DNA of 64,000 nt, from contig CANOCV010000005.1 of the NCBI GenBank assembly GCA_947564465.1, forward strand, positions 1-64,000, read 5' to 3'. Origin of the DNA: an uncultured Roseburia sp. (GTDB lineage: Bacteria > Bacillota > Clostridia > Lachnospirales > Lachnospiraceae). Each line of letters begins with the position of its first letter. The stretch's first letter is position 1. This document shows, piece by piece, positions 1 to 64,000 of this stretch. The notes below the pieces were generated by a model, which did no database searches, was not told the origin of the DNA, and was given only the letters and a program-made list of their open reading frames with translations. The position numbers and the translations under genes were made by a program.

Positions 1-739
1 TCAAAAAAGCTCTGTTACAGATCAAATAACTTCCTATATTTCTTATTGACTTTACTTCTTTGCCGGCCTGCCTGTCAAAAATACGATTATATTTTATAAG
101 ATATCTTTTCCCCGATATATTATAATCGTATTTTTCCTCTCCAATTGCCTTTACCTTCGGTATTGCTATCTTTTTCCCTGTATATACGGCAGTTGCCTTC
201 TTTAATGTTAAATATGGCTTCAACTCCTCCACCGTTCCCATTGCATGAAACCGTATCTCTTCTGTCTCCCGCTCAAACTGCTCCTTTGCCGCAACTACTT
301 TTACATAATACGTACCCGGCTCTAGCAATTCTTCCTCTCCTATCCAATGGCCAATCGTGTCGTATAACAATAATCCCGTATCATGCATTCCATACTCCGT
401 ATAAGAAAATCCCCAGCTTTTACCGCGGAGCGGCCATCCTATCATCATTTGTCCTTTGTCGTTTAAAAGCCTTACTTCTCCTTTCGCATCCGAATTTACA
501 TTAAAAATAAAATCCGCCATTTTTTTTACAGAAATCTTGTAATACCTTGTATTACTTTGTGCTGTAAACACATCATCATACAGCTTCATATTTTCCAATT
601 CGATGGCCGTCTCCATTGTCGTATTTAATGGTCGATTCTCTGTTGTTTGAGTTTGCGGCTCCACCGCAGCTGCTCCCTGTGAAAACGATGTTGCTGTAAT
701 ACACAGTGCGCACAACACTCCAAAAACTCTTTTCTTCAT
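1..739 (-). CDS. Exported protein of unknown function, C-terminus outside window
   Basis: The gene starts at ATG 739 behind a clear GGGAGG ribosome binding site and stays open to base 1, so at least 246 residues are encoded and the end is missing. Residues 1-25 are a Sec signal peptide (MKKR, hydrophobic core, AAA cleavage region). The rest is a soluble beta-rich region, possibly PPC-like, with an Ig-like segment (YTGKKIAIPK, then DYNISGKRYLIKY) near the window edge. It follows the RHS gene by 29 bp on the same strand and probably shares its transcript. Because it has its own signal peptide it would leave the cytosol, so it is not an obvious cytosolic immunity protein for the RHS product. Function not recognised. 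Confidence 0.7.
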   Translation of the reverse strand, partial: MKKRVFGVLCALCITATSFSQGAAAVEPQTQTTENRPLNTTMETAIELENMKLYDDVFTAQSNTRYYKISVKKMADFIFNVNSDAKGEVRLLNDKGQMMIGWPLRGKSWGFSYTEYGMHDTGLLLYDTIGHWIGEEELLEPGTYYVKVVAAKEQFERETEEIRFHAMGTVEELKPYLTLKKATAVYTGKKIAIPKVKAIGEEKYDYNISGKRYLIKYNRIFDRQAGKEVKSIRNIGSYLICNRAFL

Positions 740-768
740 GTCGTTTACCTCCCTCACAATCTGCATTC

Positions 769-3700
769 CTATTGATAATCTCCCGGCTCAAGTTCACGGC
801 TTCCCAATCCGTTATTTGCTCCCGTTTTCTTATAAAAAAATAAGTAACAGCTATCTTTTGAATTCGCATCGCATGAACTGCACGTATAACGATGAAATAT
901 TCTCCTTGTCCAACCCTGCGTGTTTTTCACATCATAAACATGGTCAACCCATGACGCATTTGGACATACCAAACTCCTCAAATTCAATACATCTGTCGTA
1001 TTTGGACCGGATGTCCCTGACAATGTTTTATTTCCAGAATACATAATACGCCCATTCTTATAAAACTGTACCAATCGGGTCGCCGACTGCTCTGCAACTT
1101 CTTTTCTGGCTAATGCAGATGGTTTTCCCTTCTCCCCCAGCTCACTGTGAAGCGTATTATACTTACCCGGTTTAGCAAAATAATAAAGCTCCAAATAAGT
1201 AATTGGCACCTTCTGATTTAGTGCTGTAATCAAATCATCCACATCTATAAAATAATCCGAAAAGCTCCTAAGCACGCTCTCAGAATCATCTACAATCGCC
1301 ACATGCGCCCATAAGTCCGCAGCCAAATGCAGTGCCAACCCAAGAATCAAATAACTGTATAAATTTCTTGTCATACTTTTTCCTGTTACAGATTCATAAC
1401 GGCCGGATAAATGGATTAACGTATCAAAATTCATCTGCTGGAACATTTCATTATCGTTTCTTAATGCCAGGTTTGTAATCTGATAACCCTTTTGAAATTG
1501 TAAAGCTAATCCCATTAAATACGCCAAATAGCTAGGATACGCCCCTCTTCCATGATATGGCGTCCCATATCGGTTTAACTTTATTCCTGTCGTAAGATTC
1601 ACTTTACTTTGGTCGCAATATCCTTTCAAATTGCTCAAATTCATTCGCTTTTTACTCTGCTCCGATAAAAGCAATTTATATTCCGTACCTTTTTTGTAGT
1701 GAAAATAAGTATCCGCCCATCCTGCTGTATAATTTACACATTCCTTCATAGACTCATTAGTATATCCATTTCCGGCCAATGCAGCCGCTGATATTTTCTT
1801 GTGTCTATCTGTTCCCCAATGTCCACTCCTGTCAATCTTATTCACCGGATCCTGCGTACAATAGATATAACGATTCAAGGTCACTGCATCCGTTCTGTCT
1901 CCCGTCACGGTGTCCTCCGTCAAAAAAGCTCCCTGCTCCGGCGCATAAAATCTTGCCTCCAGATATACAAGCCCTGTCACATTGTCATAGAACGCACCCG
2001 TATATCCATGCGCAAACTCTGTATTATTCTTCGTGTCTTCTATACTTCCGAATGCACTATACTCCTTTTTGCCGGTCACATTTCCTTCCCCATCTGCAAG
2101 TACCGCTACATCACCGCGGCTATTCTCCTCCAGATAGTAGGTCATGTTCTCTCCCTCCTCGGAGGCCTTCACATTCTCACCCAGGTCTGTATAATAATAA
2201 GTATTCGTCTCTCCAAGCTTTGCCACAAGCGTATCGTTGGCCCATACAAACTGCTCCTGCTCTCCGTCCACGCTCCTTGAAATCAGCTTGTCATTCGTAT
2301 CATATTCATAGCATACCGTATGCTCTGCGGTATCTACCTGAACAAGCCGGTTCCTCACGTCATATGTATAGGCAACGCCGCCAAGCCTGATGAGATTTCC
2401 GTTTGCATCATATTCCGCCGCACCTTCTTCTGACGCTTCCAGATGATTGCCGGACTCATAAGCATTTTCCAGCTCTGTTACACCATCCTTGCTGATTTCA
2501 AGCAGATTGCTGGCATCATCATACATATACTCTATGGTTGTTTCCGTACCGTCTTTCTCGCATGTCTCGCTTTCAAGTCTTCCCATTCCGTCATAGCTGT
2601 ACTCCGTCTTTATGTCAGACAGATTGTCTGTCTTCTTCTTCATCTGCCCGTCCACGGAATACTCATAGCTGATATCCAGCTGCTTTTCACCGGCCTTCAC
2701 AGATGCGACAACCTCGGAAGGAAGACCGTTTTCATAGTAGCCGTACTCTGCCACAATGCCGTTTCCGTAAGCCTCCTTTTCGACATTTCCGTTTTCATCA
2801 TAAGAGATATCCGCAATCTTATCTCCGTCCCCATTCTCTATTCCTGTAAGTTTTCCGTCTTCCCCATAACGATACACAGTTGTTCCCACCGGCACATTCT
2901 TTTTGTCGGTCACAGAAATCCCCGTAATGTTTTCGTCCTCATCATATTCATATGTAATGGTATTTCCGTTCGGGTCCTTCTCCTCTGTCAGCATACCATT
3001 CTCATCATAGGTATAGTAAGTACTCGCATCACCCTCTTTGATTTCCGTCAACATACCGTATGAACCGTCTTCCTCTGACTCCTGCACATACTCCCGAACT
3101 TCATTCGGCGTATCCGTATCATTATCCGCATAAAAAATTCTTTCTGATTCCCGGAATAAATTTTCCCGATATGTATATTCATACCGGCTGCCGTCCTTGC
3201 CCGTCTTCTCCGTTAAAAGCCCTTCCTCATTATATTTATATGTAATCGTATTGCCGTTAGAATCGCCTTCCTTTACAAGCTGTCCGTTCTCATACTCATA
3301 CGACGCAACATTGTACTCCGTATCTGCTCCCGCAACCACATCGTCTAAGCCGAGGATCGTCAACGGATCCGTCAAACCGGTGTACTGGCGAACCATATTT
3401 CCGTCCTCGTCATAGTAATACTGCGCAATCGTCAGAATACTTCCGTCCGCATCATACTCAGTCATTTTGACCATCCTGCTTCCGTCATACTCGTAATCCG
3501 TTGTAACGAATGTCTCCGCTTCCCCGATTGCGTTTACATTTTTGGCATAAGAAATCAGATTCCCGTTTTCATTGTAGGTATACTTTTCTATTTGATAGGA
3601 GACGCTGCCATCCTCGTTTAGCGCCTGCGGCACGCGGCTCATTACCATTCGCCCATCCCCGTCGTATTCATAAGATATGGTATGCAGCCGATCTTCCTCA

Positions 3701-4188
3701 GTTCCCAGATACGGGGAAATCTGCTTTATAAGATTTCCTTCTGTATCATACATATTTACTTCTACCTGACCGTCCTTTGATACCCTCCTTGTCAGATTAT
3801 CATCCTTGTCGTATTCCTCAATCACCGTTCCGTCCGCCGTCTCATCCGTTGTGACAAGCACGCTGTGAAACTCGTTTTCCGGAATCTCCTGCGTTATAAT
3901 CTTCTCAATATAAGATTCTCCCTCAAGCGACCCGTTAGAATAATACGTCGTCGAGCTATGATTCTCATCATTATACTCGGATGTTACATACACATTGCCG
4001 ATTCTAACCAGAAGATTCCTTCCCTTCTTATCCGTCTCAAGAACCTCATAGTCCATCTCATCATCATCCGCGCCCTGCTTAGAGTCTTGAAAAATACCGA
4101 CGGGCTCCATAGCACATACCGGCTGTGCTACTGAAGTAACCGTCACTGCCACCGCGCACAATAAACTGTATAATCTTTTGTTTTTCAA
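769..4188 (-). CDS. Exported RHS/YD-repeat protein with helical metal-site-like C-terminal domain
   Basis: About 1139 aa. I place the start at TTG 4188: GGAGGG lies 6 bases upstream and the next residues (KNKRLYSLLCAVAV) are a signal peptide; the longer ATG at 4251 would put a terminator hairpin inside the gene. Residues about 100-730 are YD repeats (YDANGNLI, YEYDGDGRM types). About 715-786 is the RHS-associated core (GLVYLEARFYAPE, then LNRYIYCTQDPVNKIDRSGH), which normally precedes a variable effector. The C-terminal 350 residues begin DRHKKISAAAL and contain HLAADLWAH near 954-962, an HxxxDxxxH arrangement seen in zinc phospholipase C, P1-nuclease and DUF6765-like folds. The enzyme assignment is inference. 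It may be a secreted or surface effector; no immunity gene is evident next to it. Confidence 0.85.
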   Translation of the reverse strand: MKNKRLYSLLCAVAVTVTSVAQPVCAMEPVGIFQDSKQGADDDEMDYEVLETDKKGRNLLVRIGNVYVTSEYNDENHSSTTYYSNGSLEGESYIEKIITQEIPENEFHSVLVTTDETADGTVIEEYDKDDNLTRRVSKDGQVEVNMYDTEGNLIKQISPYLGTEEDRLHTISYEYDGDGRMVMSRVPQALNEDGSVSYQIEKYTYNENGNLISYAKNVNAIGEAETFVTTDYEYDGSRMVKMTEYDADGSILTIAQYYYDEDGNMVRQYTGLTDPLTILGLDDVVAGADTEYNVASYEYENGQLVKEGDSNGNTITYKYNEEGLLTEKTGKDGSRYEYTYRENLFRESERIFYADNDTDTPNEVREYVQESEEDGSYGMLTEIKEGDASTYYTYDENGMLTEEKDPNGNTITYEYDEDENITGISVTDKKNVPVGTTVYRYGEDGKLTGIENGDGDKIADISYDENGNVEKEAYGNGIVAEYGYYENGLPSEVVASVKAGEKQLDISYEYSVDGQMKKKTDNLSDIKTEYSYDGMGRLESETCEKDGTETTIEYMYDDASNLLEISKDGVTELENAYESGNHLEASEEGAAEYDANGNLIRLGGVAYTYDVRNRLVQVDTAEHTVCYEYDTNDKLISRSVDGEQEQFVWANDTLVAKLGETNTYYYTDLGENVKASEEGENMTYYLEENSRGDVAVLADGEGNVTGKKEYSAFGSIEDTKNNTEFAHGYTGAFYDNVTGLVYLEARFYAPEQGAFLTEDTVTGDRTDAVTLNRYIYCTQDPVNKIDRSGHWGTDRHKKISAAALAGNGYTNESMKECVNYTAGWADTYFHYKKGTEYKLLLSEQSKKRMNLSNLKGYCDQSKVNLTTGIKLNRYGTPYHGRGAYPSYLAYLMGLALQFQKGYQITNLALRNDNEMFQQMNFDTLIHLSGRYESVTGKSMTRNLYSYLILGLALHLAADLWAHVAIVDDSESVLRSFSDYFIDVDDLITALNQKVPITYLELYYFAKPGKYNTLHSELGEKGKPSALARKEVAEQSATRLVQFYKNGRIMYSGNKTLSGTSGPNTTDVLNLRSLVCPNASWVDHVYDVKNTQGWTRRIFHRYTCSSCDANSKDSCYLFFYKKTGANNGLGSRELEPGDYQ

Positions 4189-4210
4189 AATAATCCCTCC
4201 TTTTCCGAAC

Positions 4211-4239
4211 AAAAAAACCGACTGCCCACGCAATCGGTT
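4211..4239 (-). terminator. Intrinsic terminator directly before the RHS gene start
   Basis: A 10-bp stem (AACCGATTGC pairing with GCAGTCGGTT, one G-U) with a 4-nt loop is followed by a run of seven T on the minus strand. Its tail ends about 10 bases before the GGAGGG of the RHS gene and lies downstream of a TATAAT promoter. It either ends hisS-aspS transcription or acts as an attenuator in the RHS leader, or both. Confidence 0.8.
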
Positions 4240-4315
4240 TTCGATGTTCAATATTAAAATTTCCGGTACTAATATAAAGCTATCTATTTTTCATCTCTCA
4301 CCCATTACACCTCTA

Positions 4316-4343
4316 ATTATAGCATTATTTTCCAATACATCAA
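4316..4343 (-). promoter_or_regulatory. Sigma-A promoter for the RHS gene
   Basis: TTGATG (4338-4343), a 16-base spacer and TATAAT (4316-4321) on the minus strand. Transcription would start near 4309, giving a leader of about 120 nt that runs into the terminator at 4211-4239. The leader did not match any riboswitch class I could recognise. Confidence 0.6.
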
Positions 4344-4396
4344 GCTCTTTTCACCTATATTCTTTAAGATTCTCTTTTTTATCTTTTAACTTATTC

Positions 4397-6157
4397 TTAA
4401 CCTTCCTCAGGCAGCTTGATCTCAATATGGACGTCCTCCAGCTGTTTTTTCTCCACGGCTGCCGGCGCCTGCATCATCACATCCATCGCGTTCTTATTCA
4501 TCGGGAACGGAATAATCTCACGAATGCTTTCTTCCCCGCAAATCAGCATGATCATACGATCTACTCCCGGCGCAATTCCCGCATGAGGCGGCGCGCCGTA
4601 GCAGAATGCATTGTACATTGCCGGGAACTTCGCCTTGACATCCTCCTCGCCAAGTCCGACAAGCTCAAACGCTTTTATCATAATCTCCGGATCATGATTC
4701 CGGACCGCGCCCGAAGAAAGCTCCACGCCGTTGCAGACAAGATCGTACTGGTAAGCCAAAATATCAAGCGGATCCTGCTCTAAAAGCACTTTCATGCCGC
4801 CCTGCGGCATAGAAAACGGATTATGGCAAAACTCCAGCTCGCCGGACTCTTCCCCGATCTCATACATCGGGAAATCCACAATCCAGCAGAACTCATAACA
4901 ATCCGCGCGCATATGCTTCTCACTTGCCGCGCCTAGAAGCTTGCGCAGCACGCCCGCGGTCTTCTGCGCCGTGAGCTTTTTGCCCGCGGTAAGCCCGATA
5001 AAATCGCCCGGCTTTAATCCAAGCGCCGCAATCACCTGCTCTTTTCTCTCTGCCAAAAACTTGGAAATGCCGCCGACAAACCCGCCGTTTTCATCTACTC
5101 TGAACCAGAACGCCTTATTTGCCGTTTGTACCTCGACCTCGACGCAAATCTTGTCAATCACCTTGCGCGATGCCGAAAAACCGTCCACCACAATCGCTTC
5201 CACCGTCTGATTCTCAAACGGTCCAAATCCACAGTCAGCCATTACCTCTGTCGCATCGCATAACTGTAAATCAATCCGAAGATCCGGCTTATCTGTTCCG
5301 TACTTCTCCAACGCCTCTAAATACGGTATTCTCATAAACGGCGTCTTGGAGGCCGTCCGATACACACCGTACTTTTCAAACACAGGCGGAAGAACCTCCT
5401 CGATAATCGTAAACACATCCTCCTGGGAGGCGAACGCCATCTCCATATCCAGCTGATAAAATTCTCCCGGCGAACGGTCTGCCCTCGCATCCTCGTCACG
5501 GAAACAAGGCGCAATCTGGAAATAACGGTCAAAGCCGGAAGCCATTAAAATCTGCTTAAACTGCTGCGGCGCCTGCGGCAGGGCATAAAACTTGCCCGGA
5601 TGATTTCTCGACGGAACCAGGTAATCTCTCGCCCCCTCCGGGGAGGAACAAGTCAAAATCGGCGTTGTGATCTCCAAAAAATCCAGCTCGTTCATTCTCT
5701 GTCTTAATTCGGCAACAATCTTGCTTCTCAATACAATCTTATCTTTCACCGACGGATTGCGCAGATCCAGATAACGGTATTTAAGTCTGGCATTCTCGTC
5801 CGCTTCTCTTGACTGATGAATCTCAAACGGCAGCGCATTATAAGAGCACTTGCCTAACACTTCGATCTTCTCCGGTACGACCTCAATATCTCCGGTCGCA
5901 AGCTCCGCATTTTTGCTGGAACGCTCTCTCACTACGCCCGTGACAGACAGTGTAGATTCATTATTCACGCCGCCAATCATCTGCATCATCTCTTCCGTCT
6001 CTATCACAATCTGGGTTGTCCCATAAAAATCTCTCAAAATCAGAAATCCCAGATTCTTACTGACCTTTCTGATATTTTCATACCATCCCACCAGGACGAC
6101 GTTCTCTCCGATATTGGAGCTTCTCAATTCGTTACATGTATGAGTTCTTGACTGCAT
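4397..6157 (-). CDS. aspS: Aspartyl-tRNA synthetase
   Basis: A class II aminoacyl-tRNA synthetase of about 586 aa that charges tRNA-Asp. Visible in order: an N-terminal OB-fold anticodon-binding domain (1-110), the class II core with motif 2 (FRDEDARADR, with SPGEFYQLDMEM), a bacterial-type GAD insertion between about 300 and 415, and motif 3 (GIAPGVDRMIML). The length is normal for bacterial AspRS. Two adjacent starts are possible, GTG 6160 and ATG 6157; the ATG has the better spacing to GAGGAAG and is used here. It lies 39 bp after hisS on the same strand, the common Firmicute hisS-aspS pair, and is probably cotranscribed from the promoter at 7566-7594. Confidence 0.97.
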   Translation of the reverse strand: MQSRTHTCNELRSSNIGENVVLVGWYENIRKVSKNLGFLILRDFYGTTQIVIETEEMMQMIGGVNNESTLSVTGVVRERSSKNAELATGDIEVVPEKIEVLGKCSYNALPFEIHQSREADENARLKYRYLDLRNPSVKDKIVLRSKIVAELRQRMNELDFLEITTPILTCSSPEGARDYLVPSRNHPGKFYALPQAPQQFKQILMASGFDRYFQIAPCFRDEDARADRSPGEFYQLDMEMAFASQEDVFTIIEEVLPPVFEKYGVYRTASKTPFMRIPYLEALEKYGTDKPDLRIDLQLCDATEVMADCGFGPFENQTVEAIVVDGFSASRKVIDKICVEVEVQTANKAFWFRVDENGGFVGGISKFLAERKEQVIAALGLKPGDFIGLTAGKKLTAQKTAGVLRKLLGAASEKHMRADCYEFCWIVDFPMYEIGEESGELEFCHNPFSMPQGGMKVLLEQDPLDILAYQYDLVCNGVELSSGAVRNHDPEIMIKAFELVGLGEEDVKAKFPAMYNAFCYGAPPHAGIAPGVDRMIMLICGEESIREIIPFPMNKNAMDVMMQAPAAVEKKQLEDVHIEIKLPEEG

Positions 6158-6196
6158 CACTTTTCTTCCTCTATTCTTCCTTTTTCTATTCTTACA

Positions 6197-7453
6197 TTAG
6201 CGGTTAAAAAATTCCTCAAACTCTTCATAGCCTTCCGCCGAAAGCTTCTCTTTCTGGAACTTTTTATTTTTGTTCATCCGCGTCACAAGAACCTGTTTTC
6301 CCGCTTTCCGCTCCTCTCCCGCCTTCTGAATTACCTCGCACAATTTATCCGCCGGATAATTCTTCTCAATCAGATAAGCAATTTTTTTCGGCTGAGTCGG
6401 CACCTTAAAGCCGCTCTCCAAAAGAAGCAGGATAATTCTCTCAAACCCGATCGAAAAACCGCAGGCCGGAACGTCATTTCCCGTAAAGTTGCCGATCATC
6501 TTATCATATCGGCCTCCCCCGCCGCAGCTTCCTCCAAACTCCGGCATTGCAATCTCAAATATAGTTCCCGTGTAATACCCCATACCGCGCACCAGCGTCG
6601 GATCGAATACCATCTTAAACTCAGCCGCCTTCGTCGCTTCCACACTCGTCACAATCTCAAGAAGGCTGCTCTTGACTTCCTCCTCCAGACAGCCTGCCGC
6701 ACTTAGCTTATCACAGAGCTTCTCAATCTTACTTTCCGTACTGCCGGTAAGCTCAAATAAATCCAGATATTTTTTCACGGACTCCTCCGAAAAACCTTCC
6801 TTTTGAAGCTCCTCGGCAACACCCTCCTGCCCGATTTTATCCATCTTATCAAGAATAATGCAGACCTTATCAAACGTCTCCTCCGAAAAACCGCTGTATT
6901 TTGCCATCGCTCTTAGAATCCGCCTCTCATTGATGCGGATTTCAAAGTTTTTAAATCCGATTTTGCCAAGGGTCGTCGTCGTCGCAAGAATCAGCTCTAT
7001 CTCCGCGAGATTGGAGGGTTCGCCCAAAATATCTATATCACACTGCATAAACTGACGGTATCTTCCGCGCTGCGGACGGTCCGCGCGCCACACATTTCCG
7101 ATCTGAAGCGCCTTAAACGGCGACGGCAGATTGTTGGAATTGTTAGAATAGAAACGCGCAAGCGGCACGGTCAAATCATAGCGCAGACCATTATCCACAA
7201 GATCCGCCTCGCATTCCGCCGTCTCCAGCTTTAATTTTTCTCCTCTTTTTAGAATTTTAAAAATTAATTTCTCATTTTCCCCGCCCTGCTTACTGCTCAA
7301 ATTCGAAATATTTTCCATACAAGGCGTTTCAATTGGGGTAAAGCCAAAGCTGCGGTACGTTTCCTTTATCACGTTCTGCACGTAATCGCGCACCTGCATT
7401 TCCTCCGGCAGAATATCCTTCATGCCTGTGACGGGCTTTTTTACGAATGCCAT
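6197..7453 (-). CDS. hisS: Histidyl-tRNA synthetase
   Basis: A class II synthetase of 418 aa that charges tRNA-His. It shows the N-terminal PVTGMKDILPEE segment, motif 2 (GNVWRADRPQRGRYRQF), the HisRS signature GMGYYTGTIFEIA and the glycine-rich SCGGGGRYD, then a C-terminal anticodon-binding domain. The start is placed at ATG 7453 (MAFVKKP), preceded by GGAGG at good spacing, rather than the upstream ATG at 7474. No T-box leader is visible. The 5' untranslated region of about 105 nt instead carries a small inverted repeat (7496-7524). Confidence 0.97.
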   Translation of the reverse strand: MAFVKKPVTGMKDILPEEMQVRDYVQNVIKETYRSFGFTPIETPCMENISNLSSKQGGENEKLIFKILKRGEKLKLETAECEADLVDNGLRYDLTVPLARFYSNNSNNLPSPFKALQIGNVWRADRPQRGRYRQFMQCDIDILGEPSNLAEIELILATTTTLGKIGFKNFEIRINERRILRAMAKYSGFSEETFDKVCIILDKMDKIGQEGVAEELQKEGFSEESVKKYLDLFELTGSTESKIEKLCDKLSAAGCLEEEVKSSLLEIVTSVEATKAAEFKMVFDPTLVRGMGYYTGTIFEIAMPEFGGSCGGGGRYDKMIGNFTGNDVPACGFSIGFERIILLLLESGFKVPTQPKKIAYLIEKNYPADKLCEVIQKAGEERKAGKQVLVTRMNKNKKFQKEKLSAEGYEEFEEFFNR

Positions 7454-7495
7454 GAAATTTCCTCCGTTTTTCATAAGTTTTCTATCTCTCTTTGT

Positions 7496-7524
7496 GTAAC
7501 AGTTCCGATAAGCCGCTCTGTTAC
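7496..7524. repeat. 29-bp hairpin repeat, copy A
   Basis: GTAACAG and CTGTTAC arms flank a 15-nt centre. A second copy at 21536-21564, in the same orientation, matches at 25 of 29 positions by eye. Copy A lies in the hisS leader; neither copy is followed by a T tract in the direction of the neighbouring genes. Probably a dispersed intergenic repeat of this genome. Confidence 0.6.
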
Positions 7525-7565
7525 CTCTTTATTCTATCCTGATCGCTGCGGATACCCTAAAGGTT

Positions 7566-7594
7566 ATTATATTTTTGTGTGACACAAAAGTCAA
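7566..7594 (-). promoter_or_regulatory. hisS-aspS promoter with a palindrome in the spacer
   Basis: TTGACT (7589-7594), exactly 17 bases, TATAAT (7566-7571). The spacer is almost filled by a perfect palindrome, TTTTGTG-TCA-CACAAAA on the gene strand (7573-7589), where a dimeric regulator would block or remodel polymerase. The regulator is unknown. Confidence 0.75.
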
Positions 7595-7805
7595 TAATAT
7601 CATCTCATTCTTTGCCTTTTCCATGCGATTTTTATTTCTTTGGAATATAGACGTAACTATCTTAATTTGGTTCCACTGACAAATCTGATTGCTTTTGTGT
7701 TTCCGGAGATACGCTTCCTGTCCGGTGTTTTGGACAGCCTTCATCTGCTCCCCTGCAGACGCACATAGTATCTTTTTAAATTATATCTGACTGTGACAGA
7801 AGTAT

Positions 7806-7852
7806 GGAACCGGTACACGATCGTTTGTGTCCCGGTTCCACGTTCTTTTTTT
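7806..7852. terminator. Strong hairpin between the 2097-aa gene and hisS
   Basis: GGAACCGG (7806-7813) pairs with CCGGTTCC (7832-7839), with an ACAC/GTGT extension inside. The T run (7846-7852) lies on the plus-strand side, so it looks like a plus-strand terminator although the upstream gene is on the minus strand. Between here and the hisS promoter (7595-7805) I see no convincing gene; a 71-aa ORF there has a poor start and runs through the promoter. Confidence 0.5.
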
Positions 7853-7903
7853 GCTATTTAATTGTCACAAATAACGCCAAAACTGCTTTGCCTGCCTTTT
7901 CTT

Positions 7904-10900
7904 TTATTTGACTGTGATCTTCACCTGCTTGCACAACCCATTATGTGCATAGATGTATATCGTGCATTTTCCTTTTGCTTTTGCCTTCACTTTTCCGGTC
8001 TTCGTCACTGTTGCGACCTTGTTATTGCTTGATTCATACGCTAGTTTTCTGCACTTTGGCGTCGACTTTTTCTGTTTTTCTACGGATGCCTTCAGCTTCA
8101 GTATCTTTCCTTTTTTCAGCGTCTTCTTCACCTTGCCAAGTTTTATTCTCTTTGCATTTACCTTCTTGCCGCCTTTTGTAACAATATGGACTACTTTAGA
8201 TGCAGAAATCGTTATCTTTTCTTTGTCTACCACCTTGTACGCACGCACTAAGAAACGATAGCTGCCGCCTTTTTTCAGCTTCTTTATCGTACTGCTTTTC
8301 GCGCTTCCCTTATTCACTTCTTTTACCAGTTGATATGCGTTCTTCTTTCCGCACTCTGCCCTGTAAATGAGATATCCGTCTGCATCTTTAATCTTTTTCC
8401 ACGTCAGCTTCACCTGATTTGAAGTTACTTTTGCAGCCTTTGCCTGAAGCTCCCCAAATTTGGAGCCTTTCAATTCACTCTCGGAATCTTCTTTTAATAT
8501 GTCATTCTCCGTTAAAAGAAGCGTATCCATATCAATGCTCATACTGTCAGCCAATAGCCTGATTTTATTTGCCGTTTCTTGACTTACGCCAAGTTTGCCT
8601 GATATACTTTTTACCTGTTCCATCTCTATCGGCGTAAGATTTTCCGTATTACCCGGTTCTTTTTCTCCCGGATTCGGATCCTTTGTGTTATCCGGTATCA
8701 ATGTCTTTTCATAAGCTTCTCTGGCAGCCTTTAAGGTATTTATCACCTCCCCAGGCACAAGCGTTCTCTGCGTATCGGTAAGCGCCGCATATGCTTCCTC
8801 CGCATCCTCTATCAATGTTTTCTTTTGTTCTGCGTTTTCTGCCGTCACGGTTCCAATCTCATTGATTTTTGCAACTGCCTCTGCGGCTTCCAAGGTATCC
8901 ACTGCACCGTCCAGCTTTTCTTTCGCCTCTGTCTCCACAAACTCTTTCTGCGAATCTGTCAGATTATTGTAATTTTCTTTTATGGATGCAATCTCATCCT
9001 TCTTCGCAATGGCATTTTCTATTGTCACATCATCCCAGCTCTGCTCATAAATGGCGTCTTCCATCTCCTGTCCTGTGACACGGTCACCCTTTAAACTGAT
9101 ATCATATGCGTAATAGGAAAGACTGTTCTCTGCGTCTTTTCCTGCAATTCTCTCATTCTCTACATAGCGGGCGGTAATCGTATATCTTCCGTTCTTGCTA
9201 AACCGGCATTCCGTTTCTGCACTGCCCGTCTCAGACACTGTCGCCGTATACTCCCTTACATTGGAAGCATCATTCTGGTCGGTTATAACAAATGCAATAT
9301 TGCCGGCAGGATTCGCTCCTTCTTCCGCCTGTACCTGTGCTGTCAATTTCAGAACGTCTCCATTATAGACTGCCAAACCGAATTCACTGGAACGGTCCGC
9401 TGCCCCCTCTTTTTTATCTGCGCTGACGGCAACCTGAACGTTTGCTTTGCGCACATGCAGCGTTACCGGCTCGGAATACAGGCGGTAAAGCTGACGGTCA
9501 ACCGCGACATATGCGCCGCAGCGGTACTGATATCCGTCTGACTCTAAAAGGGCTTTCCATGTATAACTGTTCTGATCTGTTCCGTCCGAAAGTTTCCGCC
9601 ATCCGCTTCCGTCATTTACCTGCCAGATATACTGGTCTATCTCGCTCTGCGGATAATTCTGCGTCACAAGACTCGCCGTCAATGTCTGTTCATTTCCTGC
9701 CAGATACGTCTCCTCGCCGTTAATTCCATCCAGCTTTATGGCAACATCAAACTCAGGAATCGGTGTCGTAGTTGTAATCTCATCGGTAAATACGCTGCAA
9801 ACAGACTCATCTGCATTGCAGGCCGTCACAACATAAGCATACGTCTGCTCCTGCTGCAGATCCTGATGCGTAAAACGATACGTTCCCTCCTCATTTCCGG
9901 ATACGGTTCCTACCTTATTATATTCTTTGCTGCTTCCGCTGCCGGATACCTGATAGACATTATAATGGTCTGCTGCCCGGCTTCCTCCATTCCATGTGAG
10001 TGTAATGCTGCTGCTCTTTACATCTTCCAGTTCCAGATTGACCGGAGCAGACGGCGGAATCTGGTTACGGTTCGCATATCTCGTATAATACCCTACTACC
10101 GGCACTTTCGAGCCATTTATCGCAGCCTCGTATGAGACAAGCTTCCATGCATAGTCGTAGTTGCTGTACTGCTCCTGCGTCATATAATCCGGGCGCGCCG
10201 GAAGGTTCGGAACCTGACCTCCAAATTCGCAGCCCTTTGTTGTGGAGCTGCTCCAGGTCGCCGCATGATCCGTAGAAAATGCGACTCCACCCTTTACCTC
10301 ACTGACTGTTGCCGTTACTTCCAGAGATAAGGAGCCTCCAATGCTGTTTGACTTCGCATTCTCCTCCGTAAATGCAATCGTCTGGCTTGGAGCGGATGAG
10401 GACGCGGAAATTGCCGTACTGCTGATAAATCCATCACCAAGCGCCTCATCTTCTCCTGCGTTTGTCTTTCCTGTCTCAACAGATTTTTCGTTTACCGTAG
10501 TTCTTGCTTTAAGTTCACTCAAGTTGCTTACATAAGTCTCCGGACGGCCCGCAACATAGTCTTTTGGCAGCGCTGTTCCATATAAAGACTGTAAATCCTT
10601 GCAGCCTGCGGCAATCTCGTTATACGTGTCTGCCGTTACACTGGTAATAATCGGTGTCTGCGGAACGCAGAAGAAATAATCTTCCCATCCGCCTTCGATT
10701 TCCTGTCCCCAAACCAGACCTTTGCTTCCCTCAAAGCCCTCCATTTGGGACTCCGTCTGCCGCAGCCATTCAATATAACTCTGCAGGGTGCGAAGCTGAT
10801 AGTCATAATTATCATTTGTCACATTGGTTGTATAATCGTTATTGTATCCGTCCTTAGGATTCGAATATGTTCCGTCGACCACAGCCACCTTGATATCCTG

Positions 10901-13900
10901 ATATCTTTCAATATTTTCCTTAAGCTCCTCGAAAAATGCTTTCTTTGCGTCATACTCTTCTCTTGTCGGCAGCGTGTAGGTAGGAACATAAATTTGTCCG
11001 TTATACCGGACATACGGCACCGTATAGAGAACCGCCACATCTTCCGTACCGCTCGTATTATAGCTGGTCGTAAATTCTTTCTCTGCCGTATTTTCAAATT
11101 CCCATCCCGCAGTCACGGCAATCTGTGTCGTCAACTCCATGCTGAAAAGATTTGTCAGTCCTAAGAAGGATGTCTCATGCTCAAATCCGGCTACCACACC
11201 TGCACTTAGCTGATGTGTATGTCCCGTTCCGCTGGATTCGCCGCTGCTCTTTCCATAGGATGTCTCTGCATCGGAAACATAATCGTCCCCAAGCTCCTCG
11301 TATACCGGAGCCGCCTGCAGAACCGACAGGAGCTGCACGTTGGAGTAATATACATCCGTATTGCCGGCTTCATATTTGATAAAGGAGCTGTCATCGTCAA
11401 TGTCGCACATGGCAACCGTGTAATGCATGGCGGAACTGCTGTATGACCCCGCCATACACGCGCCGTTATAGCTCTTGGTACCGTTTGCATTGACAACGCC
11501 CCATACGCTGATCGTGTCGCCCCAATAAGTCTCTTTCCCGCTCCGCTTCTTGCCGATGAAATAATACAGCGTCTCCCGTCCAAACGGGTCGTTCGTGACA
11601 TTTCCGGCAGCCTGTGAAAAAATCCAGACATTGCTTTTGTCCTTTCCTATATTGGATGGCGTCACATAAGAATCGCATTTTAATTTATTATCATCCGCAC
11701 TGTATGTGAAAAGCTGACCTTCTAAAGCGATGGTATCCGGCTGTTCGCTTCCATATGCCGCAAACCCGTCAAGCTCCACCGGTTCGTTTGCCCGATCACT
11801 TTCATTATAATAGTGCAGCGGATTGTAACCGTCCTCCTGAATTGTCCAATTATAGGACAGAGACGCCGCCTTACTGTTATCCGAAAGCAGGTTCTGCACA
11901 TTTACATAACCTACAAGTATCTTGGCATCGTCGCTGCCGTCCACCCACACCAGGCGGTTTCTTGTAACCGTTGTATTTTCCGTTACGGTATTATCATACT
12001 GAACCCCCGTGTAATTGCCTCCGATTACAATTTCATTGCTGTTTGCCCCTGTCACGTTAGCAATGATTGCTCTGGCATTGCGCAATACACCGACGCCCTT
12101 GTTCCAGTCATTGTTATTGCTCGTATCCCGGCCGATCAGCACACGTTTCTTAACCACCTGCTCCAGCGAATCCGTCTTCTGACGCCTTCCCTTATAAACA
12201 TCCAACACAGATCCAAAACAAGTATTCGGATCTATCACCTGTTTCCACGTCAGTGTTTCATTAAGACCTGCACCGCGCCAAGATGAAGCAAAGCTTGCCA
12301 CCGTAAGCAGATCGTCAATGCCGTCCTTATCCATATCCCCTGACGAAAGTTCCATATAAGGCAAAGAGTAATACTGTTTCTTGCCGCCTACGTGGCTGTA
12401 AAGCCACCCCTGGCAATCCTCCCAAGCACTGCCGACCCTGGCAACATCAATGACCTGCTGCGGCGCAGCCAGCTCCTTTGGCGTGGCGCCAAGTTTATAA
12501 ATCTTAATCTGCAGTGTGTTTGCAATGGAACCGCTCGCCGTCTCCTCCTTATTGTTCGGCGTATATACGGCAAGCTCTTCGAATCCGTCCCCGTCAAAAT
12601 CCCCTGCGCACATGCTCAAAAGTCCTTCCAATGCCCATGGCGGAACGTCATCACTCGTAGCAACATAACCTCCCGTCGGCTGCGCCGCAAACAGAGTCGT
12701 CTGCGTCCTGATATCCGACAGTGTCATCAAGATATCCTGCCCCCTTTTCGTACCGTTTAAATACAACTGCACAAGAAGCTCTTTCTTCCCATCACCGTCC
12801 GCGTCAACCGTTTCCGTAATGGTATACGGATTCATGGAATCTCCCGCGCAGTATGAACCTATCGCGGTATCCACGAGATTAATCTTATCCCGTATTCCAC
12901 CTTTTTGATCATCTTCATGAATCCAGGTCTTTCCGGTGCTTCCGGCTGTCGTTATCACCACTTCGCTCATCGTGCCCATACTTCTGGTACCCGTAAGCAA
13001 TTCGTCCTGCTTGTATGCGGAATCTTCCGGAATATCAAAATTCAATGATTTTAAAACGGACTTATCCGAACTGCTGGCATCCCCGGTCGGTTCTGTATCC
13101 GGCTCTGTGTCCGGCTCTGTATCCGGTTCTGTGTCCGGTTCCGTCGTCGGTTCTTCTGTGTCCGGCTCCGGTGTCGGCTCCGGCGCCCCATAAGACGCAT
13201 CAATATGCATCACCGGCACGCAGCCGTCAAACGTGCGTTCATACCGGCTGCCGTCAAATAAATACTCACTGTTATATTTTTCCCAGCTATCATTGATTGA
13301 CCCGCCAAAATCGACCATTTTCACATACTGACTTTGACCCGGCGTGCGCAGATACCAGAAGCATCTGTAATCTCCGCCGCTATAAACAGATGCTCCCCTT
13401 GCTTCTGCATAAGCGCTTGCCTGTATCATCCGGCTGTTGGAATATGTATCGGTATCTTCAAATCCATATGCCGGATTTTTCACTTCCTCATCGGAAAGCA
13501 GATAGATACGGTCTCCTGCCGGATTCCCGGCGTTTACCTTGATTGCATCTTTTTCGCCGCTGTTAAATGCAGTCTGATAGAACCCTGTGTCATCGGTATT
13601 CATCCACTGGCGCAGCGTACATTGATCCCATAAAACCGTATCGAGCCACTTGTTATCAGGATTGTCACAATAATTCACGGCATCCAATACCGTATCCGCC
13701 ATGACAAACAGCGTGCCTTCGTCCGTCTCATTCTCCAAAACTTTCCACTTGATCGGCTCCCATTTGAAATAGCGGTAAGTTCCCTCGCTCTCTGTCTTTG
13801 CTTTCTCACATTCTTCAAGTTCCAAAGCATTCCACCTGACAGTTACGTCCCATTGCCCGTCCGGGTGATGTTCCCGCACATATTGCTCATACTCCTCCTT

Positions 13901-14197
13901 TGTCACCTTTACGGCTTTCTTAAATCTGCGGTATTTTTCGCCGCCCACCCAGGCGTCTCCATTACCGTCATAATCGGCATTGATAATCTCATCCGTCAAT
14001 GCATACCCTGTCACCTCGGTCTGCGGATAACTTCCAAAAGAGATGATATCTCCCGCAGAAACATCCGCCCCCCACGCCTGCGGCGCTGGAGTGTCCGCTG
14101 TCTGTGCAAAAACAGTTATGTCCTGTACGGTACACAACATAACAAACGCCAGAAACAGCGAAAATATTCTGTTTGCCATTCGCCTCGCTTTTTTCAT
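7904..14197 (-). CDS. Giant secreted multidomain protein with DUF6273, FG-GAP-like, Fn3 and Big_2 modules
   Basis: 2097 aa with a signal peptide (MKKARRMANRIFSLFLAF to VFAQ) and a good GGAAG site before ATG 14197. Domains by eye: DUF6273 (about 45-335: ISFGSYPQTEV, FKWEPIKWKVL, LLSDEEV); an acidic PDTE-repeat linker (336-372); FG-GAP/EF-hand-like calcium motifs (DADGDGKKEL near 462, DFDGDGFEEL near 535, DMDKDGIDDL near 620); a serine/threonine-rich beta region about 980-1375 that could be a beta-pore-forming fold (inference); Fn3 (1385-1480); Ig-like (1490-1715); helical bundle (1720-1870); second Fn3 (1912-2005); a Lys-rich Big_2 domain at the C-terminus (2022-2097). No LPXTG is visible, so wall attachment may be through the basic C-terminal module. 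Its promoter carries the shared direct repeat (14288-14316), facing the LytTR system. Confidence 0.85.
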   Translation of the reverse strand: MKKARRMANRIFSLFLAFVMLCTVQDITVFAQTADTPAPQAWGADVSAGDIISFGSYPQTEVTGYALTDEIINADYDGNGDAWVGGEKYRRFKKAVKVTKEEYEQYVREHHPDGQWDVTVRWNALELEECEKAKTESEGTYRYFKWEPIKWKVLENETDEGTLFVMADTVLDAVNYCDNPDNKWLDTVLWDQCTLRQWMNTDDTGFYQTAFNSGEKDAIKVNAGNPAGDRIYLLSDEEVKNPAYGFEDTDTYSNSRMIQASAYAEARGASVYSGGDYRCFWYLRTPGQSQYVKMVDFGGSINDSWEKYNSEYLFDGSRYERTFDGCVPVMHIDASYGAPEPTPEPDTEEPTTEPDTEPDTEPDTEPDTEPTGDASSSDKSVLKSLNFDIPEDSAYKQDELLTGTRSMGTMSEVVITTAGSTGKTWIHEDDQKGGIRDKINLVDTAIGSYCAGDSMNPYTITETVDADGDGKKELLVQLYLNGTKRGQDILMTLSDIRTQTTLFAAQPTGGYVATSDDVPPWALEGLLSMCAGDFDGDGFEELAVYTPNNKEETASGSIANTLQIKIYKLGATPKELAAPQQVIDVARVGSAWEDCQGWLYSHVGGKKQYYSLPYMELSSGDMDKDGIDDLLTVASFASSWRGAGLNETLTWKQVIDPNTCFGSVLDVYKGRRQKTDSLEQVVKKRVLIGRDTSNNNDWNKGVGVLRNARAIIANVTGANSNEIVIGGNYTGVQYDNTVTENTTVTRNRLVWVDGSDDAKILVGYVNVQNLLSDNSKAASLSYNWTIQEDGYNPLHYYNESDRANEPVELDGFAAYGSEQPDTIALEGQLFTYSADDNKLKCDSYVTPSNIGKDKSNVWIFSQAAGNVTNDPFGRETLYYFIGKKRSGKETYWGDTISVWGVVNANGTKSYNGACMAGSYSSSAMHYTVAMCDIDDDSSFIKYEAGNTDVYYSNVQLLSVLQAAPVYEELGDDYVSDAETSYGKSSGESSGTGHTHQLSAGVVAGFEHETSFLGLTNLFSMELTTQIAVTAGWEFENTAEKEFTTSYNTSGTEDVAVLYTVPYVRYNGQIYVPTYTLPTREEYDAKKAFFEELKENIERYQDIKVAVVDGTYSNPKDGYNNDYTTNVTNDNYDYQLRTLQSYIEWLRQTESQMEGFEGSKGLVWGQEIEGGWEDYFFCVPQTPIITSVTADTYNEIAAGCKDLQSLYGTALPKDYVAGRPETYVSNLSELKARTTVNEKSVETGKTNAGEDEALGDGFISSTAISASSSAPSQTIAFTEENAKSNSIGGSLSLEVTATVSEVKGGVAFSTDHAATWSSSTTKGCEFGGQVPNLPARPDYMTQEQYSNYDYAWKLVSYEAAINGSKVPVVGYYTRYANRNQIPPSAPVNLELEDVKSSSITLTWNGGSRAADHYNVYQVSGSGSSKEYNKVGTVSGNEEGTYRFTHQDLQQEQTYAYVVTACNADESVCSVFTDEITTTTPIPEFDVAIKLDGINGEETYLAGNEQTLTASLVTQNYPQSEIDQYIWQVNDGSGWRKLSDGTDQNSYTWKALLESDGYQYRCGAYVAVDRQLYRLYSEPVTLHVRKANVQVAVSADKKEGAADRSSEFGLAVYNGDVLKLTAQVQAEEGANPAGNIAFVITDQNDASNVREYTATVSETGSAETECRFSKNGRYTITARYVENERIAGKDAENSLSYYAYDISLKGDRVTGQEMEDAIYEQSWDDVTIENAIAKKDEIASIKENYNNLTDSQKEFVETEAKEKLDGAVDTLEAAEAVAKINEIGTVTAENAEQKKTLIEDAEEAYAALTDTQRTLVPGEVINTLKAAREAYEKTLIPDNTKDPNPGEKEPGNTENLTPIEMEQVKSISGKLGVSQETANKIRLLADSMSIDMDTLLLTENDILKEDSESELKGSKFGELQAKAAKVTSNQVKLTWKKIKDADGYLIYRAECGKKNAYQLVKEVNKGSAKSSTIKKLKKGGSYRFLVRAYKVVDKEKITISASKVVHIVTKGGKKVNAKRIKLGKVKKTLKKGKILKLKASVEKQKKSTPKCRKLAYESSNNKVATVTKTGKVKAKAKGKCTIYIYAHNGLCKQVKITVK

Positions 14198-14247
14198 TCA
14201 CTTTCCTTCTTCCTTCTTTTTATTTTGATAAAAAATAGTAATTTGAA

Positions 14248-14316
14248 ATTATATTTTAACACCTTTTTCATCCAATAACGGGGCTTTGCGTGAACGGTCG
14301 ATATATGGTGTGAATA
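14248..14316 (-). promoter_or_regulatory. Giant-gene promoter 1 with LytTR-type direct repeats
   Basis: The minus-strand -10 is TATAAT (14248-14253). At the expected -35 position there is only a weak ATTGGA, as in activator-dependent promoters. Upstream are two direct repeats, 14288-14296 and 14308-14316 (plus strand GCGTGAACG and GTGTGAATA), 20 bp apart start to start. The same arrangement occurs at 28856-28884 and 32742-32770. It sits between divergent genes and also lies just upstream of a candidate plus-strand promoter (ATGACA 14321-14326, 17 bases, TAAAAT 14344-14349) for the kinase gene, so it could serve both. Confidence 0.7.
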
Positions 14317-14385
14317 GCAAATGACAAATAGCGGATAAAATATTAAAATATTTGCAAGAATAGTAATAACAAGGAGATCTTGCCG

Positions 14386-15654
14386 ATGTTCCTGCAAATA
14401 TTATCTTTGACACATAATTTAACTACAATGCTGTTTGGTATCTTTATCTCCGCCTTTTTTCTCGGCGTAAAGAAAACCTCCAAAAATATACTTACGCTGT
14501 TTCTCCTGTTCTGTTGCGACGGGATTTTCTATATTGCCGCCATCATGTTGTTAGGCGAGACTGTCAGCAACCGTCTCTATGCCCTTATCGTACATCTTCC
14601 GCTGATTCTGCTTTTGGTCCTGCGGTACAAATATTCCGTTGTTTCATCCTGTATCTCCGTGTTTTCCGCTTACCTGTGCTGCCAGATAAGCAACTGGGTC
14701 GGCCTGTTTGTATATACAATCACCAACACCCAATGGTGTTATTATCTTTCCCGCATTCTAATCACATGCCTTACTTTCTGGCTGTTGTCACAATTCGTAT
14801 GCCGCACGACGGAGGCGATATTTACCAAGAGTACGCGTGAGCTTTATATTATAGGCTTTCTTCCCACGATATACTATGTTTCCGATTACGCCTTTACCAA
14901 GCTCTCCGACCTGCTGTACTCCGGGAACAAAACCGTGGTAGAATTTATGGGTTTTGCCTTTTGTATTTCTTATCTCACTTTTTTATTCGTTTATTTTCGC
15001 GAATATGAGAATAAACAGGAAATCAGACAGTACAGTGAACTGATGGAAATACAACTTCTATCCATACAAAAAGAAATTGAACAGGTAAAATGCAACAAAC
15101 ACAGACTCGCCATATTAAGACATGATATGCGCCATCATTTAGATATCATCCTGACACAGCTTCAAAACAATCATATAGAGCAGGCTGCCGACTATATCCG
15201 GGAAATCAGCGACGCCTATGATAATACCGTAATTACAACCTACTGCAAAAATGAAATGATCAATTCCGTAATCTCTATTTATCAAACGCGTTCCGCCAAC
15301 AAGAAGATTACGCTCAACTGTGACATTTCTGTGGACAAGGCTCTCCCCTGTCCGGATATTGCAATTTGCACGATTTTATCCAACGCTCTGGAAAATTCCA
15401 CACATGCGTTAGAGAACATGGATATTGCAAGAAAATGGATTAACCTTATGATTTCCAAAAAACAGAATCATCTTCTGCTCCAAATTGAAAATCCAATCCA
15501 AAACGCTCCGAAATTTGTCGACGGCATTCCAACCTCCGGCAAAAAAGGACATGGAATCGGCGTAAAAAGTATCGTATACTATGTGGAACAGTTAAACGGA
15601 CAATATCATTTTTCCGTTTCCAACCACTCCTTTATTTTAAAAATTATCATTTAG
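14386..15654 (+). CDS. AgrC-like membrane histidine kinase (GHKL ATPase)
   Basis: 422 aa. The start is set at ATG 14386, 9 bases after AAGGAG; the TTG at 14380 is too close. Six or seven hydrophobic segments fill residues 5-205, followed by a coiled linker, the H-box LRHDMRHHLDII (His near 246) and a GHKL ATPase with N-box NALENSTHAL (about 331) and G-box GKKGHGIGV (about 385). This is the AgrC/ComD class that senses peptides or membrane signals and pairs with LytTR regulators. The gene ends 10 bp before such a regulator. No agrB or agrD-like gene was found in the window, so the signal is unknown. Confidence 0.9.
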   Translation: MFLQILSLTHNLTTMLFGIFISAFFLGVKKTSKNILTLFLLFCCDGIFYIAAIMLLGETVSNRLYALIVHLPLILLLVLRYKYSVVSSCISVFSAYLCCQISNWVGLFVYTITNTQWCYYLSRILITCLTFWLLSQFVCRTTEAIFTKSTRELYIIGFLPTIYYVSDYAFTKLSDLLYSGNKTVVEFMGFAFCISYLTFLFVYFREYENKQEIRQYSELMEIQLLSIQKEIEQVKCNKHRLAILRHDMRHHLDIILTQLQNNHIEQAADYIREISDAYDNTVITTYCKNEMINSVISIYQTRSANKKITLNCDISVDKALPCPDIAICTILSNALENSTHALENMDIARKWINLMISKKQNHLLLQIENPIQNAPKFVDGIPTSGKKGHGIGVKSIVYYVEQLNGQYHFSVSNHSFILKIII

Positions 15655-15664
15655 AGGTGTCACC

Positions 15665-16372
15665 GTGAAAATAGCTGTTTGTGATGATGAAAGACAATTT
15701 ATCGATGAGATTTGCCCTTTATTGGAACAGTGGGCACAGAGCCGCAATATCAGGCTTACGCTCTACCGTTTCACGGACGGAGACGACTTAATCGCCACTC
15801 ATAAAAACAAAAATATGGATTTAATCATTTTAGATGTGATTATGCCGCTGTTGAACGGCATAGATACGGCAAAAGAAATCCGGCATAACGATTCGGCTGT
15901 CCCCATTATTTTTCTCACCTCCTCCAGGGAATTCGCTGTTGATTCTTATGAGGTAAGGGCTTTCTACTATCTTATAAAACCCGTCGTCCGCGAAAAACTT
16001 TTCCTTGTCATGGATGACTTTCTGAAAATATTTAACCTCGAAAAACATACGTTTACCGCGCATACCGCTACCGGCTATTATAAAATTGCAATTGACGATG
16101 TCGATTATCTCGAAGCACAGAATAAGCAGGTTCTCGTGCATATGGCGGACGGAAAAACCATAGAAATCCGAGAGCAGTTTTCCACATGTGAAAGCGTGTT
16201 TTTACCGGACAATGGTTTCTTTCGATGCCATCGCAGCTATATTGTGAATTTGAACCATGTGGAACAATTTACAAAAACAGAGCTTTGCACGAACCAAAAT
16301 GCCACGATTCCAATATCCCGAAACAACTATATGGCATTTAAGAATGCCTACTTTCGTCATATGTTCGGATAA
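15665..16372 (+). CDS. LytTR-family response regulator (AgrA-like)
   Basis: 235 aa with a GTG start behind AGAGGTG. The N-terminal receiver has the acidic pair in VCDDE, the phospho-acceptor Asp in LIILDVIMP (about 57) and Lys in YLIKPV. From about 135 the C-terminus is a LytTR DNA-binding domain (DVDYLEAQNKQVLVHM, then FFRCHRSYIVNLNHV). Cotranscribed with the upstream kinase. LytTR proteins bind pairs of about 9-bp direct repeats roughly two helical turns apart, which matches the sites upstream of the three giant genes, so it is the best candidate for their activator (inference). Confidence 0.92.
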   Translation: MKIAVCDDERQFIDEICPLLEQWAQSRNIRLTLYRFTDGDDLIATHKNKNMDLIILDVIMPLLNGIDTAKEIRHNDSAVPIIFLTSSREFAVDSYEVRAFYYLIKPVVREKLFLVMDDFLKIFNLEKHTFTAHTATGYYKIAIDDVDYLEAQNKQVLVHMADGKTIEIREQFSTCESVFLPDNGFFRCHRSYIVNLNHVEQFTKTELCTNQNATIPISRNNYMAFKNAYFRHMFG

Positions 16373-16404
16373 TTCCCAGGCGGTACAGACAGGGAAAGCG
16401 GCGA

Positions 16405-16433
16405 TTGACACGGCCTCGGTTTCCTATTAAAAT
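16405..16433 (+). promoter_or_regulatory. Sigma-A promoter of the surface-protein gene
   Basis: TTGACA (16405-16410), 17 bases, TAAAAT (16428-16433), about 40 bp before the ATG. A strong constitutive-looking promoter that lacks the LytTR direct repeats. A further TATAAT at 16439-16444 has no matching -35. Confidence 0.65.
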
Positions 16434-16471
16434 TAAACTATAATTATCTATGGGAAACGGAGTATGTACAT

Positions 16472-18367
16472 ATGAAAAAATCACCAAAACGAATCGCCGT
16501 ATTGGCCGCGCTGTTTCTTCTGGCAAACAGCCTGAACGCACTTACCGCAAAAGCGGAAGAATTGCAGGAAGCGCCGGCATTTCACGCTTGTATAGAATAT
16601 TCTTTCCAGGGGTATGTCGCAAAAGGCTCCTTTGCAAAAATCCCTCCCGATATCAGCCTGATTCAGCCATTATATTCTCTGAACGCCGAAACATACCAGG
16701 CCTGCGGCGAACCCTGGGACTTACGCTGGCTGGGCATGGACGACGCCGGCGCGCAGGCAAAACTGCAAAATCAAATCTGCCTTTATCCCAGCCAGGAACC
16801 GTTGAAAAGTTACCTTGACATGAAATTAGACCGTTTTTACCTAAAACTGCGTCTCGTCTTAAAGAACGGAACAACTTACGAAACGCAGGCGGCTCTCATT
16901 GACCGCGGAAGTCCGCAGCCTATTCCAAAAGAGCTTCACCCCGACGCTAAATTTGCTCCCTCCCTGGCCGCATATGAAACGAGACCGTTTTGCGGCTACG
17001 GTAAATACCAGCTCACCGTGAGCGCGGAAGCCTCTCCATGGGAGATCACTTCCTGCCTTCCGGATACGCTTCCTGTCGAAATCCAGCTCTCAAAAGGCCT
17101 CCAGCTTATCACAAGCGGAATCGTAGACTGCCCCGTCACATGGAAGCCCTTATCACTCCTAAGACTTACTGCCGGCGAAAGCATTACGATTCATGAAGCT
17201 GCCGAAGAAATCGTGATTCCCGAAGGCACTCTTTTGAACACACCGACAGGTATTTTCCGGCTGGACGAACCTCTGAAACTATATGACCAATACGGAATGA
17301 CAGATGAAGTCCGTCTGGTCTTAAACGCCGTTTCAAAAAACGAAGAGCCCACGGGAGTCCTGAAAGAAGAACACGGCGGGCTGGAAATGGCTTTCCATCT
17401 AAAGCCTACCGGGGCCACGGCCATTCAGGCTTATGTTTGGTCAGAAAACAGCCCGACATGGACCAGTCTGCCCGGCCTTTCGCTTCTTGATGCGGTAAAT
17501 GCCCAACCGTCTACCGCAAGCAGCGGCTATGCCCTTGTAATAGGCCCTGATCAGGAGCCGTATCGGTCTTATCTGGCGGAAACAGCCGCCGGAAACAGCC
17601 CTACGCCCTTCTTGATCGGCCTGACCATCGAGGGCGGCATTTACGACGGGCGGCAGCTTATCCTCGCATGGCCGGATACATACGAGCCTCCTGTGGCTCT
17701 GCCGAAACTTGACGGTTCCGGTGGAAACGAAGCCAATGCCGGCTCCGACAATAAAAATGACAGCACACCGGAAGGACAACGGCCGAATTTGCCACAAATT
17801 TCACAGGACAATCATGACGCAAAAGAATCTTCGGAAAGTTCGCCACAGGAAAATCGGCAGGAGCAAAACAATATGTCCCGCAATCCCGTCTCTTACATAC
17901 AACGCCCCGCTGCGACACAGCCGCCCGCAAACACTCCCGCCGAACAAAAAACTCCGGCCAAGACAGCGGCGGCCGACACAAAAAACAATAGCCATACAGA
18001 GACGGCGGCTGATACAGAAAACGATCCCCTGACTGAAACGGCGGCTGACACCAAAAACGATTCCCTGACTGAAACGGCAGTGGGGGAGCCGCAGCCTGCC
18101 GAGCCCACGGCATCCGCCCCGGCTTCTTCCGGTCAGAATGAAAATACGGATACAAGGGAAACGTCCGGCTTGCCGGAAATGCCGGACCGCGAAACGGCGG
18201 ACGAAAGCCGCAGGACATTTCCGCCATTGGCCGCGGCGGCAGCGGCCGGCATCTGCATCGGAATCGCAGCGGCTGCCCGCAAAATAACGGCAGGCAGAAA
18301 ATCCGGCCGGACATTAAGCATCCTGCAAAAACTCCATCACAAATGCCGTACCCTCGCCCGGCGCTGA
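16472..18367 (+). CDS. Exported protein with low-complexity stalk and C-terminal membrane segment
   Basis: 631 aa, ATG 16472 after GGAG. It has a signal peptide (KRIAVLAALFLLANSLNALTAKAEE), then about 380 residues of a soluble domain I do not recognise. Next comes a Ser/Thr/Pro/Asn-rich stalk (about 415-590) with imperfect ETAADTKND repeats, and an Ala-rich hydrophobic segment (PPLAAAAAAGICIGIAAAA) with a basic tail: membrane-anchored, exposed outside. It lies between two two-component systems and may be a sensor partner or target of either. Its last 54 bp overlap the 3' end of the convergent kinase gene, which is unusual. Confidence 0.75.
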   Translation: MKKSPKRIAVLAALFLLANSLNALTAKAEELQEAPAFHACIEYSFQGYVAKGSFAKIPPDISLIQPLYSLNAETYQACGEPWDLRWLGMDDAGAQAKLQNQICLYPSQEPLKSYLDMKLDRFYLKLRLVLKNGTTYETQAALIDRGSPQPIPKELHPDAKFAPSLAAYETRPFCGYGKYQLTVSAEASPWEITSCLPDTLPVEIQLSKGLQLITSGIVDCPVTWKPLSLLRLTAGESITIHEAAEEIVIPEGTLLNTPTGIFRLDEPLKLYDQYGMTDEVRLVLNAVSKNEEPTGVLKEEHGGLEMAFHLKPTGATAIQAYVWSENSPTWTSLPGLSLLDAVNAQPSTASSGYALVIGPDQEPYRSYLAETAAGNSPTPFLIGLTIEGGIYDGRQLILAWPDTYEPPVALPKLDGSGGNEANAGSDNKNDSTPEGQRPNLPQISQDNHDAKESSESSPQENRQEQNNMSRNPVSYIQRPAATQPPANTPAEQKTPAKTAAADTKNNSHTETAADTENDPLTETAADTKNDSLTETAVGEPQPAEPTASAPASSGQNENTDTRETSGLPEMPDRETADESRRTFPPLAAAAAAGICIGIAAAARKITAGRKSGRTLSILQKLHHKCRTLARR

Positions 18368-20227
18368 CCGAACCCCAATCGTGCCGCCCAGTTCGGACAC
18401 AATGCTTTGTACAATGTACAATCCCAGTCCCGTGCCGTTTGCTTTGTTATTTGTTCCCACATAAAACCGCCGGAAAATAAAGGGCAGCTCCTCTTCCCGG
18501 ATACCGCAGCCACTATCCTCTACCGTCACGCGGATTTTCCCGTCCCCGACCTGAGCGGATACGGTGATTCTCCCGTTCGGGGGCGTCGCCTTTAGCGCAT
18601 TGTAAATCAGGTTTTCAAAAAGCATGTCAAGTTTTTTGGGCTGAACCGTCAAAAACGCGTCCTGCTCCGGCGGCTTTACGAAAAAGTACACGGAACGGAC
18701 CTCGGCTTCTCCATGATACAAAGCATAAACCTCTGCAAGTGTTTCTTTCAGTGATACCCGCACCCTCTCCTCTTCTATTTTATCCAGCGCATTGATAGCG
18801 GAAAGTCCCTCAAGGCACCTGGCCATTTCCCTCTGCTTGGCTTCCGCCTGATCCAGATAGCCCCGCAGCTCCCTATCTACTCCCACGCCGCTCTTACGGA
18901 TCGCATTGATAAAAGACTGCGTGGCAAATACCGGCGCCTTTAAATCATGCGCCATATCAGAAAAAAACGCCTTGCGCTCGTTCAGAAGCTGCATAACTTC
19001 CTCCGTGCGCTCTTTCACCTGCTCTTCCAGATGATTTGTAAGAACATCGTTTTCCCGCAGGATGCGGCGGCTGCGCGATACCATCATAGCTCCGAATAGC
19101 AGCACAAGCAAAATGCCGCACCATTCAAACTGCCAGAAAAAACGTATCGGTTCGAAGCGGTTGGAATACAAGAGGTTTGCAAACAGTCCCGCCCCGAATA
19201 CGGCGCAGCCTGCCAGAGTATAACGACTTTCCCAGCGTTCTGCCCCATCTCCCCGCGCGGCCCAAAATGCCGTACAGAAAAAAGTAGCCGCATAATAAAC
19301 ATCCGTCAGCCTGCCATGGAGAAATACCGCCTGCGGCCATACCGGAATGAACAGACACAGCAGAAGCAAAACTGCGGGCAGCAAAATCAGAACCGCCCGC
19401 ATCCATTGCCATACCCTGCCCGCTTTGGCATCTGAAGCAAGGGACGTCAGCTTCACAACGCACCAGCACATGCCGTACAGCGCCAAGCTTTGCGCAAAAA
19501 ACCAGTACTGAGCTATGGGCATGGAAAAAAGAAACACGAAATAACGAAACATATATAAAGCATAACAGCAGCACAGCAGCGCGAACCAGCGCCCAAGGCT
19601 CCCCCCCGTCCGCCACAGAAAAAGCGTGAACGCCGCAAGCGCCAGCGGAATCGCAAACGCTAATGCATAAGAGAAACTCTGAATGTTCCTCGTTTTTGAA
19701 ATTATTCCGGCCTCTCCCAAAGCGGGCGGATAATACATTCCGCTGTAATATCCCTGTCCGGACGACGTCTCCACCTCCAGAACATGGTCGCCGGACGCCA
19801 GCAAAAACGTAATCCGTCCGTTACCCCCGCCGTCGGCAAGCTGCTCCCCATCCAGAAAAACGGCATAGTAATAGGCAAGCTGCGAGAAATCCGCTGACAC
19901 GATCCGGGACGGGCCGTCATAGCGCAGCGTCATCCGGTAACACGCCTGTCCATGAGGCGAAACCTGCCGGTCCCCCCGCTGGAGACTGGAAAATTCGCCG
20001 ATATAAGTAGGCATATCCGTTACGCGCCGATCTGTCAGCAGCCATCCGTCAATTAAAAAAACGGGCTCGTCCCGCTCGAAATCCTGCCCGCTCAGTTCGA
20101 TTACGCCGGACTTCCCATAGGGAGGCGGCGTCTGATATTTATTGTCCGAATAAAAAAGAACGGCAAAAAAAGCCGTAAGCAAGGCCAAAACGCAACACAA
20201 CTGCCCCCAGATTTTCCACTGTCTCAT
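18314..20227 (-). CDS. Membrane sensor histidine kinase with large extracellular domain
   Basis: About 637 aa. The start at ATG 20227 (MRQWKIWGQLCC) follows GGAGGGG; the longer ORF start lacks a site and enters the upstream gene. One N-terminal membrane segment is followed by about 180 residues outside (galactose-binding-like 7TMR-DISM style, with DGWLLTD and FLDGEQLADGG), then seven hydrophobic segments (about 190-375), a coiled linker, HisKA with H-box MAHDLKAPV, and HATPase with NLIYNALKAT, DSGCGIREEE and GTGLGLYIV. It pairs with the regulator gene 44 bp upstream on the same strand. Its C-terminal codons overlap the convergent surface-protein gene by 54 bp. Confidence 0.9.
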   Translation of the reverse strand: MRQWKIWGQLCCVLALLTAFFAVLFYSDNKYQTPPPYGKSGVIELSGQDFERDEPVFLIDGWLLTDRRVTDMPTYIGEFSSLQRGDRQVSPHGQACYRMTLRYDGPSRIVSADFSQLAYYYAVFLDGEQLADGGGNGRITFLLASGDHVLEVETSSGQGYYSGMYYPPALGEAGIISKTRNIQSFSYALAFAIPLALAAFTLFLWRTGGSLGRWFALLCCCYALYMFRYFVFLFSMPIAQYWFFAQSLALYGMCWCVVKLTSLASDAKAGRVWQWMRAVLILLPAVLLLLCLFIPVWPQAVFLHGRLTDVYYAATFFCTAFWAARGDGAERWESRYTLAGCAVFGAGLFANLLYSNRFEPIRFFWQFEWCGILLVLLFGAMMVSRSRRILRENDVLTNHLEEQVKERTEEVMQLLNERKAFFSDMAHDLKAPVFATQSFINAIRKSGVGVDRELRGYLDQAEAKQREMARCLEGLSAINALDKIEEERVRVSLKETLAEVYALYHGEAEVRSVYFFVKPPEQDAFLTVQPKKLDMLFENLIYNALKATPPNGRITVSAQVGDGKIRVTVEDSGCGIREEELPFIFRRFYVGTNNKANGTGLGLYIVQSIVSELGGTIGVRSAPGEGTAFVMEFLQDA

Positions 20228-20271
20228 ATGCGCCCCTCCTTTCTCCCCAGTGCTTGCCGCACGCGGCGCCA

Positions 20272-21357
20272 CTAACGGTCCGGCGGAACAAAACGATAGC
20301 CCTGTCCCCAGACCGTCTCGATAAAGCAATGGCCTTCCTGCGCCGTATCCAACTTCCTTCTAAGCCTTGACATGTGCATCTGCGCCGTCTGAGCGCCCTC
20401 CGGGGATGGCTCACCCCATACCATGCCAAAAATCTCCTCCGGCGTAAAAATACGCCCCGCATGTTCCGAAATCCGCCATAAAATGTCAAATTCAAGCGTC
20501 GTAAGCGGCAGTTCCTTTCCGTCTATCAGCGCCTTTCGCCCCGTCAAATCCAATAGGAGCGGGCCATATTTTCTCTGGACACAGTCGGATGCGGCCAGCT
20601 TGATGCGTGTCTTCACTTTCATCCAAAAAAGCTCGGCAGGCGTATCCTTGGTAATATAATCTATACCGCCGGACGCAAATCCCTCCAGCTGCTTATCGGT
20701 CTCGGTCAGACAGCTCAAAAAAATCACGGGCGCCCCCGTCAACATGCGAAGCTTCTCGCAAATAGCAAACCCGTCCTCTCCGGGAATCATTACGTCCAAC
20801 AGCACACAGTCGCAATACTCCTTTTTGGCCAGTTGAACCGCCTCCCTGCCGTTTTGTGCCAGATGCGTAATGCAGCCGTGGCTTTGCAGAACCTTTGCCC
20901 AGAAAGCGCGGTCGGCAGAATCGTCGTCCACCAGCAGGATCTGCCACGGGCCGTCCGGGCGCACCGTCTTTTCTTCAAAAGCGCGGTTCTCTGCGCCGGA
21001 CGATACGGCGGCTATTTCCGTCTGATGCAGAAACTGCAGATATGCGTCCTTCACCTCACCCCGCCGCTGTCTGGATACGGGAACATTATGCCCGTCCTTC
21101 GTTACGGCGCAGTGAACGCTAACGGCCTGCACGCAGCTTAAGTTGACAAGATAAGAGCGGTGTGTCTTCACAAACTCAGGCCGCGCCAGAATCTCTTCTT
21201 CAAAATCCGCAAGAGCGGCGGTCGCCTCGTAAACGGCGCCGCCTGCCAAATGAAAAAAAACCGTCTTATTCATAACTTCTACATATTCCAGATCCGCAAA
21301 CGCAATCCTTACAACGCCGTCTTTGCATTTCAGCGCAAATCCCTGCTCCTTCTGCAT
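20272..21357 (-). CDS. Response regulator with LytTR, receiver and OmpR-type winged helix in one chain
   Basis: 361 aa; ATG 21357 follows GGGAGG at 8 bases. Residues about 1-105 are a LytTR DNA-binding domain (DLEYVEVMNKTVFFHLAGG, then FVKTHRSYLVNLSCV), aligned by eye with the LytTR domain of the 15665-16372 regulator. About 140-255 is a receiver (ILLVDDDSAD, phospho-Asp in CVLLDVMIPGEDG, Lys in YITKD). About 265-361 is a PhoB/OmpR winged helix (LTTLEFDILWRISEHAGR, HMSRLRRKLD, VWGQGYRFV). Two DNA-binding domains of different families on either side of one receiver is an unusual order; the normal forms have one output domain. Cotranscribed with the kinase downstream and with a 19-codon leader ORF. 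The LytTR half may recognise the same direct repeats as the AgrA-like regulator (inference). Confidence 0.93.
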   Translation of the reverse strand: MQKEQGFALKCKDGVVRIAFADLEYVEVMNKTVFFHLAGGAVYEATAALADFEEEILARPEFVKTHRSYLVNLSCVQAVSVHCAVTKDGHNVPVSRQRRGEVKDAYLQFLHQTEIAAVSSGAENRAFEEKTVRPDGPWQILLVDDDSADRAFWAKVLQSHGCITHLAQNGREAVQLAKKEYCDCVLLDVMIPGEDGFAICEKLRMLTGAPVIFLSCLTETDKQLEGFASGGIDYITKDTPAELFWMKVKTRIKLAASDCVQRKYGPLLLDLTGRKALIDGKELPLTTLEFDILWRISEHAGRIFTPEEIFGMVWGEPSPEGAQTAQMHMSRLRRKLDTAQEGHCFIETVWGQGYRFVPPDR

Positions 21358-21392
21358 GGGCAACACCTCCCTGCATTATTCTCTTCTTTAAA

Positions 21393-21452
21393 TTATATCA
21401 TACTGCGTCTTGCGCCTGCAATCACCTCTTTACTTGATTTAATAAACGGCAT
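21393..21452 (-). CDS. 19-codon leader ORF before the triple-domain regulator
   Basis: Encodes MPFIKSSKEVIAGARRSMI. It has a strong site GGGAGG 7 bases before ATG, and the 14-base stretch CAGGGAGGTGTTGC is repeated exactly before the regulator start 36 bp further on, so the initiation region looks duplicated. Its start codon lies inside the right arm of the 13-bp inverted repeat. It may be a regulatory leader peptide or a small protein; too short for homology by eye. Confidence 0.55.
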   Translation of the reverse strand: MPFIKSSKEVIAGARRSMI

Positions 21453-21527
21453 AGCAACACCTCCCTGTTAATAACAAAAATATACGCAAATTTTGTTATC
21501 AAGTCAATTGGAAAGTGTTGCTATGCC
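21448..21527. repeat. 13-bp inverted repeat flanking a promoter
   Basis: GGCATAGCAACAC (21448-21460) and its exact reverse complement (21515-21527) flank 54 bp that contain a complete promoter. An inner dyad ATAACAAAA/TTTTGTTAT straddles the -10 element. The layout fits an invertible promoter, or alternatively an operator/cruciform; no invertase gene was seen nearby. Confidence 0.65.
21479..21507 (-). promoter_or_regulatory. Promoter of the leader ORF / regulator / kinase operon
   Basis: TTGACT (21502-21507), 17 bases, TATATT (21479-21484) on the minus strand, about 27 bp before the leader ATG. The inner dyad ATAACAAAA/TTTTGTTAT has one arm in the spacer and one just downstream of the -10, a typical place for repressor or autoregulator binding. 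Confidence 0.7.
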
Positions 21528-21535
21528 TAAAGTTT

Positions 21536-21564
21536 GTAACAGTTCAGATAAACCGACCTGTTAC
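21536..21564. repeat. 29-bp hairpin repeat, copy B
   Basis: Second copy of the element at 7496-7524: same GTAACAG/CTGTTAC arms, same orientation, four differences in the centre. It lies between the 3' end of the 2392-aa gene and the regulator promoter. Confidence 0.6.
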
Positions 21565-21594
21565 GAATGTTCAATAACAAACCGTTTAACTGAT

Positions 21595-24500
21595 TTATTT
21601 TATGCCTGCTTTTTTCAGCTTGCTCTTCATTTTAGTTTTGTTCTTCTTGCTCATCTTCGCCGCAAGCTTTACTTTTACCTTGGAAGCCGTCCCTTTGAAC
21701 GCTCCCGACTTGAAAGTCGGAACCTTCGTGCTCTTAAAAGTAATAGTCTTTAACTTCTTACATCCATAAAAGCTCTTTGAATCAAACGTTTTTATATTCC
21801 CGTTCACAGTGAGCGACTTTATGGCCTTGCAGCCGTTAAATGCATTCTTGCCAACCTTCGTAATGTTCTTGCCGAGCGACACCTTCGTGATCTTCACGAA
21901 CTTCGCGAATCCCTTCGCCTTAACCTCGGTCACCTTGCATTCACTGCCGTTAACCACAACAGTCGACGGAATGCTGACGGCGAATTTTTTCTTCTTCGCC
22001 GATGCCACGCCTTCCACACTCGCGGTCTTTTTCACCGGATCTAAAACGACGAATTTTAAGCTGCCTTTAATCACGGAGTCGCCCTTTTTCAGTACCGGTG
22101 TCGTCCCCGGATTCGTCGTCCCTGGGTTCGTAGTCCCCGGATTCGTCGTTCCTGGTTTCGTCGTTCCCGGATCAGTTGTTCCCGGATCAGTTGTTCCCGG
22201 ATCGGTTGTTCCCGGATCGGTTGTTCCCGGATCGGTTGTTCCCGGATCAGACGGATTTTGTGCTTCTTCCTCTTTTAGTTGTGCATCCGTCTTAATTGCT
22301 GCCACATCTGTTTTTGCCTTGTTCAATACAGTCTGCACAGCATCTGAATCTGCGGCATCGTCAACTTCTTTCATGGCGTCACGGATAACCTCTGTCAGCG
22401 CATTCCATTCGGCTTCGCGGTAAAGCGCTTTCTTTTCATCCGTAAGGAACGTCTCCAGTTCCCGTTTCGCCTGATCCTTTACTGCTGACAGCACTTTTTG
22501 CTCTTTCGTCAGAATGCCGGCAATTCTATCTTCTGCCTGTCGCAGCGCTTCCTGCACCGTCTCATTATCTACTGCATCTTCAATATTTGCCAGTGCCTCC
22601 GCAACAATGGACCGAATCTCATCCTGATCTTCCTCGTCGTACTTGGCAAGCTCGCTTTCAGTCAGATATGCGTTCAGCTTATTCGTTGCTTCTGTCCTGC
22701 CTGTTTCCGCTTCCGCATCCACCTCTGCTTTGGTCTTGATTCCTTCAATTGACTTTTTCGCCTCATCTAAAGCATCCCGCATAGTTTTCACATCCGAAGC
22801 TCTCTCAATGGTTTTCCCTGCCCCTTCCAGCGCTTCCGCTATCTCGTTCTGCTGTGCCTCATAATAATCCTCATAGTTGATTTCCTGTCCCAGATTATCA
22901 AGTTCTGACTGAATCTGCCTGCGCATCTCTTCTGTCTTTTCTGCAAACACCGCCTCTAAAACAGACATCGCATTCTTTATTGCTTCGATGTCTCCGCCTG
23001 CATTTGCAATTGCTTCCTCTGCCTGCGCAAGCGCCGCCTGCAGCGTTTCGCGGTCTGCTTCGTCATAATCGGAAATCAATTCTTCGTACTGTTTTAGCCT
23101 TTCCGGTATTTCCTCGACGACATTCTGTCCCGCCTTGATTTCCTCCGGATTCAGGCTATATGCCCCTTCCGTAAACATATTAACGCGTACAACCGGCACA
23201 CATGAAACCGAAATTCCATCACATGGGTTCATCGAGTTCACACTTCCGTCCTGCATGGTCAGTCGCGCCATACTTGAACTTTGAACCGTTGAACTCTGCC
23301 ACCAGAAGCGCGCATTGTATGAAAGTGCAGAAGCATAATCGCTCGGAGATACAACCCTGCTCTTTTGCGCCGCCGCGCTTCGATGAAAGCCATACTCCTC
23401 TTTCAGCAGAGCGCCGTAAGACGGCAGGGAAATCAAATCATCCGCCACGTATCCCTCGTCATCTGTCAAAACGGGACTGATAAGAATCTCCTGCTGCGTC
23501 AGGTTAAACGCCTCATTGCAGAAATCTCCGGTCAGCCACTCGCGCAGTGTACTGTCCTTCCATTCCGCATACCCGGACTCGTTAAACTTCTTCGCATCCA
23601 GTCCGTTGTCCGCCATCAGCAGGAGGGATGCCGTCTCCCCGTCCCCCGTCATTTCTTTCTGCAGGACGCGCCATTTGATCGGTTCCCATCTAAAGTAAGA
23701 GCTGCGATACTTGCGGTATTTCTTTCTGACGCCGTCTATTTCCACCCATGCGTCTTCTCCGTCTTCCTTGTCTGCCATTGCCGCCTGTACCGCCGCAGTC
23801 TCATCCGCGTCCGAAACAAGGGACTGCGGGTAGCTGCCGAAATATACATAGCTGTATGATGCGGAATTTTCTTCGGGATTTTCCGCCGCAACCGGATTTT
23901 TAAGATTCTCTGCTTCCGGGTGCGTCTCCTCCCATTCTTTCATCTTTATCTCGCCTATCGTCAATACGCCGTCCAGCCTTTCTTTGGCTGCTTGAAGCGC
24001 ATTTTGTATCTCTTCCTCGTCTCCCGCGTTTTCAATATTCGCATTTCCTTCTTCGCGGATCGCCCTGCGCTCCTCCTGCTGCTTCGCGTAATAGGCATCG
24101 TCGTTTGCTTTGTATGCGGCAAGCTCTGCCTTTGCGGCATCCTTTTTCAAATCCAACTCCGTCTTCCACAATTCGGATGCTGCATTCACATGGAGAACCG
24201 GCACAACGCCCTGCTTGAAAAACGTGTTTGCGCCAACCGGGCAGACAAAGCCATAATAAAATGTCCTCGAAAAGTCTGCCTGGTTCTCGTCTGTAAATCC
24301 CGGCGAACGCGTCCACGTAAACTGCCCTGATCCGGAATCTTTCCTTGCAGCGTCAAACGACTCGAATCCGAGGGATTCCTGATAATACTTCAAAACCTTC
24401 TCAACATCTCCCGCAAGAATATCCTCCAGATCCCCCTTATACATACCCGGCAATGCCTGAACCAATCCTATTTGATAATCCGTCTGCGTCTGCTGGCGGC

Positions 24501-27500
24501 TGCTAACGGGCTGTCTGTTGCCATTTCCCCTGTTATCATGCAGCGGGCAGAACCCGTATTTCTCCTGATACAGCTCATTGTATGAGAGCAGATATACCCT
24601 ATCCTCCGTCGTATCGGCTGCCACGTTTACGGCATTCCCATGGTCGGCATCCGGGAACTGTACCTGCCATGTGAGCACCGCATCCTGCTCATCGGCATTA
24701 AACGCTGCCTCAAAGAAGTCCTGATTCAGCCATGTGCGAAGGTCACTGTTCCTCCATGTTACCGCGTTTACCTCGCGGTCCATCTGACGGTACTCAATTT
24801 TTTGATCCGCCATCAGATACAGGGAATTTGTCTCGTTTTCGATCTGCAGCACCTTCCACTTGACGGGCTCCCATTTATAATAGGTCGTGATCACGTCGTC
24901 GCCTTCGCCGATTTTCGTGATTTTCAGCCTGCGGTACTTACTGCCGTCTATTTCGGCGTCATAGATTTCCATATAGCTGCTTTCTATGCCGGTATCGACT
25001 GCGGCCGCATCGCCCGCTTCGATTGCCGCATCAACCGCGGCCGTTATGTTCTTGTCCGTCACCTTAGACTGTGGATAGCTGCCGAGGTACACATAGCTCC
25101 ACTCGGTCACGTCCTTATCCTCATCGCCCTCTGCCACTGCACCGTCCGTTAAGACATGGGTATGCTTCGGATTGCTCAGTCCCTCCAGACGCTTCAGCAC
25201 TTTCTCCTGTTCCTTTGTAGGAATCTTCGCAATGTCTTCCTTTGCCGCATCGAGAACAGACGTCACGTCCCCCGTATTTTCGGCATCCTCAAGCTCCTGC
25301 TTTGCCTCTTCAATGGCCGCCAGCACCTTCACCCACGCTTCCTCGGAATAATCGTCCTTCAGGTAGCCTGTTTCCAGTTCTCTCTTCGCATCTTCTATGG
25401 CCTGCTCCACAATGAACGGATCCTTGCTGCCGCTCTCCGGCTCAAAGGACCAGTATCCGCTGCTCTTTAAAACACGCAAGGCAGGAACGACATAGGCTTT
25501 TACGAGATAATTAATCTCTTGATTGCTTATGGTATAAGCCTGATATGGCAGATTATCCGTCACAGTACCATCCTGACTTTCATCATTAAAACCGGCATTC
25601 ACTGTCGCAACCGTATTATCCGTATCACTTACTCCTCGCAGCCACCAGAAGTCCTTTAACGGTTCCGCATAACCGGATGCCAAGGTTGGCGACATCGCGC
25701 CCCAGTAGCTCCTTATGGCATCACAATAATCATTTTTTTCAATGTGCCGACTTGCAGAAGCTTTCGCCGCATCCTTACAGAATCCATACGCCTCTTTCGT
25801 CGCTTCCTCCTTAGTCAGCAGATAAACACTGCTCTCCTCCCCTTCAATGTTCTCCGGAATGATAGCTTCTCTCTCTCTTTCGTTAAAAGCATTCTTCAAA
25901 AAATCTTCATTCAGAAAACTCTTCATATAGCTATTGTTCCACCTGGCATTCGACCACCACAAGCTCCCGCTGCCTTCCATATATTTTTCCACGGAAACCG
26001 TCGAATCAGCGACCACAAATAAGGAATCCTCGTCATTCTGAAGGACTCTCCATTTGATCGGCTCCCATTTGTACCAGCCCATTTGGTATATATATGTATA
26101 CTTCTCACCGTTTAACGTCACTTCTTTTCTTGACACAGCAGTCATATCACCACTGCCAGTCCACGAGCCGTCGATATCATTCAGCTCTTCAATGAGCGCT
26201 TTGTCCTTGACTTCCGTCTGTGGAGACGAGCCAAAATAAATATATTTCCAATCTGTTGTATCCTCATCGCCGTTCGCATTACAATGATGCACCGGATCCA
26301 ACTCCATCGTCTCTAAATCGCCCCGCGCCTCTGCCCGGTAGTCCGAATCCGTCTTAATCTTTGCAATCGCTGCAATTGCCGCTTCCAGCGCACTTTTGAC
26401 GGCAGATGGGCTTCCCGCCCGCTCAATTGCGGCTTTTCCGTCCGCAACCGCCGCCGTCCACGTCTTCCGCTCCGCTTTCCGGTAGTGAGCCGCACTCCGA
26501 TAATTTTCCAGTTTCTCTTTGGCGGATGCTTTCTCCTGCCGCAGAATCGTCTCCTCACTCACCCACTGGTCGGATGAGAGGCTGATATACATAGCCGGCG
26601 CGCAGGAGACCAGGAGATTACCGTATGTCTCATAATTTTCTATAATATCTCCGTTCGATCCTACCACGGTGGCAGCCGAAGCGTCATCATCAGCCCTCAG
26701 CCACCATGTGTCCGAAGCAGCATAACTGCTTTTCTTACGGGCATATTCACTGACAGACAGTACACGCGCCGGCAGCTTATCTGCCGTTTGGAATCCATAA
26801 GATTCGTTCCTCACGTCCTCAGCCGACAGCAGGAAAAGCTTGTCGCCTCCCTGCGCTGTAATAGCTTCGCGCTGCGCGGCGTCAAAGGCCGTCATATAAA
26901 AACTGTGCACCTTCTCCTGCTTCTCATCCTTAATATATTGAGACATGTATCTCACGCCCCCGTTATCATAATCCTCACACAAATAGAAGTAATAGGAAAA
27001 GAAATTATTCGGCGCCTGATAATTCGGTTCATAGACCGTGTTCATCTCTTCATTGTTCAGCCAGTCCTTGATCCGGCTATTTGTCCATGCAAACCCCGTT
27101 CCTGTCTGATTATAATCGATATAATCAAGCCCCATGTCCGCCATGACCAAAAGCTTATCTTCCGTTTTCTGCAGAACCCTCCAGCGGATTGGTTCCCATT
27201 TGTAATAAACAAAGCAATCCGTCAAGCTCGTATTATCATAATAAAGGCCATGCTTTGTATAGATTCTACGGTATTTCACACCGTCAACCGTGGCGTCCCC
27301 GTTGGCGTCATACGACGCGTTTTTAATGGCATCCGTCAAATCATCTCCCGTAACCTCCGTCTGCGGATAGCTTCCGAAATAGATATAGCTCCAGCTTCCC
27401 GCCGTCGGATTGCCTACCATGCCGCTCTGATCCGGCGCCTGAAAGACCACATCTTCGGCTGCCACTGTCTGAATATCCGTCTGTTCTACGTCCGGCGCAT

Positions 27501-28773
27501 AGCTCTCGGCCGGCGCAAAGTAAAAATTACCGTCCTTCATGGAAAAGCCGAACATCTGCTTCTCCCCAAGGGTATCCTTTAAGCTGTATACGCCGTCCGG
27601 ATATCCTTCCTCGCCTATCCTGCGAATTTCCGTCGGTGTATTGTAATACAAGCAGTCCCCCGATTTGACAGGGAACATGTAGCTGCCCTGTATCACGCCT
27701 TCCCCTTCGGTCCATGCCGGGGCCGTGTCCATCACCGTCTCCGCGCCGTCCAAAAGGCTGTCTCTTTTTACAAGCTTCACTGCCGTATCAGCGTTATTTC
27801 CGTCGGGCTGGAATTTAGAATAATACCAACTTCCGTTATAGGAGACGATAGCCGACCGGATATCGCTCCAAAACGCATCGTCATATGTATCGGAATCGGC
27901 AGCAATATCCCCGTCCCATGCGTAATGGTTTTCACCGGAAGGCGCATCGGGACTGCCGTTTGATATTTTGCTGTCGCTGAGCAGGAAATTATCGTGGCTT
28001 ACTCTTCCGATGCAGTCCCACACGGGATCGTCCCATGTAAGATCCACATGGTACCATTTCCCGTCCAGCTGAATCATATTCCACGAATGCACCATCTGCT
28101 CGCTTGTGACAATCCGGCATGGAATTCCAAGCTTATCCCGCATAATGTAAAGATATGCGCCCGCATAGCCGTCACATACCGCCTGACCGTCGACCAGGGC
28201 TCCGTATGCCGTATGGGAAATCTCCGGTACCGTATTTGCCTGCATATTTGCATAATCGTATTTACAGTTCTGTATCAGATAGTCATGTACTGCCAGCGCC
28301 TTTTCATAAGGCTCCATATCAGACTCCACGCAGGCTGCGGCAGCATCTGCCGCCTTCTCCATAGCGGCGGACATATCCTCAATCTGCTCCTTTGTCACAT
28401 CGTCTATATACTGCACCTGATATGCCGTGACAATCCCGCTCCCGTCATCCGCATCCGTCATAACTTGGTTCGACTGGCGAACATAGAACAACTCCGGATG
28501 GTTCTTCAAAATTTCGACGTATTTTCCACGCTCCGAAAACGGAATCCGATAAGATGACACGTCGATCGTCGTCTCGCCTGCCTTAAGCGCATCAACAATA
28601 TAGTTCTCTAACGTCGCCGATTCTTCCGGCTCGTCTGTCACTCCTCCTGTTTCCTGCGCCGCAGCCTGTATTGTTTCCCCGATTCCGATTCCGGCTATCG
28701 TTTGAATCAGAATCGTTCCGATTAAAAGAAACGCCAGCAGGGTGCGATGCCATGCTGTTTTGTTTTTTCGCAT
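21595..28773 (-). CDS. Giant secreted protein: transglutaminase-like domain, four DUF6273 domains, helical repeats, BspA-like LRR
   Basis: About 2392 aa. ATG 28773 has the best spacing to AAAGGAG (the ATG at 28779 is only one base away). Signal peptide RTLLAFLLIGTILIQTIAG. Residues about 120-290 are a transglutaminase/protease-like core with Cys in GQAVCDGYAGA, His in QMVHSWNMIQ and Asp in HVDLTWDDP. Four DUF6273 domains begin near 457, 838, 1221 and 1638 (YIYFGSYPQTEV, KWEPIRWRVLQ, LLMADMGLD), each followed by Ala/Glu-rich three-helix segments. After more helical repeats (1870-2160) comes a PGTT-repeat linker (about 2174-2228), then LRR_5/BspA-like repeats (KNAFNGCKAIKSLTV) and a Lys-rich end. 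Probably a cell-surface enzyme or adhesin; the triad looks intact. Promoter region at 28821-28884. Confidence 0.87.
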   Translation of the reverse strand: MRKNKTAWHRTLLAFLLIGTILIQTIAGIGIGETIQAAAQETGGVTDEPEESATLENYIVDALKAGETTIDVSSYRIPFSERGKYVEILKNHPELFYVRQSNQVMTDADDGSGIVTAYQVQYIDDVTKEQIEDMSAAMEKAADAAAACVESDMEPYEKALAVHDYLIQNCKYDYANMQANTVPEISHTAYGALVDGQAVCDGYAGAYLYIMRDKLGIPCRIVTSEQMVHSWNMIQLDGKWYHVDLTWDDPVWDCIGRVSHDNFLLSDSKISNGSPDAPSGENHYAWDGDIAADSDTYDDAFWSDIRSAIVSYNGSWYYSKFQPDGNNADTAVKLVKRDSLLDGAETVMDTAPAWTEGEGVIQGSYMFPVKSGDCLYYNTPTEIRRIGEEGYPDGVYSLKDTLGEKQMFGFSMKDGNFYFAPAESYAPDVEQTDIQTVAAEDVVFQAPDQSGMVGNPTAGSWSYIYFGSYPQTEVTGDDLTDAIKNASYDANGDATVDGVKYRRIYTKHGLYYDNTSLTDCFVYYKWEPIRWRVLQKTEDKLLVMADMGLDYIDYNQTGTGFAWTNSRIKDWLNNEEMNTVYEPNYQAPNNFFSYYFYLCEDYDNGGVRYMSQYIKDEKQEKVHSFYMTAFDAAQREAITAQGGDKLFLLSAEDVRNESYGFQTADKLPARVLSVSEYARKKSSYAASDTWWLRADDDASAATVVGSNGDIIENYETYGNLLVSCAPAMYISLSSDQWVSEETILRQEKASAKEKLENYRSAAHYRKAERKTWTAAVADGKAAIERAGSPSAVKSALEAAIAAIAKIKTDSDYRAEARGDLETMELDPVHHCNANGDEDTTDWKYIYFGSSPQTEVKDKALIEELNDIDGSWTGSGDMTAVSRKEVTLNGEKYTYIYQMGWYKWEPIKWRVLQNDEDSLFVVADSTVSVEKYMEGSGSLWWSNARWNNSYMKSFLNEDFLKNAFNEREREAIIPENIEGEESSVYLLTKEEATKEAYGFCKDAAKASASRHIEKNDYCDAIRSYWGAMSPTLASGYAEPLKDFWWLRGVSDTDNTVATVNAGFNDESQDGTVTDNLPYQAYTISNQEINYLVKAYVVPALRVLKSSGYWSFEPESGSKDPFIVEQAIEDAKRELETGYLKDDYSEEAWVKVLAAIEEAKQELEDAENTGDVTSVLDAAKEDIAKIPTKEQEKVLKRLEGLSNPKHTHVLTDGAVAEGDEDKDVTEWSYVYLGSYPQSKVTDKNITAAVDAAIEAGDAAAVDTGIESSYMEIYDAEIDGSKYRRLKITKIGEGDDVITTYYKWEPVKWKVLQIENETNSLYLMADQKIEYRQMDREVNAVTWRNSDLRTWLNQDFFEAAFNADEQDAVLTWQVQFPDADHGNAVNVAADTTEDRVYLLSYNELYQEKYGFCPLHDNRGNGNRQPVSSRQQTQTDYQIGLVQALPGMYKGDLEDILAGDVEKVLKYYQESLGFESFDAARKDSGSGQFTWTRSPGFTDENQADFSRTFYYGFVCPVGANTFFKQGVVPVLHVNAASELWKTELDLKKDAAKAELAAYKANDDAYYAKQQEERRAIREEGNANIENAGDEEEIQNALQAAKERLDGVLTIGEIKMKEWEETHPEAENLKNPVAAENPEENSASYSYVYFGSYPQSLVSDADETAAVQAAMADKEDGEDAWVEIDGVRKKYRKYRSSYFRWEPIKWRVLQKEMTGDGETASLLLMADNGLDAKKFNESGYAEWKDSTLREWLTGDFCNEAFNLTQQEILISPVLTDDEGYVADDLISLPSYGALLKEEYGFHRSAAAQKSRVVSPSDYASALSYNARFWWQSSTVQSSSMARLTMQDGSVNSMNPCDGISVSCVPVVRVNMFTEGAYSLNPEEIKAGQNVVEEIPERLKQYEELISDYDEADRETLQAALAQAEEAIANAGGDIEAIKNAMSVLEAVFAEKTEEMRRQIQSELDNLGQEINYEDYYEAQQNEIAEALEGAGKTIERASDVKTMRDALDEAKKSIEGIKTKAEVDAEAETGRTEATNKLNAYLTESELAKYDEEDQDEIRSIVAEALANIEDAVDNETVQEALRQAEDRIAGILTKEQKVLSAVKDQAKRELETFLTDEKKALYREAEWNALTEVIRDAMKEVDDAADSDAVQTVLNKAKTDVAAIKTDAQLKEEEAQNPSDPGTTDPGTTDPGTTDPGTTDPGTTDPGTTKPGTTNPGTTNPGTTNPGTTPVLKKGDSVIKGSLKFVVLDPVKKTASVEGVASAKKKKFAVSIPSTVVVNGSECKVTEVKAKGFAKFVKITKVSLGKNITKVGKNAFNGCKAIKSLTVNGNIKTFDSKSFYGCKKLKTITFKSTKVPTFKSGAFKGTASKVKVKLAAKMSKKNKTKMKSKLKKAGIK
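22105..22250. repeat. PGTT tandem-repeat linker DNA
   Basis: About ten 15-bp units coding for DPGTT, KPGTT and NPGTT inside the 2392-aa gene. The units are nearly identical, so copy number could change by slippage and alter the stalk length before the LRR module. Confidence 0.8.
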
Positions 28774-28820
28774 TTTCATTCTCCTTTCGTTGTAGTCATG
28801 TTTGGGTTATTTTAATAGTT

Positions 28821-28884
28821 ATTATACTATTTTTTTTCGAAAAATTTGGGATTTTGCGTAAACGGCACGTATAAGGCGTGAATT
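28821..28884 (-). promoter_or_regulatory. Giant-gene promoter 2 with LytTR-type direct repeats
   Basis: Minus-strand -10 TATAAT (28821-28826) with no good -35. Direct repeats at 28856-28864 and 28876-28884 (plus strand GCGTAAACG and GCGTGAATT), again 20 bp apart. The gap from -10 to the first repeat is about 30 bp here against 35 bp in the other two promoters, so the true -10 may be a nearby variant. Confidence 0.65.
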
Positions 28885-28927
28885 GCACTTACGGAAGCTG
28901 CGCATAAGCTTTTATATTATAGGATAC

Positions 28928-28963
28928 AAAAAAGACGCCGCCGATTTCTGCTGCGTCTTTTTT
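28928..28963 (-). terminator. Terminator of the 1221-aa protein gene
   Basis: AAAAAAGACGC and GCGTCTTTTTT arms with a 14-nt loop, 28 bp after the stop codon at 28991. The flanking A and T runs make it usable in both directions. Confidence 0.85.
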
Positions 28964-28990
28964 ATTCTTTTTCTCTGCTTTGGGAGCCGC

Positions 28991-31900
28991 TTACTTAACC
29001 GTGAGCTTGATCTTTTTGATGGTTTTTCCGCTCTTAATCCGAAGCGTGAAGGAACCTTTCTTCTTGCCCTTGACGGTTAGCTTGCCATTCTTCAATGTTA
29101 CAGATGCAATCTTCTTCTGCTTTGCCGTAAGCTTCTCAATAGAGATCCCTGAATTGCTTGGACTTGCCGTAACCGTCAGGACTTCTTTCTTCTTTTTCTT
29201 TACCGTCAGCTTGGACTTTGTGAATTTCCTGCCGCCCTTCTTGATTGTAAGGACAGGGTTCTTTACCGTAACCTTAACGGTCTTGCTGATACCGTTTGCA
29301 GTTGCGGTGACTGTTGCGGTTCCCTTCCCCGCCGCGGTAATCTTACCGTTTAGGACCGTTGCCACTTTTGGATCGCTGGTCTTCCAGGTCACGGTCTTTG
29401 ACGCTCCGGTAACGGTTGGATTGACAACTACACTGTTAGACTCCTTGCCTGTGTACAAGGTAACATTTGTCTTGTTCAGGGACAGTCCGGCGGCCGGAAG
29501 CGGAGTCGGCGTCCCATTATCCGTACCTGCGCCGCCCGAATTGTTTTTGTCCGCCTCCTCCTGCTCTTTCAGCTTGGCGTCAGTCGGCTGTTCGTCAAAC
29601 ACCTGTCTGGCCGCTTCCAACGCTTCTTTTACCGCATCCTGATTCTCTGCCGCAGCAATCTCTTCCCTCGCCGCTTCAATGGCAGTTATAATCCGATCCT
29701 GCTGCTCGATACGGTACTCATCCAGCTTTTCCCAAAGGTCATCCAGTTCTTTTAACGCATCGCTGCGCGCCTGATTCAAGGCCTGCCCCTGTTCCAATTC
29801 CTTCTGTTCTTCGGTCTTTATCGTCGCGACCTCTTCCTTTGCAAGACGCAGCAGCTCCTGTATCTCTTCCGGCTCCGTCTTACCTTCCATATCCGCCTCA
29901 AGCTTATCGGCAATCTCCTTTATTTTTGCCTGTTCTGCTTCGCCGTACCGTGCAAGGAAAGCGGCTTCGTTCCATGCAAGAATCTGCTGGTTCGCCTTCT
30001 CTTTCTCCTCTTTCAATTCCGATCGCATATTCCTGATCTCTTCGATTTTTTCCTGTAACCTCGCAAGCGCTTCCTTTACCGCCGTTACATCCTGCGCATT
30101 CTCAAGCTCTATTGCCGCTTCATCAAGCGCAGCCTCAAGCTCCGCCCGCTGGCTGTCGTCAAACTCCGCATCGGCAGTAAGATTTTCCCGAAGCTGCTCA
30201 AGCTCCCATTTTGCCTCCTCCTTTTTCGCGATAGTCTTCTCCTCTAATGCGGCTTCCATTTTCGCAAACGCCGTCTCTGCCGCTTCCCGGTCTTCCTTCG
30301 CCAGCGCGGCTTCCACCTCGCTCTTTATGGTATTAAAAAGCTCCTCCAATTCCTGCTTCGCCGTGCCCTCGTAATCTGCAAGCCTGCCCGCATACTCCGT
30401 CAGTTTTTCCTGGCATTCTTCCAAAAGGGTCTGCTCGATTGTAATGTCTTTCGCATAAAACGACCAGGCATTCTCTATGTCCATATTGATACGCACAACC
30501 GGAACGCATACAAGGGGATATCGAGATAAAAATTCCATATCCAGAAAACGTCCATCCCCCGCAACCACGGCGCTTGACTGCAGCCACCACAGAGCTCCCG
30601 ATCCCGATTTCTCATCTCTTTTCTTGGTATAATCCGTCCACCCCACGGCACGGCTGCGGGTCTCCACATTAGCCGGTTGAAATCCATATTTATGGGCGCC
30701 TGCCGCCATCCGGGAAAGAATCGAAACACGATCTCCCGCCGTAGCGGTTTCCGTAGACTCTAAGAGCGCCTGTTTTGCCTCCTTGCCAAACGCCATGTCG
30801 TAAAATTCCGTATTCAGCCATGTTCTAAGCGTACTGTCCTCCCACGCTGACATTGTTCCTGTACTGCTGTTTTCACTCTTATTAAAGTACTGTACATCCA
30901 GCCCCTTATCCGCAATCAGATAAAGCGTCGTCATCTCGCCCTCTGTTTTTTTCTGCATCAGCTTCCACCGGATCGGCTCCCATTTAAAATACAAGTATTT
31001 GCCGCCCACTTTTATTTTACGATATTTATTCCTGATGCCGTCATATTTTACCCATACGTCCGCACAGTCGTCCGTTATTGTCTCTCCGACTGCCCGATCA
31101 ATTGCCTCCCTTAAGCCGGTATTCTCAATCTTAACCTCCGACTGCGGATAACTGCCCATATAAAGGTAACTCCAGGTCGTCTTGTCCCTGATCATGTCAT
31201 AATATGGATTCGCAAGCTCCTCTGACACCTCTTCCCCCGGCGAAACCGGGTCCTCTTCGCCCGGCGAACCCTGTCCGACGGTTACCGTAATATTTGTCCA
31301 AAGCCCGTCATAGGAAGCCTTTATCACGGCTTTCCCGTCTTTTAACGCAGTCAGTTTGCCATCCGAAAGCAGAACCGTATCCTCGCCGGAAGAAACACTC
31401 CATTCCGCCGCAACCGGAATCTCCAGAGACGGCGCCGGCCCATATGTCTCCCTCGTTCTGATATCGTCAATCACCTGTGGAAGCTCTCTGCTCTCTCCCT
31501 GTTCCATCTTTATCGCAGCAGACTCTATTCTCAGCGTCCGGTCATAATTGGCGACGGATCTGGAAATATCAATTTTTGCTTTTGTCTCGCGGTCAATTGC
31601 CTCTGTTTCCTCGCCGCTCACGACGCCGCTGCTAAACTCCTGCACCCAATAATGCCACCCGTTGTAAACCACATGCGCAATTCCGATTGCCTTAAAATCC
31701 TTGCTCAGCATATTTCTCCTATGCCCCTGGCCTTCATAAACCTCACGTTCCTCCTGCCACAGCTTAAACGCCTCCTCCTCCGAGCAATTCTCCCCGTTGC
31801 TTATCGCAATATTTTCTCCCACTCTCAGATTGGCAAATGCATCGGAATAGGCCGCGTCGGCAGACGTTCCGTTCGGTCTTGTATGGGAATACGCCGCAAT

Positions 31901-32656
31901 CAGTTCCGCAGCCCTCTGCATGGCGATCTTCTCCAGTTCATAATCGTAGGTAAACGTTTGAAGATCCGTGTGCTTAATCAATGCCGAATTATCCTGGTTC
32001 CATTCCCATGCATCATCCCCTGTCCGGAACTCGTTGATGCGCGTAAGCATTGCTCTCGCATCGGTCTGGTTGTAGGTGACATGAAATTCCGCGCTCATCA
32101 TCCGCTCGCCATACGGCACCAGTTCTTCAAAACCGATGGATTCCACCGCCCGTGCAATTTCCGCCGAATCCTTAAACCCGGTGAGAATCTTTCTGACCTT
32201 TCCGGTATTGTCAGTGAATACATATGTCGGCGTTTCTATATACCGATTGCCGAGCATATTATAAGAATAATCTCTCAAAGCTTCCAAAGCCTGTGTCGTA
32301 GTGTCATAACAATAGGTAATTCCGGGAGTTGCCATCTCATCCGCAAATTCCCGTACTTCTTCCAGACTGCTCCTACTCTCATCAATATAACAGAGCGCCA
32401 CGTCTTCTTTTGAAAATCCCGCCGCATCGAGATATTGAAGCGCCGGCGGCGTATAAATACAACTCGAAGTTCCGAATACTACTATCGTCAGCTTATAATC
32501 GGGCGACCACATCGAGTGTGTTCCCCCGTCAATTGTCTGATAAACTCTATTATCCGGCTCTTCCTCCGCTTCCTCCGCCGATACCGGTATCTCTATCCCT
32601 GTCGCAAGCAGCGCCACCGCCAGAAGCAGAGACAGTATTTTTAAGGTCCTTCTCAT
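28991..32656 (-). CDS. Large secreted protein: thioredoxin-like, CAP, DUF6273, helical and Big_2 modules
   Basis: About 1221 aa; ATG 32656 (MRRTLKILSLLLAVALLATG) follows AAAGGAG at 8 bases. After the signal peptide, residues about 40-180 look thioredoxin/TlpA-like (LTIVVFGTSSCIYTPPAL, a single Cys instead of CxxC; TPTYVFTDNTGKV). About 185-360 is a CAP/SCP domain (MLTRINEFRTG, SHTRPNGTS, GENIA, HRRNMLSKDFKAIGIA, HYWVQEF). A Big-like strand region and one DUF6273 domain (about 500-780: YLYMGSYPQSEV, FKWEPIRWKLM, LLWWLQSS-type segment) follow, then Glu/Ala-rich helical repeats (785-1080), a Big_2 domain and a Lys-rich C-terminus. The lone Cys argues against a normal disulfide oxidoreductase. 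Shares its promoter pattern with the other two giants. Confidence 0.86.
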   Translation of the reverse strand: MRRTLKILSLLLAVALLATGIEIPVSAEEAEEEPDNRVYQTIDGGTHSMWSPDYKLTIVVFGTSSCIYTPPALQYLDAAGFSKEDVALCYIDESRSSLEEVREFADEMATPGITYCYDTTTQALEALRDYSYNMLGNRYIETPTYVFTDNTGKVRKILTGFKDSAEIARAVESIGFEELVPYGERMMSAEFHVTYNQTDARAMLTRINEFRTGDDAWEWNQDNSALIKHTDLQTFTYDYELEKIAMQRAAELIAAYSHTRPNGTSADAAYSDAFANLRVGENIAISNGENCSEEEAFKLWQEEREVYEGQGHRRNMLSKDFKAIGIAHVVYNGWHYWVQEFSSGVVSGEETEAIDRETKAKIDISRSVANYDRTLRIESAAIKMEQGESRELPQVIDDIRTRETYGPAPSLEIPVAAEWSVSSGEDTVLLSDGKLTALKDGKAVIKASYDGLWTNITVTVGQGSPGEEDPVSPGEEVSEELANPYYDMIRDKTTWSYLYMGSYPQSEVKIENTGLREAIDRAVGETITDDCADVWVKYDGIRNKYRKIKVGGKYLYFKWEPIRWKLMQKKTEGEMTTLYLIADKGLDVQYFNKSENSSTGTMSAWEDSTLRTWLNTEFYDMAFGKEAKQALLESTETATAGDRVSILSRMAAGAHKYGFQPANVETRSRAVGWTDYTKKRDEKSGSGALWWLQSSAVVAGDGRFLDMEFLSRYPLVCVPVVRINMDIENAWSFYAKDITIEQTLLEECQEKLTEYAGRLADYEGTAKQELEELFNTIKSEVEAALAKEDREAAETAFAKMEAALEEKTIAKKEEAKWELEQLRENLTADAEFDDSQRAELEAALDEAAIELENAQDVTAVKEALARLQEKIEEIRNMRSELKEEKEKANQQILAWNEAAFLARYGEAEQAKIKEIADKLEADMEGKTEPEEIQELLRLAKEEVATIKTEEQKELEQGQALNQARSDALKELDDLWEKLDEYRIEQQDRIITAIEAAREEIAAAENQDAVKEALEAARQVFDEQPTDAKLKEQEEADKNNSGGAGTDNGTPTPLPAAGLSLNKTNVTLYTGKESNSVVVNPTVTGASKTVTWKTSDPKVATVLNGKITAAGKGTATVTATANGISKTVKVTVKNPVLTIKKGGRKFTKSKLTVKKKKKEVLTVTASPSNSGISIEKLTAKQKKIASVTLKNGKLTVKGKKKGSFTLRIKSGKTIKKIKLTVK

Positions 32657-32701
32657 TGCAACGACTCCTTTCCCTTTTTGCAAAAATAACTATACTTTAA
32701 A

Positions 32702-32770
32702 GTTATATTTTAACATCTTTTTCACCCGAGATCTGCGTTTTGCGTGAATCGTAAATATATAGCGTGAATG
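32702..32770 (-). promoter_or_regulatory. Giant-gene promoter 3 with LytTR-type direct repeats
   Basis: Minus-strand -10 TATAAC (32702-32707). Direct repeats at 32742-32750 and 32762-32770 (gene strand GATTCACGC and CATTCACGC). This is the cleanest pair of the three, with identical ATTCACGC cores 20 bp apart and a possible degenerate third half near 32781. Distance from -10 to the first repeat is 35 bp, as in promoter 1. Confidence 0.7.
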
Positions 32771-32812
32771 GTAAATATATACCGTTTCACCGATGGAGTT
32801 AACTTAGTGACG

Positions 32813-32869
32813 GCATCTACCTCTTCCTTTAACTTGCGGAACCTGCCACCGGCAGCTTCCTAAAGATGC
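32813..32869. other. Structured intergenic inverted repeat
   Basis: An outer pair GCATCT/AGATGC encloses an inner hairpin, GGAA-CTGCC with GGCAG-TTCC. It lies between the hemZ terminator and the direct repeats of promoter 3. Function unknown; no coding sequence seen in 32771-32880. Confidence 0.4.
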
Positions 32870-32880
32870 ATTGCAACATA

Positions 32881-32924
32881 AAAAAGCAGTAAACTATGTT
32901 ATACAAAACATCGTTCACTGCTTT
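32881..32924 (-). terminator. Terminator of the rel-MBL-hemZ operon
   Basis: AAAGCAGT/ACTGCTTT closes a longer imperfect stem, with a T run on the minus-strand side, about 80 bp after the hemZ stop. Confidence 0.75.
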
Positions 32925-33002
32925 ACTGTATCTCTTATTTAGCTGCTATCCTTATGCCAATACAATTGCTCTCTTTTCGATGGTCGCATTCACCTCTTCC
33001 AT

Positions 33003-34469
33003 CTAAAAAAGCTGTTTCTTTCTCTCAATCATTTCCCCGATTCTTGCGATATACTGGGCAACATCTTTTACATTCTCACACCGCTCAATCCGCCCGTCGG
33101 GATACACCCTCTTGGTAATCGAACCGGCTCCGCAGGCAACTATGGTCTGTTTCTCCTCCATAATCAGCACATTATAGATTCCTTCCTTCCCTTCTCTGGC
33201 ATAACCGACATTTTCAAAATTGCCCGCCATATTTTTCTGTCGGTAGAGATAATAGGGAACCATCCCCATTTCACGCGCAATCCTTGCCGTGAGAGCAATA
33301 TGCTCCTTCGTATTGACTATTTTATAGTCTTTATAGTCGTCTTTAAACATCCGAAGCCTCGCGGCCCGCTTAATCGCAAGTGAATGAACCGTAATGCTGT
33401 CGGGATCAAGTTCTCGCAGCCGTTCCATAGTATTTTCGATGTCTAAAAGCGTCTCCTGGGGCAGCCCCATAATCAAATCCATGTTAATATTGTCAAATCC
33501 AAGCTCTCTGGCTAAAAGAAAGCTTTCGACTGTCTGCTCTACCGTGTGGCGGCGCCCGATGAGATCCAGCGTACCCTGCTTCATCGTCTGCGGATTGATA
33601 GAAATACGGCTGATCCCATGACGGCGCAAAACGGCGAGCTTATCCCTTGTAATGCTGTCCGGTCTTCCTGCCTCCACCGTAAATTCCACCAAATGCGATA
33701 AATCGAAGCTGCACTTAATCTTCCGAAGCAGCCCGTCAAGCTGGCCGGCCGTCAAGGTGGTCGGCGTACCGCCGCCGATATAGATGGTATTCAACTTCTT
33801 ATGCGCAAACTTTACCGCCGTAAAATCAATCTCTCTTTCCAACGCTGCAAGATAATCCTCCATACGGTCCTTCCAGATTCCCAGCGGATAGGAAGTAAAG
33901 GAGCAGTACAGACATGTGCTCGGACAAAACGGAATCCCGATATACAGGCTGTATCCGTCCTCATAGTCAAGTTTCCTCAAAAGCGCAAGCTCCCGCTTTG
34001 CAATTTCAATGCTTAAATCTATCTTTTCGTCGGAAACGGCGTAGGTGTCACGCATATACTGCGCAATTTCGCCGTCCCCCCGTCCTTCTTCCAGAAGATT
34101 CATCGGTATTTTGACCGGCCGTATACCGGTAAGGTTTCCCCACGGAAGCGTCTGTTTCGTGTATTTGGAAAGCAATCCGTACAGAGTGCGTTTCAGCGCA
34201 TTTTTGGTTTCCCTTCGGTCGGAATAATCCACCCAAACGGCTTCACGCACGCACAGCTCGTCCCCTTGAAAAAAAACGAATACGATCTCATTCTCCTTGT
34301 AGTCCACCGTCATATGATAAGATACCTCCGGCGGTTCATTCGCGCATCCCCCCTGATTCTTATCGTATTCCTTCTGCGACACATAGACTTCCTCCGACGG
34401 ATAAAACGCCTTGATCAGAGAATGAATATCGTATTCAAAGTCCGGTTTGTTTAATTTTACTGTAATCAT
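33003..34469 (-). CDS. hemZ: HemZ-type radical SAM coproporphyrinogen dehydrogenase
   Basis: 488 aa, the usual HemZ length. Oxygen-independent conversion of coproporphyrinogen III to protoporphyrinogen is the assigned reaction of the family. The radical SAM cluster motif is IPFCPSTCLYCSF (about 179-191: CxxxCxxC), followed by YIGGGTPTTL and the HemN-like segments RISINPQTM and DLIMGLPQET. The N-terminal 150 residues are the HemZ-specific extension. AGGAG precedes ATG 34469. Third gene of an operon with rel and the MBL hydrolase (gap 8 bp). HemN-like proteins may have other substrates, so the exact reaction is less certain than the family. Confidence 0.9.
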   Translation of the reverse strand: MITVKLNKPDFEYDIHSLIKAFYPSEEVYVSQKEYDKNQGGCANEPPEVSYHMTVDYKENEIVFVFFQGDELCVREAVWVDYSDRRETKNALKRTLYGLLSKYTKQTLPWGNLTGIRPVKIPMNLLEEGRGDGEIAQYMRDTYAVSDEKIDLSIEIAKRELALLRKLDYEDGYSLYIGIPFCPSTCLYCSFTSYPLGIWKDRMEDYLAALEREIDFTAVKFAHKKLNTIYIGGGTPTTLTAGQLDGLLRKIKCSFDLSHLVEFTVEAGRPDSITRDKLAVLRRHGISRISINPQTMKQGTLDLIGRRHTVEQTVESFLLARELGFDNINMDLIMGLPQETLLDIENTMERLRELDPDSITVHSLAIKRAARLRMFKDDYKDYKIVNTKEHIALTARIAREMGMVPYYLYRQKNMAGNFENVGYAREGKEGIYNVLIMEEKQTIVACGAGSITKRVYPDGRIERCENVKDVAQYIARIGEMIERKKQLF

Positions 34470-34477
34470 AAAAACTC

Positions 34478-35110
34478 CTACAAAAACGGGTTATAGCTTT
34501 TCTCGTTCCCAATCGTGGTTATTTCATTGTGCCCCGTATAGACCTTAATAAAATCCGGAAGTACCGTCAGCTTCTCACGGATGGAGCGAATCAGTACGGA
34601 TGCCTTCCCGCCCGGAAAATCCGTTCTTCCGACAGATTCGCAAAACAGGGTATCGCCGCTAAAAAGCGCCATCTCCTCCGGCAGATAATAGCAGACGCCC
34701 CCGCTCGTATGGCCCGGCGTGAACAGTGCACGTATCTTCATTCCCGCCGCATAGAATTCTTCCTCATCCTTTACAAAGATATCCGCATGATAAACCTCCG
34801 GCTTCCCCATCATAGAGCCCGATAGATTGATTTGCGGATTCTCCAACGTCTCTTTTTCGGCCTCATGCGCATAGATCGGAATCTTATATTTGTCCTTCAG
34901 CGCGTCCGCCGCTCCCGCATGGTCAAAATGACCGTGTGTCAGCAATATTGCCACCGGCTTTCCACTTATCTTTGTAATCTGACTCTCAATCAAATCCGCC
35001 TGATCGCCCGGATCCACAATAAATAACTCCTTCGTATCATCATTCAGCGCCAAATAACAGTTGGTACATACCGGACCAACCGTAAGCTGTTTCACGATTA
35101 ATTTCGCCAT
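34478..35110 (-). CDS. MBL-fold metallo-hydrolase (glyoxalase II-like)
   Basis: 210 aa from ATG 35110 (MAKLIVKQLTVG), preceded by GAGG at 7 bases. The metal-binding motif LLTHGHFDHAGAA (HxHxDH), the later His in FTPGHTSGGVCYY, Asp in FSGDTLF and the final His in YTGHNEIT are all present, so it is probably an active dinuclear-metal hydrolase for thioesters or related substrates. It lies between rel and hemZ in one operon, a frequent Firmicute arrangement; the true substrate is unknown. Confidence 0.9.
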   Translation of the reverse strand: MAKLIVKQLTVGPVCTNCYLALNDDTKELFIVDPGDQADLIESQITKISGKPVAILLTHGHFDHAGAADALKDKYKIPIYAHEAEKETLENPQINLSGSMMGKPEVYHADIFVKDEEEFYAAGMKIRALFTPGHTSGGVCYYLPEEMALFSGDTLFCESVGRTDFPGGKASVLIRSIREKLTVLPDFIKVYTGHNEITTIGNEKSYNPFL

Positions 35111-35131
35111 ACCTTTTCCTCGCAATCTCCA

Positions 35132-37450
35132 TTATCCTGTGGTGCGCTCAATATCAATCACACTCTCCACCTGGCGCACCCTGTCAATTAAACTTGTCAG
35201 TTCCTCCTTGCCCTTAATTCCAAACGCAATACTGATCGTCGCAATCCCCTGTTTGCTGGTCTTGGAATTGATAGAACTGATGTCAATTCCGCGCTCCGTA
35301 AATAATTTTGTGATATCTACAAGAAGCCCTGTGCGGTTATTGCCAAAGATCTTGATCTCAGCAAGATAAACACCGTTGCCGCCCTCCGTCGCACCCTGCT
35401 GCCACTCCGCGTCAATCAGGCGCACTCTCTCAATCTCAGACAAATTCATCACATTGATACAGTCAGTGCGGTGTATCGAAACGCCCCTTCCCCTTGTCAC
35501 AAAACCGACAATCTCATCCCCCGGCACCGGGCTGCAGCATTTAGAGAAATGGACCGCCACGTCATACAGACCCTTTACAACAATTCCGCTTTTTGATTTA
35601 AACGGAACCGCTTTATCCTTATTCTCAGAGGATATACTCTCAAGCATCTGCTCGTCTGTCATCTGAATCGGATGATCCTTACGGTATTCATCCAGCATCT
35701 TATTGATAATCTGGCCTTCCTTTAATCCTCCATGCCCGACCGTTGCCAGCGCGGCATTCCAGTCATTGAACCCATACTTATGCAATACCTTCTGCTGATA
35801 TTCCGGCTTGTTAATTTCATGAAAATTGATGCTCTTTGACTTGCAGTACTGCGTAAGCAGCTCCTTGCCCTTCGCGATATTTTCTTCCTTATATTCGGTT
35901 CGAAACCATTGGTTGATCTTGTTCTTCGCCTGCGTACTCTTTACAATATTCAGCCAGTCACGGCTCGGACCTCTTGAATTCTGTGAGGTTATGACTTCAA
36001 TACGGTCGCCGTTTTGTATCTCATAGTCAATCGTGACAAGCTTTCCGTTGACCTTGGCCCCGATCATCTTATTTCCCACCGCCGAATGAATCGCATATGC
36101 AAAATCCACCGGCGTAGAGCCTGTCGGCAGATTCTTCACATCTCCCGACGGCGTAAAACAAAACACTGTATCCGAAAAGAGATCCAAATCACTTTTTAGC
36201 AGGCTCATAAACTCCTTGTTATCCGACATGTCGCGCTGCCATTCTAAGATCTGGCGCAGCCAGCTTAACTTTTCTTCCTCAGACTTTGTGGTCGTCTCTA
36301 CGCTCCCGCCGTTATTGCTCGCCTCTTTATATTTCCAGTGCGCCGCGATACCGTATTCCGCCGTCCTGTGCATCTCATAAGTACGAATCTGAATCTCAAA
36401 CGGCTGCCCTGTCGGTCCAATTAATGTCGTATGCAGCGACTGATACATATTCGGCTTCGGCATCGCGATATAATCCTTAAAACGTCCCGGAATCGGCTTA
36501 TACATCTCATGAATCACGCCAAGCGCCGCATAACAGTCCTTAACGTTTTTAACGATAATGCGAATGGCAAACAAATCGTAAATCTGATCAATCGTCTTAT
36601 CCTGATTAATCATTTTCTTATAAATAGAGAAAAAATGCTTCGCGCGTCCTTTGATATCCGCCTCAATCCCGGCATTCGCTATATGCGTCTCCACTTCCTT
36701 GACAAGCTCCTGCACATACTCCTCACGAACATTCTTGCGCAGCGCAACCTTCTCCACCAGATCGTAATAGGCTTCCGGTTTCAGATATTTCAACGAAAGA
36801 TCATCCAGCTCAATCTTAATTTTGGAAATACCAAGCCGCTGCGCAATCGGTGCGTAGATATCCATCGTCTCTCTCGCCTTTTCGCGCTGCTTCTCCGGTC
36901 TCATATATTTCAGGGTACGCATGTTATGAAGACGATCCGCAAGCTTAATTAATATTACTCTGATATCCTTAGCCATCGCCAAAAACATCTTTCGCAGATT
37001 TTCCGCCTGCACCTCCACCTTGTCGGCATCATACGACAGCTGCCCCAGCTTTGTAACTCCGTCCACCAAAAGCGCAATCTCATCCGAAAATTCCGCCGCA
37101 ATCTCTTCCGTAGTCATAACGGTATCTTCTACCACATCATGCAAGAGTCCCGCTACAATTGTCTCTTTATCCAGCTCCAGCTCCGCAAGAATAATTCCCA
37201 CGCACAGCGGATGGATAATATATGCCTCTCCCGACTTGCGCACCTGTCCCTTGTGGGCCTCATAAGCGATTTTATACGCTTTTTCAATCAATGAAGTATC
37301 CGTAGACGGATGATATTTGTGCACACTGTCAATTAATTCTTCATATAAACTCTCCGGACTGACGAATTCTTTCATTGATTTAATGTTGTCAGAGCCGGAA
37401 ATAAGTCCTTTTTCCAACTCCTCTATTTCTTCTACCGAAATATCTGCCAT
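35132..37450 (-). CDS. relA: Bifunctional (p)ppGpp synthetase/hydrolase, RelA/SpoT family
   Basis: About 772 aa. Order: HD hydrolase (LLHDVVEDT near 105; DRLHNMRTLKYM), synthetase (GRAKHFFSIYKKM, RFKDYIAMPKPN, YQSLHTTLIGP, EIQIRTYEMHR), TGS (VDFAYAIHSAVGNK), a helical/conserved-Cys region (CCSPVPGDEIVGFVT) and ACT (VDITKLFTERGIDI). Both catalytic halves look intact, so it is the single long Rel that makes and degrades the alarmone. Starts TTG 37462, GTG 37459 and ATG 37450 are all in frame; the ATG is chosen but evidence is thin. First gene of the rel-MBL-hemZ operon. Confidence 0.96.
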   Translation of the reverse strand: MADISVEEIEELEKGLISGSDNIKSMKEFVSPESLYEELIDSVHKYHPSTDTSLIEKAYKIAYEAHKGQVRKSGEAYIIHPLCVGIILAELELDKETIVAGLLHDVVEDTVMTTEEIAAEFSDEIALLVDGVTKLGQLSYDADKVEVQAENLRKMFLAMAKDIRVILIKLADRLHNMRTLKYMRPEKQREKARETMDIYAPIAQRLGISKIKIELDDLSLKYLKPEAYYDLVEKVALRKNVREEYVQELVKEVETHIANAGIEADIKGRAKHFFSIYKKMINQDKTIDQIYDLFAIRIIVKNVKDCYAALGVIHEMYKPIPGRFKDYIAMPKPNMYQSLHTTLIGPTGQPFEIQIRTYEMHRTAEYGIAAHWKYKEASNNGGSVETTTKSEEEKLSWLRQILEWQRDMSDNKEFMSLLKSDLDLFSDTVFCFTPSGDVKNLPTGSTPVDFAYAIHSAVGNKMIGAKVNGKLVTIDYEIQNGDRIEVITSQNSRGPSRDWLNIVKSTQAKNKINQWFRTEYKEENIAKGKELLTQYCKSKSINFHEINKPEYQQKVLHKYGFNDWNAALATVGHGGLKEGQIINKMLDEYRKDHPIQMTDEQMLESISSENKDKAVPFKSKSGIVVKGLYDVAVHFSKCCSPVPGDEIVGFVTRGRGVSIHRTDCINVMNLSEIERVRLIDAEWQQGATEGGNGVYLAEIKIFGNNRTGLLVDITKLFTERGIDISSINSKTSKQGIATISIAFGIKGKEELTSLIDRVRQVESVIDIERTTG

Positions 37451-37510
37451 AAGACTCACCAACTTTTCCCGAATTTGTATGATTTTTCTCTGGTTTTTCT
37501 ATAATTTATC

Positions 37511-37539
37511 ATTATAATAAATAATAGCATAAATTGCAA
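37511..37539 (-). promoter_or_regulatory. Promoter of the rel operon
   Basis: TTGCAA (37534-37539), 17 bases, TATAAT (37511-37516) on the minus strand, about 60 bp before the rel start and overlapping the leader of the divergent DUF3783 gene. Confidence 0.65.
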
Positions 37540-37559
37540 ATAGGAAAGGAGACAAAATC

Positions 37560-37955
37560 ATGGCAAAACCAATGATTCTTTTTTACAATTTAGACAATGA
37601 AACAGGAAAATCCTTAAAATTCATCTGTCTCAAACATAAAATAAAGATAAAAAATATTGAGCCTTCGCAGTATGCCAAACCGCTAGGGACGCTCGCAGGC
37701 ATTTCAGATGCCGGCAATGAGGAGGAAGATGCGCCTCCACGGTCCGACTTCTCCGACGAAATGCTTGTTTTCTGCGGCTTTGACAACCGGCTCCTCGACA
37801 CCTTCCTGATGGAAATAAAAAGAAACCGCCTCAAGCGCATCGCACTGAAGGCGGTTCTCACCGAACAAAATATTTTCTGGGATTCTTACACGCTTCATGC
37901 CGAGCTTGTAAAAGAACACGAGGCAATGAGCCGCCAGGATACGGCACACCGATAA
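37560..37955 (+). CDS. DUF3783-type protein
   Basis: 131 aa; AAAGGAG precedes ATG 37560. A small cytosolic alpha/beta protein (ILFYNLDNETGKSLKFICL at the start, LVFCGFDNRLLDTFL in the middle, LKAVLTEQN near the end), with a disordered acidic stretch around 45-60. It resembles the DUF3783 family found in Clostridia. No catalytic motif visible; function unknown. It ends 6 bp before the convergent epimerase gene, without a clear terminator. Confidence 0.65.
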   Translation: MAKPMILFYNLDNETGKSLKFICLKHKIKIKNIEPSQYAKPLGTLAGISDAGNEEEDAPPRSDFSDEMLVFCGFDNRLLDTFLMEIKRNRLKRIALKAVLTEQNIFWDSYTLHAELVKEHEAMSRQDTAHR

Positions 37956-37961
37956 GCTTCG

Positions 37962-38840
37962 CTACTCCGCCGTAATCGTATACGCGCTGGAAAAGCTCTC
38001 TCCGGCTTCAAGCACATTTCCTCCTGCGCGCTCCTCCAATGTCCCGCTAAAATCAATATCATCGCAGCGCCCGAACCACGGCTCTATTGCCGCATAACCG
38101 GCATTTTTCTTCTCTGCGGACCAAAGACCTACCATCGGTGCATCAAAGCTGACGGTCAGATAATTCCTGCCGTCTCTGTCACACAGTGAAATCTTTTGCG
38201 TCTGGTTTCCTGTTACAATATAAGCGCCCTCCGCAAAAAAATCCGGCGTAAAGACTGCCCTGCCGCCCTCAAGCTTTAAGATATGCTCTTTTGGCAGTCT
38301 TAAACCGCTCTCAAGGTCTATTTTGTAATAACGGATATCTCCATCCATATGGAAATCATAACCATACCCGTTCTTATCTGCCTCTCCATGTATCGGACAG
38401 GTAAAACACGGATGGCCGCCGAAGGAATAATACATTTTTTTCGTATCCCGGTTCGATATGTTCCAGGTAATCTTCAACTCACGACGGGAAAGCGCATAAT
38501 GAATCTCAATTGCGAATGCAAACGGATATTTCACAAGCGTCTCCTGATTCGATTCCACAAAAAAGCTGATCTCCTCTTTGCCCTGCCGCTCCACGCTCCA
38601 CTCCATATCCCTTACAAATCCATGCTGCCCCATCTCGTATTCCCTGCCGTTATAGCAGTATTTCTTATCCTTCAGGCTTCCGACAATCGGAAACAGATTC
38701 GGTGAGGTGCGCTTGTAATACTCCGGGTCTGCGCACCACATATAATCCAGTCCGGTCTGCTTATCCTGCATAGATTTCAGCTCCGCACCAAAAGAATCCA
38801 CTTCCACTTTCATTTCCTCATTCTCAATGACATAGCGCAT
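37962..38840 (-). CDS. Aldose 1-epimerase family protein (LacX-like)
   Basis: 292 aa; AAAGGAG before ATG 38840. A beta-rich galactose-mutarotase fold with FGAELKSM, SPNLFPIVGSLKD, YEMGQHGFVRD (conserved His) and YSFGGHPCFTCPI (second conserved His). These match the LacX/YeaD branch of aldose epimerases that interconvert sugar anomers. It stands alone, with no sugar-pathway neighbours to name a substrate. Confidence 0.88.
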   Translation of the reverse strand: MRYVIENEEMKVEVDSFGAELKSMQDKQTGLDYMWCADPEYYKRTSPNLFPIVGSLKDKKYCYNGREYEMGQHGFVRDMEWSVERQGKEEISFFVESNQETLVKYPFAFAIEIHYALSRRELKITWNISNRDTKKMYYSFGGHPCFTCPIHGEADKNGYGYDFHMDGDIRYYKIDLESGLRLPKEHILKLEGGRAVFTPDFFAEGAYIVTGNQTQKISLCDRDGRNYLTVSFDAPMVGLWSAEKKNAGYAAIEPWFGRCDDIDFSGTLEERAGGNVLEAGESFSSAYTITAE

Positions 38841-38898
38841 ATTCCAATACTCCTTTTCTTTTTAAGAAAAGTATATCATACTTTTTGCACTATGGCAT

Positions 38899-39336
38899 TT
38901 AATTTTCCTGTACCTCTGCCTTAGCCAGCGCATCCTTAATCGCATTCAGCAATACCATTGCCGTATACTGATTATCATCCGTGTATGTAATATTATCTGT
39001 GGACTGCGACTTATAGATCTGCTCTTTTAGCGTTTCAAGTGCAGGCTCCATCAACGGATACATGGTCGCAACAGTCTCATCAAGATTCTCAATTGATATG
39101 GAATTGATATGATTCTCATCCACGACTACCTCCACGTCTATCGTACTGTCATTAAATTGAATGGAGGACGTATATACCCCAGCCACATATTTCATCGTTT
39201 CCTTTGTATCTTCCTTTTTGTCCGGCAGAAACATAAAAACAAGTAAAAGCACCAGCAGTATTCCAAGAACCACAAACACCGCCGTATAAATCAGCTCTTT
39301 CATATGAAGAACCACAATTTTTGTCTTTGAACTCAC
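38899..39336 (-). CDS. Membrane-anchored protein with FMN-binding-like domain
   Basis: 145 aa if GTG 39336 is the start (GGGAGG lies 6 bases upstream; the earlier ATGs have no site). A single membrane anchor (IYTAVFVVLGILLVLLLVFMF, about residues 14-34) is followed by an external domain (YTSSIQFNDSTIDVEVVV, INSISIENL, LKEQIYKSQS, AMVLLNAIKDAL) that resembles short FMN-binding-type domains seen in clostridial proteins. Whether it binds FMN is not shown by any diagnostic residue. Confidence 0.6.
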   Translation of the reverse strand: MSSKTKIVVLHMKELIYTAVFVVLGILLVLLLVFMFLPDKKEDTKETMKYVAGVYTSSIQFNDSTIDVEVVVDENHINSISIENLDETVATMYPLMEPALETLKEQIYKSQSTDNITYTDDNQYTAMVLLNAIKDALAKAEVQEN

Positions 39337-39529
39337 CGAAGCCCTCCCGCCATCTGTTTCTTTCATTTTATGAACGGTGGACATACAATATACCATACGA
39401 CGCTTTAAATATCTTCAAACTTTTAGATTTTCAGTTTCATCTTTTGCAGCCTCCGCGAAATACACCGCTTGTTGAAAGCGAGCTTTAAGACCGATAGCTG
39501 CTCATGCAAAGGAGATGCCTCCGCAACCC

Positions 39530-39583
39530 AAAAAGAGCCGCAAACCATTGATTTTACTGAAAAATCTTAAGCTCGCGACTCTT
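39530..39583 (-). terminator. Terminator after tRNA-Gly
   Basis: AAGAGTCGC pairs with GCGGCTCTT on the minus strand; an inner GATTTT/AAAATC hairpin fills the loop and a short T run follows. It starts about 10 nt after the tRNA 3' end. Confidence 0.65.
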
Positions 39584-39592
39584 ATTCTTTCG

Positions 39593-39665
39593 AGCGATAG
39601 ACGGGGCTCGAACCCGCGGTCTCGACCTTGGCAAGGTCGCGCGTTACCAACTACGCCACTATCGC
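39593..39665 (-). tRNA. tRNA-Gly (anticodon GCC)
   Basis: A 73-nt cloverleaf: acceptor GCGATAG/CTATCGC, anticodon arm CGACC-TTGCCAA-GGTCG with anticodon GCC, T arm CGCGGGTTCGAGCCCCG, discriminator T. No CCA is encoded. Single tRNA gene with its own promoter and terminator. Confidence 0.95.
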
Positions 39666-39689
39666 ATATGTCTGCCTGACACAATCATT

Positions 39690-39718
39690 ATAATACACGA
39701 AGAACCAAACTTTGTCAA
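39690..39718 (-). promoter_or_regulatory. tRNA-Gly promoter
   Basis: TTGACA (39713-39718), 17 bases, TATTAT (39690-39695) on the minus strand, about 25 bp before the mature tRNA. Confidence 0.75.
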
Positions 39719-39798
39719 CATGAAATTTCAAAAATTTTGCGTATGGCGCGAAACAAATTTTACCGGGCACGGAGCGAACGGCAACGGCCGAACAGTGA

Positions 39799-40461
39799 CT
39801 ACTCCAACAACAAAAAGCATTTATCCTCGTGATTCTGTATACGCATACTTCTGCTCTCAATGCAGATTCCATCTTCATATACGTCCACGTAGATTTCGCC
39901 ATAATCTTCCTTTTCGCCATAATCTTCCATATTCTTTCTCCAGTACAAGGTTTCTCCCGGTTTACATTCAAGACTTTCCCCCGATTCCGTCACATTCCAT
40001 ATCCCGTCCTCGCTGATTTCGTATTTCATCAAATTTCCGTCCTCTCTTGTAGACACTATTATGGTTATCCCCCCCTTTGATTCTACGTCATAATCAAAGG
40101 TAAACGGCAATGCAGGGACAGAACTTAAGAAAGGACTGTAAACCATACTCGATACTTCTATCTTTGACCCCTTTTTTAAAACCTCCTCCTCATTTTCCGC
40201 GGCCATTACACTCACAATCAGATTTGATTTGCTTGCAATCTCGATATCACTGCGGCTGATGCTATCCTTGTCATCGCAAGTGATTCCCAATACAAACAGG
40301 ATCATTCCGGCTGCTGCCACTGCTGTAATTCCTTTTATGAATCTTTTCTTGTATTTCCCTTTTTCTTTTCCATCATACATAATTGCCTCCTGAATATATT
40401 TGTCTTCAATTTTATCAATTGCATTCCAAAGTTTCTCACCGGAGCTACTATCTTTCCTCAT
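39799..40461 (-). CDS. Putative anti-sigma factor / sigma-operon membrane protein
   Basis: 220 aa from ATG 40461, which overlaps the sigma gene stop (ATGA), so translation is coupled. About 50 cytosolic residues (SGEKLWNAIDKIEDKYIQEAI) precede one membrane segment (GITAVAAAGMILFVLGI) and an external domain of about 140 residues with no motif I recognise. This topology and position are typical of anti-sigma factors that hold an ECF sigma at the membrane. Confidence 0.65.
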   Translation of the reverse strand: MRKDSSSGEKLWNAIDKIEDKYIQEAIMYDGKEKGKYKKRFIKGITAVAAAGMILFVLGITCDDKDSISRSDIEIASKSNLIVSVMAAENEEEVLKKGSKIEVSSMVYSPFLSSVPALPFTFDYDVESKGGITIIVSTREDGNLMKYEISEDGIWNVTESGESLECKPGETLYWRKNMEDYGEKEDYGEIYVDVYEDGICIESRSMRIQNHEDKCFLLLE

Positions 40462-41009
40462 ATTATTTCTTCCTCCCTCAAATATGCTTCTAACTTTTTT
40501 CTGCTTCTTCCAAGAATTACCGATATATGTTTTTCTGACATTCCAACTTCCCGTGCAATTTCCTTTAAAGAATATCCAAACCAATATCTTTTCACAAATA
40601 TAACCCTGTTCCTCTCGCTTTGTACGTCAAGAAACTTTTTAATATAAACTGTCAGCAATTCTTCTTCAATGCCGTCAAAAACATGGTCGCCGGAAACGCA
40701 CTCTCCTAATTCCTCTATATAATAAACATGATCTGAATTTCTTTTCTTCGCAAGCCGTTCCCTCAGTTTCTTTGCCGCAATATTTTTTGCAATCCTGCAT
40801 ATATATGCTTTCAAATACTCCGGCCTGTTAGGCGGAATCGCATCCCACACTGCCATATATGTATCATTGAGACACTCCTCCATGTCCTGATTATCTCCTG
40901 TAATCTGATAAATCAGTTTTCCAAGCAGCGCGCCATATTCCCTATCTATCATAGATATCGCAGTTTCAGTTCGTTCCCACAGCATATTTATAATTTCTGC
41001 CTCTGTCAT
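40458..41009 (-). CDS. ECF-type RNA polymerase sigma factor
   Basis: 183 aa, GGAGGTGAGGGA before ATG 41009. Region 2 (QDMEECLNDTYMAVWDAIPPNRPEYLKAY is spread over about 40-70) and region 4 (YSLKEIAREVGMSEKHISVIL, about 145-165) are clear. Forms an operon with the overlapping membrane protein downstream. Target promoters unknown; the upstream gap shows no clear autoregulatory ECF promoter. Confidence 0.88.
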   Translation of the reverse strand: MTEAEIINMLWERTETAISMIDREYGALLGKLIYQITGDNQDMEECLNDTYMAVWDAIPPNRPEYLKAYICRIAKNIAAKKLRERLAKKRNSDHVYYIEELGECVSGDHVFDGIEEELLTVYIKKFLDVQSERNRVIFVKRYWFGYSLKEIAREVGMSEKHISVILGRSRKKLEAYLREEEII

Positions 41010-41144
41010 TCCCTCACCTCCTGATCCGATAACTCTTCAATAGATAAGTACCTTTTTAAAGAAAAAAACAACAGTAATTTTCTTTTTTTTCCAGCACAAT
41101 TGTTTGTTGCCCTACTTTTTCATAATAATTCTTCCATTATTTTG

Positions 41145-41173
41145 TTGTATTTCCATTTCTTATCTGCTATAAT
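41145..41173 (+). promoter_or_regulatory. Plus-strand promoter of a candidate small RNA
   Basis: TTGTAT (41145-41150), 17 bases, TATAAT (41168-41173). No gene follows on this strand before a terminator at 41314-41354. The rest of the gap (41010-41144) shows nothing I can assign. Confidence 0.6.
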
Positions 41174-41179
41174 TCCCAG

Positions 41180-41354
41180 TGTAGAAATTTTCTTTTTCAT
41201 ATATTACAGAAATTGCTTTGCAGATTCTGTAATATGTGCTGCAGAACAAACTGCAGACACATATTATTACTCTCTCCTATGTAATAATAGAATTTTCACT
41301 ATCACACAATAGTAAAAGCCCCTTCGGACCCCCCAATAATCCGAACGGGCTTTT
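41180..41354 (+). ncRNA. Candidate structured small RNA, about 175 nt
   Basis: Between the promoter and a terminator lie three consecutive hairpins: ATATTACAGAA/TTCTGTAATAT (41201-41211 with 41225-41235), CTGCAG/CTGCAG with TGTG/CACA (41235-41261), and TATTATTAC/GTAATAATA (41262-41270 with 41281-41289). All stems are perfect or nearly so. No convincing ORF with a ribosome site lies inside. It does not look like tmRNA, SRP RNA or RNase P; 6S RNA is not excluded. Expression is inferred. Confidence 0.5.
41314..41354. terminator. Bidirectional terminator
   Basis: AAAAGCCC/GGGCTTTT with inner TTCGGA/TCCGAA pairing. It can end the candidate small RNA (plus) and the kinase/binding-protein/regulator operon (minus, stop at 41360). 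Confidence 0.8.
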
Positions 41355-41359
41355 GCTTA

Positions 41360-42128
41360 TTATTTTCCAAGAAGCTTATTTCTGTATTCATTGGCAGAAA
41401 CGCCTTCCTGCTTCTTAAATACACGCGAAAAATGCGCAAGATCTAAAAATCCAACCTGCTCGGAAATATCTCCGATTCTAAGATACGGTTCCTTCAAAAG
41501 CTTCTTTGCCGCCTCAATCCTGACATGATTCAAGATCTCCGAAAAACTCTGTCCCATATGGCGGTTCAAAAGCTTACTTAAATGCCATTGACTGACATAT
41601 GTTTTTTTCCGCGACTTCGCTCAGAGTCAGCTTATGATTATAATTCTCTTCTATGTATTTCATGGCATTTTTTACAATAAAACTTCCTGAAGCATTCTCC
41701 TGCTCCTCCTTGTCCTGCGTCTGCTCCTCTGTCTCTTCTCCCGATATCCCCTTATTTTTCAGATTCCCGCACATCGCAGAAATCGCTTCCTCCAGCTCAG
41801 ACATATTCGACGGCTTAAGAAGATATCTGGTCACCCCCAGCCTAATGGCCTCCTGTGCATAATCAAAGTCCCGAAATCCTGTCAAAATACTGATTTCCAT
41901 GTCGGCAAACTGCGATTTGACCGCCGCAATCATCCCAAGACCATCCAGCTCCGGCATACAGATATCAAGAAAAATCATATGCGGCCTGTGTTCCTCTATC
42001 AGACGCTTCCCCTCCAAACCGTCGTTTGCAGTCGCCACCACCCGGCAATTCCACTTCTCCCAGGCAATACTTTTGGATATCCCCTCGACAATAATAGGCT
42101 CGTCGTCAATAATCATTACCTTATACAT
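41360..42128 (-). pseudogene. YesN-like AraC-family response regulator, frameshifted
   Basis: Start ATG 42128 after GGAGGAG. The receiver (VMIIDDEPIIVEGI, phospho-Asp in MIFLDICMPELDG, Lys in RYLLKPS) and a linker are intact, then the first helices of the AraC domain (YIEENYNHKLTLSEVAEK). In a run of seven A (T 41602-41608 on the plus strand) the frame ends early as NICQSMAFK-stop. Removing one A restores KTYVSQWHLSKLLNRHMGQ and joins perfectly to the second ORF (41360-41569), which holds the rest of the DNA-binding domain. It may be a real mutation, a sequencing error in the homopolymer, or transcriptional slippage on A7. Confidence 0.85.
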
Positions 42129-42129
42129 C

Positions 42130-43452
42130 TCAATCCTCCTCCAGACGCATCTTGTATATTGCCAGCACTTCATTCAGCAAATCCTCCGCTGACAGATCGC
42201 CCGTGGAAACCTTCACGATACCGGCAACAAGTGTCTTATACGCTTCTCCGATTCTTGCATCCGTCGGCGCATTTACAGACGGCGCGGCATTTGTATACTC
42301 CAATGCGGACAGCGCCATATCACTCATTCCATCAATCGGATCAACCTCCACCGCAGCTTTTGAAATTGCCCCCGTCGCCTCCCAATATCTCTGGACGCCT
42401 TCCTTGCAGGTATGAGCTTCTACAAACTTAACCGCCGCCTCTCTCTTATCCGGATCTTCCCATGCTTTTTTGGTAATATAAAATCCGCTGGAGATTCCGC
42501 CCACCATAGCTCCGGCTTTTGCCTTCCCATCCTTGACACCCGGAAATGCAATTACCACTGTATTTTTCGTATCCTCAATCCCTCCCGCATACCAGGAGCC
42601 GTCTAACTGCATCGCCGCCTTTTTATCTTTAAACAGCTGCCCCGTATAGGCATCGTCAACCGTATCCGTATCCTCCGGAAAAGCCCCGAGCTCTCTCAGC
42701 GTCCGAAAGGTTTCCAGCCCCCTTACCCAATCCTCCGGCGCACTTTCCGGCACTGATGTATAGGAATCCTCACCTGCCGTATATAATAGAAGAAACTCAA
42801 TCCAATAATGCGGCACGTTGTTGAGGGAACATGCAATCGGAATAATATCATTTTCCCTGAACACCTTAATCGCAGTTACAAGTGAATCCCAATCTGTCGG
42901 GAGCGCTACGCCGCATTGCTCAAACAAATCCTTATTACAATAAAGCCCCTCCCAATACCCCGTCGTGGGAACTGCCCTTCGCACACCGTCAGGATTGGTC
43001 ACCGCATCCAGCGCCGCCTCTAAAGTATCGCTCGCATAATCGGGATACTCTGCCCGAATCTCTTCGAGTGTCACGAACTTATCCGTGGCAAGAATCGTGC
43101 CCGCCGTGGCATCTGTAAAAAACTGAAATACATCCGGCTCGTTCCCCACAGAAAAATCCGCTGCCATTGACACCTTCCAATCCTCGTCAGATGCCTGTGA
43201 ATTATCTTCAATTGTAATATAATCATTCTGCTCCATAAACTCTTTGTTGATTGCCTGATATACCTCCGTATTTGCATCTGTTCCGCCAAACATAGAAACG
43301 GTCTTTAGAGTCACCGGATTCTTCCCCACGTCCAAACTGTTATCCAAAGAACTTCCCCCCGCCTGATTACTCTCTGCTTTGCCGCCGCAGCCTGCCAGGG
43401 CTAACACTGCCATAACGGCTGTAAGTAATGCTGACAATACTTTCTTTTTCAT
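42130..43452 (-). CDS. Extracellular sugar-type solute-binding lipoprotein
   Basis: 440 aa. Lipobox ALAGC (Cys about 22) after a signal peptide, then a family 1 (MalE-like) binding protein: DKFVTLEEI, GYWEGLYCNKDLFEQCGV, AAMQLDGSWYAGGI, GGISSGFYITKKAWEDP. It lies between the kinase upstream and the regulator downstream, with one base between its stop and the regulator start. No permease genes accompany it, so it may act as the ligand-binding partner of the kinase rather than a transporter part (inference). Confidence 0.9.
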   Translation of the reverse strand: MKKKVLSALLTAVMAVLALAGCGGKAESNQAGGSSLDNSLDVGKNPVTLKTVSMFGGTDANTEVYQAINKEFMEQNDYITIEDNSQASDEDWKVSMAADFSVGNEPDVFQFFTDATAGTILATDKFVTLEEIRAEYPDYASDTLEAALDAVTNPDGVRRAVPTTGYWEGLYCNKDLFEQCGVALPTDWDSLVTAIKVFRENDIIPIACSLNNVPHYWIEFLLLYTAGEDSYTSVPESAPEDWVRGLETFRTLRELGAFPEDTDTVDDAYTGQLFKDKKAAMQLDGSWYAGGIEDTKNTVVIAFPGVKDGKAKAGAMVGGISSGFYITKKAWEDPDKREAAVKFVEAHTCKEGVQRYWEATGAISKAAVEVDPIDGMSDMALSALEYTNAAPSVNAPTDARIGEAYKTLVAGIVKVSTGDLSAEDLLNEVLAIYKMRLEED

Positions 43453-43466
43453 TTTGTATGCCTCCT

Positions 43467-45308
43467 TTATCTCTGCCCTTTTGGCGCCGTTTCCCCCTGC
43501 CGCTTTGAAGCATCCCCAGCCGTATACGGCAATATGATTGTCGATACTGTGCGGTCATCCTCCCCCCGTTTGATTTCTAGTCCGTACTCTTCGCCGTATA
43601 CCAGCTTAATCCGCAGATTCACATTGCGAATTCCGATAGAAGTATGGCGTCCCCGCTGCGTTGGCAGCTTCGTATCATCTCCGGCAAGGATTGCCTGCAT
43701 CCACTCAACATCCTCATCCGAAATCGGTTTGCCGTTGTTAATGACACGCAGATACACATTGCTCTCATCATGAAAAATTTTCAACTCTATGACGCCGTTC
43801 TTCACGGCCTCCACTCCGTGTACAATCGCATTCTCGACAATCGGCTGCAAAATCAGCGGCGGAACCTGTATCCCCAACAGTCCGTCGTCTATCTCGCGCT
43901 CAATCCTCAAGCGCTGTCCAAAACGCATAGACATAATATAAAAATAGGCGTCGGTGCAGTGCAGCTCCTCCGACAAATGGATTTCTTTTACATTGGCGCG
44001 ATTCATTCTGTAATCTAAAACCGTCCCAAGAGCCTCAATCATATTCGATACAACCGTGTCCCCGGACATCCTTGCCTGCCAATTCATCATTTCCAGCGTA
44101 TTATTCAAAAAATGCGGATTCATCTGCGCCTGAAGCGCCTGTATCTGTGCATCCTTTCTCTCCAGCTTCTCATTATAAACAGAATCAAATAAATATTTTA
44201 CCTGGTGAGACATTCTGTCAAATGCCTCCTTCAGGTCTAAAAATTCCTGATTCGGCATTTCCTCGCCCATTACCGTAACGCCGATTTCCCCCTCCTCCAT
44301 ACGCTTTGTGGCTTCCACCAGATTGCTGACCGGAATTTGAATCTGCCTCCTCAAAAAATAGATGCTGTACACCATCAGAGGCAAAAACAAAAGCATCATT
44401 CCCGCCGCCACCTCATAAACAGAATAGAGGCTGGAATATAAGACATCTCTCTTCATTGTCACGATAACCCCAATATGATAGCCGTCATAACTCTTTTCAT
44501 ACAGATAGGCATTATAATTCGCGTTTTTCGCCCGCTTTATCACACCGTTTCCTCTGCCGTCATACTGCCAGCGCATCTTTCCGAACAATTCTCTCTGTTC
44601 ATTCTCCAATGTCCCGGCATCATAGAACGTAATCCCGCCATTTGCATTCCCCACGCAGATCATCATACTCTGCTTCATGTCCTCCCCCACGTCCTGAAAA
44701 ATCTTGTCCCGATTCACCTCGACAAGAAATGTCCCGTACCGCTGATAATCGGACGTCGTATATAAATTCCGGACAATATATATTTTCCCGTTCAGAACCT
44801 TTACATAGGCATAGGAGGTATCCCTTTCCATAATTTCCTTCATCTCTTTCTGAACATTTTTTATGTAATCATTATAAAGCACTCCCGTACGGGAACCATA
44901 ACAATCCGGATTTTCGCTTCCAAACAGATAAAACGCATACATATTAAAACGCTCGTCCAGATAAAATTTTCCTCTTAAGCTGCTGTTTATATTCTGCAAA
45001 AATTCTGTCTGCGCCATACTGCCATCCTGATAGTTTTCCCAATTTAACTCCCAGGTTCTCTCATACGATGGGCGCTGACAGAGGCTGATCACCTCATCCA
45101 ACCGGATTGACATGATGGATGCGGTATTGGCCAGCTCCTTCTCCATCAGATTTTCAGCCTTATCTATAATCCCCCTCCGGTAGGAAATAATCGTAAATGT
45201 AAAAAACACTGCAATCGGAACGACCCAGCAAAGTATCATAAACGTTAGCAGGCGCTTATTCAACGACTTCAGTCCCGTTTTATCCTTAGCTCCAACTATC
45301 GGCCCCAT
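43467..45308 (-). CDS. YesM-like sensor histidine kinase
   Basis: 613 aa from ATG 45308 (MGPIVGAKDK), 6 bases after AAGGAG. Membrane segment near 20-40, a large external domain (about 45-290), second membrane segment near 290-315, HAMP (VEATKRMEEGEIGV), the His_kinase box QAQMNPHFLNNTLEMMNW (His near 397) and HATPase (LILQPIVENAIVHG; GRHTSIGIRNVNLRIKL). YesM kinases usually sense carbohydrate uptake through a binding protein and drive an AraC-type YesN regulator, as arranged here. Confidence 0.92.
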   Translation of the reverse strand: MGPIVGAKDKTGLKSLNKRLLTFMILCWVVPIAVFFTFTIISYRRGIIDKAENLMEKELANTASIMSIRLDEVISLCQRPSYERTWELNWENYQDGSMAQTEFLQNINSSLRGKFYLDERFNMYAFYLFGSENPDCYGSRTGVLYNDYIKNVQKEMKEIMERDTSYAYVKVLNGKIYIVRNLYTTSDYQRYGTFLVEVNRDKIFQDVGEDMKQSMMICVGNANGGITFYDAGTLENEQRELFGKMRWQYDGRGNGVIKRAKNANYNAYLYEKSYDGYHIGVIVTMKRDVLYSSLYSVYEVAAGMMLLFLPLMVYSIYFLRRQIQIPVSNLVEATKRMEEGEIGVTVMGEEMPNQEFLDLKEAFDRMSHQVKYLFDSVYNEKLERKDAQIQALQAQMNPHFLNNTLEMMNWQARMSGDTVVSNMIEALGTVLDYRMNRANVKEIHLSEELHCTDAYFYIMSMRFGQRLRIEREIDDGLLGIQVPPLILQPIVENAIVHGVEAVKNGVIELKIFHDESNVYLRVINNGKPISDEDVEWMQAILAGDDTKLPTQRGRHTSIGIRNVNLRIKLVYGEEYGLEIKRGEDDRTVSTIILPYTAGDASKRQGETAPKGQR

Positions 45309-45336
45309 AAAATTCTCCTTCATTTTTCATACTTAC

Positions 45337-45365
45337 AGCATACCATATTTTTAAAACATCGGCAA
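45337..45365 (-). promoter_or_regulatory. Promoter of the kinase/binding-protein/regulator operon
   Basis: TTGCCG (45360-45365), 17 bases, TATGCT (45337-45342), about 30 bp before the kinase start. The match is partial; it lies next to the divergent ABC-F promoter. Confidence 0.5.
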
Positions 45366-45373
45366 ACTCGTAA

Positions 45374-45402
45374 TTGACAACAAAAACACGTTATGCTATG
45401 AT
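45374..45402 (+). promoter_or_regulatory. Promoter of the ABC-F gene leader
   Basis: TTGACA (45374-45379), 17 bases, TATGAT (45397-45402). Transcription would begin near 45409, leaving a leader of about 280 nt before the ABC-F start. Confidence 0.75.
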
Positions 45403-45431
45403 GACCCTATCTTAAGGAGAGAGGTGAAAAG

Positions 45432-45443
45432 ATGCGGAGATAA
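45432..45443 (+). promoter_or_regulatory. Candidate three-codon leader peptide (MRR)
   Basis: ATG CGG AGA TAA follows the strong site GGAGAGAGGTG. Very short leader ORFs before ABC-F genes are used for antibiotic-sensed attenuation, because a drug-stalled ribosome covers the leader. Confidence 0.45.
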
Positions 45444-45471
45444 TTTACTTTTGATTACATGAAGCGTTCAG

Positions 45472-45615
45472 ACAGCAGGGGATTCCCCCGATTGCTGTTT
45501 TATCATGTTGCCAAAAGTGGATTATGTTCTCATAACCTCTCTTTTTGTGTGCGAAATTTTTATAGAACGGTGTCTGTATAGATATCTCCTAAATCATGAG
45601 GTTATAGTATGTAAT
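45472..45615 (+). promoter_or_regulatory. Attenuator region of the ABC-F leader
   Basis: A first hairpin (ACAGCA 45472-45477 with TGCTGT 45493-45498, followed by TTT) precedes a switch segment. ATAACCTCTC near 45531-45540 can pair with the leader site AGAGAGGT (45418-45425) or with GAGGTTAT (about 45598-45605) next to the main terminator. Mutually exclusive pairings of this kind are the hallmark of ribosome-mediated attenuation; this pairing is my reading by eye. Confidence 0.5.
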
Positions 45616-45647
45616 GGAACTGTTTGGCAGCAAATGGTTCCTTTTTT
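45616..45647 (+). terminator. Leader terminator before the ABC-F gene
   Basis: GGAAC/GTTCC closes a stem with inner TTTG/CAAA and a GCAG loop, then six T. It ends 40 bp before the ABC-F start codon. Confidence 0.75.
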
Positions 45648-45686
45648 GTCCCAAACGACAAAAGGACCGCGAAAGGAGAATGAAAT

Positions 45687-47213
45687 ATGGCACAAATTAA
45701 TGTAAGCAATCTAAGCTTTGCCTATGAGGGAAGCTTTGACAATATTTTTGAAAACGTATCGTTTTCGATTGATACAAACTGGAAGCTTGGCTTCATCGGA
45801 CGCAACGGAAAGGGCAAAACTACTCTTTTAAATCTATTGCAGGGAAAATACGAATACACGGGAACTATCAGCGCTTCCACGGTATTTGACTATTTTCCGT
45901 ACCGAATCAGCGCAGAGCAAACGCGTTTGCCTGCGGCTGACTTTATAAATGATATAAAGACGTGGTGTGAACCCTGGCGCGTAATATGCGAGCTGGAAGA
46001 ATTGTGCGAAAACGCGGAAATACTATACAGGCCGTTTCATACCTTAAGTCCCGGAGAACAGACTAAAATTTTGCTTGCGGTTTTGTTTTCCGGAGACAAT
46101 GACTTTCTGCTGATTGACGAACCGACAAATCACTTAGATTATGAATCCAGGACAAATGTCAAAAAATACCTGTCCTCAAAGAAAGGCTTCCTTCTTGTAT
46201 CGCACGACAGGGATTTGCTGGATGCCTGTGTAGACCATGTTCTTGTATTAAACAGGCAGACGCTTGAAATTCAAAACGGCAATTTTTCCTCCTGGTGGGA
46301 AAACAAACAGCGCAGGGATCAATTTGCCGTTTCCGAAAACGAAAAGCATCTTCGGGAAATCGCAAAACTCAATCAGGCGTCAAAACGCAGTTCGGAATGG
46401 GCCAATAAAAACGAGCGCACGAAAATCGGATTTGATCCGATAAAAGACCACGACAGATCTATAAGTGCAAGAGCCTATATCGGAGCCAAAACAAAAAAGA
46501 TGCAGAATAGGGTAACACAGATGCAGCGACGAATCCATCGCGAAATTGCAGAAAAAGAAAATCTCCTGTGCGATTTGGAGCAAACGACAGATTTAAAGCT
46601 GACGCCGCTTATCCATCACAAGAAAACACTCGTGAATATCAAAGAGTATTCCGTCCAGTACCAGGGTGCGTCTCATCCGGTTTTTACAGACCTGACCTTT
46701 CATATAGACAGCGGTGAACGGATTGCACTGCACGGCAAAAACGGATGCGGAAAATCCACACTGCTTAAAATGATTCTGGAAAAATCCATGCATACGGATA
46801 CCGGTATATCTGTGACGGAATCCGGCATCTGCGAGACTGTGGGCGGGCTGATCATTTCATATGTCAACCAGGATACCTCCATGTTAAAAGGCAGTATTTC
46901 TCAATTCTGCACACAGCATAACCTGAACGAAAGCTTATTCTGCGCCATCCTCAGACAGCTTGATATGGAACGCACCCAATTTCTAAAAAACATGGAGGAC
47001 TATTCTGCCGGACAGAAAAAGAAAATACTGATCGCCGCCAGCCTACTCACTCCGGCACATCTGTATGTATGGGACGAACCGCTAAATTATATCGATGTGT
47101 TTTCCCGAATGCAGATAGAAAAATTACTTTTGACCTACCAGCCGACGATGGTGTTTGTAGAACACGATGTACGCTTCCGTGAAAAAATAGCGACAAGAAC
47201 GATTGATTTATAA
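45687..47213 (+). CDS. Lsa-like ABC-F ribosome protection protein
   Basis: 508 aa, AAAGGAGAATGAAAT before ATG 45687. A soluble ATPase with two ABC domains and no membrane segment: Walker A GRNGKGKTT (about 39-47), signature TLSPGEQTK, Walker B FLLIDEPTNHLD, a charged arm/linker (about 190-300), second Walker A GKNGCGKST, signature YSAGQKKK and WDEPLNYID. The opening SFAYEGSFDNIFENVSFS with NWKLGFIGRNGKGKT resembles the Lsa/CplR branch, which dislodges lincosamides, streptogramins A and pleuromutilins from the ribosome. The drug spectrum here is not known. Controlled by the leader at 45409-45686. Confidence 0.9.
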   Translation: MAQINVSNLSFAYEGSFDNIFENVSFSIDTNWKLGFIGRNGKGKTTLLNLLQGKYEYTGTISASTVFDYFPYRISAEQTRLPAADFINDIKTWCEPWRVICELEELCENAEILYRPFHTLSPGEQTKILLAVLFSGDNDFLLIDEPTNHLDYESRTNVKKYLSSKKGFLLVSHDRDLLDACVDHVLVLNRQTLEIQNGNFSSWWENKQRRDQFAVSENEKHLREIAKLNQASKRSSEWANKNERTKIGFDPIKDHDRSISARAYIGAKTKKMQNRVTQMQRRIHREIAEKENLLCDLEQTTDLKLTPLIHHKKTLVNIKEYSVQYQGASHPVFTDLTFHIDSGERIALHGKNGCGKSTLLKMILEKSMHTDTGISVTESGICETVGGLIISYVNQDTSMLKGSISQFCTQHNLNESLFCAILRQLDMERTQFLKNMEDYSAGQKKKILIAASLLTPAHLYVWDEPLNYIDVFSRMQIEKLLLTYQPTMVFVEHDVRFREKIATRTIDL

Positions 47214-47247
47214 CCATGCGGGGAGATTCCTCCCCCGCATGGCTTTT
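47214..47247 (+). terminator. Terminator of the ABC-F gene
   Basis: CCATGCGGGG/CCCCGCATGG stem starting one base after the stop codon, then CTTTTC. Confidence 0.85.
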
Positions 47248-47254
47248 CAACATA

Positions 47255-47785
47255 TTATGCAAGTAATCTCCCGTCCAAATAAGAACATCTTGTCTTGTAT
47301 TCGGGATAGAACAACATCGTCAACTCATCATACGTGATTGCTGCACAATATATTTTATCAGCAATCATATCAAAATCTTCATTTCCTGTTTTGACGGGAC
47401 ATTTATTCTTATTGTTCACATAAGCAAGCTTTTCTTCATAACCATATCGATGATGGTTTGTTCCATGCTCTCTGTCTCGCAATACCATTTGCTGCACTAA
47501 TGTTTCATTGAGATTCATATTCGCAAGATGGCTGCTTATTAAAAAATCTTTTCTGTAGAGCTTGCCCAATGCCTGAATCTGAACAAACCAAAAACGATTC
47601 ACATTTTCCATAGACCAATTCTGATTTTCGATGTCCTCTTTCTTTTGCTGTAATTTCGCTCCTCTTGGTTCGTCTTTCGGAATGATAACATCTCTAATCT
47701 TGACTCAATCAACCTCCGGCAACAGAAAAATACAATTAATAAATTTGTCCAATTCTGTTATTACAGTTTCTTCGTTAATCTGCAT
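47255..47785 (-). pseudogene. Nucleotidyltransferase-like gene remnant with in-frame stop
   Basis: ATG 47785 has a good site (AAGGAG) and opens with MQINEETVITELDKFINCIF, but codon 27 is TGA (47705-47707). The same frame then continues to 47255 (VKIRDVIIPKDEP, then NRFWFVQIQALGKLYRKDF, LVLRD-like and HHRYGYEEKLAYV). The C-terminal part resembles small antibiotic-type nucleotidyltransferases, and the part that would hold the catalytic GS-D-D motif is missing, which points to an internal deletion. Family assignment is tentative. Confidence 0.55.
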
Positions 47786-47896
47786 ACAAACTCCTTCTTT
47801 CTATATATCCAAACACTTTGATAACGAACCAGTTTATTTCATTAAACTTCAAACAGATTATACTTCTGGATCTTCACAATTTTTCCTCTCAAAAAT

Positions 47897-48394
47897 CTAT
47901 GAAATGATTTGATGCATAATTTCATAAAACTCATCCTTAGCATATTGCTCCATATACGGACTGTGACCGCATTTATCTAACACATAGGTTTCGCATGCAA
48001 CCTCTACTTCCTGCAATGATATGGTTATTCCATTTACCGGATAAGGGTTCGTTGCCCCTTGTATCAAATAAAGTTTACACTTAATGCTTCTAAACGAGTC
48101 TGATATTTTCCCACTTGTTCTTAACCGGGCAGTTTCACTGCAAATAGTATTATGCATTTCACTATCTACTTTGTCTGCTTTATGTAGTTCGCTATCTTGC
48201 AAACAGTAGTTATCAGACTTCTGAAATAAAAGCGATATTCTTTTCATATCTTCATCAGTAGCCTTATTGTTGATTAGCCTTTCATAAATTGCACTTTCTT
48301 TACATACCTCTCTTCGCAATGCCTCAAAAATATTTTCATATTCTCTGATTTTTCCAGCAGGAATTGCAAATGTCTCTTTCATGTCTTTTTCCAA
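47897..48394 (-). pseudogene. Alpha/beta hydrolase C-terminal fragment
   Basis: 165 codons. The end looks like the last third of an alpha/beta hydrolase (KLYLIQGATNPYP, then YVLDKCGHSPYMEQYAKDEF with the catalytic-type His), but the nucleophile Ser half is absent and the ORF has no good ribosome site. Probably a 5'-truncated remnant. Confidence 0.55.
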
Positions 48395-48443
48395 TCATTT
48401 TGCATTTGAATATTATAATGAGTTTGCTGATTCCGAATCTGTA

Positions 48444-48791
48444 TTAGTTAGGGAAACTTCTAAAATAGATTATATTTCTATCAGGATCGTAAAAGCTCAT
48501 ATTAACAGCTCCCCAAGGACGCTTCGTAGGTTTTTCAATTATTTCAACTCCCATTTCAAGCAACTTTTGATATTCCGCATCTATATCACCTACAGTAAAT
48601 GCTAAGCTAATATTCTGATTATTGTTATTCTTATGTGAACTATCATTATATATCGTAAATTGTGTTTCTTCACTTATTAGTGTTTGATGTGTTTCATCAT
48701 TACTACCATTATCTATTTCAAATAATTGTTTATAAAAATTTGCAAGTTTAATCACATCGTTTGTGTTTAGACACACTTCACCAATTCTCAT
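48444..48791 (-). CDS. VOC-family (glyoxalase/bleomycin-resistance fold) protein
   Basis: 115 aa, ATG 48791 after GGAG and AGGTG. Beta-alpha-beta-beta-beta modules: MRIGEVCLNTNDVIKLANFY at the start and FYDPDRNIIYFRSF at the end. Full length for a single-domain VOC protein. Substrate unknown. AT-rich relative to the housekeeping genes, like its remnant neighbours. Confidence 0.8.
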   Translation of the reverse strand: MRIGEVCLNTNDVIKLANFYKQLFEIDNGSNDETHQTLISEETQFTIYNDSSHKNNNNQNISLAFTVGDIDAEYQKLLEMGVEIIEKPTKRPWGAVNMSFYDPDRNIIYFRSFPN

Positions 48792-48836
48792 ATATACACC
48801 TCATTCTCCACATGTAATAGATATTTTCCTTATATC

Positions 48837-49029
48837 TTACTTAAAGACATCTGTATTAAAAACTTCTAATAAATTTCCAACACCAGTAACTCCTTCTGGA
48901 ATTTCTCTACCTCCTCAATTTATCCCTAACCTTTCCAGTATCAAATATCTCTTGTGCTACCTTCTTAATCACTTCTCCATCTTCATGCACAACTGTACCA
49001 TAAAAATCTATGAATACCGCTTTAACCAT
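48837..49029 (-). pseudogene. HAD-family hydrolase remnant
   Basis: The opening MVKAVFIDFYGTVVHEDG is a HAD motif I (DFYGT) and runs 40 codons to a stop. In another frame, the last 23 codons (EIPEGVTGVGNLLEVF, NTDVFK-stop at 48837) look like a HAD C-terminus. Most of the middle of the gene is gone. Confidence 0.6.
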
Positions 49030-49056
49030 TCATATTTGCTCTTCACAACTTGATAT

Positions 49057-49701
49057 TTATTTAATCCCTTCCCATTCATCCATGAATTCTGCGATATAAT
49101 CTTTCATATATGTTTCTCTGGCTTTTGCAATATCTTTTGCCGTGCATGTATTCATCAATTCAGTCAATCTAAACAACTTTTCATAAAAGTGATTAATTGT
49201 TGTAGATATGTGATTATTATATTCTTCTTTTCCCATATCCATATTGGGTTTGATATCCGGATGATGCATCAATCTGTTATGATTTCCACCATAAGCAAAA
49301 GCTCTAGCTATTCCTATAGCCCCTATTGCATCCAATCGGTCGGCATCTTGCACACATTTTCCCTCTAAGTTCTTTGGTATAACTGACTCTTTTCCTGCAT
49401 ATGAAATTTCATCTATAATTTGACATATCTCACAAATAGTTATTTCATCAATATTATTCTCCATCAAAAAACTTCGTGCATTTGCTTTTTCTGCATGTGT
49501 ATTCGGCGACATTTTTATATCATCAACATCATGTAATAATGCCGCAAGTTGTACGATTTCCAAATTTGCATTTTCTTTTTCAGCAATATGTGTTGCCATT
49601 CTAAAAACACGAAAAGTATGAAAATAATCATGACCACTATAATCATTTTCAAATATTTTTTTCACATACTCCAATGCTTGATTAATTATTTCTCTATTCA
49701 T
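49057..49701 (-). CDS. HD-domain phosphohydrolase
   Basis: 214 aa. Conserved HD residues: GHDYFHTFRVFRMA (first His), ALLHDVDDIK (HD) and QDADRLDAIGAIGIARAF (late Asp). This is the YedJ/YpgQ-like branch that hydrolyses nucleotides or related phosphates. The ribosome site (GGTGAT) is weak but the protein is full length. AT-rich. Confidence 0.85.
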   Translation of the reverse strand: MNREIINQALEYVKKIFENDYSGHDYFHTFRVFRMATHIAEKENANLEIVQLAALLHDVDDIKMSPNTHAEKANARSFLMENNIDEITICEICQIIDEISYAGKESVIPKNLEGKCVQDADRLDAIGAIGIARAFAYGGNHNRLMHHPDIKPNMDMGKEEYNNHISTTINHFYEKLFRLTELMNTCTAKDIAKARETYMKDYIAEFMDEWEGIK

Positions 49702-49940
49702 AAATCACCATTAAGTTGTTAAGGAAAAAATCGGAGTTGGCGAGCAAAGTCGCGTCCCTTTAACCACTATCTATCCAAATTTATGAATTTTTAAATCTTT
49801 AATTCATCATTTTGGACATAAGAATAAACATTCACAATTCCTTTTTTTGATTTCCTATCAGCCCATTTATACGCCCTCATATTCTACCCGCTGTCAAATC
49901 TAAGCATCCAAACCTTGCCGAAAACGACTTTACTTCGCAA
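49702..49940. other. Intergenic stretch without a recognised element
   Basis: AT-rich. A GCGA/TCGC mini-hairpin with a T run (about 49716-49753) may be a weak terminator. No ORF or repeat that I can support; it could be decayed gene sequence. Confidence 0.4.
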
Positions 49941-50306
49941 CTATCCCAGTTCCAAAATTTCCCTCTGTTTTTTCTTGCTAAGACCTTCAAGCACCAATTG
50001 GTATGATTTATCCAAAAAATCTTTGACCAATTCGTCCGGAACCTCTCCGTCCGGTCGAATGGAATTCCAATGTACCTTATTCATGTAATACCCGGGAACT
50101 ATGTCCTTATACTGCGCTCTGAAAAAATCTCCCTCTGACGGTTCCAATTTCAATGTAATATAATATGGCTCATCATTCTCGCCCAGGCAGATTGCAGCGA
50201 ACATTTTCCCGCCAATCTGGTAACGAATCCAATTCCATTCCTCCTTAAAATCTTTTGTAACGCCTTTTTTCGCCAATAAATAATCATCGATCCATGTATA
50301 TCTCAT
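49941..50306 (-). CDS. MmcQ/YjbR family protein
   Basis: 121 aa. Typical segments: YQIGGKMFAAICLGE, YYITLKLEPSEGDFFRAQY, NKVHWNSIRPDGEVPDE and LDKSYQLVLEGLSKK. This is a CyaY-like fold called DNA-binding in annotations; its role is unknown. Its ATG overlaps the acyltransferase stop (ATGA), so translation is coupled. Confidence 0.88.
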   Translation of the reverse strand: MRYTWIDDYLLAKKGVTKDFKEEWNWIRYQIGGKMFAAICLGENDEPYYITLKLEPSEGDFFRAQYKDIVPGYYMNKVHWNSIRPDGEVPDELVKDFLDKSYQLVLEGLSKKKQREILELG

Positions 50307-51358
50307 ATCCTATTCCTCTCTGCGAATTGATTTTTAACACTGAAAACAAAATGATAAGCCAACACCGACAGCACAAAGCTTCCGATACCGATTCCCAACA
50401 CCTGTACAGCCATATTGCCGCTCATCCGCACAATATAGTACGCAAGTACAACCAGAATAGACTGATGTAACAGATAAATCGGATACGACGCCCTGTTAAA
50501 ATATTCCGTAAATCTTGTCCTCTTATTCAAAAAACGCTTTCCGAAAACCAGCAAAACTAATATTGTATTCCACCCAATATAGTTGACCCACAGATCTCCG
50601 TAGTAATCAAAATTATAATACAACGCCACCAGCGCAATGGTTCCGATTACGCATAAAACCGCCAGCCATTTTATTTTTGCCTCCAGCTTTTCTATGACTA
50701 AGTCATTGCTTAACACATAATATCCGATTAAATATAAGGTCAAATCCTTTCCGATGCTATAACCTCCAAAGTTTCCTATATAGTACATAAGCCATATTGG
50801 AACAAACAGAAAGAAAATTCCAGGCACAGGCATTTTCCCCGTGCGGTCTGCGACCCTCTCATATGGTACAAATCGAAACAAAATCAATGTAACCATTGAA
50901 ATGAAAAACAAAAATAAAATAAACCAAAGATGTCCCGGCGTAAGTGCTCCGTCATAACCGCTGAAATCCGTAAGATGCGTGAAAAAATATTTCCAATGTT
51001 CAAAAAAACTGCCCTTATAACCGTCAAAATATTTTCTCGCATACAGAGTTTGAAATGGAACGAGCAATATCATTCCACCCAAAAACGGAAACAGAAGCTT
51101 TTGAATCCTCTGCCTGATAAATTGTTTTGTTGTCCGTATTTCTAAAGCATATCTTGCGCTCATCCCCGCCAAAACAAAAAGTATTGGCATAAACCATGGA
51201 TTCACCAATACAATCAATGTACTTAACAGTTTGTTTTCGCCCTGCCATATGTAAAAACCCGAACCAAAGTTGTTCCAGATCATAAACGTATGTACCGGAA
51301 ACAACAGAAGAATCGTCAGATTCCGCAGATTATCAATATAATATTTCCTCTTTCCCAT
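50303..51358 (-). CDS. Membrane acyltransferase, family 3
   Basis: 351 aa with about ten membrane helices. It opens with RKYYIDNLRNLTILLLFPVH, including the His used by this family, and contains LTPGHLWFILFLFF. Such proteins O-acylate surface polysaccharides or other exported molecules. Substrate unknown. First of a coupled pair with the MmcQ/YjbR gene. Confidence 0.85.
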   Translation of the reverse strand: MGKRKYYIDNLRNLTILLLFPVHTFMIWNNFGSGFYIWQGENKLLSTLIVLVNPWFMPILFVLAGMSARYALEIRTTKQFIRQRIQKLLFPFLGGMILLVPFQTLYARKYFDGYKGSFFEHWKYFFTHLTDFSGYDGALTPGHLWFILFLFFISMVTLILFRFVPYERVADRTGKMPVPGIFFLFVPIWLMYYIGNFGGYSIGKDLTLYLIGYYVLSNDLVIEKLEAKIKWLAVLCVIGTIALVALYYNFDYYGDLWVNYIGWNTILVLLVFGKRFLNKRTRFTEYFNRASYPIYLLHQSILVVLAYYIVRMSGNMAVQVLGIGIGSFVLSVLAYHFVFSVKNQFAERNRI

Positions 51359-51364
51359 GTCCCA

Positions 51365-51691
51365 TTACCAGTCCCGCTCGCCGATCGCATCCTCCACATC
51401 AATACCGATATCAAACCAACGCAGTATATACTCCACTGTTTCACCGATACTTTCCCTCGCGCCGGTTTCTAATTCGCTGTCATTGTCCTCAAATTCCTCC
51501 TGCAAATCATTGATTGCCAGCGTCATTTCGTCGAATTTTTCCTGTATTTTTTCTAAATCCCTTTCTCCTGTCTCCAGAAAAGCAATCACGTTCTGCAACA
51601 AAATCTTTATCTTATCTACCAGAAAATTCGGAAAATACCCGTCCCGATACATATCCTCAAGCAGCTTGTAATCCTCATCAAATTTTTTCAT
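51365..51691 (-). CDS. DUF5713-like protein
   Basis: 108 aa from ATG 51691 (MKKFDEDYKLLEDMYRDGY), 6 bases after GGAGG. Highly acidic and helical, with FLVDKIKILLQNVI and WFDIGIDVEDAIGERDW at the end. Resembles DUF5713 proteins by its opening; function unknown. Its ribosome site lies in the stop region of the gene upstream. Confidence 0.65.
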   Translation of the reverse strand: MKKFDEDYKLLEDMYRDGYFPNFLVDKIKILLQNVIAFLETGERDLEKIQEKFDEMTLAINDLQEEFEDNDSELETGARESIGETVEYILRWFDIGIDVEDAIGERDW

Positions 51692-51693
51692 AT

Positions 51694-52191
51694 TCATCCT
51701 CCATATAATTCTTTTCTTAATTTTCCGCAAATCGCAGCCATTTCCATCATATCTTCTTCCGACTCCATTTCGCTTAAATCATAGGCGAGCGGTGCAGACA
51801 CAAAATCCTCCAGAGTCCTGTTTATTAACTCGTGCTCCTCCGGCATGGCTGTAATACAAACGTCAGGCACAACGGCCTCCTCCAAATCGCCCCCAAATAA
51901 TTCATCCAGGTTAACACTTCCGCTTATTTTACACTCTAAAAGCAAAGCGGCAAGGTCGGTGACAAGAGCAATCGCATAATGGATATCGCGCTCCCATCCT
52001 TCGGAATCCGTAAACGTCAAAGGAACATCCGGCTCCCGAAAATCACCATGCAGATTATCCAGCCCAAAATCGGAAAATATCTCTGCCAAAGGTATTTCCT
52101 TCTTTTGCTTTCCTGCTAAGTGCTCTACAAGCGTCAAACTGTCATCCGTATCGCCGATGTAATTTCCCCAATACTTCTTTGCAATATACAT
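51694..52191 (-). CDS. Acidic protein of unknown function
   Basis: 165 aa, GGAGGAAGGAA before ATG 52191. MYIAKKYWGNYIGDTDDSL, EIPLAEIFSDFGLDN and ELINRTLEDFVSAPL are visible; no signal peptide or membrane segment. Acidic single-domain proteins like this, paired with DUF5713, are sometimes immunity or anti-toxin-like proteins, but nothing here proves it. Confidence 0.65.
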   Translation of the reverse strand: MYIAKKYWGNYIGDTDDSLTLVEHLAGKQKKEIPLAEIFSDFGLDNLHGDFREPDVPLTFTDSEGWERDIHYAIALVTDLAALLLECKISGSVNLDELFGGDLEEAVVPDVCITAMPEEHELINRTLEDFVSAPLAYDLSEMESEEDMMEMAAICGKLRKELYGG

Positions 52192-52270
52192 TTCCTTCCT
52201 CCAGTCTGCCTGTTTTCAATTTTATCTTATCACACCGCCTGATAATTATCCATATGCTATTCCACTTCTC

Positions 52271-52539
52271 CTATTTTTTTATTAAAACGATTCGGGTGTC
52301 AAAAGGTTGTGAACAAGAAGAACGCTGGCAATAAAAACTTTTTTCACAACCTTTTGACACCCGAATCTTAAAACATATCTGCTCTTTCTCGCTATTAAAC
52401 CCTATTGCCCTGTAAAAACTATGCGCTTCTTTTCGGGAGATGCCGGAATTAAGCCTAATAATATTTATATCAAATCCTCCTCGCTGATTTTGCATAGTGC
52501 AAAAGCGTCCTGCACATCAGCCTTGCGTATTATAATCTC
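52271..52539 (-). pseudogene. Second GNAT domain, internally deleted and interrupted
   Basis: The end of the upstream GNAT gene reads EIIIRKADVQDAFALCK, which is the start of another GNAT domain. After a frame change, the downstream segment reads IIRLNSGISRKEAHSFYRA and IGFNSEKEQICF, a GNAT C-terminus. About 90 middle residues are missing. The MITE-like element is inserted in the last codons; without it and one target copy the frame would end FNKKIGEVE-stop. Confidence 0.65.
52289..52367. mobile_element. 79-bp MITE-like palindromic element with 7-bp target duplication
   Basis: Perfect 25-bp inverted repeats (52289-52313 and 52343-52367, ends GATTCGGGTG and CACCCGAATC) with a 29-nt centre. 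TTAAAAC occurs directly on both sides (52282-52288, 52368-52374), as expected for a target-site duplication. It carries no gene, so it would need a transposase in trans. Confidence 0.75.
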
Positions 52540-53061
52540 ATCAAGGGGTTTTTCCAGGACAGCCACATAGCGGTAATGGGGCATATCCACACCCCGGTAG
52601 TGTTTTGTCCAACTGTCTGTTGCTGTCATGCCGTTTCTGATAGCCACATTCTGAGATGCTGTATTCGTGTCTCTGATAATAGAGCACACTTCTTTGGCAT
52701 TCAGCGTCTCAAATGCATACTTCTTACACGCTTTGGCCGCTTCTATGGCATACCCCTTGTGCCAATATATTCGTTGGAAAAGATACCCCACCTCAAGCAC
52801 TTCCTTATCTTTCCACGGCTGCATTGTAAGCCCGCATTGTCCAATCATCTCATCTGTTTCTTTTAGAATTACCGCCCATAACCCGAACCCCCATTTCTGA
52901 TAACGGGCAATCTGCCTGTCAAGCCATTCCTGTACCTCTATATCATAAAAAGCTCCTTCATAAGCATACATTGTTTCTTCATCCTGCAATATTTTACATA
53001 AAGATTTGAAATCCCCCTGATTCATCTCCCGTAAATATAATCTCTCTGTTGCAAGTATCAT
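52465..53061 (-). CDS. GNAT-family N-acetyltransferase (RimJ/RimL type)
   Basis: 198 aa from ATG 53061 (MILATERLYLREMNQGDF) after AAGGAG. Acetyl-CoA fold segments: ETDEMIGQCGLTMQPW, EVGYLFQRIYWHKGYAIEA (the RxxGYA-type loop) and DTNTASQNVAIRNGMT. The last 25 residues are the start of a second, decayed GNAT domain. Substrate unknown; its C-terminal fusion to the remnant may affect folding. Confidence 0.85.
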   Translation of the reverse strand: MILATERLYLREMNQGDFKSLCKILQDEETMYAYEGAFYDIEVQEWLDRQIARYQKWGFGLWAVILKETDEMIGQCGLTMQPWKDKEVLEVGYLFQRIYWHKGYAIEAAKACKKYAFETLNAKEVCSIIRDTNTASQNVAIRNGMTATDSWTKHYRGVDMPHYRYVAVLEKPLDEIIIRKADVQDAFALCKISEEDLI

Positions 53062-53176
53062 AATCCATTTCTCCTTCTGTTGCAGTAACAATTCGGCCTT
53101 CGGCTTCATAGTTCGGCCGACTCATATCAAGTTTGCCTGAACAAGCATATCATAATAACTTCAAGGATACAATCAA

Positions 53177-53225
53177 AAAACCTTACTGATCTTCAGTTTT
53201 CAATCCCAAAAATCAGTAAGGTTTT
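53177..53225 (-). terminator. Terminator of the SGNH/discoidin gene
   Basis: Perfect 14-bp stem (AAAACCTTACTGAT with its complement, 53177-53190 and 53212-53225) and a T run on the minus side, 15 bp after the stop codon. Confidence 0.88.
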
Positions 53226-53239
53226 ATTATCTCTCAAAT

Positions 53240-55918
53240 CTATTCAACCATTGTCTTTACATACGCTCCGCGAACTTTTTTAGAATTATATTTTGTATAT
53301 GCGCGAATCTTGAAACGGTAAATTCCGGTGGAATCTTCTTTTAATTTTATCTGCAGGCTATTTTTCTTTATTGTCTTGACCTTTTTGTATTTACCATTTC
53401 CCTTTTTCATATACACTTCATATCCCGAAGCCCCTTTTACTTTTTTCCAGCTAAGAGAAATAACATGATCCTTAAGTGACACATTTTTGATCTTAACCTT
53501 TGCCGGAGCTGTTTTTGCCGCAATTGTCTTCGGATTTCCGTAAATCAGCCCGTTTTTCCCTGTCTTATATGCCTGCACACTGACTTTATAGACAGACGCC
53601 GATTTTAATTTCTTAAACGTATAGCTGGTCTTTGCAGTCATGACAGTCTTTACGGTCTTTTTCCCTGTCGCAAGTACAATCTTATAGCTTGCGCCCTCTA
53701 CCTTAGACCAGGATAATTTAAATTTCGTCGCACTCTTTTTGCTAATCTTTAATCCGCTTACTGCACCGACAGTTTCTGACGGTTGATTTGTTCCTATGCC
53801 GCCGTTCTCCGACTTATTCTCGCTCGGCTTCTCACTCGGAGCTTCACTCGGTTCCTCCGTCGATTCTCCCTCACTTGGTTTCTCGCTTGGAGCTTCGCTC
53901 GGTTCCTCCGTCGATTCCCCCTCGCTTGGTTTCTCGCTTGGAGCTTCGCTCGGTTCCTCCGTCGATTCTCCTTCGCTTGGTTTCTCGCTCGGAGTTTCAC
54001 TCGGCTCCTCTGTTGATTCTCCTTCGCTTGGCTTCTCGCTCGGAGTTTCGCTCGGTTCCTCTGTTGATTCTCCTTCGCTTGGTGTCTCGCTCGGCTCCTC
54101 TGTTGATTCTCCTTCGCTTGGCTTCTCGCTTGGAGTTTCACTCGGCTCCTCCGTCGATTCTCCTTCGCTTGGCTTCTCGCTTGGAGTTTCACTCGGCTTC
54201 TCTTCCTCTCCGCCTTCTTCGGAATTTTCTTCGTTATAGACTTCCAATTCATATAACCCGCAATAAGTTCCTAATTTCTCCGTTACATGAATACGTACAA
54301 ATCTATATTCGCTCTTCCCAAGTCCAATTTCCTGTTTTCCTTTATTCACGCTTTCTTGCGATGTAATAACCTGATATCCTTCTTCCAGGCTGTCAGAACC
54401 TTCCACTGTAAACTTTGTACGATAGGAATCCTCATAAGGTGCATCAGAGCCCCAATAAAGAACAACCTTATTAAATTCCTTCTTCTCTCCTAAATCCACC
54501 GCAAACCATGGATCCGTGTCCTTCTCATTCAAAACAATAAATGAACTTGTACTCCCGTCTGTCAGATTATTGACAACGCGCGTTCCAACCGTTCCGTCTC
54601 CTCTTTCATTTGACGATGCATATCCGGTTTTCTGCTTTGCCAGATTTTTCTTCTGCGGCACAATAGGCCTGTTATCTAAATCAGGAATATTGTCAAGATC
54701 ACGGTAGGCTTCCGTATAACGGCTCGCCTGTGCCTGAATCAAATTGGTTGTTTCTACATCGTAATTTCTGTTTCTTATAAATTCGTCACTCTCCGTAAAT
54801 ACAATCGGCGTCTGCTTACCGGATATCGTATAATAAATCGTACTGGCAGACACAAACGACGCCAAATCATTCCCATGAATATTATCGCTGTACCATTTCT
54901 TATCATAATTAAAATACAGCTCATAATAAGCTTCACCGCTTGGCGCTAAAAGCGCGTTCCGGCTCTTAGCCTCCGCAACGTAAGCATTTGTAAAAACAGT
55001 CTGCCCGTCCGCAAGAACACTTTCATTTGCCCAAGGCATGTATAAAACAAGCTGCGAGCCTGCCTCCTCTATCCACGGATAAATAAGGGAAACGCCCGCC
55101 TGAAGCATACTCTGATTAAATCCTGATGCCTTATCCTGAAGCACTACATAATCAAAGTCCCCTGTCAATATTTTCTCTTTTGTCTCCGGCAAAGACGCGT
55201 GGTGTGTCAGCGGCTGCCCTAACTGAATCAGACTGTCGACTTCAACCTCTTTCCCGTCATGTGCAAAAAGGGCTTTCACCTTTCCCGGTACGTCATTGTA
55301 ATAAGTCAGGCTGTTTCCGATAAATAAAATTTTCATAACATCTCCTGTTTCCCCCGAGGGAGCATCCCCGCCCAAATCCGTCTCATATACCTCAAATTCA
55401 TATAGCAGACTGTTGTCTCCTGCTTTCTCATCTACGCGAAAACGAACATAACGGGCATCCACAGGATCAAAGGACACTGCATTTTCTCCTTCGACGCCGT
55501 CCGTCACGGCTGCAGCCTCCTGCCAATCCTCCTCCAGATTCTGCGTATACTCTATCGCAAACCTTTTCGCATAGGAGGGCGAATAATCTCCGCCGCTTTC
55601 CTTTCCCTGATAAGCGACGACCTTATTCACGGAATAAACTTTTCCAAGATCCACATAATACCATGGATCTGGATCTTCACTGTGCAGCACAATATAGGAA
55701 TCCTTATTCCCGTCCGTCAAATTATTAATTTTGGTAATTCCTATTGTACTGCTTCCTCTCTGATTTGAGGATGCATACGCATCCTTGCCTTTTGCCAGAT
55801 TTACCGTTTTGGAACCATACTGCGCTTCCTGGGCATTCACGGACATCCCCATGCCGCTTACGCTCAGCACAACCGCCAAAAACAAAGCAAATGCTCTGCG
55901 TGCCACCCCTTTTTTCAT
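53240..55918 (-). CDS. Secreted SGNH-type hydrolase with two F5/8C domains and Fn3-like C-terminus
   Basis: About 892 aa; ATG 55918 after GGAG. Signal peptide AFALFLAVVLSVSGMGMSV. Domains: F5/8C discoidin module (about 40-190: NLTDGNKDSYIV, WYYVDLGKVYSVNKV, ARYVRFRV); SGNH hydrolase (196-372: ILFIGNSLTYYNDV with the block I Ser, and DNIHGND for the Asp/His end); second F5/8C (426-561); an EPSE-type tandem-repeat stalk (564-706); two Fn3-like modules and a basic C-terminus. It likely binds a carbohydrate and removes an acyl group from it (inference from family). The gene is divergent from a LysR regulator. Confidence 0.88.
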   Translation of the reverse strand: MKKGVARRAFALFLAVVLSVSGMGMSVNAQEAQYGSKTVNLAKGKDAYASSNQRGSSTIGITKINNLTDGNKDSYIVLHSEDPDPWYYVDLGKVYSVNKVVAYQGKESGGDYSPSYAKRFAIEYTQNLEEDWQEAAAVTDGVEGENAVSFDPVDARYVRFRVDEKAGDNSLLYEFEVYETDLGGDAPSGETGDVMKILFIGNSLTYYNDVPGKVKALFAHDGKEVEVDSLIQLGQPLTHHASLPETKEKILTGDFDYVVLQDKASGFNQSMLQAGVSLIYPWIEEAGSQLVLYMPWANESVLADGQTVFTNAYVAEAKSRNALLAPSGEAYYELYFNYDKKWYSDNIHGNDLASFVSASTIYYTISGKQTPIVFTESDEFIRNRNYDVETTNLIQAQASRYTEAYRDLDNIPDLDNRPIVPQKKNLAKQKTGYASSNERGDGTVGTRVVNNLTDGSTSSFIVLNEKDTDPWFAVDLGEKKEFNKVVLYWGSDAPYEDSYRTKFTVEGSDSLEEGYQVITSQESVNKGKQEIGLGKSEYRFVRIHVTEKLGTYCGLYELEVYNEENSEEGGEEEKPSETPSEKPSEGESTEEPSETPSEKPSEGESTEEPSETPSEGESTEEPSETPSEKPSEGESTEEPSETPSEKPSEGESTEEPSEAPSEKPSEGESTEEPSEAPSEKPSEGESTEEPSEAPSEKPSENKSENGGIGTNQPSETVGAVSGLKISKKSATKFKLSWSKVEGASYKIVLATGKKTVKTVMTAKTSYTFKKLKSASVYKVSVQAYKTGKNGLIYGNPKTIAAKTAPAKVKIKNVSLKDHVISLSWKKVKGASGYEVYMKKGNGKYKKVKTIKKNSLQIKLKEDSTGIYRFKIRAYTKYNSKKVRGAYVKTMVE
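53820..54200. repeat. Tandem repeats coding for the EPSE/GEST stalk
   Basis: About seven copies of a near 51-bp unit (17 residues, SEKPSEGESTEEPSE type), one of them shortened. Near-identical at DNA level, so prone to length change. Confidence 0.8.
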
Positions 55919-55977
55919 TCGTTCGCTCCTTTCAAAAAACAATGTTTGAACTATAAATAGCTTCTCCTGATAATTAA

Positions 55978-56006
55978 ATTATAGAAAGGAAATTTCTTGA
56001 AGTAAA
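55978..56006 (-). promoter_or_regulatory. Promoter of the SGNH/discoidin gene
   Basis: TTTACT (56001-56006), 17 bases, TATAAT (55978-55983) on the minus strand. An AT-rich dyad (ATATATAATTATATAT, about 56017-56032) just upstream, between this promoter and the LysR start, is a plausible LysR site. Confidence 0.7.
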
Positions 56007-56060
56007 CAATCAAATCATATATAATTATATATATCAGAGGATATATAGGAGGGATTTGCC

Positions 56061-56921
56061 ATAGAACTGCTTCAGCTTCGCTATTTCAGAAGCGCTGCGC
56101 TTTTGGAAAATTTCACAAAGGCAGCGGAAACTCATATGATTCCCCAATCTGCAATCAGCAAGACAATTCGAAAGCTGGAAACAGAGCTTGGCTGCGAACT
56201 CTTTGACCGCCAGGGAAAACGGATCTCTCTAAATGAGAACGGACGTATTTTCTTAAAAAAAGTAGACAAGGCCTTACAGCTTCTGGACTCCGGAATTGCA
56301 GAGCTAAGGCCGAAAGAGCTTCATATGATACGCGTCTATGTACAGGGCGGAATCCGCTTTGTCCCTGATTTAGTCTCGGCTTTCGAGCGGTCATATCCCG
56401 GCAGCAAAGTCGTATCGTATCAGGGAGAACCTGTCCTGATTTTGGGGGAAGAATATGATTTTACGCTTATACAGCTTCCGGTCGACGAAACTATATATAA
56501 CTATAGGCTGCTGATGGAGGATGAAATTGTACTCGCCGTACCCAGCGACAGTAAATACGCCCGTGAACAGGAAATCTCCCTGTCCGCGCTTCGCAGTGAG
56601 AACTTTATTTCATTCTGCCAGGGAAACCAGCTGCGTTCCCTGTCCGACCATCTCTGTTTAGAACAGGGCTTTTATCCAAATATTATCTTCGAGGCAAAAG
56701 AAGCCAGCGTATTCCGCTCCATGATTGAGGCAAATACCGGGCTTGCCCTTGTACCCTTCACCTCCTGGAACACCGCAAAAAACGAACGCGTAACACTGGT
56801 TCCTCTTCGCACCCATCCGAAGCGTTGTCTGGCTCTTGCATGGAAAAAGCCGCTTACCCTCTCTCCGGATAAACAGCTTTTCCTGAACTTTGCCGTAAAC
56901 TATTTCTCACAATTTGCTTAA
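56061..56921 (+). CDS. LysR-family regulator, apparent AUA start
   Basis: 287 codons if read from ATA 56061. The DNA-binding helix-turn-helix (LLQLRYFRSAALLENFTKAA, then MIPQSAISKTIRKLETELG and LFDRQGKRISLNENG) begins right at the ATA, and GGAGGG lies 7 bases upstream. No in-frame ATG, GTG or TTG occurs before the TTG at 56103, which would remove the first helix. The effector domain follows (FVPDLVSAFERSYPGSKVV, EYDFTLIQLPVDE, VFRSMIEANTGLALVPFTSW). Divergent from the SGNH gene, its likely target. Either a noncanonical start or an ATG-to-ATA mutation that weakens it. Confidence 0.85.
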   Translation: MELLQLRYFRSAALLENFTKAAETHMIPQSAISKTIRKLETELGCELFDRQGKRISLNENGRIFLKKVDKALQLLDSGIAELRPKELHMIRVYVQGGIRFVPDLVSAFERSYPGSKVVSYQGEPVLILGEEYDFTLIQLPVDETIYNYRLLMEDEIVLAVPSDSKYAREQEISLSALRSENFISFCQGNQLRSLSDHLCLEQGFYPNIIFEAKEASVFRSMIEANTGLALVPFTSWNTAKNERVTLVPLRTHPKRCLALAWKKPLTLSPDKQLFLNFAVNYFSQFA

Positions 56922-56950
56922 TTTTAATGCCAAGAGACACCATGCGCAGA

Positions 56951-58498
56951 TCAATCGTCATTTTCCTTTTCATAATTGATGATTGCTCCGGATGCCGCAT
57001 CTACCTCATATTCATACTCGTATCCGCCGCAGTCAAATTCAATCTCGTAAACACACACGCCGTCTTCCGTATCCAGCTCACACTTATATTTCGTGATATC
57101 TCCGACAGCTACGCCGGCATGCGCACATGCGGCCTCTTTTGCTCTTGCCTCACCGATACATCCCTCCGCATGATGATATCCGCCATCTCCCTGTCCATGG
57201 TGATGCCCTCCGTTCGGCACTTGTCCGGACCCCGGTGTCGTTCCCGTATTCGGCGTCTGACTTGTATCCGGTGTCGTTCCCGTATCCGGCGTCTGGCTTG
57301 TATCCGGCGTCGTTCCCGTACCCGGCGTCTGGCTTGTATCCGGTGTCGTTCCCGTATCCGGCGTCTGGCTTGTATCCGGCGTCGTTCCCGTACCCGGCGT
57401 CTGGCTTGTATCCGGTGTCGTTCCCGTATCCGGCGTCTGGCTTGTATCCGGCGTCGTTCCTGCGTCCGGCGTCTGTGCGGTATCTTTGTCCGGCTCCTTT
57501 GGCGCAACATAATCCTCATCCGGCTCTTTTTCATATTTTAAGACCACCCCCGACACCGCATGGATATCATATTCATATTCATAACCGCCGCCGGAAAACT
57601 CAATTTCATATACGATGATACCGTCCTCGCTGTCAAGCTTGCATGTATAGCGTGTAATTTCTTCAGCCGACAAACCGGCATGGGAAAGCGCAGCCGCCTT
57701 CGCCTTCTTCTCTCCGATATATGCCTTATCGCTGGCAGTTCCGACGGAATCCACATTGTCCAGCGTAATACTGCCGGATTTACTTAACAAATTCAGCTCG
57801 TTAATCGTAAGAGAAACAAGCTCCTCAAATGTATGACGCGTATCTTTGCTGATAATCTGCTGAATAAGCTGCGCCTTTCCCAATGTAATCCCGTATTTAT
57901 CCGCAAGCTTCTGCAAATCGGAATCCGATGAAATTGTCTGGCTCAACACGGCTCCGCTAAATGTATCCGTCTGAAGCATTTTGTTGATCTCCTCGGCCAG
58001 TCTTTCCTGCAGTCTGGCGCTTTTATCCGGATCGCTGTTGTCTACGCTGACCAGAATCGAATTCGCAATGTCACTGAGATATCCGTTTTTGAGCATAGAA
58101 CCAATTAAGGCATTGAGCGTCACATCCAAATCGCTTCCCTTAAAGTCCATATCGCCGATTACCTTTTTTCCGTCCTCGTTTTTGGCATCCACAGCCAAAA
58201 CACGCTCTTTTTGATTTACCGTGATTTCAATGCTCGGATTGACGTCAAGCGATACCGTAGAATCTACCGCATAATTCGTCTGATATGCCCCAAATCCCGC
58301 AGCTCCCCCTATGCACAGCACAAAGGCAGCCGCAATGCCAATCGCCCATTTTTTGAGTGAAGGTATCTTCCTTTTTTCTGTCATCACAATCACCTTTCCT
58401 TCCTGATTCGTGCATTCGGTGAGGACAGCATCGAGAACATCCGGTACCGCATTGGAAAATGCCTGTTTTATCTTCTCGTTAATTTCCTGATTTGTCAT
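56951..58498 (-). CDS. RsgI-like anti-sigma membrane protein with PepSY-type domains
   Basis: About 515 aa; ATG 58498 (or GTG 58501) overlaps the sigma gene by about 20 bp. A cytosolic N-terminus of about 50 residues, one membrane segment (WAIGIAAAFVLCIGGAAGF), then the RsgI signature VDSTVSLDVNPSIEITVN and an external helical region. Two PepSY-like repeats (about 255-330 and 440-512: GEKKAKAAALSHAGL and GEARAKEAACAHAGV, each with YEYEYDI or YEYEYEV) flank a TPDTSQ tandem-repeat linker and a His-rich patch (GGHHHGQGDGGYHH). Likely the sensor that controls its adjacent sigma factor. The His patch could bind metal (inference). Confidence 0.85.
   Translation of the reverse strand: MTNQEINEKIKQAFSNAVPDVLDAVLTECTNQEGKVIVMTEKRKIPSLKKWAIGIAAAFVLCIGGAAGFGAYQTNYAVDSTVSLDVNPSIEITVNQKERVLAVDAKNEDGKKVIGDMDFKGSDLDVTLNALIGSMLKNGYLSDIANSILVSVDNSDPDKSARLQERLAEEINKMLQTDTFSGAVLSQTISSDSDLQKLADKYGITLGKAQLIQQIISKDTRHTFEELVSLTINELNLLSKSGSITLDNVDSVGTASDKAYIGEKKAKAAALSHAGLSAEEITRYTCKLDSEDGIIVYEIEFSGGGYEYEYDIHAVSGVVLKYEKEPDEDYVAPKEPDKDTAQTPDAGTTPDTSQTPDTGTTPDTSQTPGTGTTPDTSQTPDTGTTPDTSQTPGTGTTPDTSQTPDTGTTPDTSQTPNTGTTPGSGQVPNGGHHHGQGDGGYHHAEGCIGEARAKEAACAHAGVAVGDITKYKCELDTEDGVCVYEIEFDCGGYEYEYEVDAASGAIINYEKENDD
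57230..57470. repeat. Tandem repeats coding for the TPDTSQ linker
   Basis: About seven 36-bp units (TPDTGTTPDTSQ and TPGTGTTPDTSQ alternating), nearly identical in DNA. Confidence 0.85.
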
Positions 58499-59078
58499 CA
58501 CTGTTGCTCTCCTTTCCCAAATACTTTTTTAATTTCCTGATTGCACGATTGTATTTTGAAAGAACAGTCGACAAAGGTATGTGCAACAGACTTGCAATCT
58601 CCCGATGCTTAAACCCCGCCACAGCGTGAAGCGCTACAATCTGTCTCTCCACGTCAGACAAACGGTTCATGCATTCGGTAATCACCAGTTTATCTTCCTC
58701 GCTAATCCCCTTATGAGATTCTAAATATGTCTCCCAGTCCTGGGGCACAATGTCCGCCGCTTTTTTCCTCTCCCTCAGCTTCTGAAGGCATAGGTTTCGT
58801 GTGATCGTTAAAATCCATGCCATCGGCTTTCCCGCGGAACGATATGCGGACGCCGCAGAATAAACGGCGAGATAGCTGTCATGCAATACATCCTCTGCAT
58901 CCTGTGTGTTCTTCAATATGGAAAGAGAAAAACCATAAACAGAAGCGCTCGTGGCACGATATAAAAATGCCAGAGCTTCCGTATCACCTGCGGCAATTCT
59001 ATCAATGTATGAATCCAGTACGCCGGCGTTTGAATTTGTTTTGGATTCATGTTCCGCTGTCAGGTGAATAATCATCAT
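58479..59078 (-). CDS. RNA polymerase sigma factor of the ECF/SigI-operon type
   Basis: 199 aa, GGGAGGG before ATG 59078. Region 2 (DTEALAFLYRATSASVYGF, TQDAEDVLHDSYLAVYSAA, AWILTITRNLCLQKL) and region 4 (LSDVERQIVALHAVAGFKH, REIASLLHIPLSTVLSKYN) are clear, so by domain order it is an ECF sigma even though its partner is RsgI-like. Translation is coupled to the partner by overlap. Confidence 0.88.
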   Translation of the reverse strand: MMIIHLTAEHESKTNSNAGVLDSYIDRIAAGDTEALAFLYRATSASVYGFSLSILKNTQDAEDVLHDSYLAVYSAASAYRSAGKPMAWILTITRNLCLQKLRERKKAADIVPQDWETYLESHKGISEEDKLVITECMNRLSDVERQIVALHAVAGFKHREIASLLHIPLSTVLSKYNRAIRKLKKYLGKESNSDDKSGN

Positions 59079-59143
59079 GGTTCCCTCCCTTCATATAGTT
59101 AATGCACAGAAAGCAAGTTTTATTGCATGCAATTAAAATTTTT

Positions 59144-59875
59144 TCATTTCATCGCAAGCTCTATGATCTGCCTTGCCTCTTTTGCCTCCTCCTTTGTAAG
59201 CTCCGGCGTATCCCCCAGCGGATAACTCATCCCAAGATTCTCATATTTCACCTTGCCCATTGTGTGATACGGCAGCACCTCAAGCTTTTCAAAATTAGAA
59301 AGCGTCTTTAAATAATTTCCAAGCTTCTCCAGCTCATTTTTTTCATTCGTTATTCCCGGCACCGCCACACGGCGGACCCACAGCGGCACCGACGCATGCT
59401 CCAATGCCTCCGCAAAGTCAAATACACTGGCATTAGAATGTCCTGTCAGCTTTCGATGCGCATCTTCATCCATATGTTTTATGTCCAGCATTACAAGATC
59501 GGTTACTTGAAAGAGCCGTCTGAATTTCTCTACAAGCTCTTTCTTTCCTTTATCATAACAAATCCCTGATGTGTCCAGGCATGTATGGATTCCTTTTGCC
59601 TTCGCTTTCTCAAAAAGTTCTGTCAGAAAGTCAATCTGAAGCAGCGGCTCACCGCCCGTCGCCGTAATCCCGCCTGTTTTATAAAAGCTTTTGTTGCGCT
59701 CCAGCTTATCTATAATCTCGTCTGTCTCCATCCTTATTCCGTCCGCTTTCGTCCAGGTATCGGGATTGTGGCAGTATTGACACCGCATCGGGCATCCCTG
59801 AAAAAATACTACATATCGAACGCCCGGTCCGTCTACGGTTCCAAAGCTCTCCAATGAATGTATATATCCCTGCAT
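59144..59875 (-). CDS. pflA: Pyruvate formate-lyase activating enzyme
   Basis: 243 aa. Radical SAM enzyme that puts the glycyl radical on PflB. The cluster motif is FFQGCPMRCQYCHNPDTW (CxxxCxxC), with GGITATGGEPLLQ and MLDIKHMDEDAHRKLTG following. The gene lies 22 bp after pflB on the same strand, the usual order. Confidence 0.96.
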   Translation of the reverse strand: MQGYIHSLESFGTVDGPGVRYVVFFQGCPMRCQYCHNPDTWTKADGIRMETDEIIDKLERNKSFYKTGGITATGGEPLLQIDFLTELFEKAKAKGIHTCLDTSGICYDKGKKELVEKFRRLFQVTDLVMLDIKHMDEDAHRKLTGHSNASVFDFAEALEHASVPLWVRRVAVPGITNEKNELEKLGNYLKTLSNFEKLEVLPYHTMGKVKYENLGMSYPLGDTPELTKEEAKEARQIIELAMK

Positions 59876-59897
59876 CGGTTGTACCTCTCTGTCTTAA

Positions 59898-62123
59898 TTA
59901 CAGCCTTTCATGGAAGGTTCTCGCAATCACCTCATCCTGCTGCGCCTTGGTCAGTTTGATAAAGTTTACCGCATAGCCGGAGACACGGATCGTAAGCTGC
60001 GGGTATTTCTCCGGATGCTTTTGCGCATCCAGCAGCGTATCACGGTTGAAAACGTTGACATTTAAGTGATGTCCGCCTTTCTCCACATAACCGTCCAGCA
60101 TAGCGACAAGATTTGGAGCATCCGTTCCGTCCTTGCCCAAAGCTTCCGGCACAATAGAAAATGTATTGGAAATTCCATCCTGCGCGTCCGCAAATGACAG
60201 CTTCGCCACCGAGGCCAGAGAGGCCACCGCTCCGTGGGTATCCCGTCCGTGCATTGGGTTGGCTCCCGGTGCAAACGCTTCCCCGCGCCGTCTTCCGTCC
60301 GGCGTCGCCCCCGTATTTTTTCCGTACGTCACATTGGAGGTAATCGTAAGAATCGACGTTGTATGGATTCCGCCTCTGTATGTGTGGTTTCCTTTTAAAT
60401 ACTGTATAAACAGATGCAGAACCTCCTGTGCCAGCGCATCCACCCTATCGTCATCGTTTCCGTATTTCGGGAAATCTCCCTCAACCTCAAAATCAGTCGC
60501 AATTCCCTGCTCATTGCGGATAACCTTTACCTTCGCATATTTGATTGCGGATAAAGAGTCGGCAACAACGGACATGCCTGCGATCCCTGTCGCAAACCAG
60601 CGTCTTACGTTTTTGTCATGAAGCGACATCTGTAAACGCTCATAGCAGTATTTGTCATGCATATAATGTATGATATTTAAGGTATTGACATACACTCCGG
60701 CAAGCCATTTCATCATGTCTTTATATTTCTCCATCACCTCGTCAAAATCAAGATATTCAGAAGTGATCGGGCGGAATTTCGGTCCGACCTGCTTTCCTGT
60801 CATCTCATCCACGCCGCCGTTAATCGCATAGAGCAGACATTTCGCAAGGTTGGCCCGCGCGCCAAAGAACTGCATTTCTTTTCCGATTCTCATGGAAGAC
60901 ACGCAGCAGGCAATTCCGTAATCGTCCCCATGGTACACGCGCATCAAATCGTCGTTTTCAAACTGAATGGCAGAATGCTTGATAGAAATTTCCGCACAGA
61001 ATTTCTTAAAGTTTTCCGGAAGCTTCGTCGACCACAGCACCGTCAGATTCGGCTCCGGCGCCGCTCCAAGGTTGTTTAAGGTATTTAAATAGCGATAAGA
61101 CATTTTTGTTACCATGGAACGTCCGTCTACGCCGATACCGCCAATTGATTCCGTCACCCAGTTTGGATCGCCCGCGAAAATGGAATTATATTCCGGTGTG
61201 CGCGCAAAGCGAATCATACGAAGCTTCATAATAAACTGATCAATAATCTCCTGTACCTCCTGCTCCGTAAAGGTTCCCTCCTCTAAATCCCTCTGCGCAT
61301 AAATATCTAAGAAAGTCGAGGTACGTCCAAGACTCATCGCCGCGCCGTTCTGCTCTTTCACTGCCGCAAGGTAAGCAAAGTACACTGCCTGCGTCGCCTC
61401 CAGCAAATTGTTCGCAGGCTTTGAGATATCGCAGCCATAAATTTTCGCCAGCTCTTTTAACATTTTTAAGGCCCGAATCTGCTCGGATAACTCCTCACGT
61501 TCACGGATGACGTCAGAATACATAATCGTTCTTGTTCCTGCTTTCTGCGCCTCTTTATCCTCAATCAATCTGTCCACCCCGTATAGCGCCGGACGGCGGT
61601 AATCGCCGATGATACGCCCTCTTCCGTAAGCGTCAGGAAGTCCGGTGATAATATGGCTGCTGCGGCATGCCCGCATTTCCGGAGTATACGCGTCAAACAC
61701 ACCGGCGTTATGCGTTTTTCTGTGCGTCGTAAAATACTCTACCACCTCCGGGTCCACGGTATATCCGTTATCCTCACATGCCTTGATCGCCATGCGGATA
61801 CCGCCGTTTGGCTGCAGCGCACGCTTGAATGGTTTATCGGTCTGAAAACCGACGATCTTTTCTTTTTCCTTATCCAGATAAGCCGCCTGGTGAGATGTGA
61901 TTGTAGAAATAATTTTCGTGTCCATATCCAGCACGCCGCCAGCTTCCCGCTCCTGTTTTGACAGCTCCAAAACCTTATTCCACAGTTCCTTTGTGTCCTG
62001 TGTCGGTCCCTCCAGAAAACTGTCGTCTCCGTCATACGGCGTATAGTTTCTCTGGATAAAATCTCTCACGTTTACTTCGCTTTCCCATGCTCCGCCTTTA
62101 AAACCTCTCCATTCCTGCGTCAT
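59898..62123 (-). CDS. pflB: Pyruvate formate-lyase (formate C-acetyltransferase)
   Basis: 741 aa from ATG 62123 ([19 protein letters not shown]), preceded by GGAGG at 6 bases. Converts pyruvate and CoA to acetyl-CoA and formate under anaerobiosis. The adjacent catalytic cysteines are in [17 protein letters not shown] and the radical glycine is in [14 protein letters not shown] near the C-terminus. Full length. Expression is probably gated by the ZTP riboswitch upstream. Confidence 0.97.
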
Positions 62124-62218
62124 TTTTTTCCTCCTGTTATTCTGCTGCGCCAAGTATGGTCGCTCCATCCATAAAGTTTCATTGATAATAAAATAGAATA
62201 CGGCCCGGAGGGTTTTTT

Positions 62219-62277
62219 ATATCATAGGAAAGTCATAGACTTTAACACGTCACAACAACAAGGTCTTTCCTAGATAT
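62219..62277. repeat. Inverted repeat between riboswitch and pflB
   Basis: ATATC and TAGGAAAG (62219-62232, one bulged base) pair with CTTTCCTA and GATAT (62265-62277), 13 paired positions with a 32-nt centre. It lies after the riboswitch terminator and before the pflB ribosome site, so it is either an RNA hairpin in the leader or an operator. Confidence 0.5.
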
Positions 62278-62280
62278 ATA

Positions 62281-62378
62281 AAAAGCCGACGTATCCAGGC
62301 TTTTCGCCCAGACGGTCGGCTTATTCATCAGTTATACTTCATGTGGTTTCTCCACTTATCCGTCAGTCATATAACCTA
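62281..62378 (-). ncRNA. ZTP (pfl motif) riboswitch
   Basis: On the minus strand: GACTGACGG, then GTGGAGAAACCAC (stem-loop), ATGAAG, a linker and GCCGACCGTCTGGGC. This is the order of conserved blocks in the pfl-motif RNA, which senses ZTP/ZMP, the signal of folate one-carbon shortage. The last block forms the terminator stem GCCGAC/GTCGGC (62282-62321) followed by five T. It controls pflB-pflA, which supply formate for one-carbon metabolism. Confidence 0.75.
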
Positions 62379-62383
62379 GGCTT

Positions 62384-62412
62384 AGTTAAGCATAATTTTT
62401 TAGGAATGTCAA
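62384..62412 (-). promoter_or_regulatory. Promoter of the pflB riboswitch transcript
   Basis: TTGACA (62407-62412), 17 bases, TTAACT (62384-62389) with TG before the -10 (extended type). It starts the transcript right at the riboswitch. Confidence 0.65.
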
Positions 62413-62494
62413 GGGATTTGGGGATAAAAATTTTCATACATTTCTGCCGCCCGGCATAAACTAATAGAAATTTCTAACAGGGATGGAACAGCTT

Positions 62495-64000
62495 ATGTGT
62501 GGAATTGCCGGCTTTTGTAATCCGAATGCAAGTTTTTCGGACAATGAAAACTTATATAAAAAAATACTTACGGATATGAGTGCAGCGATCAGGCACCGCG
62601 GCCCGGACGACTGGGGAATCTATTTGTCCGCGCGCTGCGGCCTTGCGCACGCGCGCCTTGCCATCATCGACCTGCTCGGCGGAACGCAGCCTATGAGCAG
62701 GCAAATCGGCAGCCATGAATATACGATTGTTTACAACGGGGAATTGTATAATACAAAAGAACTGAAGCGGGAACTGACGACTTACGGCGCCTCTTTTTCT
62801 ACAACCTCAGATACCGAGGTCATTTTACAGGGATTTCTATGGGAGGGACCGGGGTTTGTCAAAAAACTAAACGGAATCTTTTCATTTGCCATTTGGGACG
62901 GACGCCATGAAACTCTTTATCTGTTTCGCGACAGCTTTGGCGTCAAGCCGTTGTTCTATACCATATGTAATGGCACACTCGTTTTTTCTTCCGAAATCAA
63001 GGGAATCTGCCAATATCCCGGATTTACTCCCCGTGTGAATGCAGACGGGCTTAATGAAATATTCGGTCTGGGACCTGCAAGAAATCAGGGCAGCGGCATT
63101 CTAAGCGGCGTAAAGGAATGTCTGCCGGGCCACTATCTGACTTTTAGCCGCCTTGGACTGCACGATACCTGTTACTGGAAATTAGAGAGCCGCCCGCATG
63201 ACGACGGGTATCAGGAAACTTTGGAAAAAACGGCATTTCTTGTCACCGACTCTATCAAACGCCAGATGGTATCCGATGTCCCGATCTGTACCTTTTTATC
63301 GGGAGGCTTAGATTCCAGTCTCGTTTCCGCAGTATGCGCAAAGGAACTGGCGCGGGAAGGAAAGCACTTAACCACGTTCTCCTTTGACTTTCTGGATAAC
63401 GATAAGTATTTTCAGTCAAATGCTTTCCAGCCGACAGAGGATCGCCCGTTTGTCGACGAAATGGTTCACGCCATTGAAAGCGATCATCACTATTTAATCT
63501 GTGACAACACGGCGCAGGCTGACCTTTTGATGGATTCCATGAAAGCCCATGACCTTCCATGTATGGCAGATATCGACTCTTCTTTGCTCTATTTTTGCAG
63601 TGAGGTGGGTAAAAGCCACAAGGTCGTGTTGACAGGTGAGTGCGCGGATGAAATTTTCGGCGGATATCCGTGGTTCCACAAGCCGGAGTTTTTACAGAGC
63701 AATACGTTTCCGTGGACCCCCGATTTATCGCCGCGCCTTGCGCTTTTGCGCCCCGATATCACAAAAAGACTGCATCTTACGGAATATGTGGAAGCTTCTT
63801 ACAAGGCGGCTGTCAGTGAAATCGATATTCTTCCGACTGACTCCGCGCTTGAGGCAAACAGGCGGCGGATTTCTTATCTGAATATCCGCTATTTTATGCA
63901 GACGCTTCTAAACCGTATGGACCGCACTAGCATGCACTCCGGCTTAGAAGCCAGAGTTCCGTTTGCCGACCGCGATTTAATTGAGTATGTCTTCAATGTC
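62495..64000 (+). CDS. asnB: Asparagine synthetase (glutamine-hydrolysing), C-terminus outside window
   Basis: The first 502 residues are in the window. ATG-Cys at the start (MCGIAGFC) gives the N-terminal nucleophile of the class II glutaminase domain; RHRGPDDWG and NGELYNTKEL follow. The synthetase domain has the pyrophosphate loop FLSGGLDSSLVSAV (about 270) and later GECADEIFGGYPWF, RMDRTSMHSGLEARVPFADRD. Converts aspartate and glutamine to asparagine. Divergent from the pflB promoter, with about 80 bp between. Confidence 0.95.
   Translation, partial: MCGIAGFCNPNASFSDNENLYKKILTDMSAAIRHRGPDDWGIYLSARCGLAHARLAIIDLLGGTQPMSRQIGSHEYTIVYNGELYNTKELKRELTTYGASFSTTSDTEVILQGFLWEGPGFVKKLNGIFSFAIWDGRHETLYLFRDSFGVKPLFYTICNGTLVFSSEIKGICQYPGFTPRVNADGLNEIFGLGPARNQGSGILSGVKECLPGHYLTFSRLGLHDTCYWKLESRPHDDGYQETLEKTAFLVTDSIKRQMVSDVPICTFLSGGLDSSLVSAVCAKELAREGKHLTTFSFDFLDNDKYFQSNAFQPTEDRPFVDEMVHAIESDHHYLICDNTAQADLLMDSMKAHDLPCMADIDSSLLYFCSEVGKSHKVVLTGECADEIFGGYPWFHKPEFLQSNTFPWTPDLSPRLALLRPDITKRLHLTEYVEASYKAAVSEIDILPTDSALEANRRRISYLNIRYFMQTLLNRMDRTSMHSGLEARVPFADRDLIEYVFNV

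Follow-up and report, generated by a model that had tools for sequence, protein, structure and literature searches.

Closest described systems and the candidate regulators

LytTR sites, including those of the HdrRM/BrsRM regulatory systems, are described in PMC6193735 as direct repeats of 9 bp separated by a spacer of 12 bp, or in a minority of cases 11 or 13 bp, and with a bias to positions 10 bp upstream of the -35 element. For SilA of the streptococcal SilA/SilB system, PMC2766830 reports two direct repeats with an AT-rich spacer, found experimentally to be 11 bp, and a genome-wide search with a model of the repeat. For AgrA, PMC4227749 places direct repeats centred at about -60, in promoters with suboptimal -35/-10 spacing.

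The window (the whole 64,000-nucleotide stretch of DNA that was analyzed) encodes the following regulatory proteins.

14380..15654, + strand: P0001, GHKL-type sensor histidine kinase, the predicted partner kinase (PF14501, 61.4 bits, residues 327-424)
15665..16372, + strand: P0002, REC-LytTR response regulator, the predicted binder (PF00072, 66 bits; PF04397, 73.1 bits; FFRCHRS motif)
20272..21366, - strand: P0004, LytTR-REC-wHTH protein, disfavoured as binder (LytTR, 55.4 bits against a cut-off of 22.6)

The locus has two components expected of a LytTR regulon, a regulator with REC and LytTR domains (P0002) and an adjacent GHKL kinase (P0001). These resemble AgrA and its GHKL-type kinase AgrC of Staphylococcus; AgrA carries FFRCHNS where P0002 has FFRCHRS, and AgrA LytTR structures were among the weak sequence matches of the LytTR part of P0002 (E ~1e-4). 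However, P0002 scored 45.1 bits against the cut-off of 400 of the NCBI model NF046049 and is therefore not assigned as an AgrA orthologue. Unlike in Agr, the targets here are giant proteins and the repeat period is 20, and no AgrB was found among the 18 window ORFs scanned with Pfam. SilA/SilB also differs, being driven by the peptide SilCR and having repeats of 10 bp and of other sequence. Finally, in HdrRM and BrsRM the LytTR regulator is partnered by a membrane inhibitor protein, which in the HdrRM type takes the place of receiver and kinase, whereas P0002 has its own receiver domain and is encoded next to a kinase gene; sites found upstream of regulator genes in two other genomes (G052 and G102) would be autoregulatory, as in HdrRM/BrsRM.

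Three direct repeats confined to the promoters of giant genes

The original prediction placed pairs of direct repeats exactly 20 bp apart upstream of three giant genes, and reading of the window sequence confirmed the positions and the period of all three.

14288..14314, - strand: site 1, TTCACAC-N13-TTCACGC (gene strand), upstream of the 2097-aa gene, in the gap to the divergent kinase gene
28856..28882, - strand: site 2, TTCACGC-N13-TTTACGC, upstream of the 2394-aa gene
32742..32768, - strand: site 3, TTCACGC-N13-TTCACGC, upstream of the 1230-aa gene

On the + strand these read GCGTGAACGGTCGATATATGGTGTGAA (14288), GCGTAAACGGCACGTATAAGGCGTGAA (28856) and GCGTGAATCGTAAATATATAGCGTGAA (32742), and a period of 20 corresponds to an 11-bp spacer for 9-bp half-sites at all three. 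The proposed core TTCACGC holds for both halves of site 3, but site 1 pairs TTCACAC with TTCACGC and site 2 pairs TTCACGC with TTTACGC. Consequently, the suggested genome search with strict TTCACGC-N13-TTCACGC returned a single match (site 3), and a degenerate form that matches all three promoters was therefore used as the genome query.

In the assembly searched (3.07 Mb, 118 contigs, 98.76% complete), GYGTRAA-N13-GYGTGAA, which like the other search patterns for sites 1-3 was composed once the sites had been seen, had three exact matches, namely the three sites, and none elsewhere. Exact degenerate matches are thus confined to the three giant-gene promoters rather than scattered at random in the genome. 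The eight one-mismatch matches were at chance level (10 in all for the reversed-pattern control), and a -10 element with at least five of six letters at 28-32 bp was found at none of them. Within the window, GYGTRAANNGNNNNTATANNGYGTGAA with up to three mismatches allowed matched three times, each time exactly; shuffled sequences averaged 0.10 matches, and 0 of 100 shuffles reached three.

When each site was tested alone against shuffles of its own intergenic region, the values were ~0.16 for site 1, ~0.39 for site 2 and ~0.003 for site 3, so that sites 1 and 2 taken singly are not significant. The weight of evidence lies in the repeat common to the three sites and in its occurrence in relatives, not in single sites. 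Binding of an unrelated regulator to the repeats, or a chance match, is highly improbable: such a reading accords with a short motif found by eye and with the weak single-region shuffles of sites 1 and 2, but not with the confinement of exact matches to three promoters. The general LytTR half-site consensus is [TA][AC][CA]GTTN[AG][TG], and by reading, the downstream half of site 1, ACCGTTCAC, fits it at 8 of 9 positions, the other half-sites fitting less.

The predicted targets are as follows, each with a signal peptide-like N-terminus as called by a crude hydrophobicity score.

7904..14197, - strand: predicted target 1, 2097 aa, with DUF6273, FG-GAP, fn3 and Big_2
21595..28779, - strand: predicted target 2, 2394 aa, with a transglutaminase core, four DUF6273 stretches and LRR_5
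28991..32683, - strand: predicted target 3, 1230 aa, with CAP and Big_2, and DUF6273 below its cut-off

These giant proteins are probably secreted. The size of 2097 aa agrees with that given originally, while the longest ORFs of the other two are 2394 and 1230 aa rather than 2392 and 1221. We considered DUF6273 as the common property of the targets, since the sites had been expected to be confined to promoters of DUF6273 proteins. They do precede the three giant genes, but the exact site was absent at all five of the other DUF6273 matches of the genome outside the window, and sites in relatives precede GGDEF or other genes; therefore the site is not a marker of DUF6273 genes in general.

Promoters behind the repeats

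A -10 element lacking a good -35 follows all three repeats, as the original prediction stated.

14253..14258, - strand: -10 box TAAAAT of site 1, preceded by TGT (extended -10), 29 bp after the site, no good -35
28821..28826, - strand: -10 box TATAAT of site 2, 29 bp after the site, no good -35
32707..32712, - strand: -10 box TAAAAT of site 3, preceded by TGT, 29 bp after the site, no good -35

The repeats therefore lie just upstream of weak -35 promoters in three of three cases, as expected of a LytTR regulon. The predicted distance of about 30-35 bp needs adjusting, because the first-choice -10 begins at 29 bp throughout; the earlier count perhaps refers to an overlapping TATAAT/TATAAC that begins at 34 bp at sites 1 and 3. 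The best -35 match had two of six letters with the first-choice -10 and three of six with the alternative. We also considered RNA control of the three leaders and set it aside, as Rfam at gathering thresholds had just two matches in the window, to a tRNA and to a ZTP riboswitch, neither of which lies close to the sites.

Downstream of the repeat, sites 1 and 3 are identical at 44 of 60 bases, and their promoters are therefore probably copies of one another rather than independent inventions, as judged from this alignment. Such likeness well past the repeat would also be expected if the repeats were relics of promoter duplication, carried along with the giant genes and having no present regulatory role. 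We regard this as unlikely; site 2 keeps six to seven of seven bases per half-site while its downstream region is alike at only 28-29 of 60, and across genera the same layout is found in front of unrelated genes, with little variation in its distance to the -10.

The same-genus relative and the wider genus

At a locus of the same genus (L046), the repeat stands upstream of a 2175-aa protein that is 76% identical to the 2097-aa protein. Both half-sites there are TTCGCGC, against TTCACAC and TTCACGC at site 1, and the same change in both halves indicates that the repeat has been kept, which speaks against a relic. On the other side, L046 lacks the greater part of the kinase as well as residues 1-48 of the regulator, as a relic would allow. 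In the L046 genome, GYGYRAA-N13-GYGYGAA had two matches (the conserved site and one other) against two in the control. Across seven other genomes of the genus, TTYACRC-N13-TTYACRC had four matches, equal to the reversed control (4), and the exact half-site of the window is therefore not a genus-wide signal. The conserved L046 site (TTCGCGC) itself escapes this pattern.

Sites near relatives of P0002 and the choice of binder

The operon of P0001 and P0002 adjoins site 1 and is divergent from the 2097-aa gene. Period-20 sites were found with P0002 relatives of 63-68% identity (G232, G275, G341 and G376) and period-21 sites with relatives of 38-45% identity (G149, G043, G198, G234, G168 and G350). 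This occurrence in ten other genera, together with a layout like that of published LytTR sites, supports the LytTR-type interpretation of the repeats. Among the 12 genomes of the P0002 clade, defined by at least 266 bits with the clade profile and including the window genome, the fetched stretches contained a site in 11; the remaining one, G144, had none there and none in the 397-genome scan described below.

In the relatives, the sites lie before genes of giant or surface proteins, before GGDEF genes or before other genes, and in four genomes regulators of the same clade are found before diguanylate cyclase genes. Some sites depart from the common form: G350 has a variant half-site, TTCATTC, and G275 has only TATATA (4/6) as a -10. 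G149 has five sites, two of which precede fragments of giant genes and have poor -10 elements (4/6 and 3/6), and these two copies fit the relic interpretation. Two further loci with a LytTR regulator and a giant gene, L053 (G049) and L058 (contig C37 of the same assembly), were not counted as support, as their repeats gave ~0.47 and ~0.14, respectively, neither of them significant, and their regulators do not belong to the clade. Among 37 loci, mostly with LytTR regulators of 27-36% identity, 10 contain an ORF of at least 1000 aa, but only one has it within 3 kb of the matched regulator; pairing with giant genes therefore does not characterise LytTR regulators in general.

Both LytTR proteins of the window had been put forward as candidate binders, and of these only P0002 fits. 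Binding by the LytTR domain of P0004, acting with the kinase P0005, appears improbable. P0004 has a good LytTR domain and its gene is located between the target genes, and in G004 and G322 its orthologues (REC-LytTR-REC-wHTH) are near a period-21 repeat, TTCGCGC/TTTGCGC. However, that repeat also adjoins a different LytTR regulator, which shares 30-33% identity with P0002, and therefore need not belong to the P0004 type. Moreover, P0004 orthologues (E<=1e-40) were found in only four of the 16 genomes examined, and 11 of the 12 in which none was found have the site, seven of these 11 being at least 90% complete. It is this distribution that disfavours P0004.

Proposed mechanism and its wider meaning

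Judged from sequence comparisons, the repeats are probably operators of P0002, which would turn on the three giant genes together when P0001 is activated. A dimer of phosphorylated P0002 would occupy both half-sites, which are separated by about two helical turns, and would hold RNA polymerase at these -35-less promoters. The output may be an altered cell surface or attachment, since most predicted targets in relatives encode giant proteins, surface proteins or diguanylate cyclases.

Few giant secreted proteins of Lachnospiraceae have been characterised, and to our knowledge there is little information on their regulation. A LytTR direct-repeat regulon is of a known kind, while one of giant surface proteins and GGDEF genes in Lachnospiraceae is apparently unreported; among the matches listed in our literature search (titles and abstract openings, mainly open-access), none described it. 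The predicted operator, the named regulator and the candidate targets in twelve genomes (the window genome, that of L046 and ten others) make control directly testable.

We tentatively suggest that the clade of AgrC/AgrA-like two-component systems from Lachnospiraceae could be a plug-in sessility switch. Its operator, a direct repeat with a -35-less -10 at 28-32 bp, would be kept throughout, while giant surface-protein genes and diguanylate cyclase genes would replace one another behind it; new giant genes would be wired in by copying of the operator and promoter, and one clade would have shortened the operator by a single base, from period 21 to 20. The predicted diguanylate cyclase targets in four genomes link surface-protein display to a likely decision between attached and free-living states, and the one-base difference in repeat period between regulator clades offers a clean case for how LytTR dimers measure spacing.

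Repeat spacing and a scan of 397 genomes

We searched 56 loci, fetched by regulator similarity, for the repeat and a -10, using the half-site consensus YTYRCRC, composed after many such sites had been seen, and obtained nine matches, all of period 20 or 21, and none at the 27 other periods. With one mismatch and no -10 required, periods 20 and 21 (35 matches each) were unremarkable against the others (14-46). The five period-20 regulators form one clade (support 100/100), and 0 of 500 shuffles clustered as well. On these sequence data, repeat period follows regulator phylogeny, an agreement that argues against a chance match.

Finally, we scanned 397 genomes across families with a pattern designed on a relative's sites (shaped by G149 and G043), which gave 11 matches in seven genomes and none with the reversed control. 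At the wrong spacing, period 22, G149 had 0 matches (control 6) and the 397 genomes had one. Five matches lie outside the two design genomes, and three of these are upstream of LytTR regulator genes (G052, G102 and G066), which again speaks against chance. The G066 match is upstream of its regulator only if translation starts at an ATG 55 bp further on, and it has no -10 at 28-32 bp (best 3/6). The G142 match, by a GH94 gene, has no good -10, and the 16 kb fetched around it held no LytTR regulator. The match in G298 precedes by ~360 bp the gene of a signal-peptide-like protein of 3121 aa or more.

Direct repeats and promoters upstream of the giant genes

The original prediction placed a LytTR-type direct repeat upstream of each of three genes for giant secreted proteins, and direct reading of the sequence confirmed all three repeats, with half-sites starting 20 bp apart (the period) in every case.

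14288-14316, site 1, upstream of the 2097-aa gene; gene strand TTCACAC-N13-TTCACGC, period 20
28856-28884, site 2, upstream of the 2394-aa gene; gene strand TTCACGC-N13-TTTACGC, period 20
32742-32770, site 3, upstream of the 1230-aa gene; gene strand TTCACGC-N13-TTCACGC, period 20
14380..15654 (+), P0001, GHKL histidine kinase
15665..16372 (+), P0002, REC-LytTR response regulator
20272..21366 (-), P0004, second LytTR protein of the window, domain order LytTR-REC-wHTH

All three giant proteins have a signal peptide-like N-terminus by a crude hydrophobicity score, and all three match DUF6273, the 1230-aa protein below the curated cut-off. A -10 box starts 29 bp downstream of the repeat at each site (TAAAAT, TATAAT and TAAAAT at sites 1, 2 and 3) and is preceded by TGT at sites 1 and 3. 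A distance of about 30-35 bp had been claimed, which perhaps refers to a second, overlapping box at 34 bp at sites 1 and 3 (TATAAT/TATAAC). The claimed lack of a good -35 held for either choice, the best match being 2/6 for the box at 29 bp (spacers of 15-19 tried) and 3/6 when the -10 was taken at 34 bp.

Sites 1 and 3 have 44 of 60 downstream bases in common, and thus one of these promoters probably arose by copying of the other. For site 2 the figure is 28-29 of 60 against either of them, yet each half-site retains 6 or 7 of its 7 bases; half-sites conserved in a diverged flank are the pattern expected if selection acts on them.

A degenerate repeat pattern gave 3 exact matches in the window against a shuffle mean of 0.10, and across the genome the exact matches were again 3, all of them sites 1-3. 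Matches with one mismatch in this genome (8) were not above the reversed-pattern control (10), and all 8 lacked a -10 of at least 5/6 letters at 28-32 bp. Because these patterns were derived from sites 1-3 themselves, and because sites 1 and 2, taken singly, were not above shuffles of their own region, the case rests on the sharing of the repeat and on its occurrence in relatives.

In a same-genus relative (locus L046, genome G007), the site precedes the gene for a 2175-aa protein that shares 76% identity with the 2097-aa protein; both half-sites read TTCGCGC. At L046 6740-7352, about 16 codons are left of the kinase gene, beside a regulator gene that lacks the first 48 residues and begins at residue 49. 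The regulator has kept its whole LytTR domain, and the site is retained. This loss may be a true deletion or an assembly error. The 2394-aa and 1230-aa genes are missing from the corresponding place: the segment of the window that holds both (21366-33003, 11.6 kb) is absent at L046 12328-12329, where the P0004 gene abuts a radical SAM gene.

The repeat accompanies P0002-type regulators

The P0001 and P0002 genes adjoin site 1 and are transcribed away from the 2097-aa gene. P0002 contains the motif FFRCHRS, compared with FFRCHNS in AgrA, where, according to PMC4227749, the motif includes DNA-contacting residues. We searched for P0002 in 150 genomes of the family and, with a four-row profile (P0002 and three relatives), in 397 genomes; twelve genomes, including that of the window, scored at least 266 bits, followed by a gap. 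In 11 of these twelve, the fetched stretches contained a direct repeat with a -10 box, and each of the ten site-bearing relatives has a genus label of its own. The distance from the second 7-mer to the start of the -10 is 28-32 bp.

Candidate operators in genomes with P0002 relatives (genome; period; gene behind the site)
G000 (this genome); 20; giant proteins of 2097, 2394 and 1230 aa
G232; 20; epimerase-domain protein
G275; 20; GGDEF protein (weak -10, TATATA)
G341; 20; GGDEF protein
G376; 20; GGDEF protein
G168; 21; GGDEF protein
G043; 21; 1545-aa carbohydrate-binding-domain protein
G149; 21; 1662-aa transglutaminase-domain protein, giant related to the 2097-aa protein, 428-aa LRR protein
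G198; 21; 82-aa remnant, end like an anchored surface protein
G234; 21; same-strand gene run, signal-peptidase-like proteins with a 1579- or 1620-aa repeat protein
G350; 21; gene run as in G234 (variant half-site TTCATTC)

The G149 sites precede other genes, the nearest to the regulator at 4.6 kb. TATAAT was present at three of the five; the two operators without a good -10 (L175 10143 and L072 6978) both precede gene fragments that share 70-72% identity with the transglutaminase region of the neighbouring 1662-aa protein, which gives the impression of an array in partial decay. No site was found in the fetched stretches of G144, despite a clade-level regulator score.

Of the 16 genomes examined, 4 have a P0004 orthologue (E at most 1e-40): G000, G004, G007 and G322. 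The repeat was present in 11 of the 12 genomes without one, the exception being G144; completeness is 68-87% for four of these 11. The repeat therefore tracks with regulators of the P0002 type, and P0002 is likely the protein that binds sites 1-3. Comparative sequence evidence supports the LytTR-regulon reading and narrows it to one predicted binder.

The P0004 orthologues of G004 and G322 are REC-LytTR-REC-wHTH proteins, whose extra front receiver is missing from the window and L046 copies. The double-response-regulator family includes P0004 (window 20272-21366) and relatives at L052 7403-8881 and L180 9866-11341. Databases contain many such fused double regulators: of 7993 scored candidates, 416 proteins reached E<=1e-60, and among the matches listed (n=120), all carry the three domain families.

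Spacing and phylogeny

The spacing test covered 945 kb in 56 loci retrieved through the similarity of their regulators; the window, other loci of its genome, the G149 loci and motif-fetched loci were excluded. For each period between 12 and 40, we tallied pairs of exact YTYRCRC half-sites that had a -10 of at least 5/6 letters 28-32 bp downstream. There were four at period 20 (L046, L162, L164, L165), five at period 21 (L048, L052, L161, L166, L180) and none at any of the remaining 27 periods, counts to be read with the consensus having been composed after several counted sites had been seen, and the L161 site having first been read in its counted orientation in the scan just before. When the -10 was not required, periods 20 and 21 gave 7 each versus 0-4 elsewhere; with one mismatch allowed and no -10, there was no excess in the 56 loci (35 and 35 versus 14-46).

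A period-21 pattern modelled on the G149 sites, and adjusted so that it also covered the G043 site, matched 11 times in 7 of 397 genomes, with no match for the reversed control; with the period off by one base there was no match in G149 and one in the 397 genomes. Five matches lie in G149, inside 27 kb, and one more is the G043 site. In G052 and G102, the match immediately precedes a gene for a LytTR regulator that shares 29-31% identity with P0002, and TATAAT follows at 32 bp. The G066 match falls inside the longest ORF of another LytTR regulator gene (28%), 55 bp ahead of its likely ATG, and has no -10. The G298 match is about 360 bp upstream of the gene for a signal-peptide-like protein of at least 3121 aa, and this genome has an N-terminally incomplete P0002-type regulator on a different contig. 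The G142 match, which lacks a good -10, lies ahead of a GH94 gene; no regulator was found nearby (16 kb fetched).

In a maximum-likelihood tree of 25 regulators, the five period-20 regulators, including P0002, formed one clade (100/100). Label shuffles clustered as well in 0/500 cases for period 20, 1/500 for period 21 and 0/200 for all labels together, regulators labelled "none" having been examined with unequal care.

Predicted targets and proposed action

GGDEF proteins lie beside P0002-type regulators in four genomes (L163 6050-7453, L164 3085-4176, L165 10692-11546 and L167 160-1314), and their N-terminal parts differ (GAF, GAF, PAS and none matched, respectively). From the genes behind the operators, we infer that the common theme of the targets is the cell surface and attachment. 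By analogy with LytTR proteins of known action, P0001 would phosphorylate P0002, which would dimerise on the two half-sites and bring RNA polymerase to promoters without a -35. The repeat spacing published for LytTR proteins (PMC6193735, PMC2766830) agrees with this picture. A LytTR regulon is a known kind of system; we found no report in the open-access literature of this regulon, its period-20 clade or its exchangeable targets.

Other observations

A second kinase/LytTR pair in the same genome (L058 8560-8990, contig C37) is transcribed divergently from the gene for a giant protein of at least 1881 aa. The intergenic region contains a pair of nearly identical AT-rich repeats (AAATTTTACA, period 20-21) as well as a long inverted repeat ahead of the giant gene. 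Two further features were seen in the window.

62299-62380 (-), ZMP/ZTP riboswitch (58.2 bits), upstream of a 756-aa ORF (59898-62168)
769-4251 (-), RHS-repeat protein, 1160 aa
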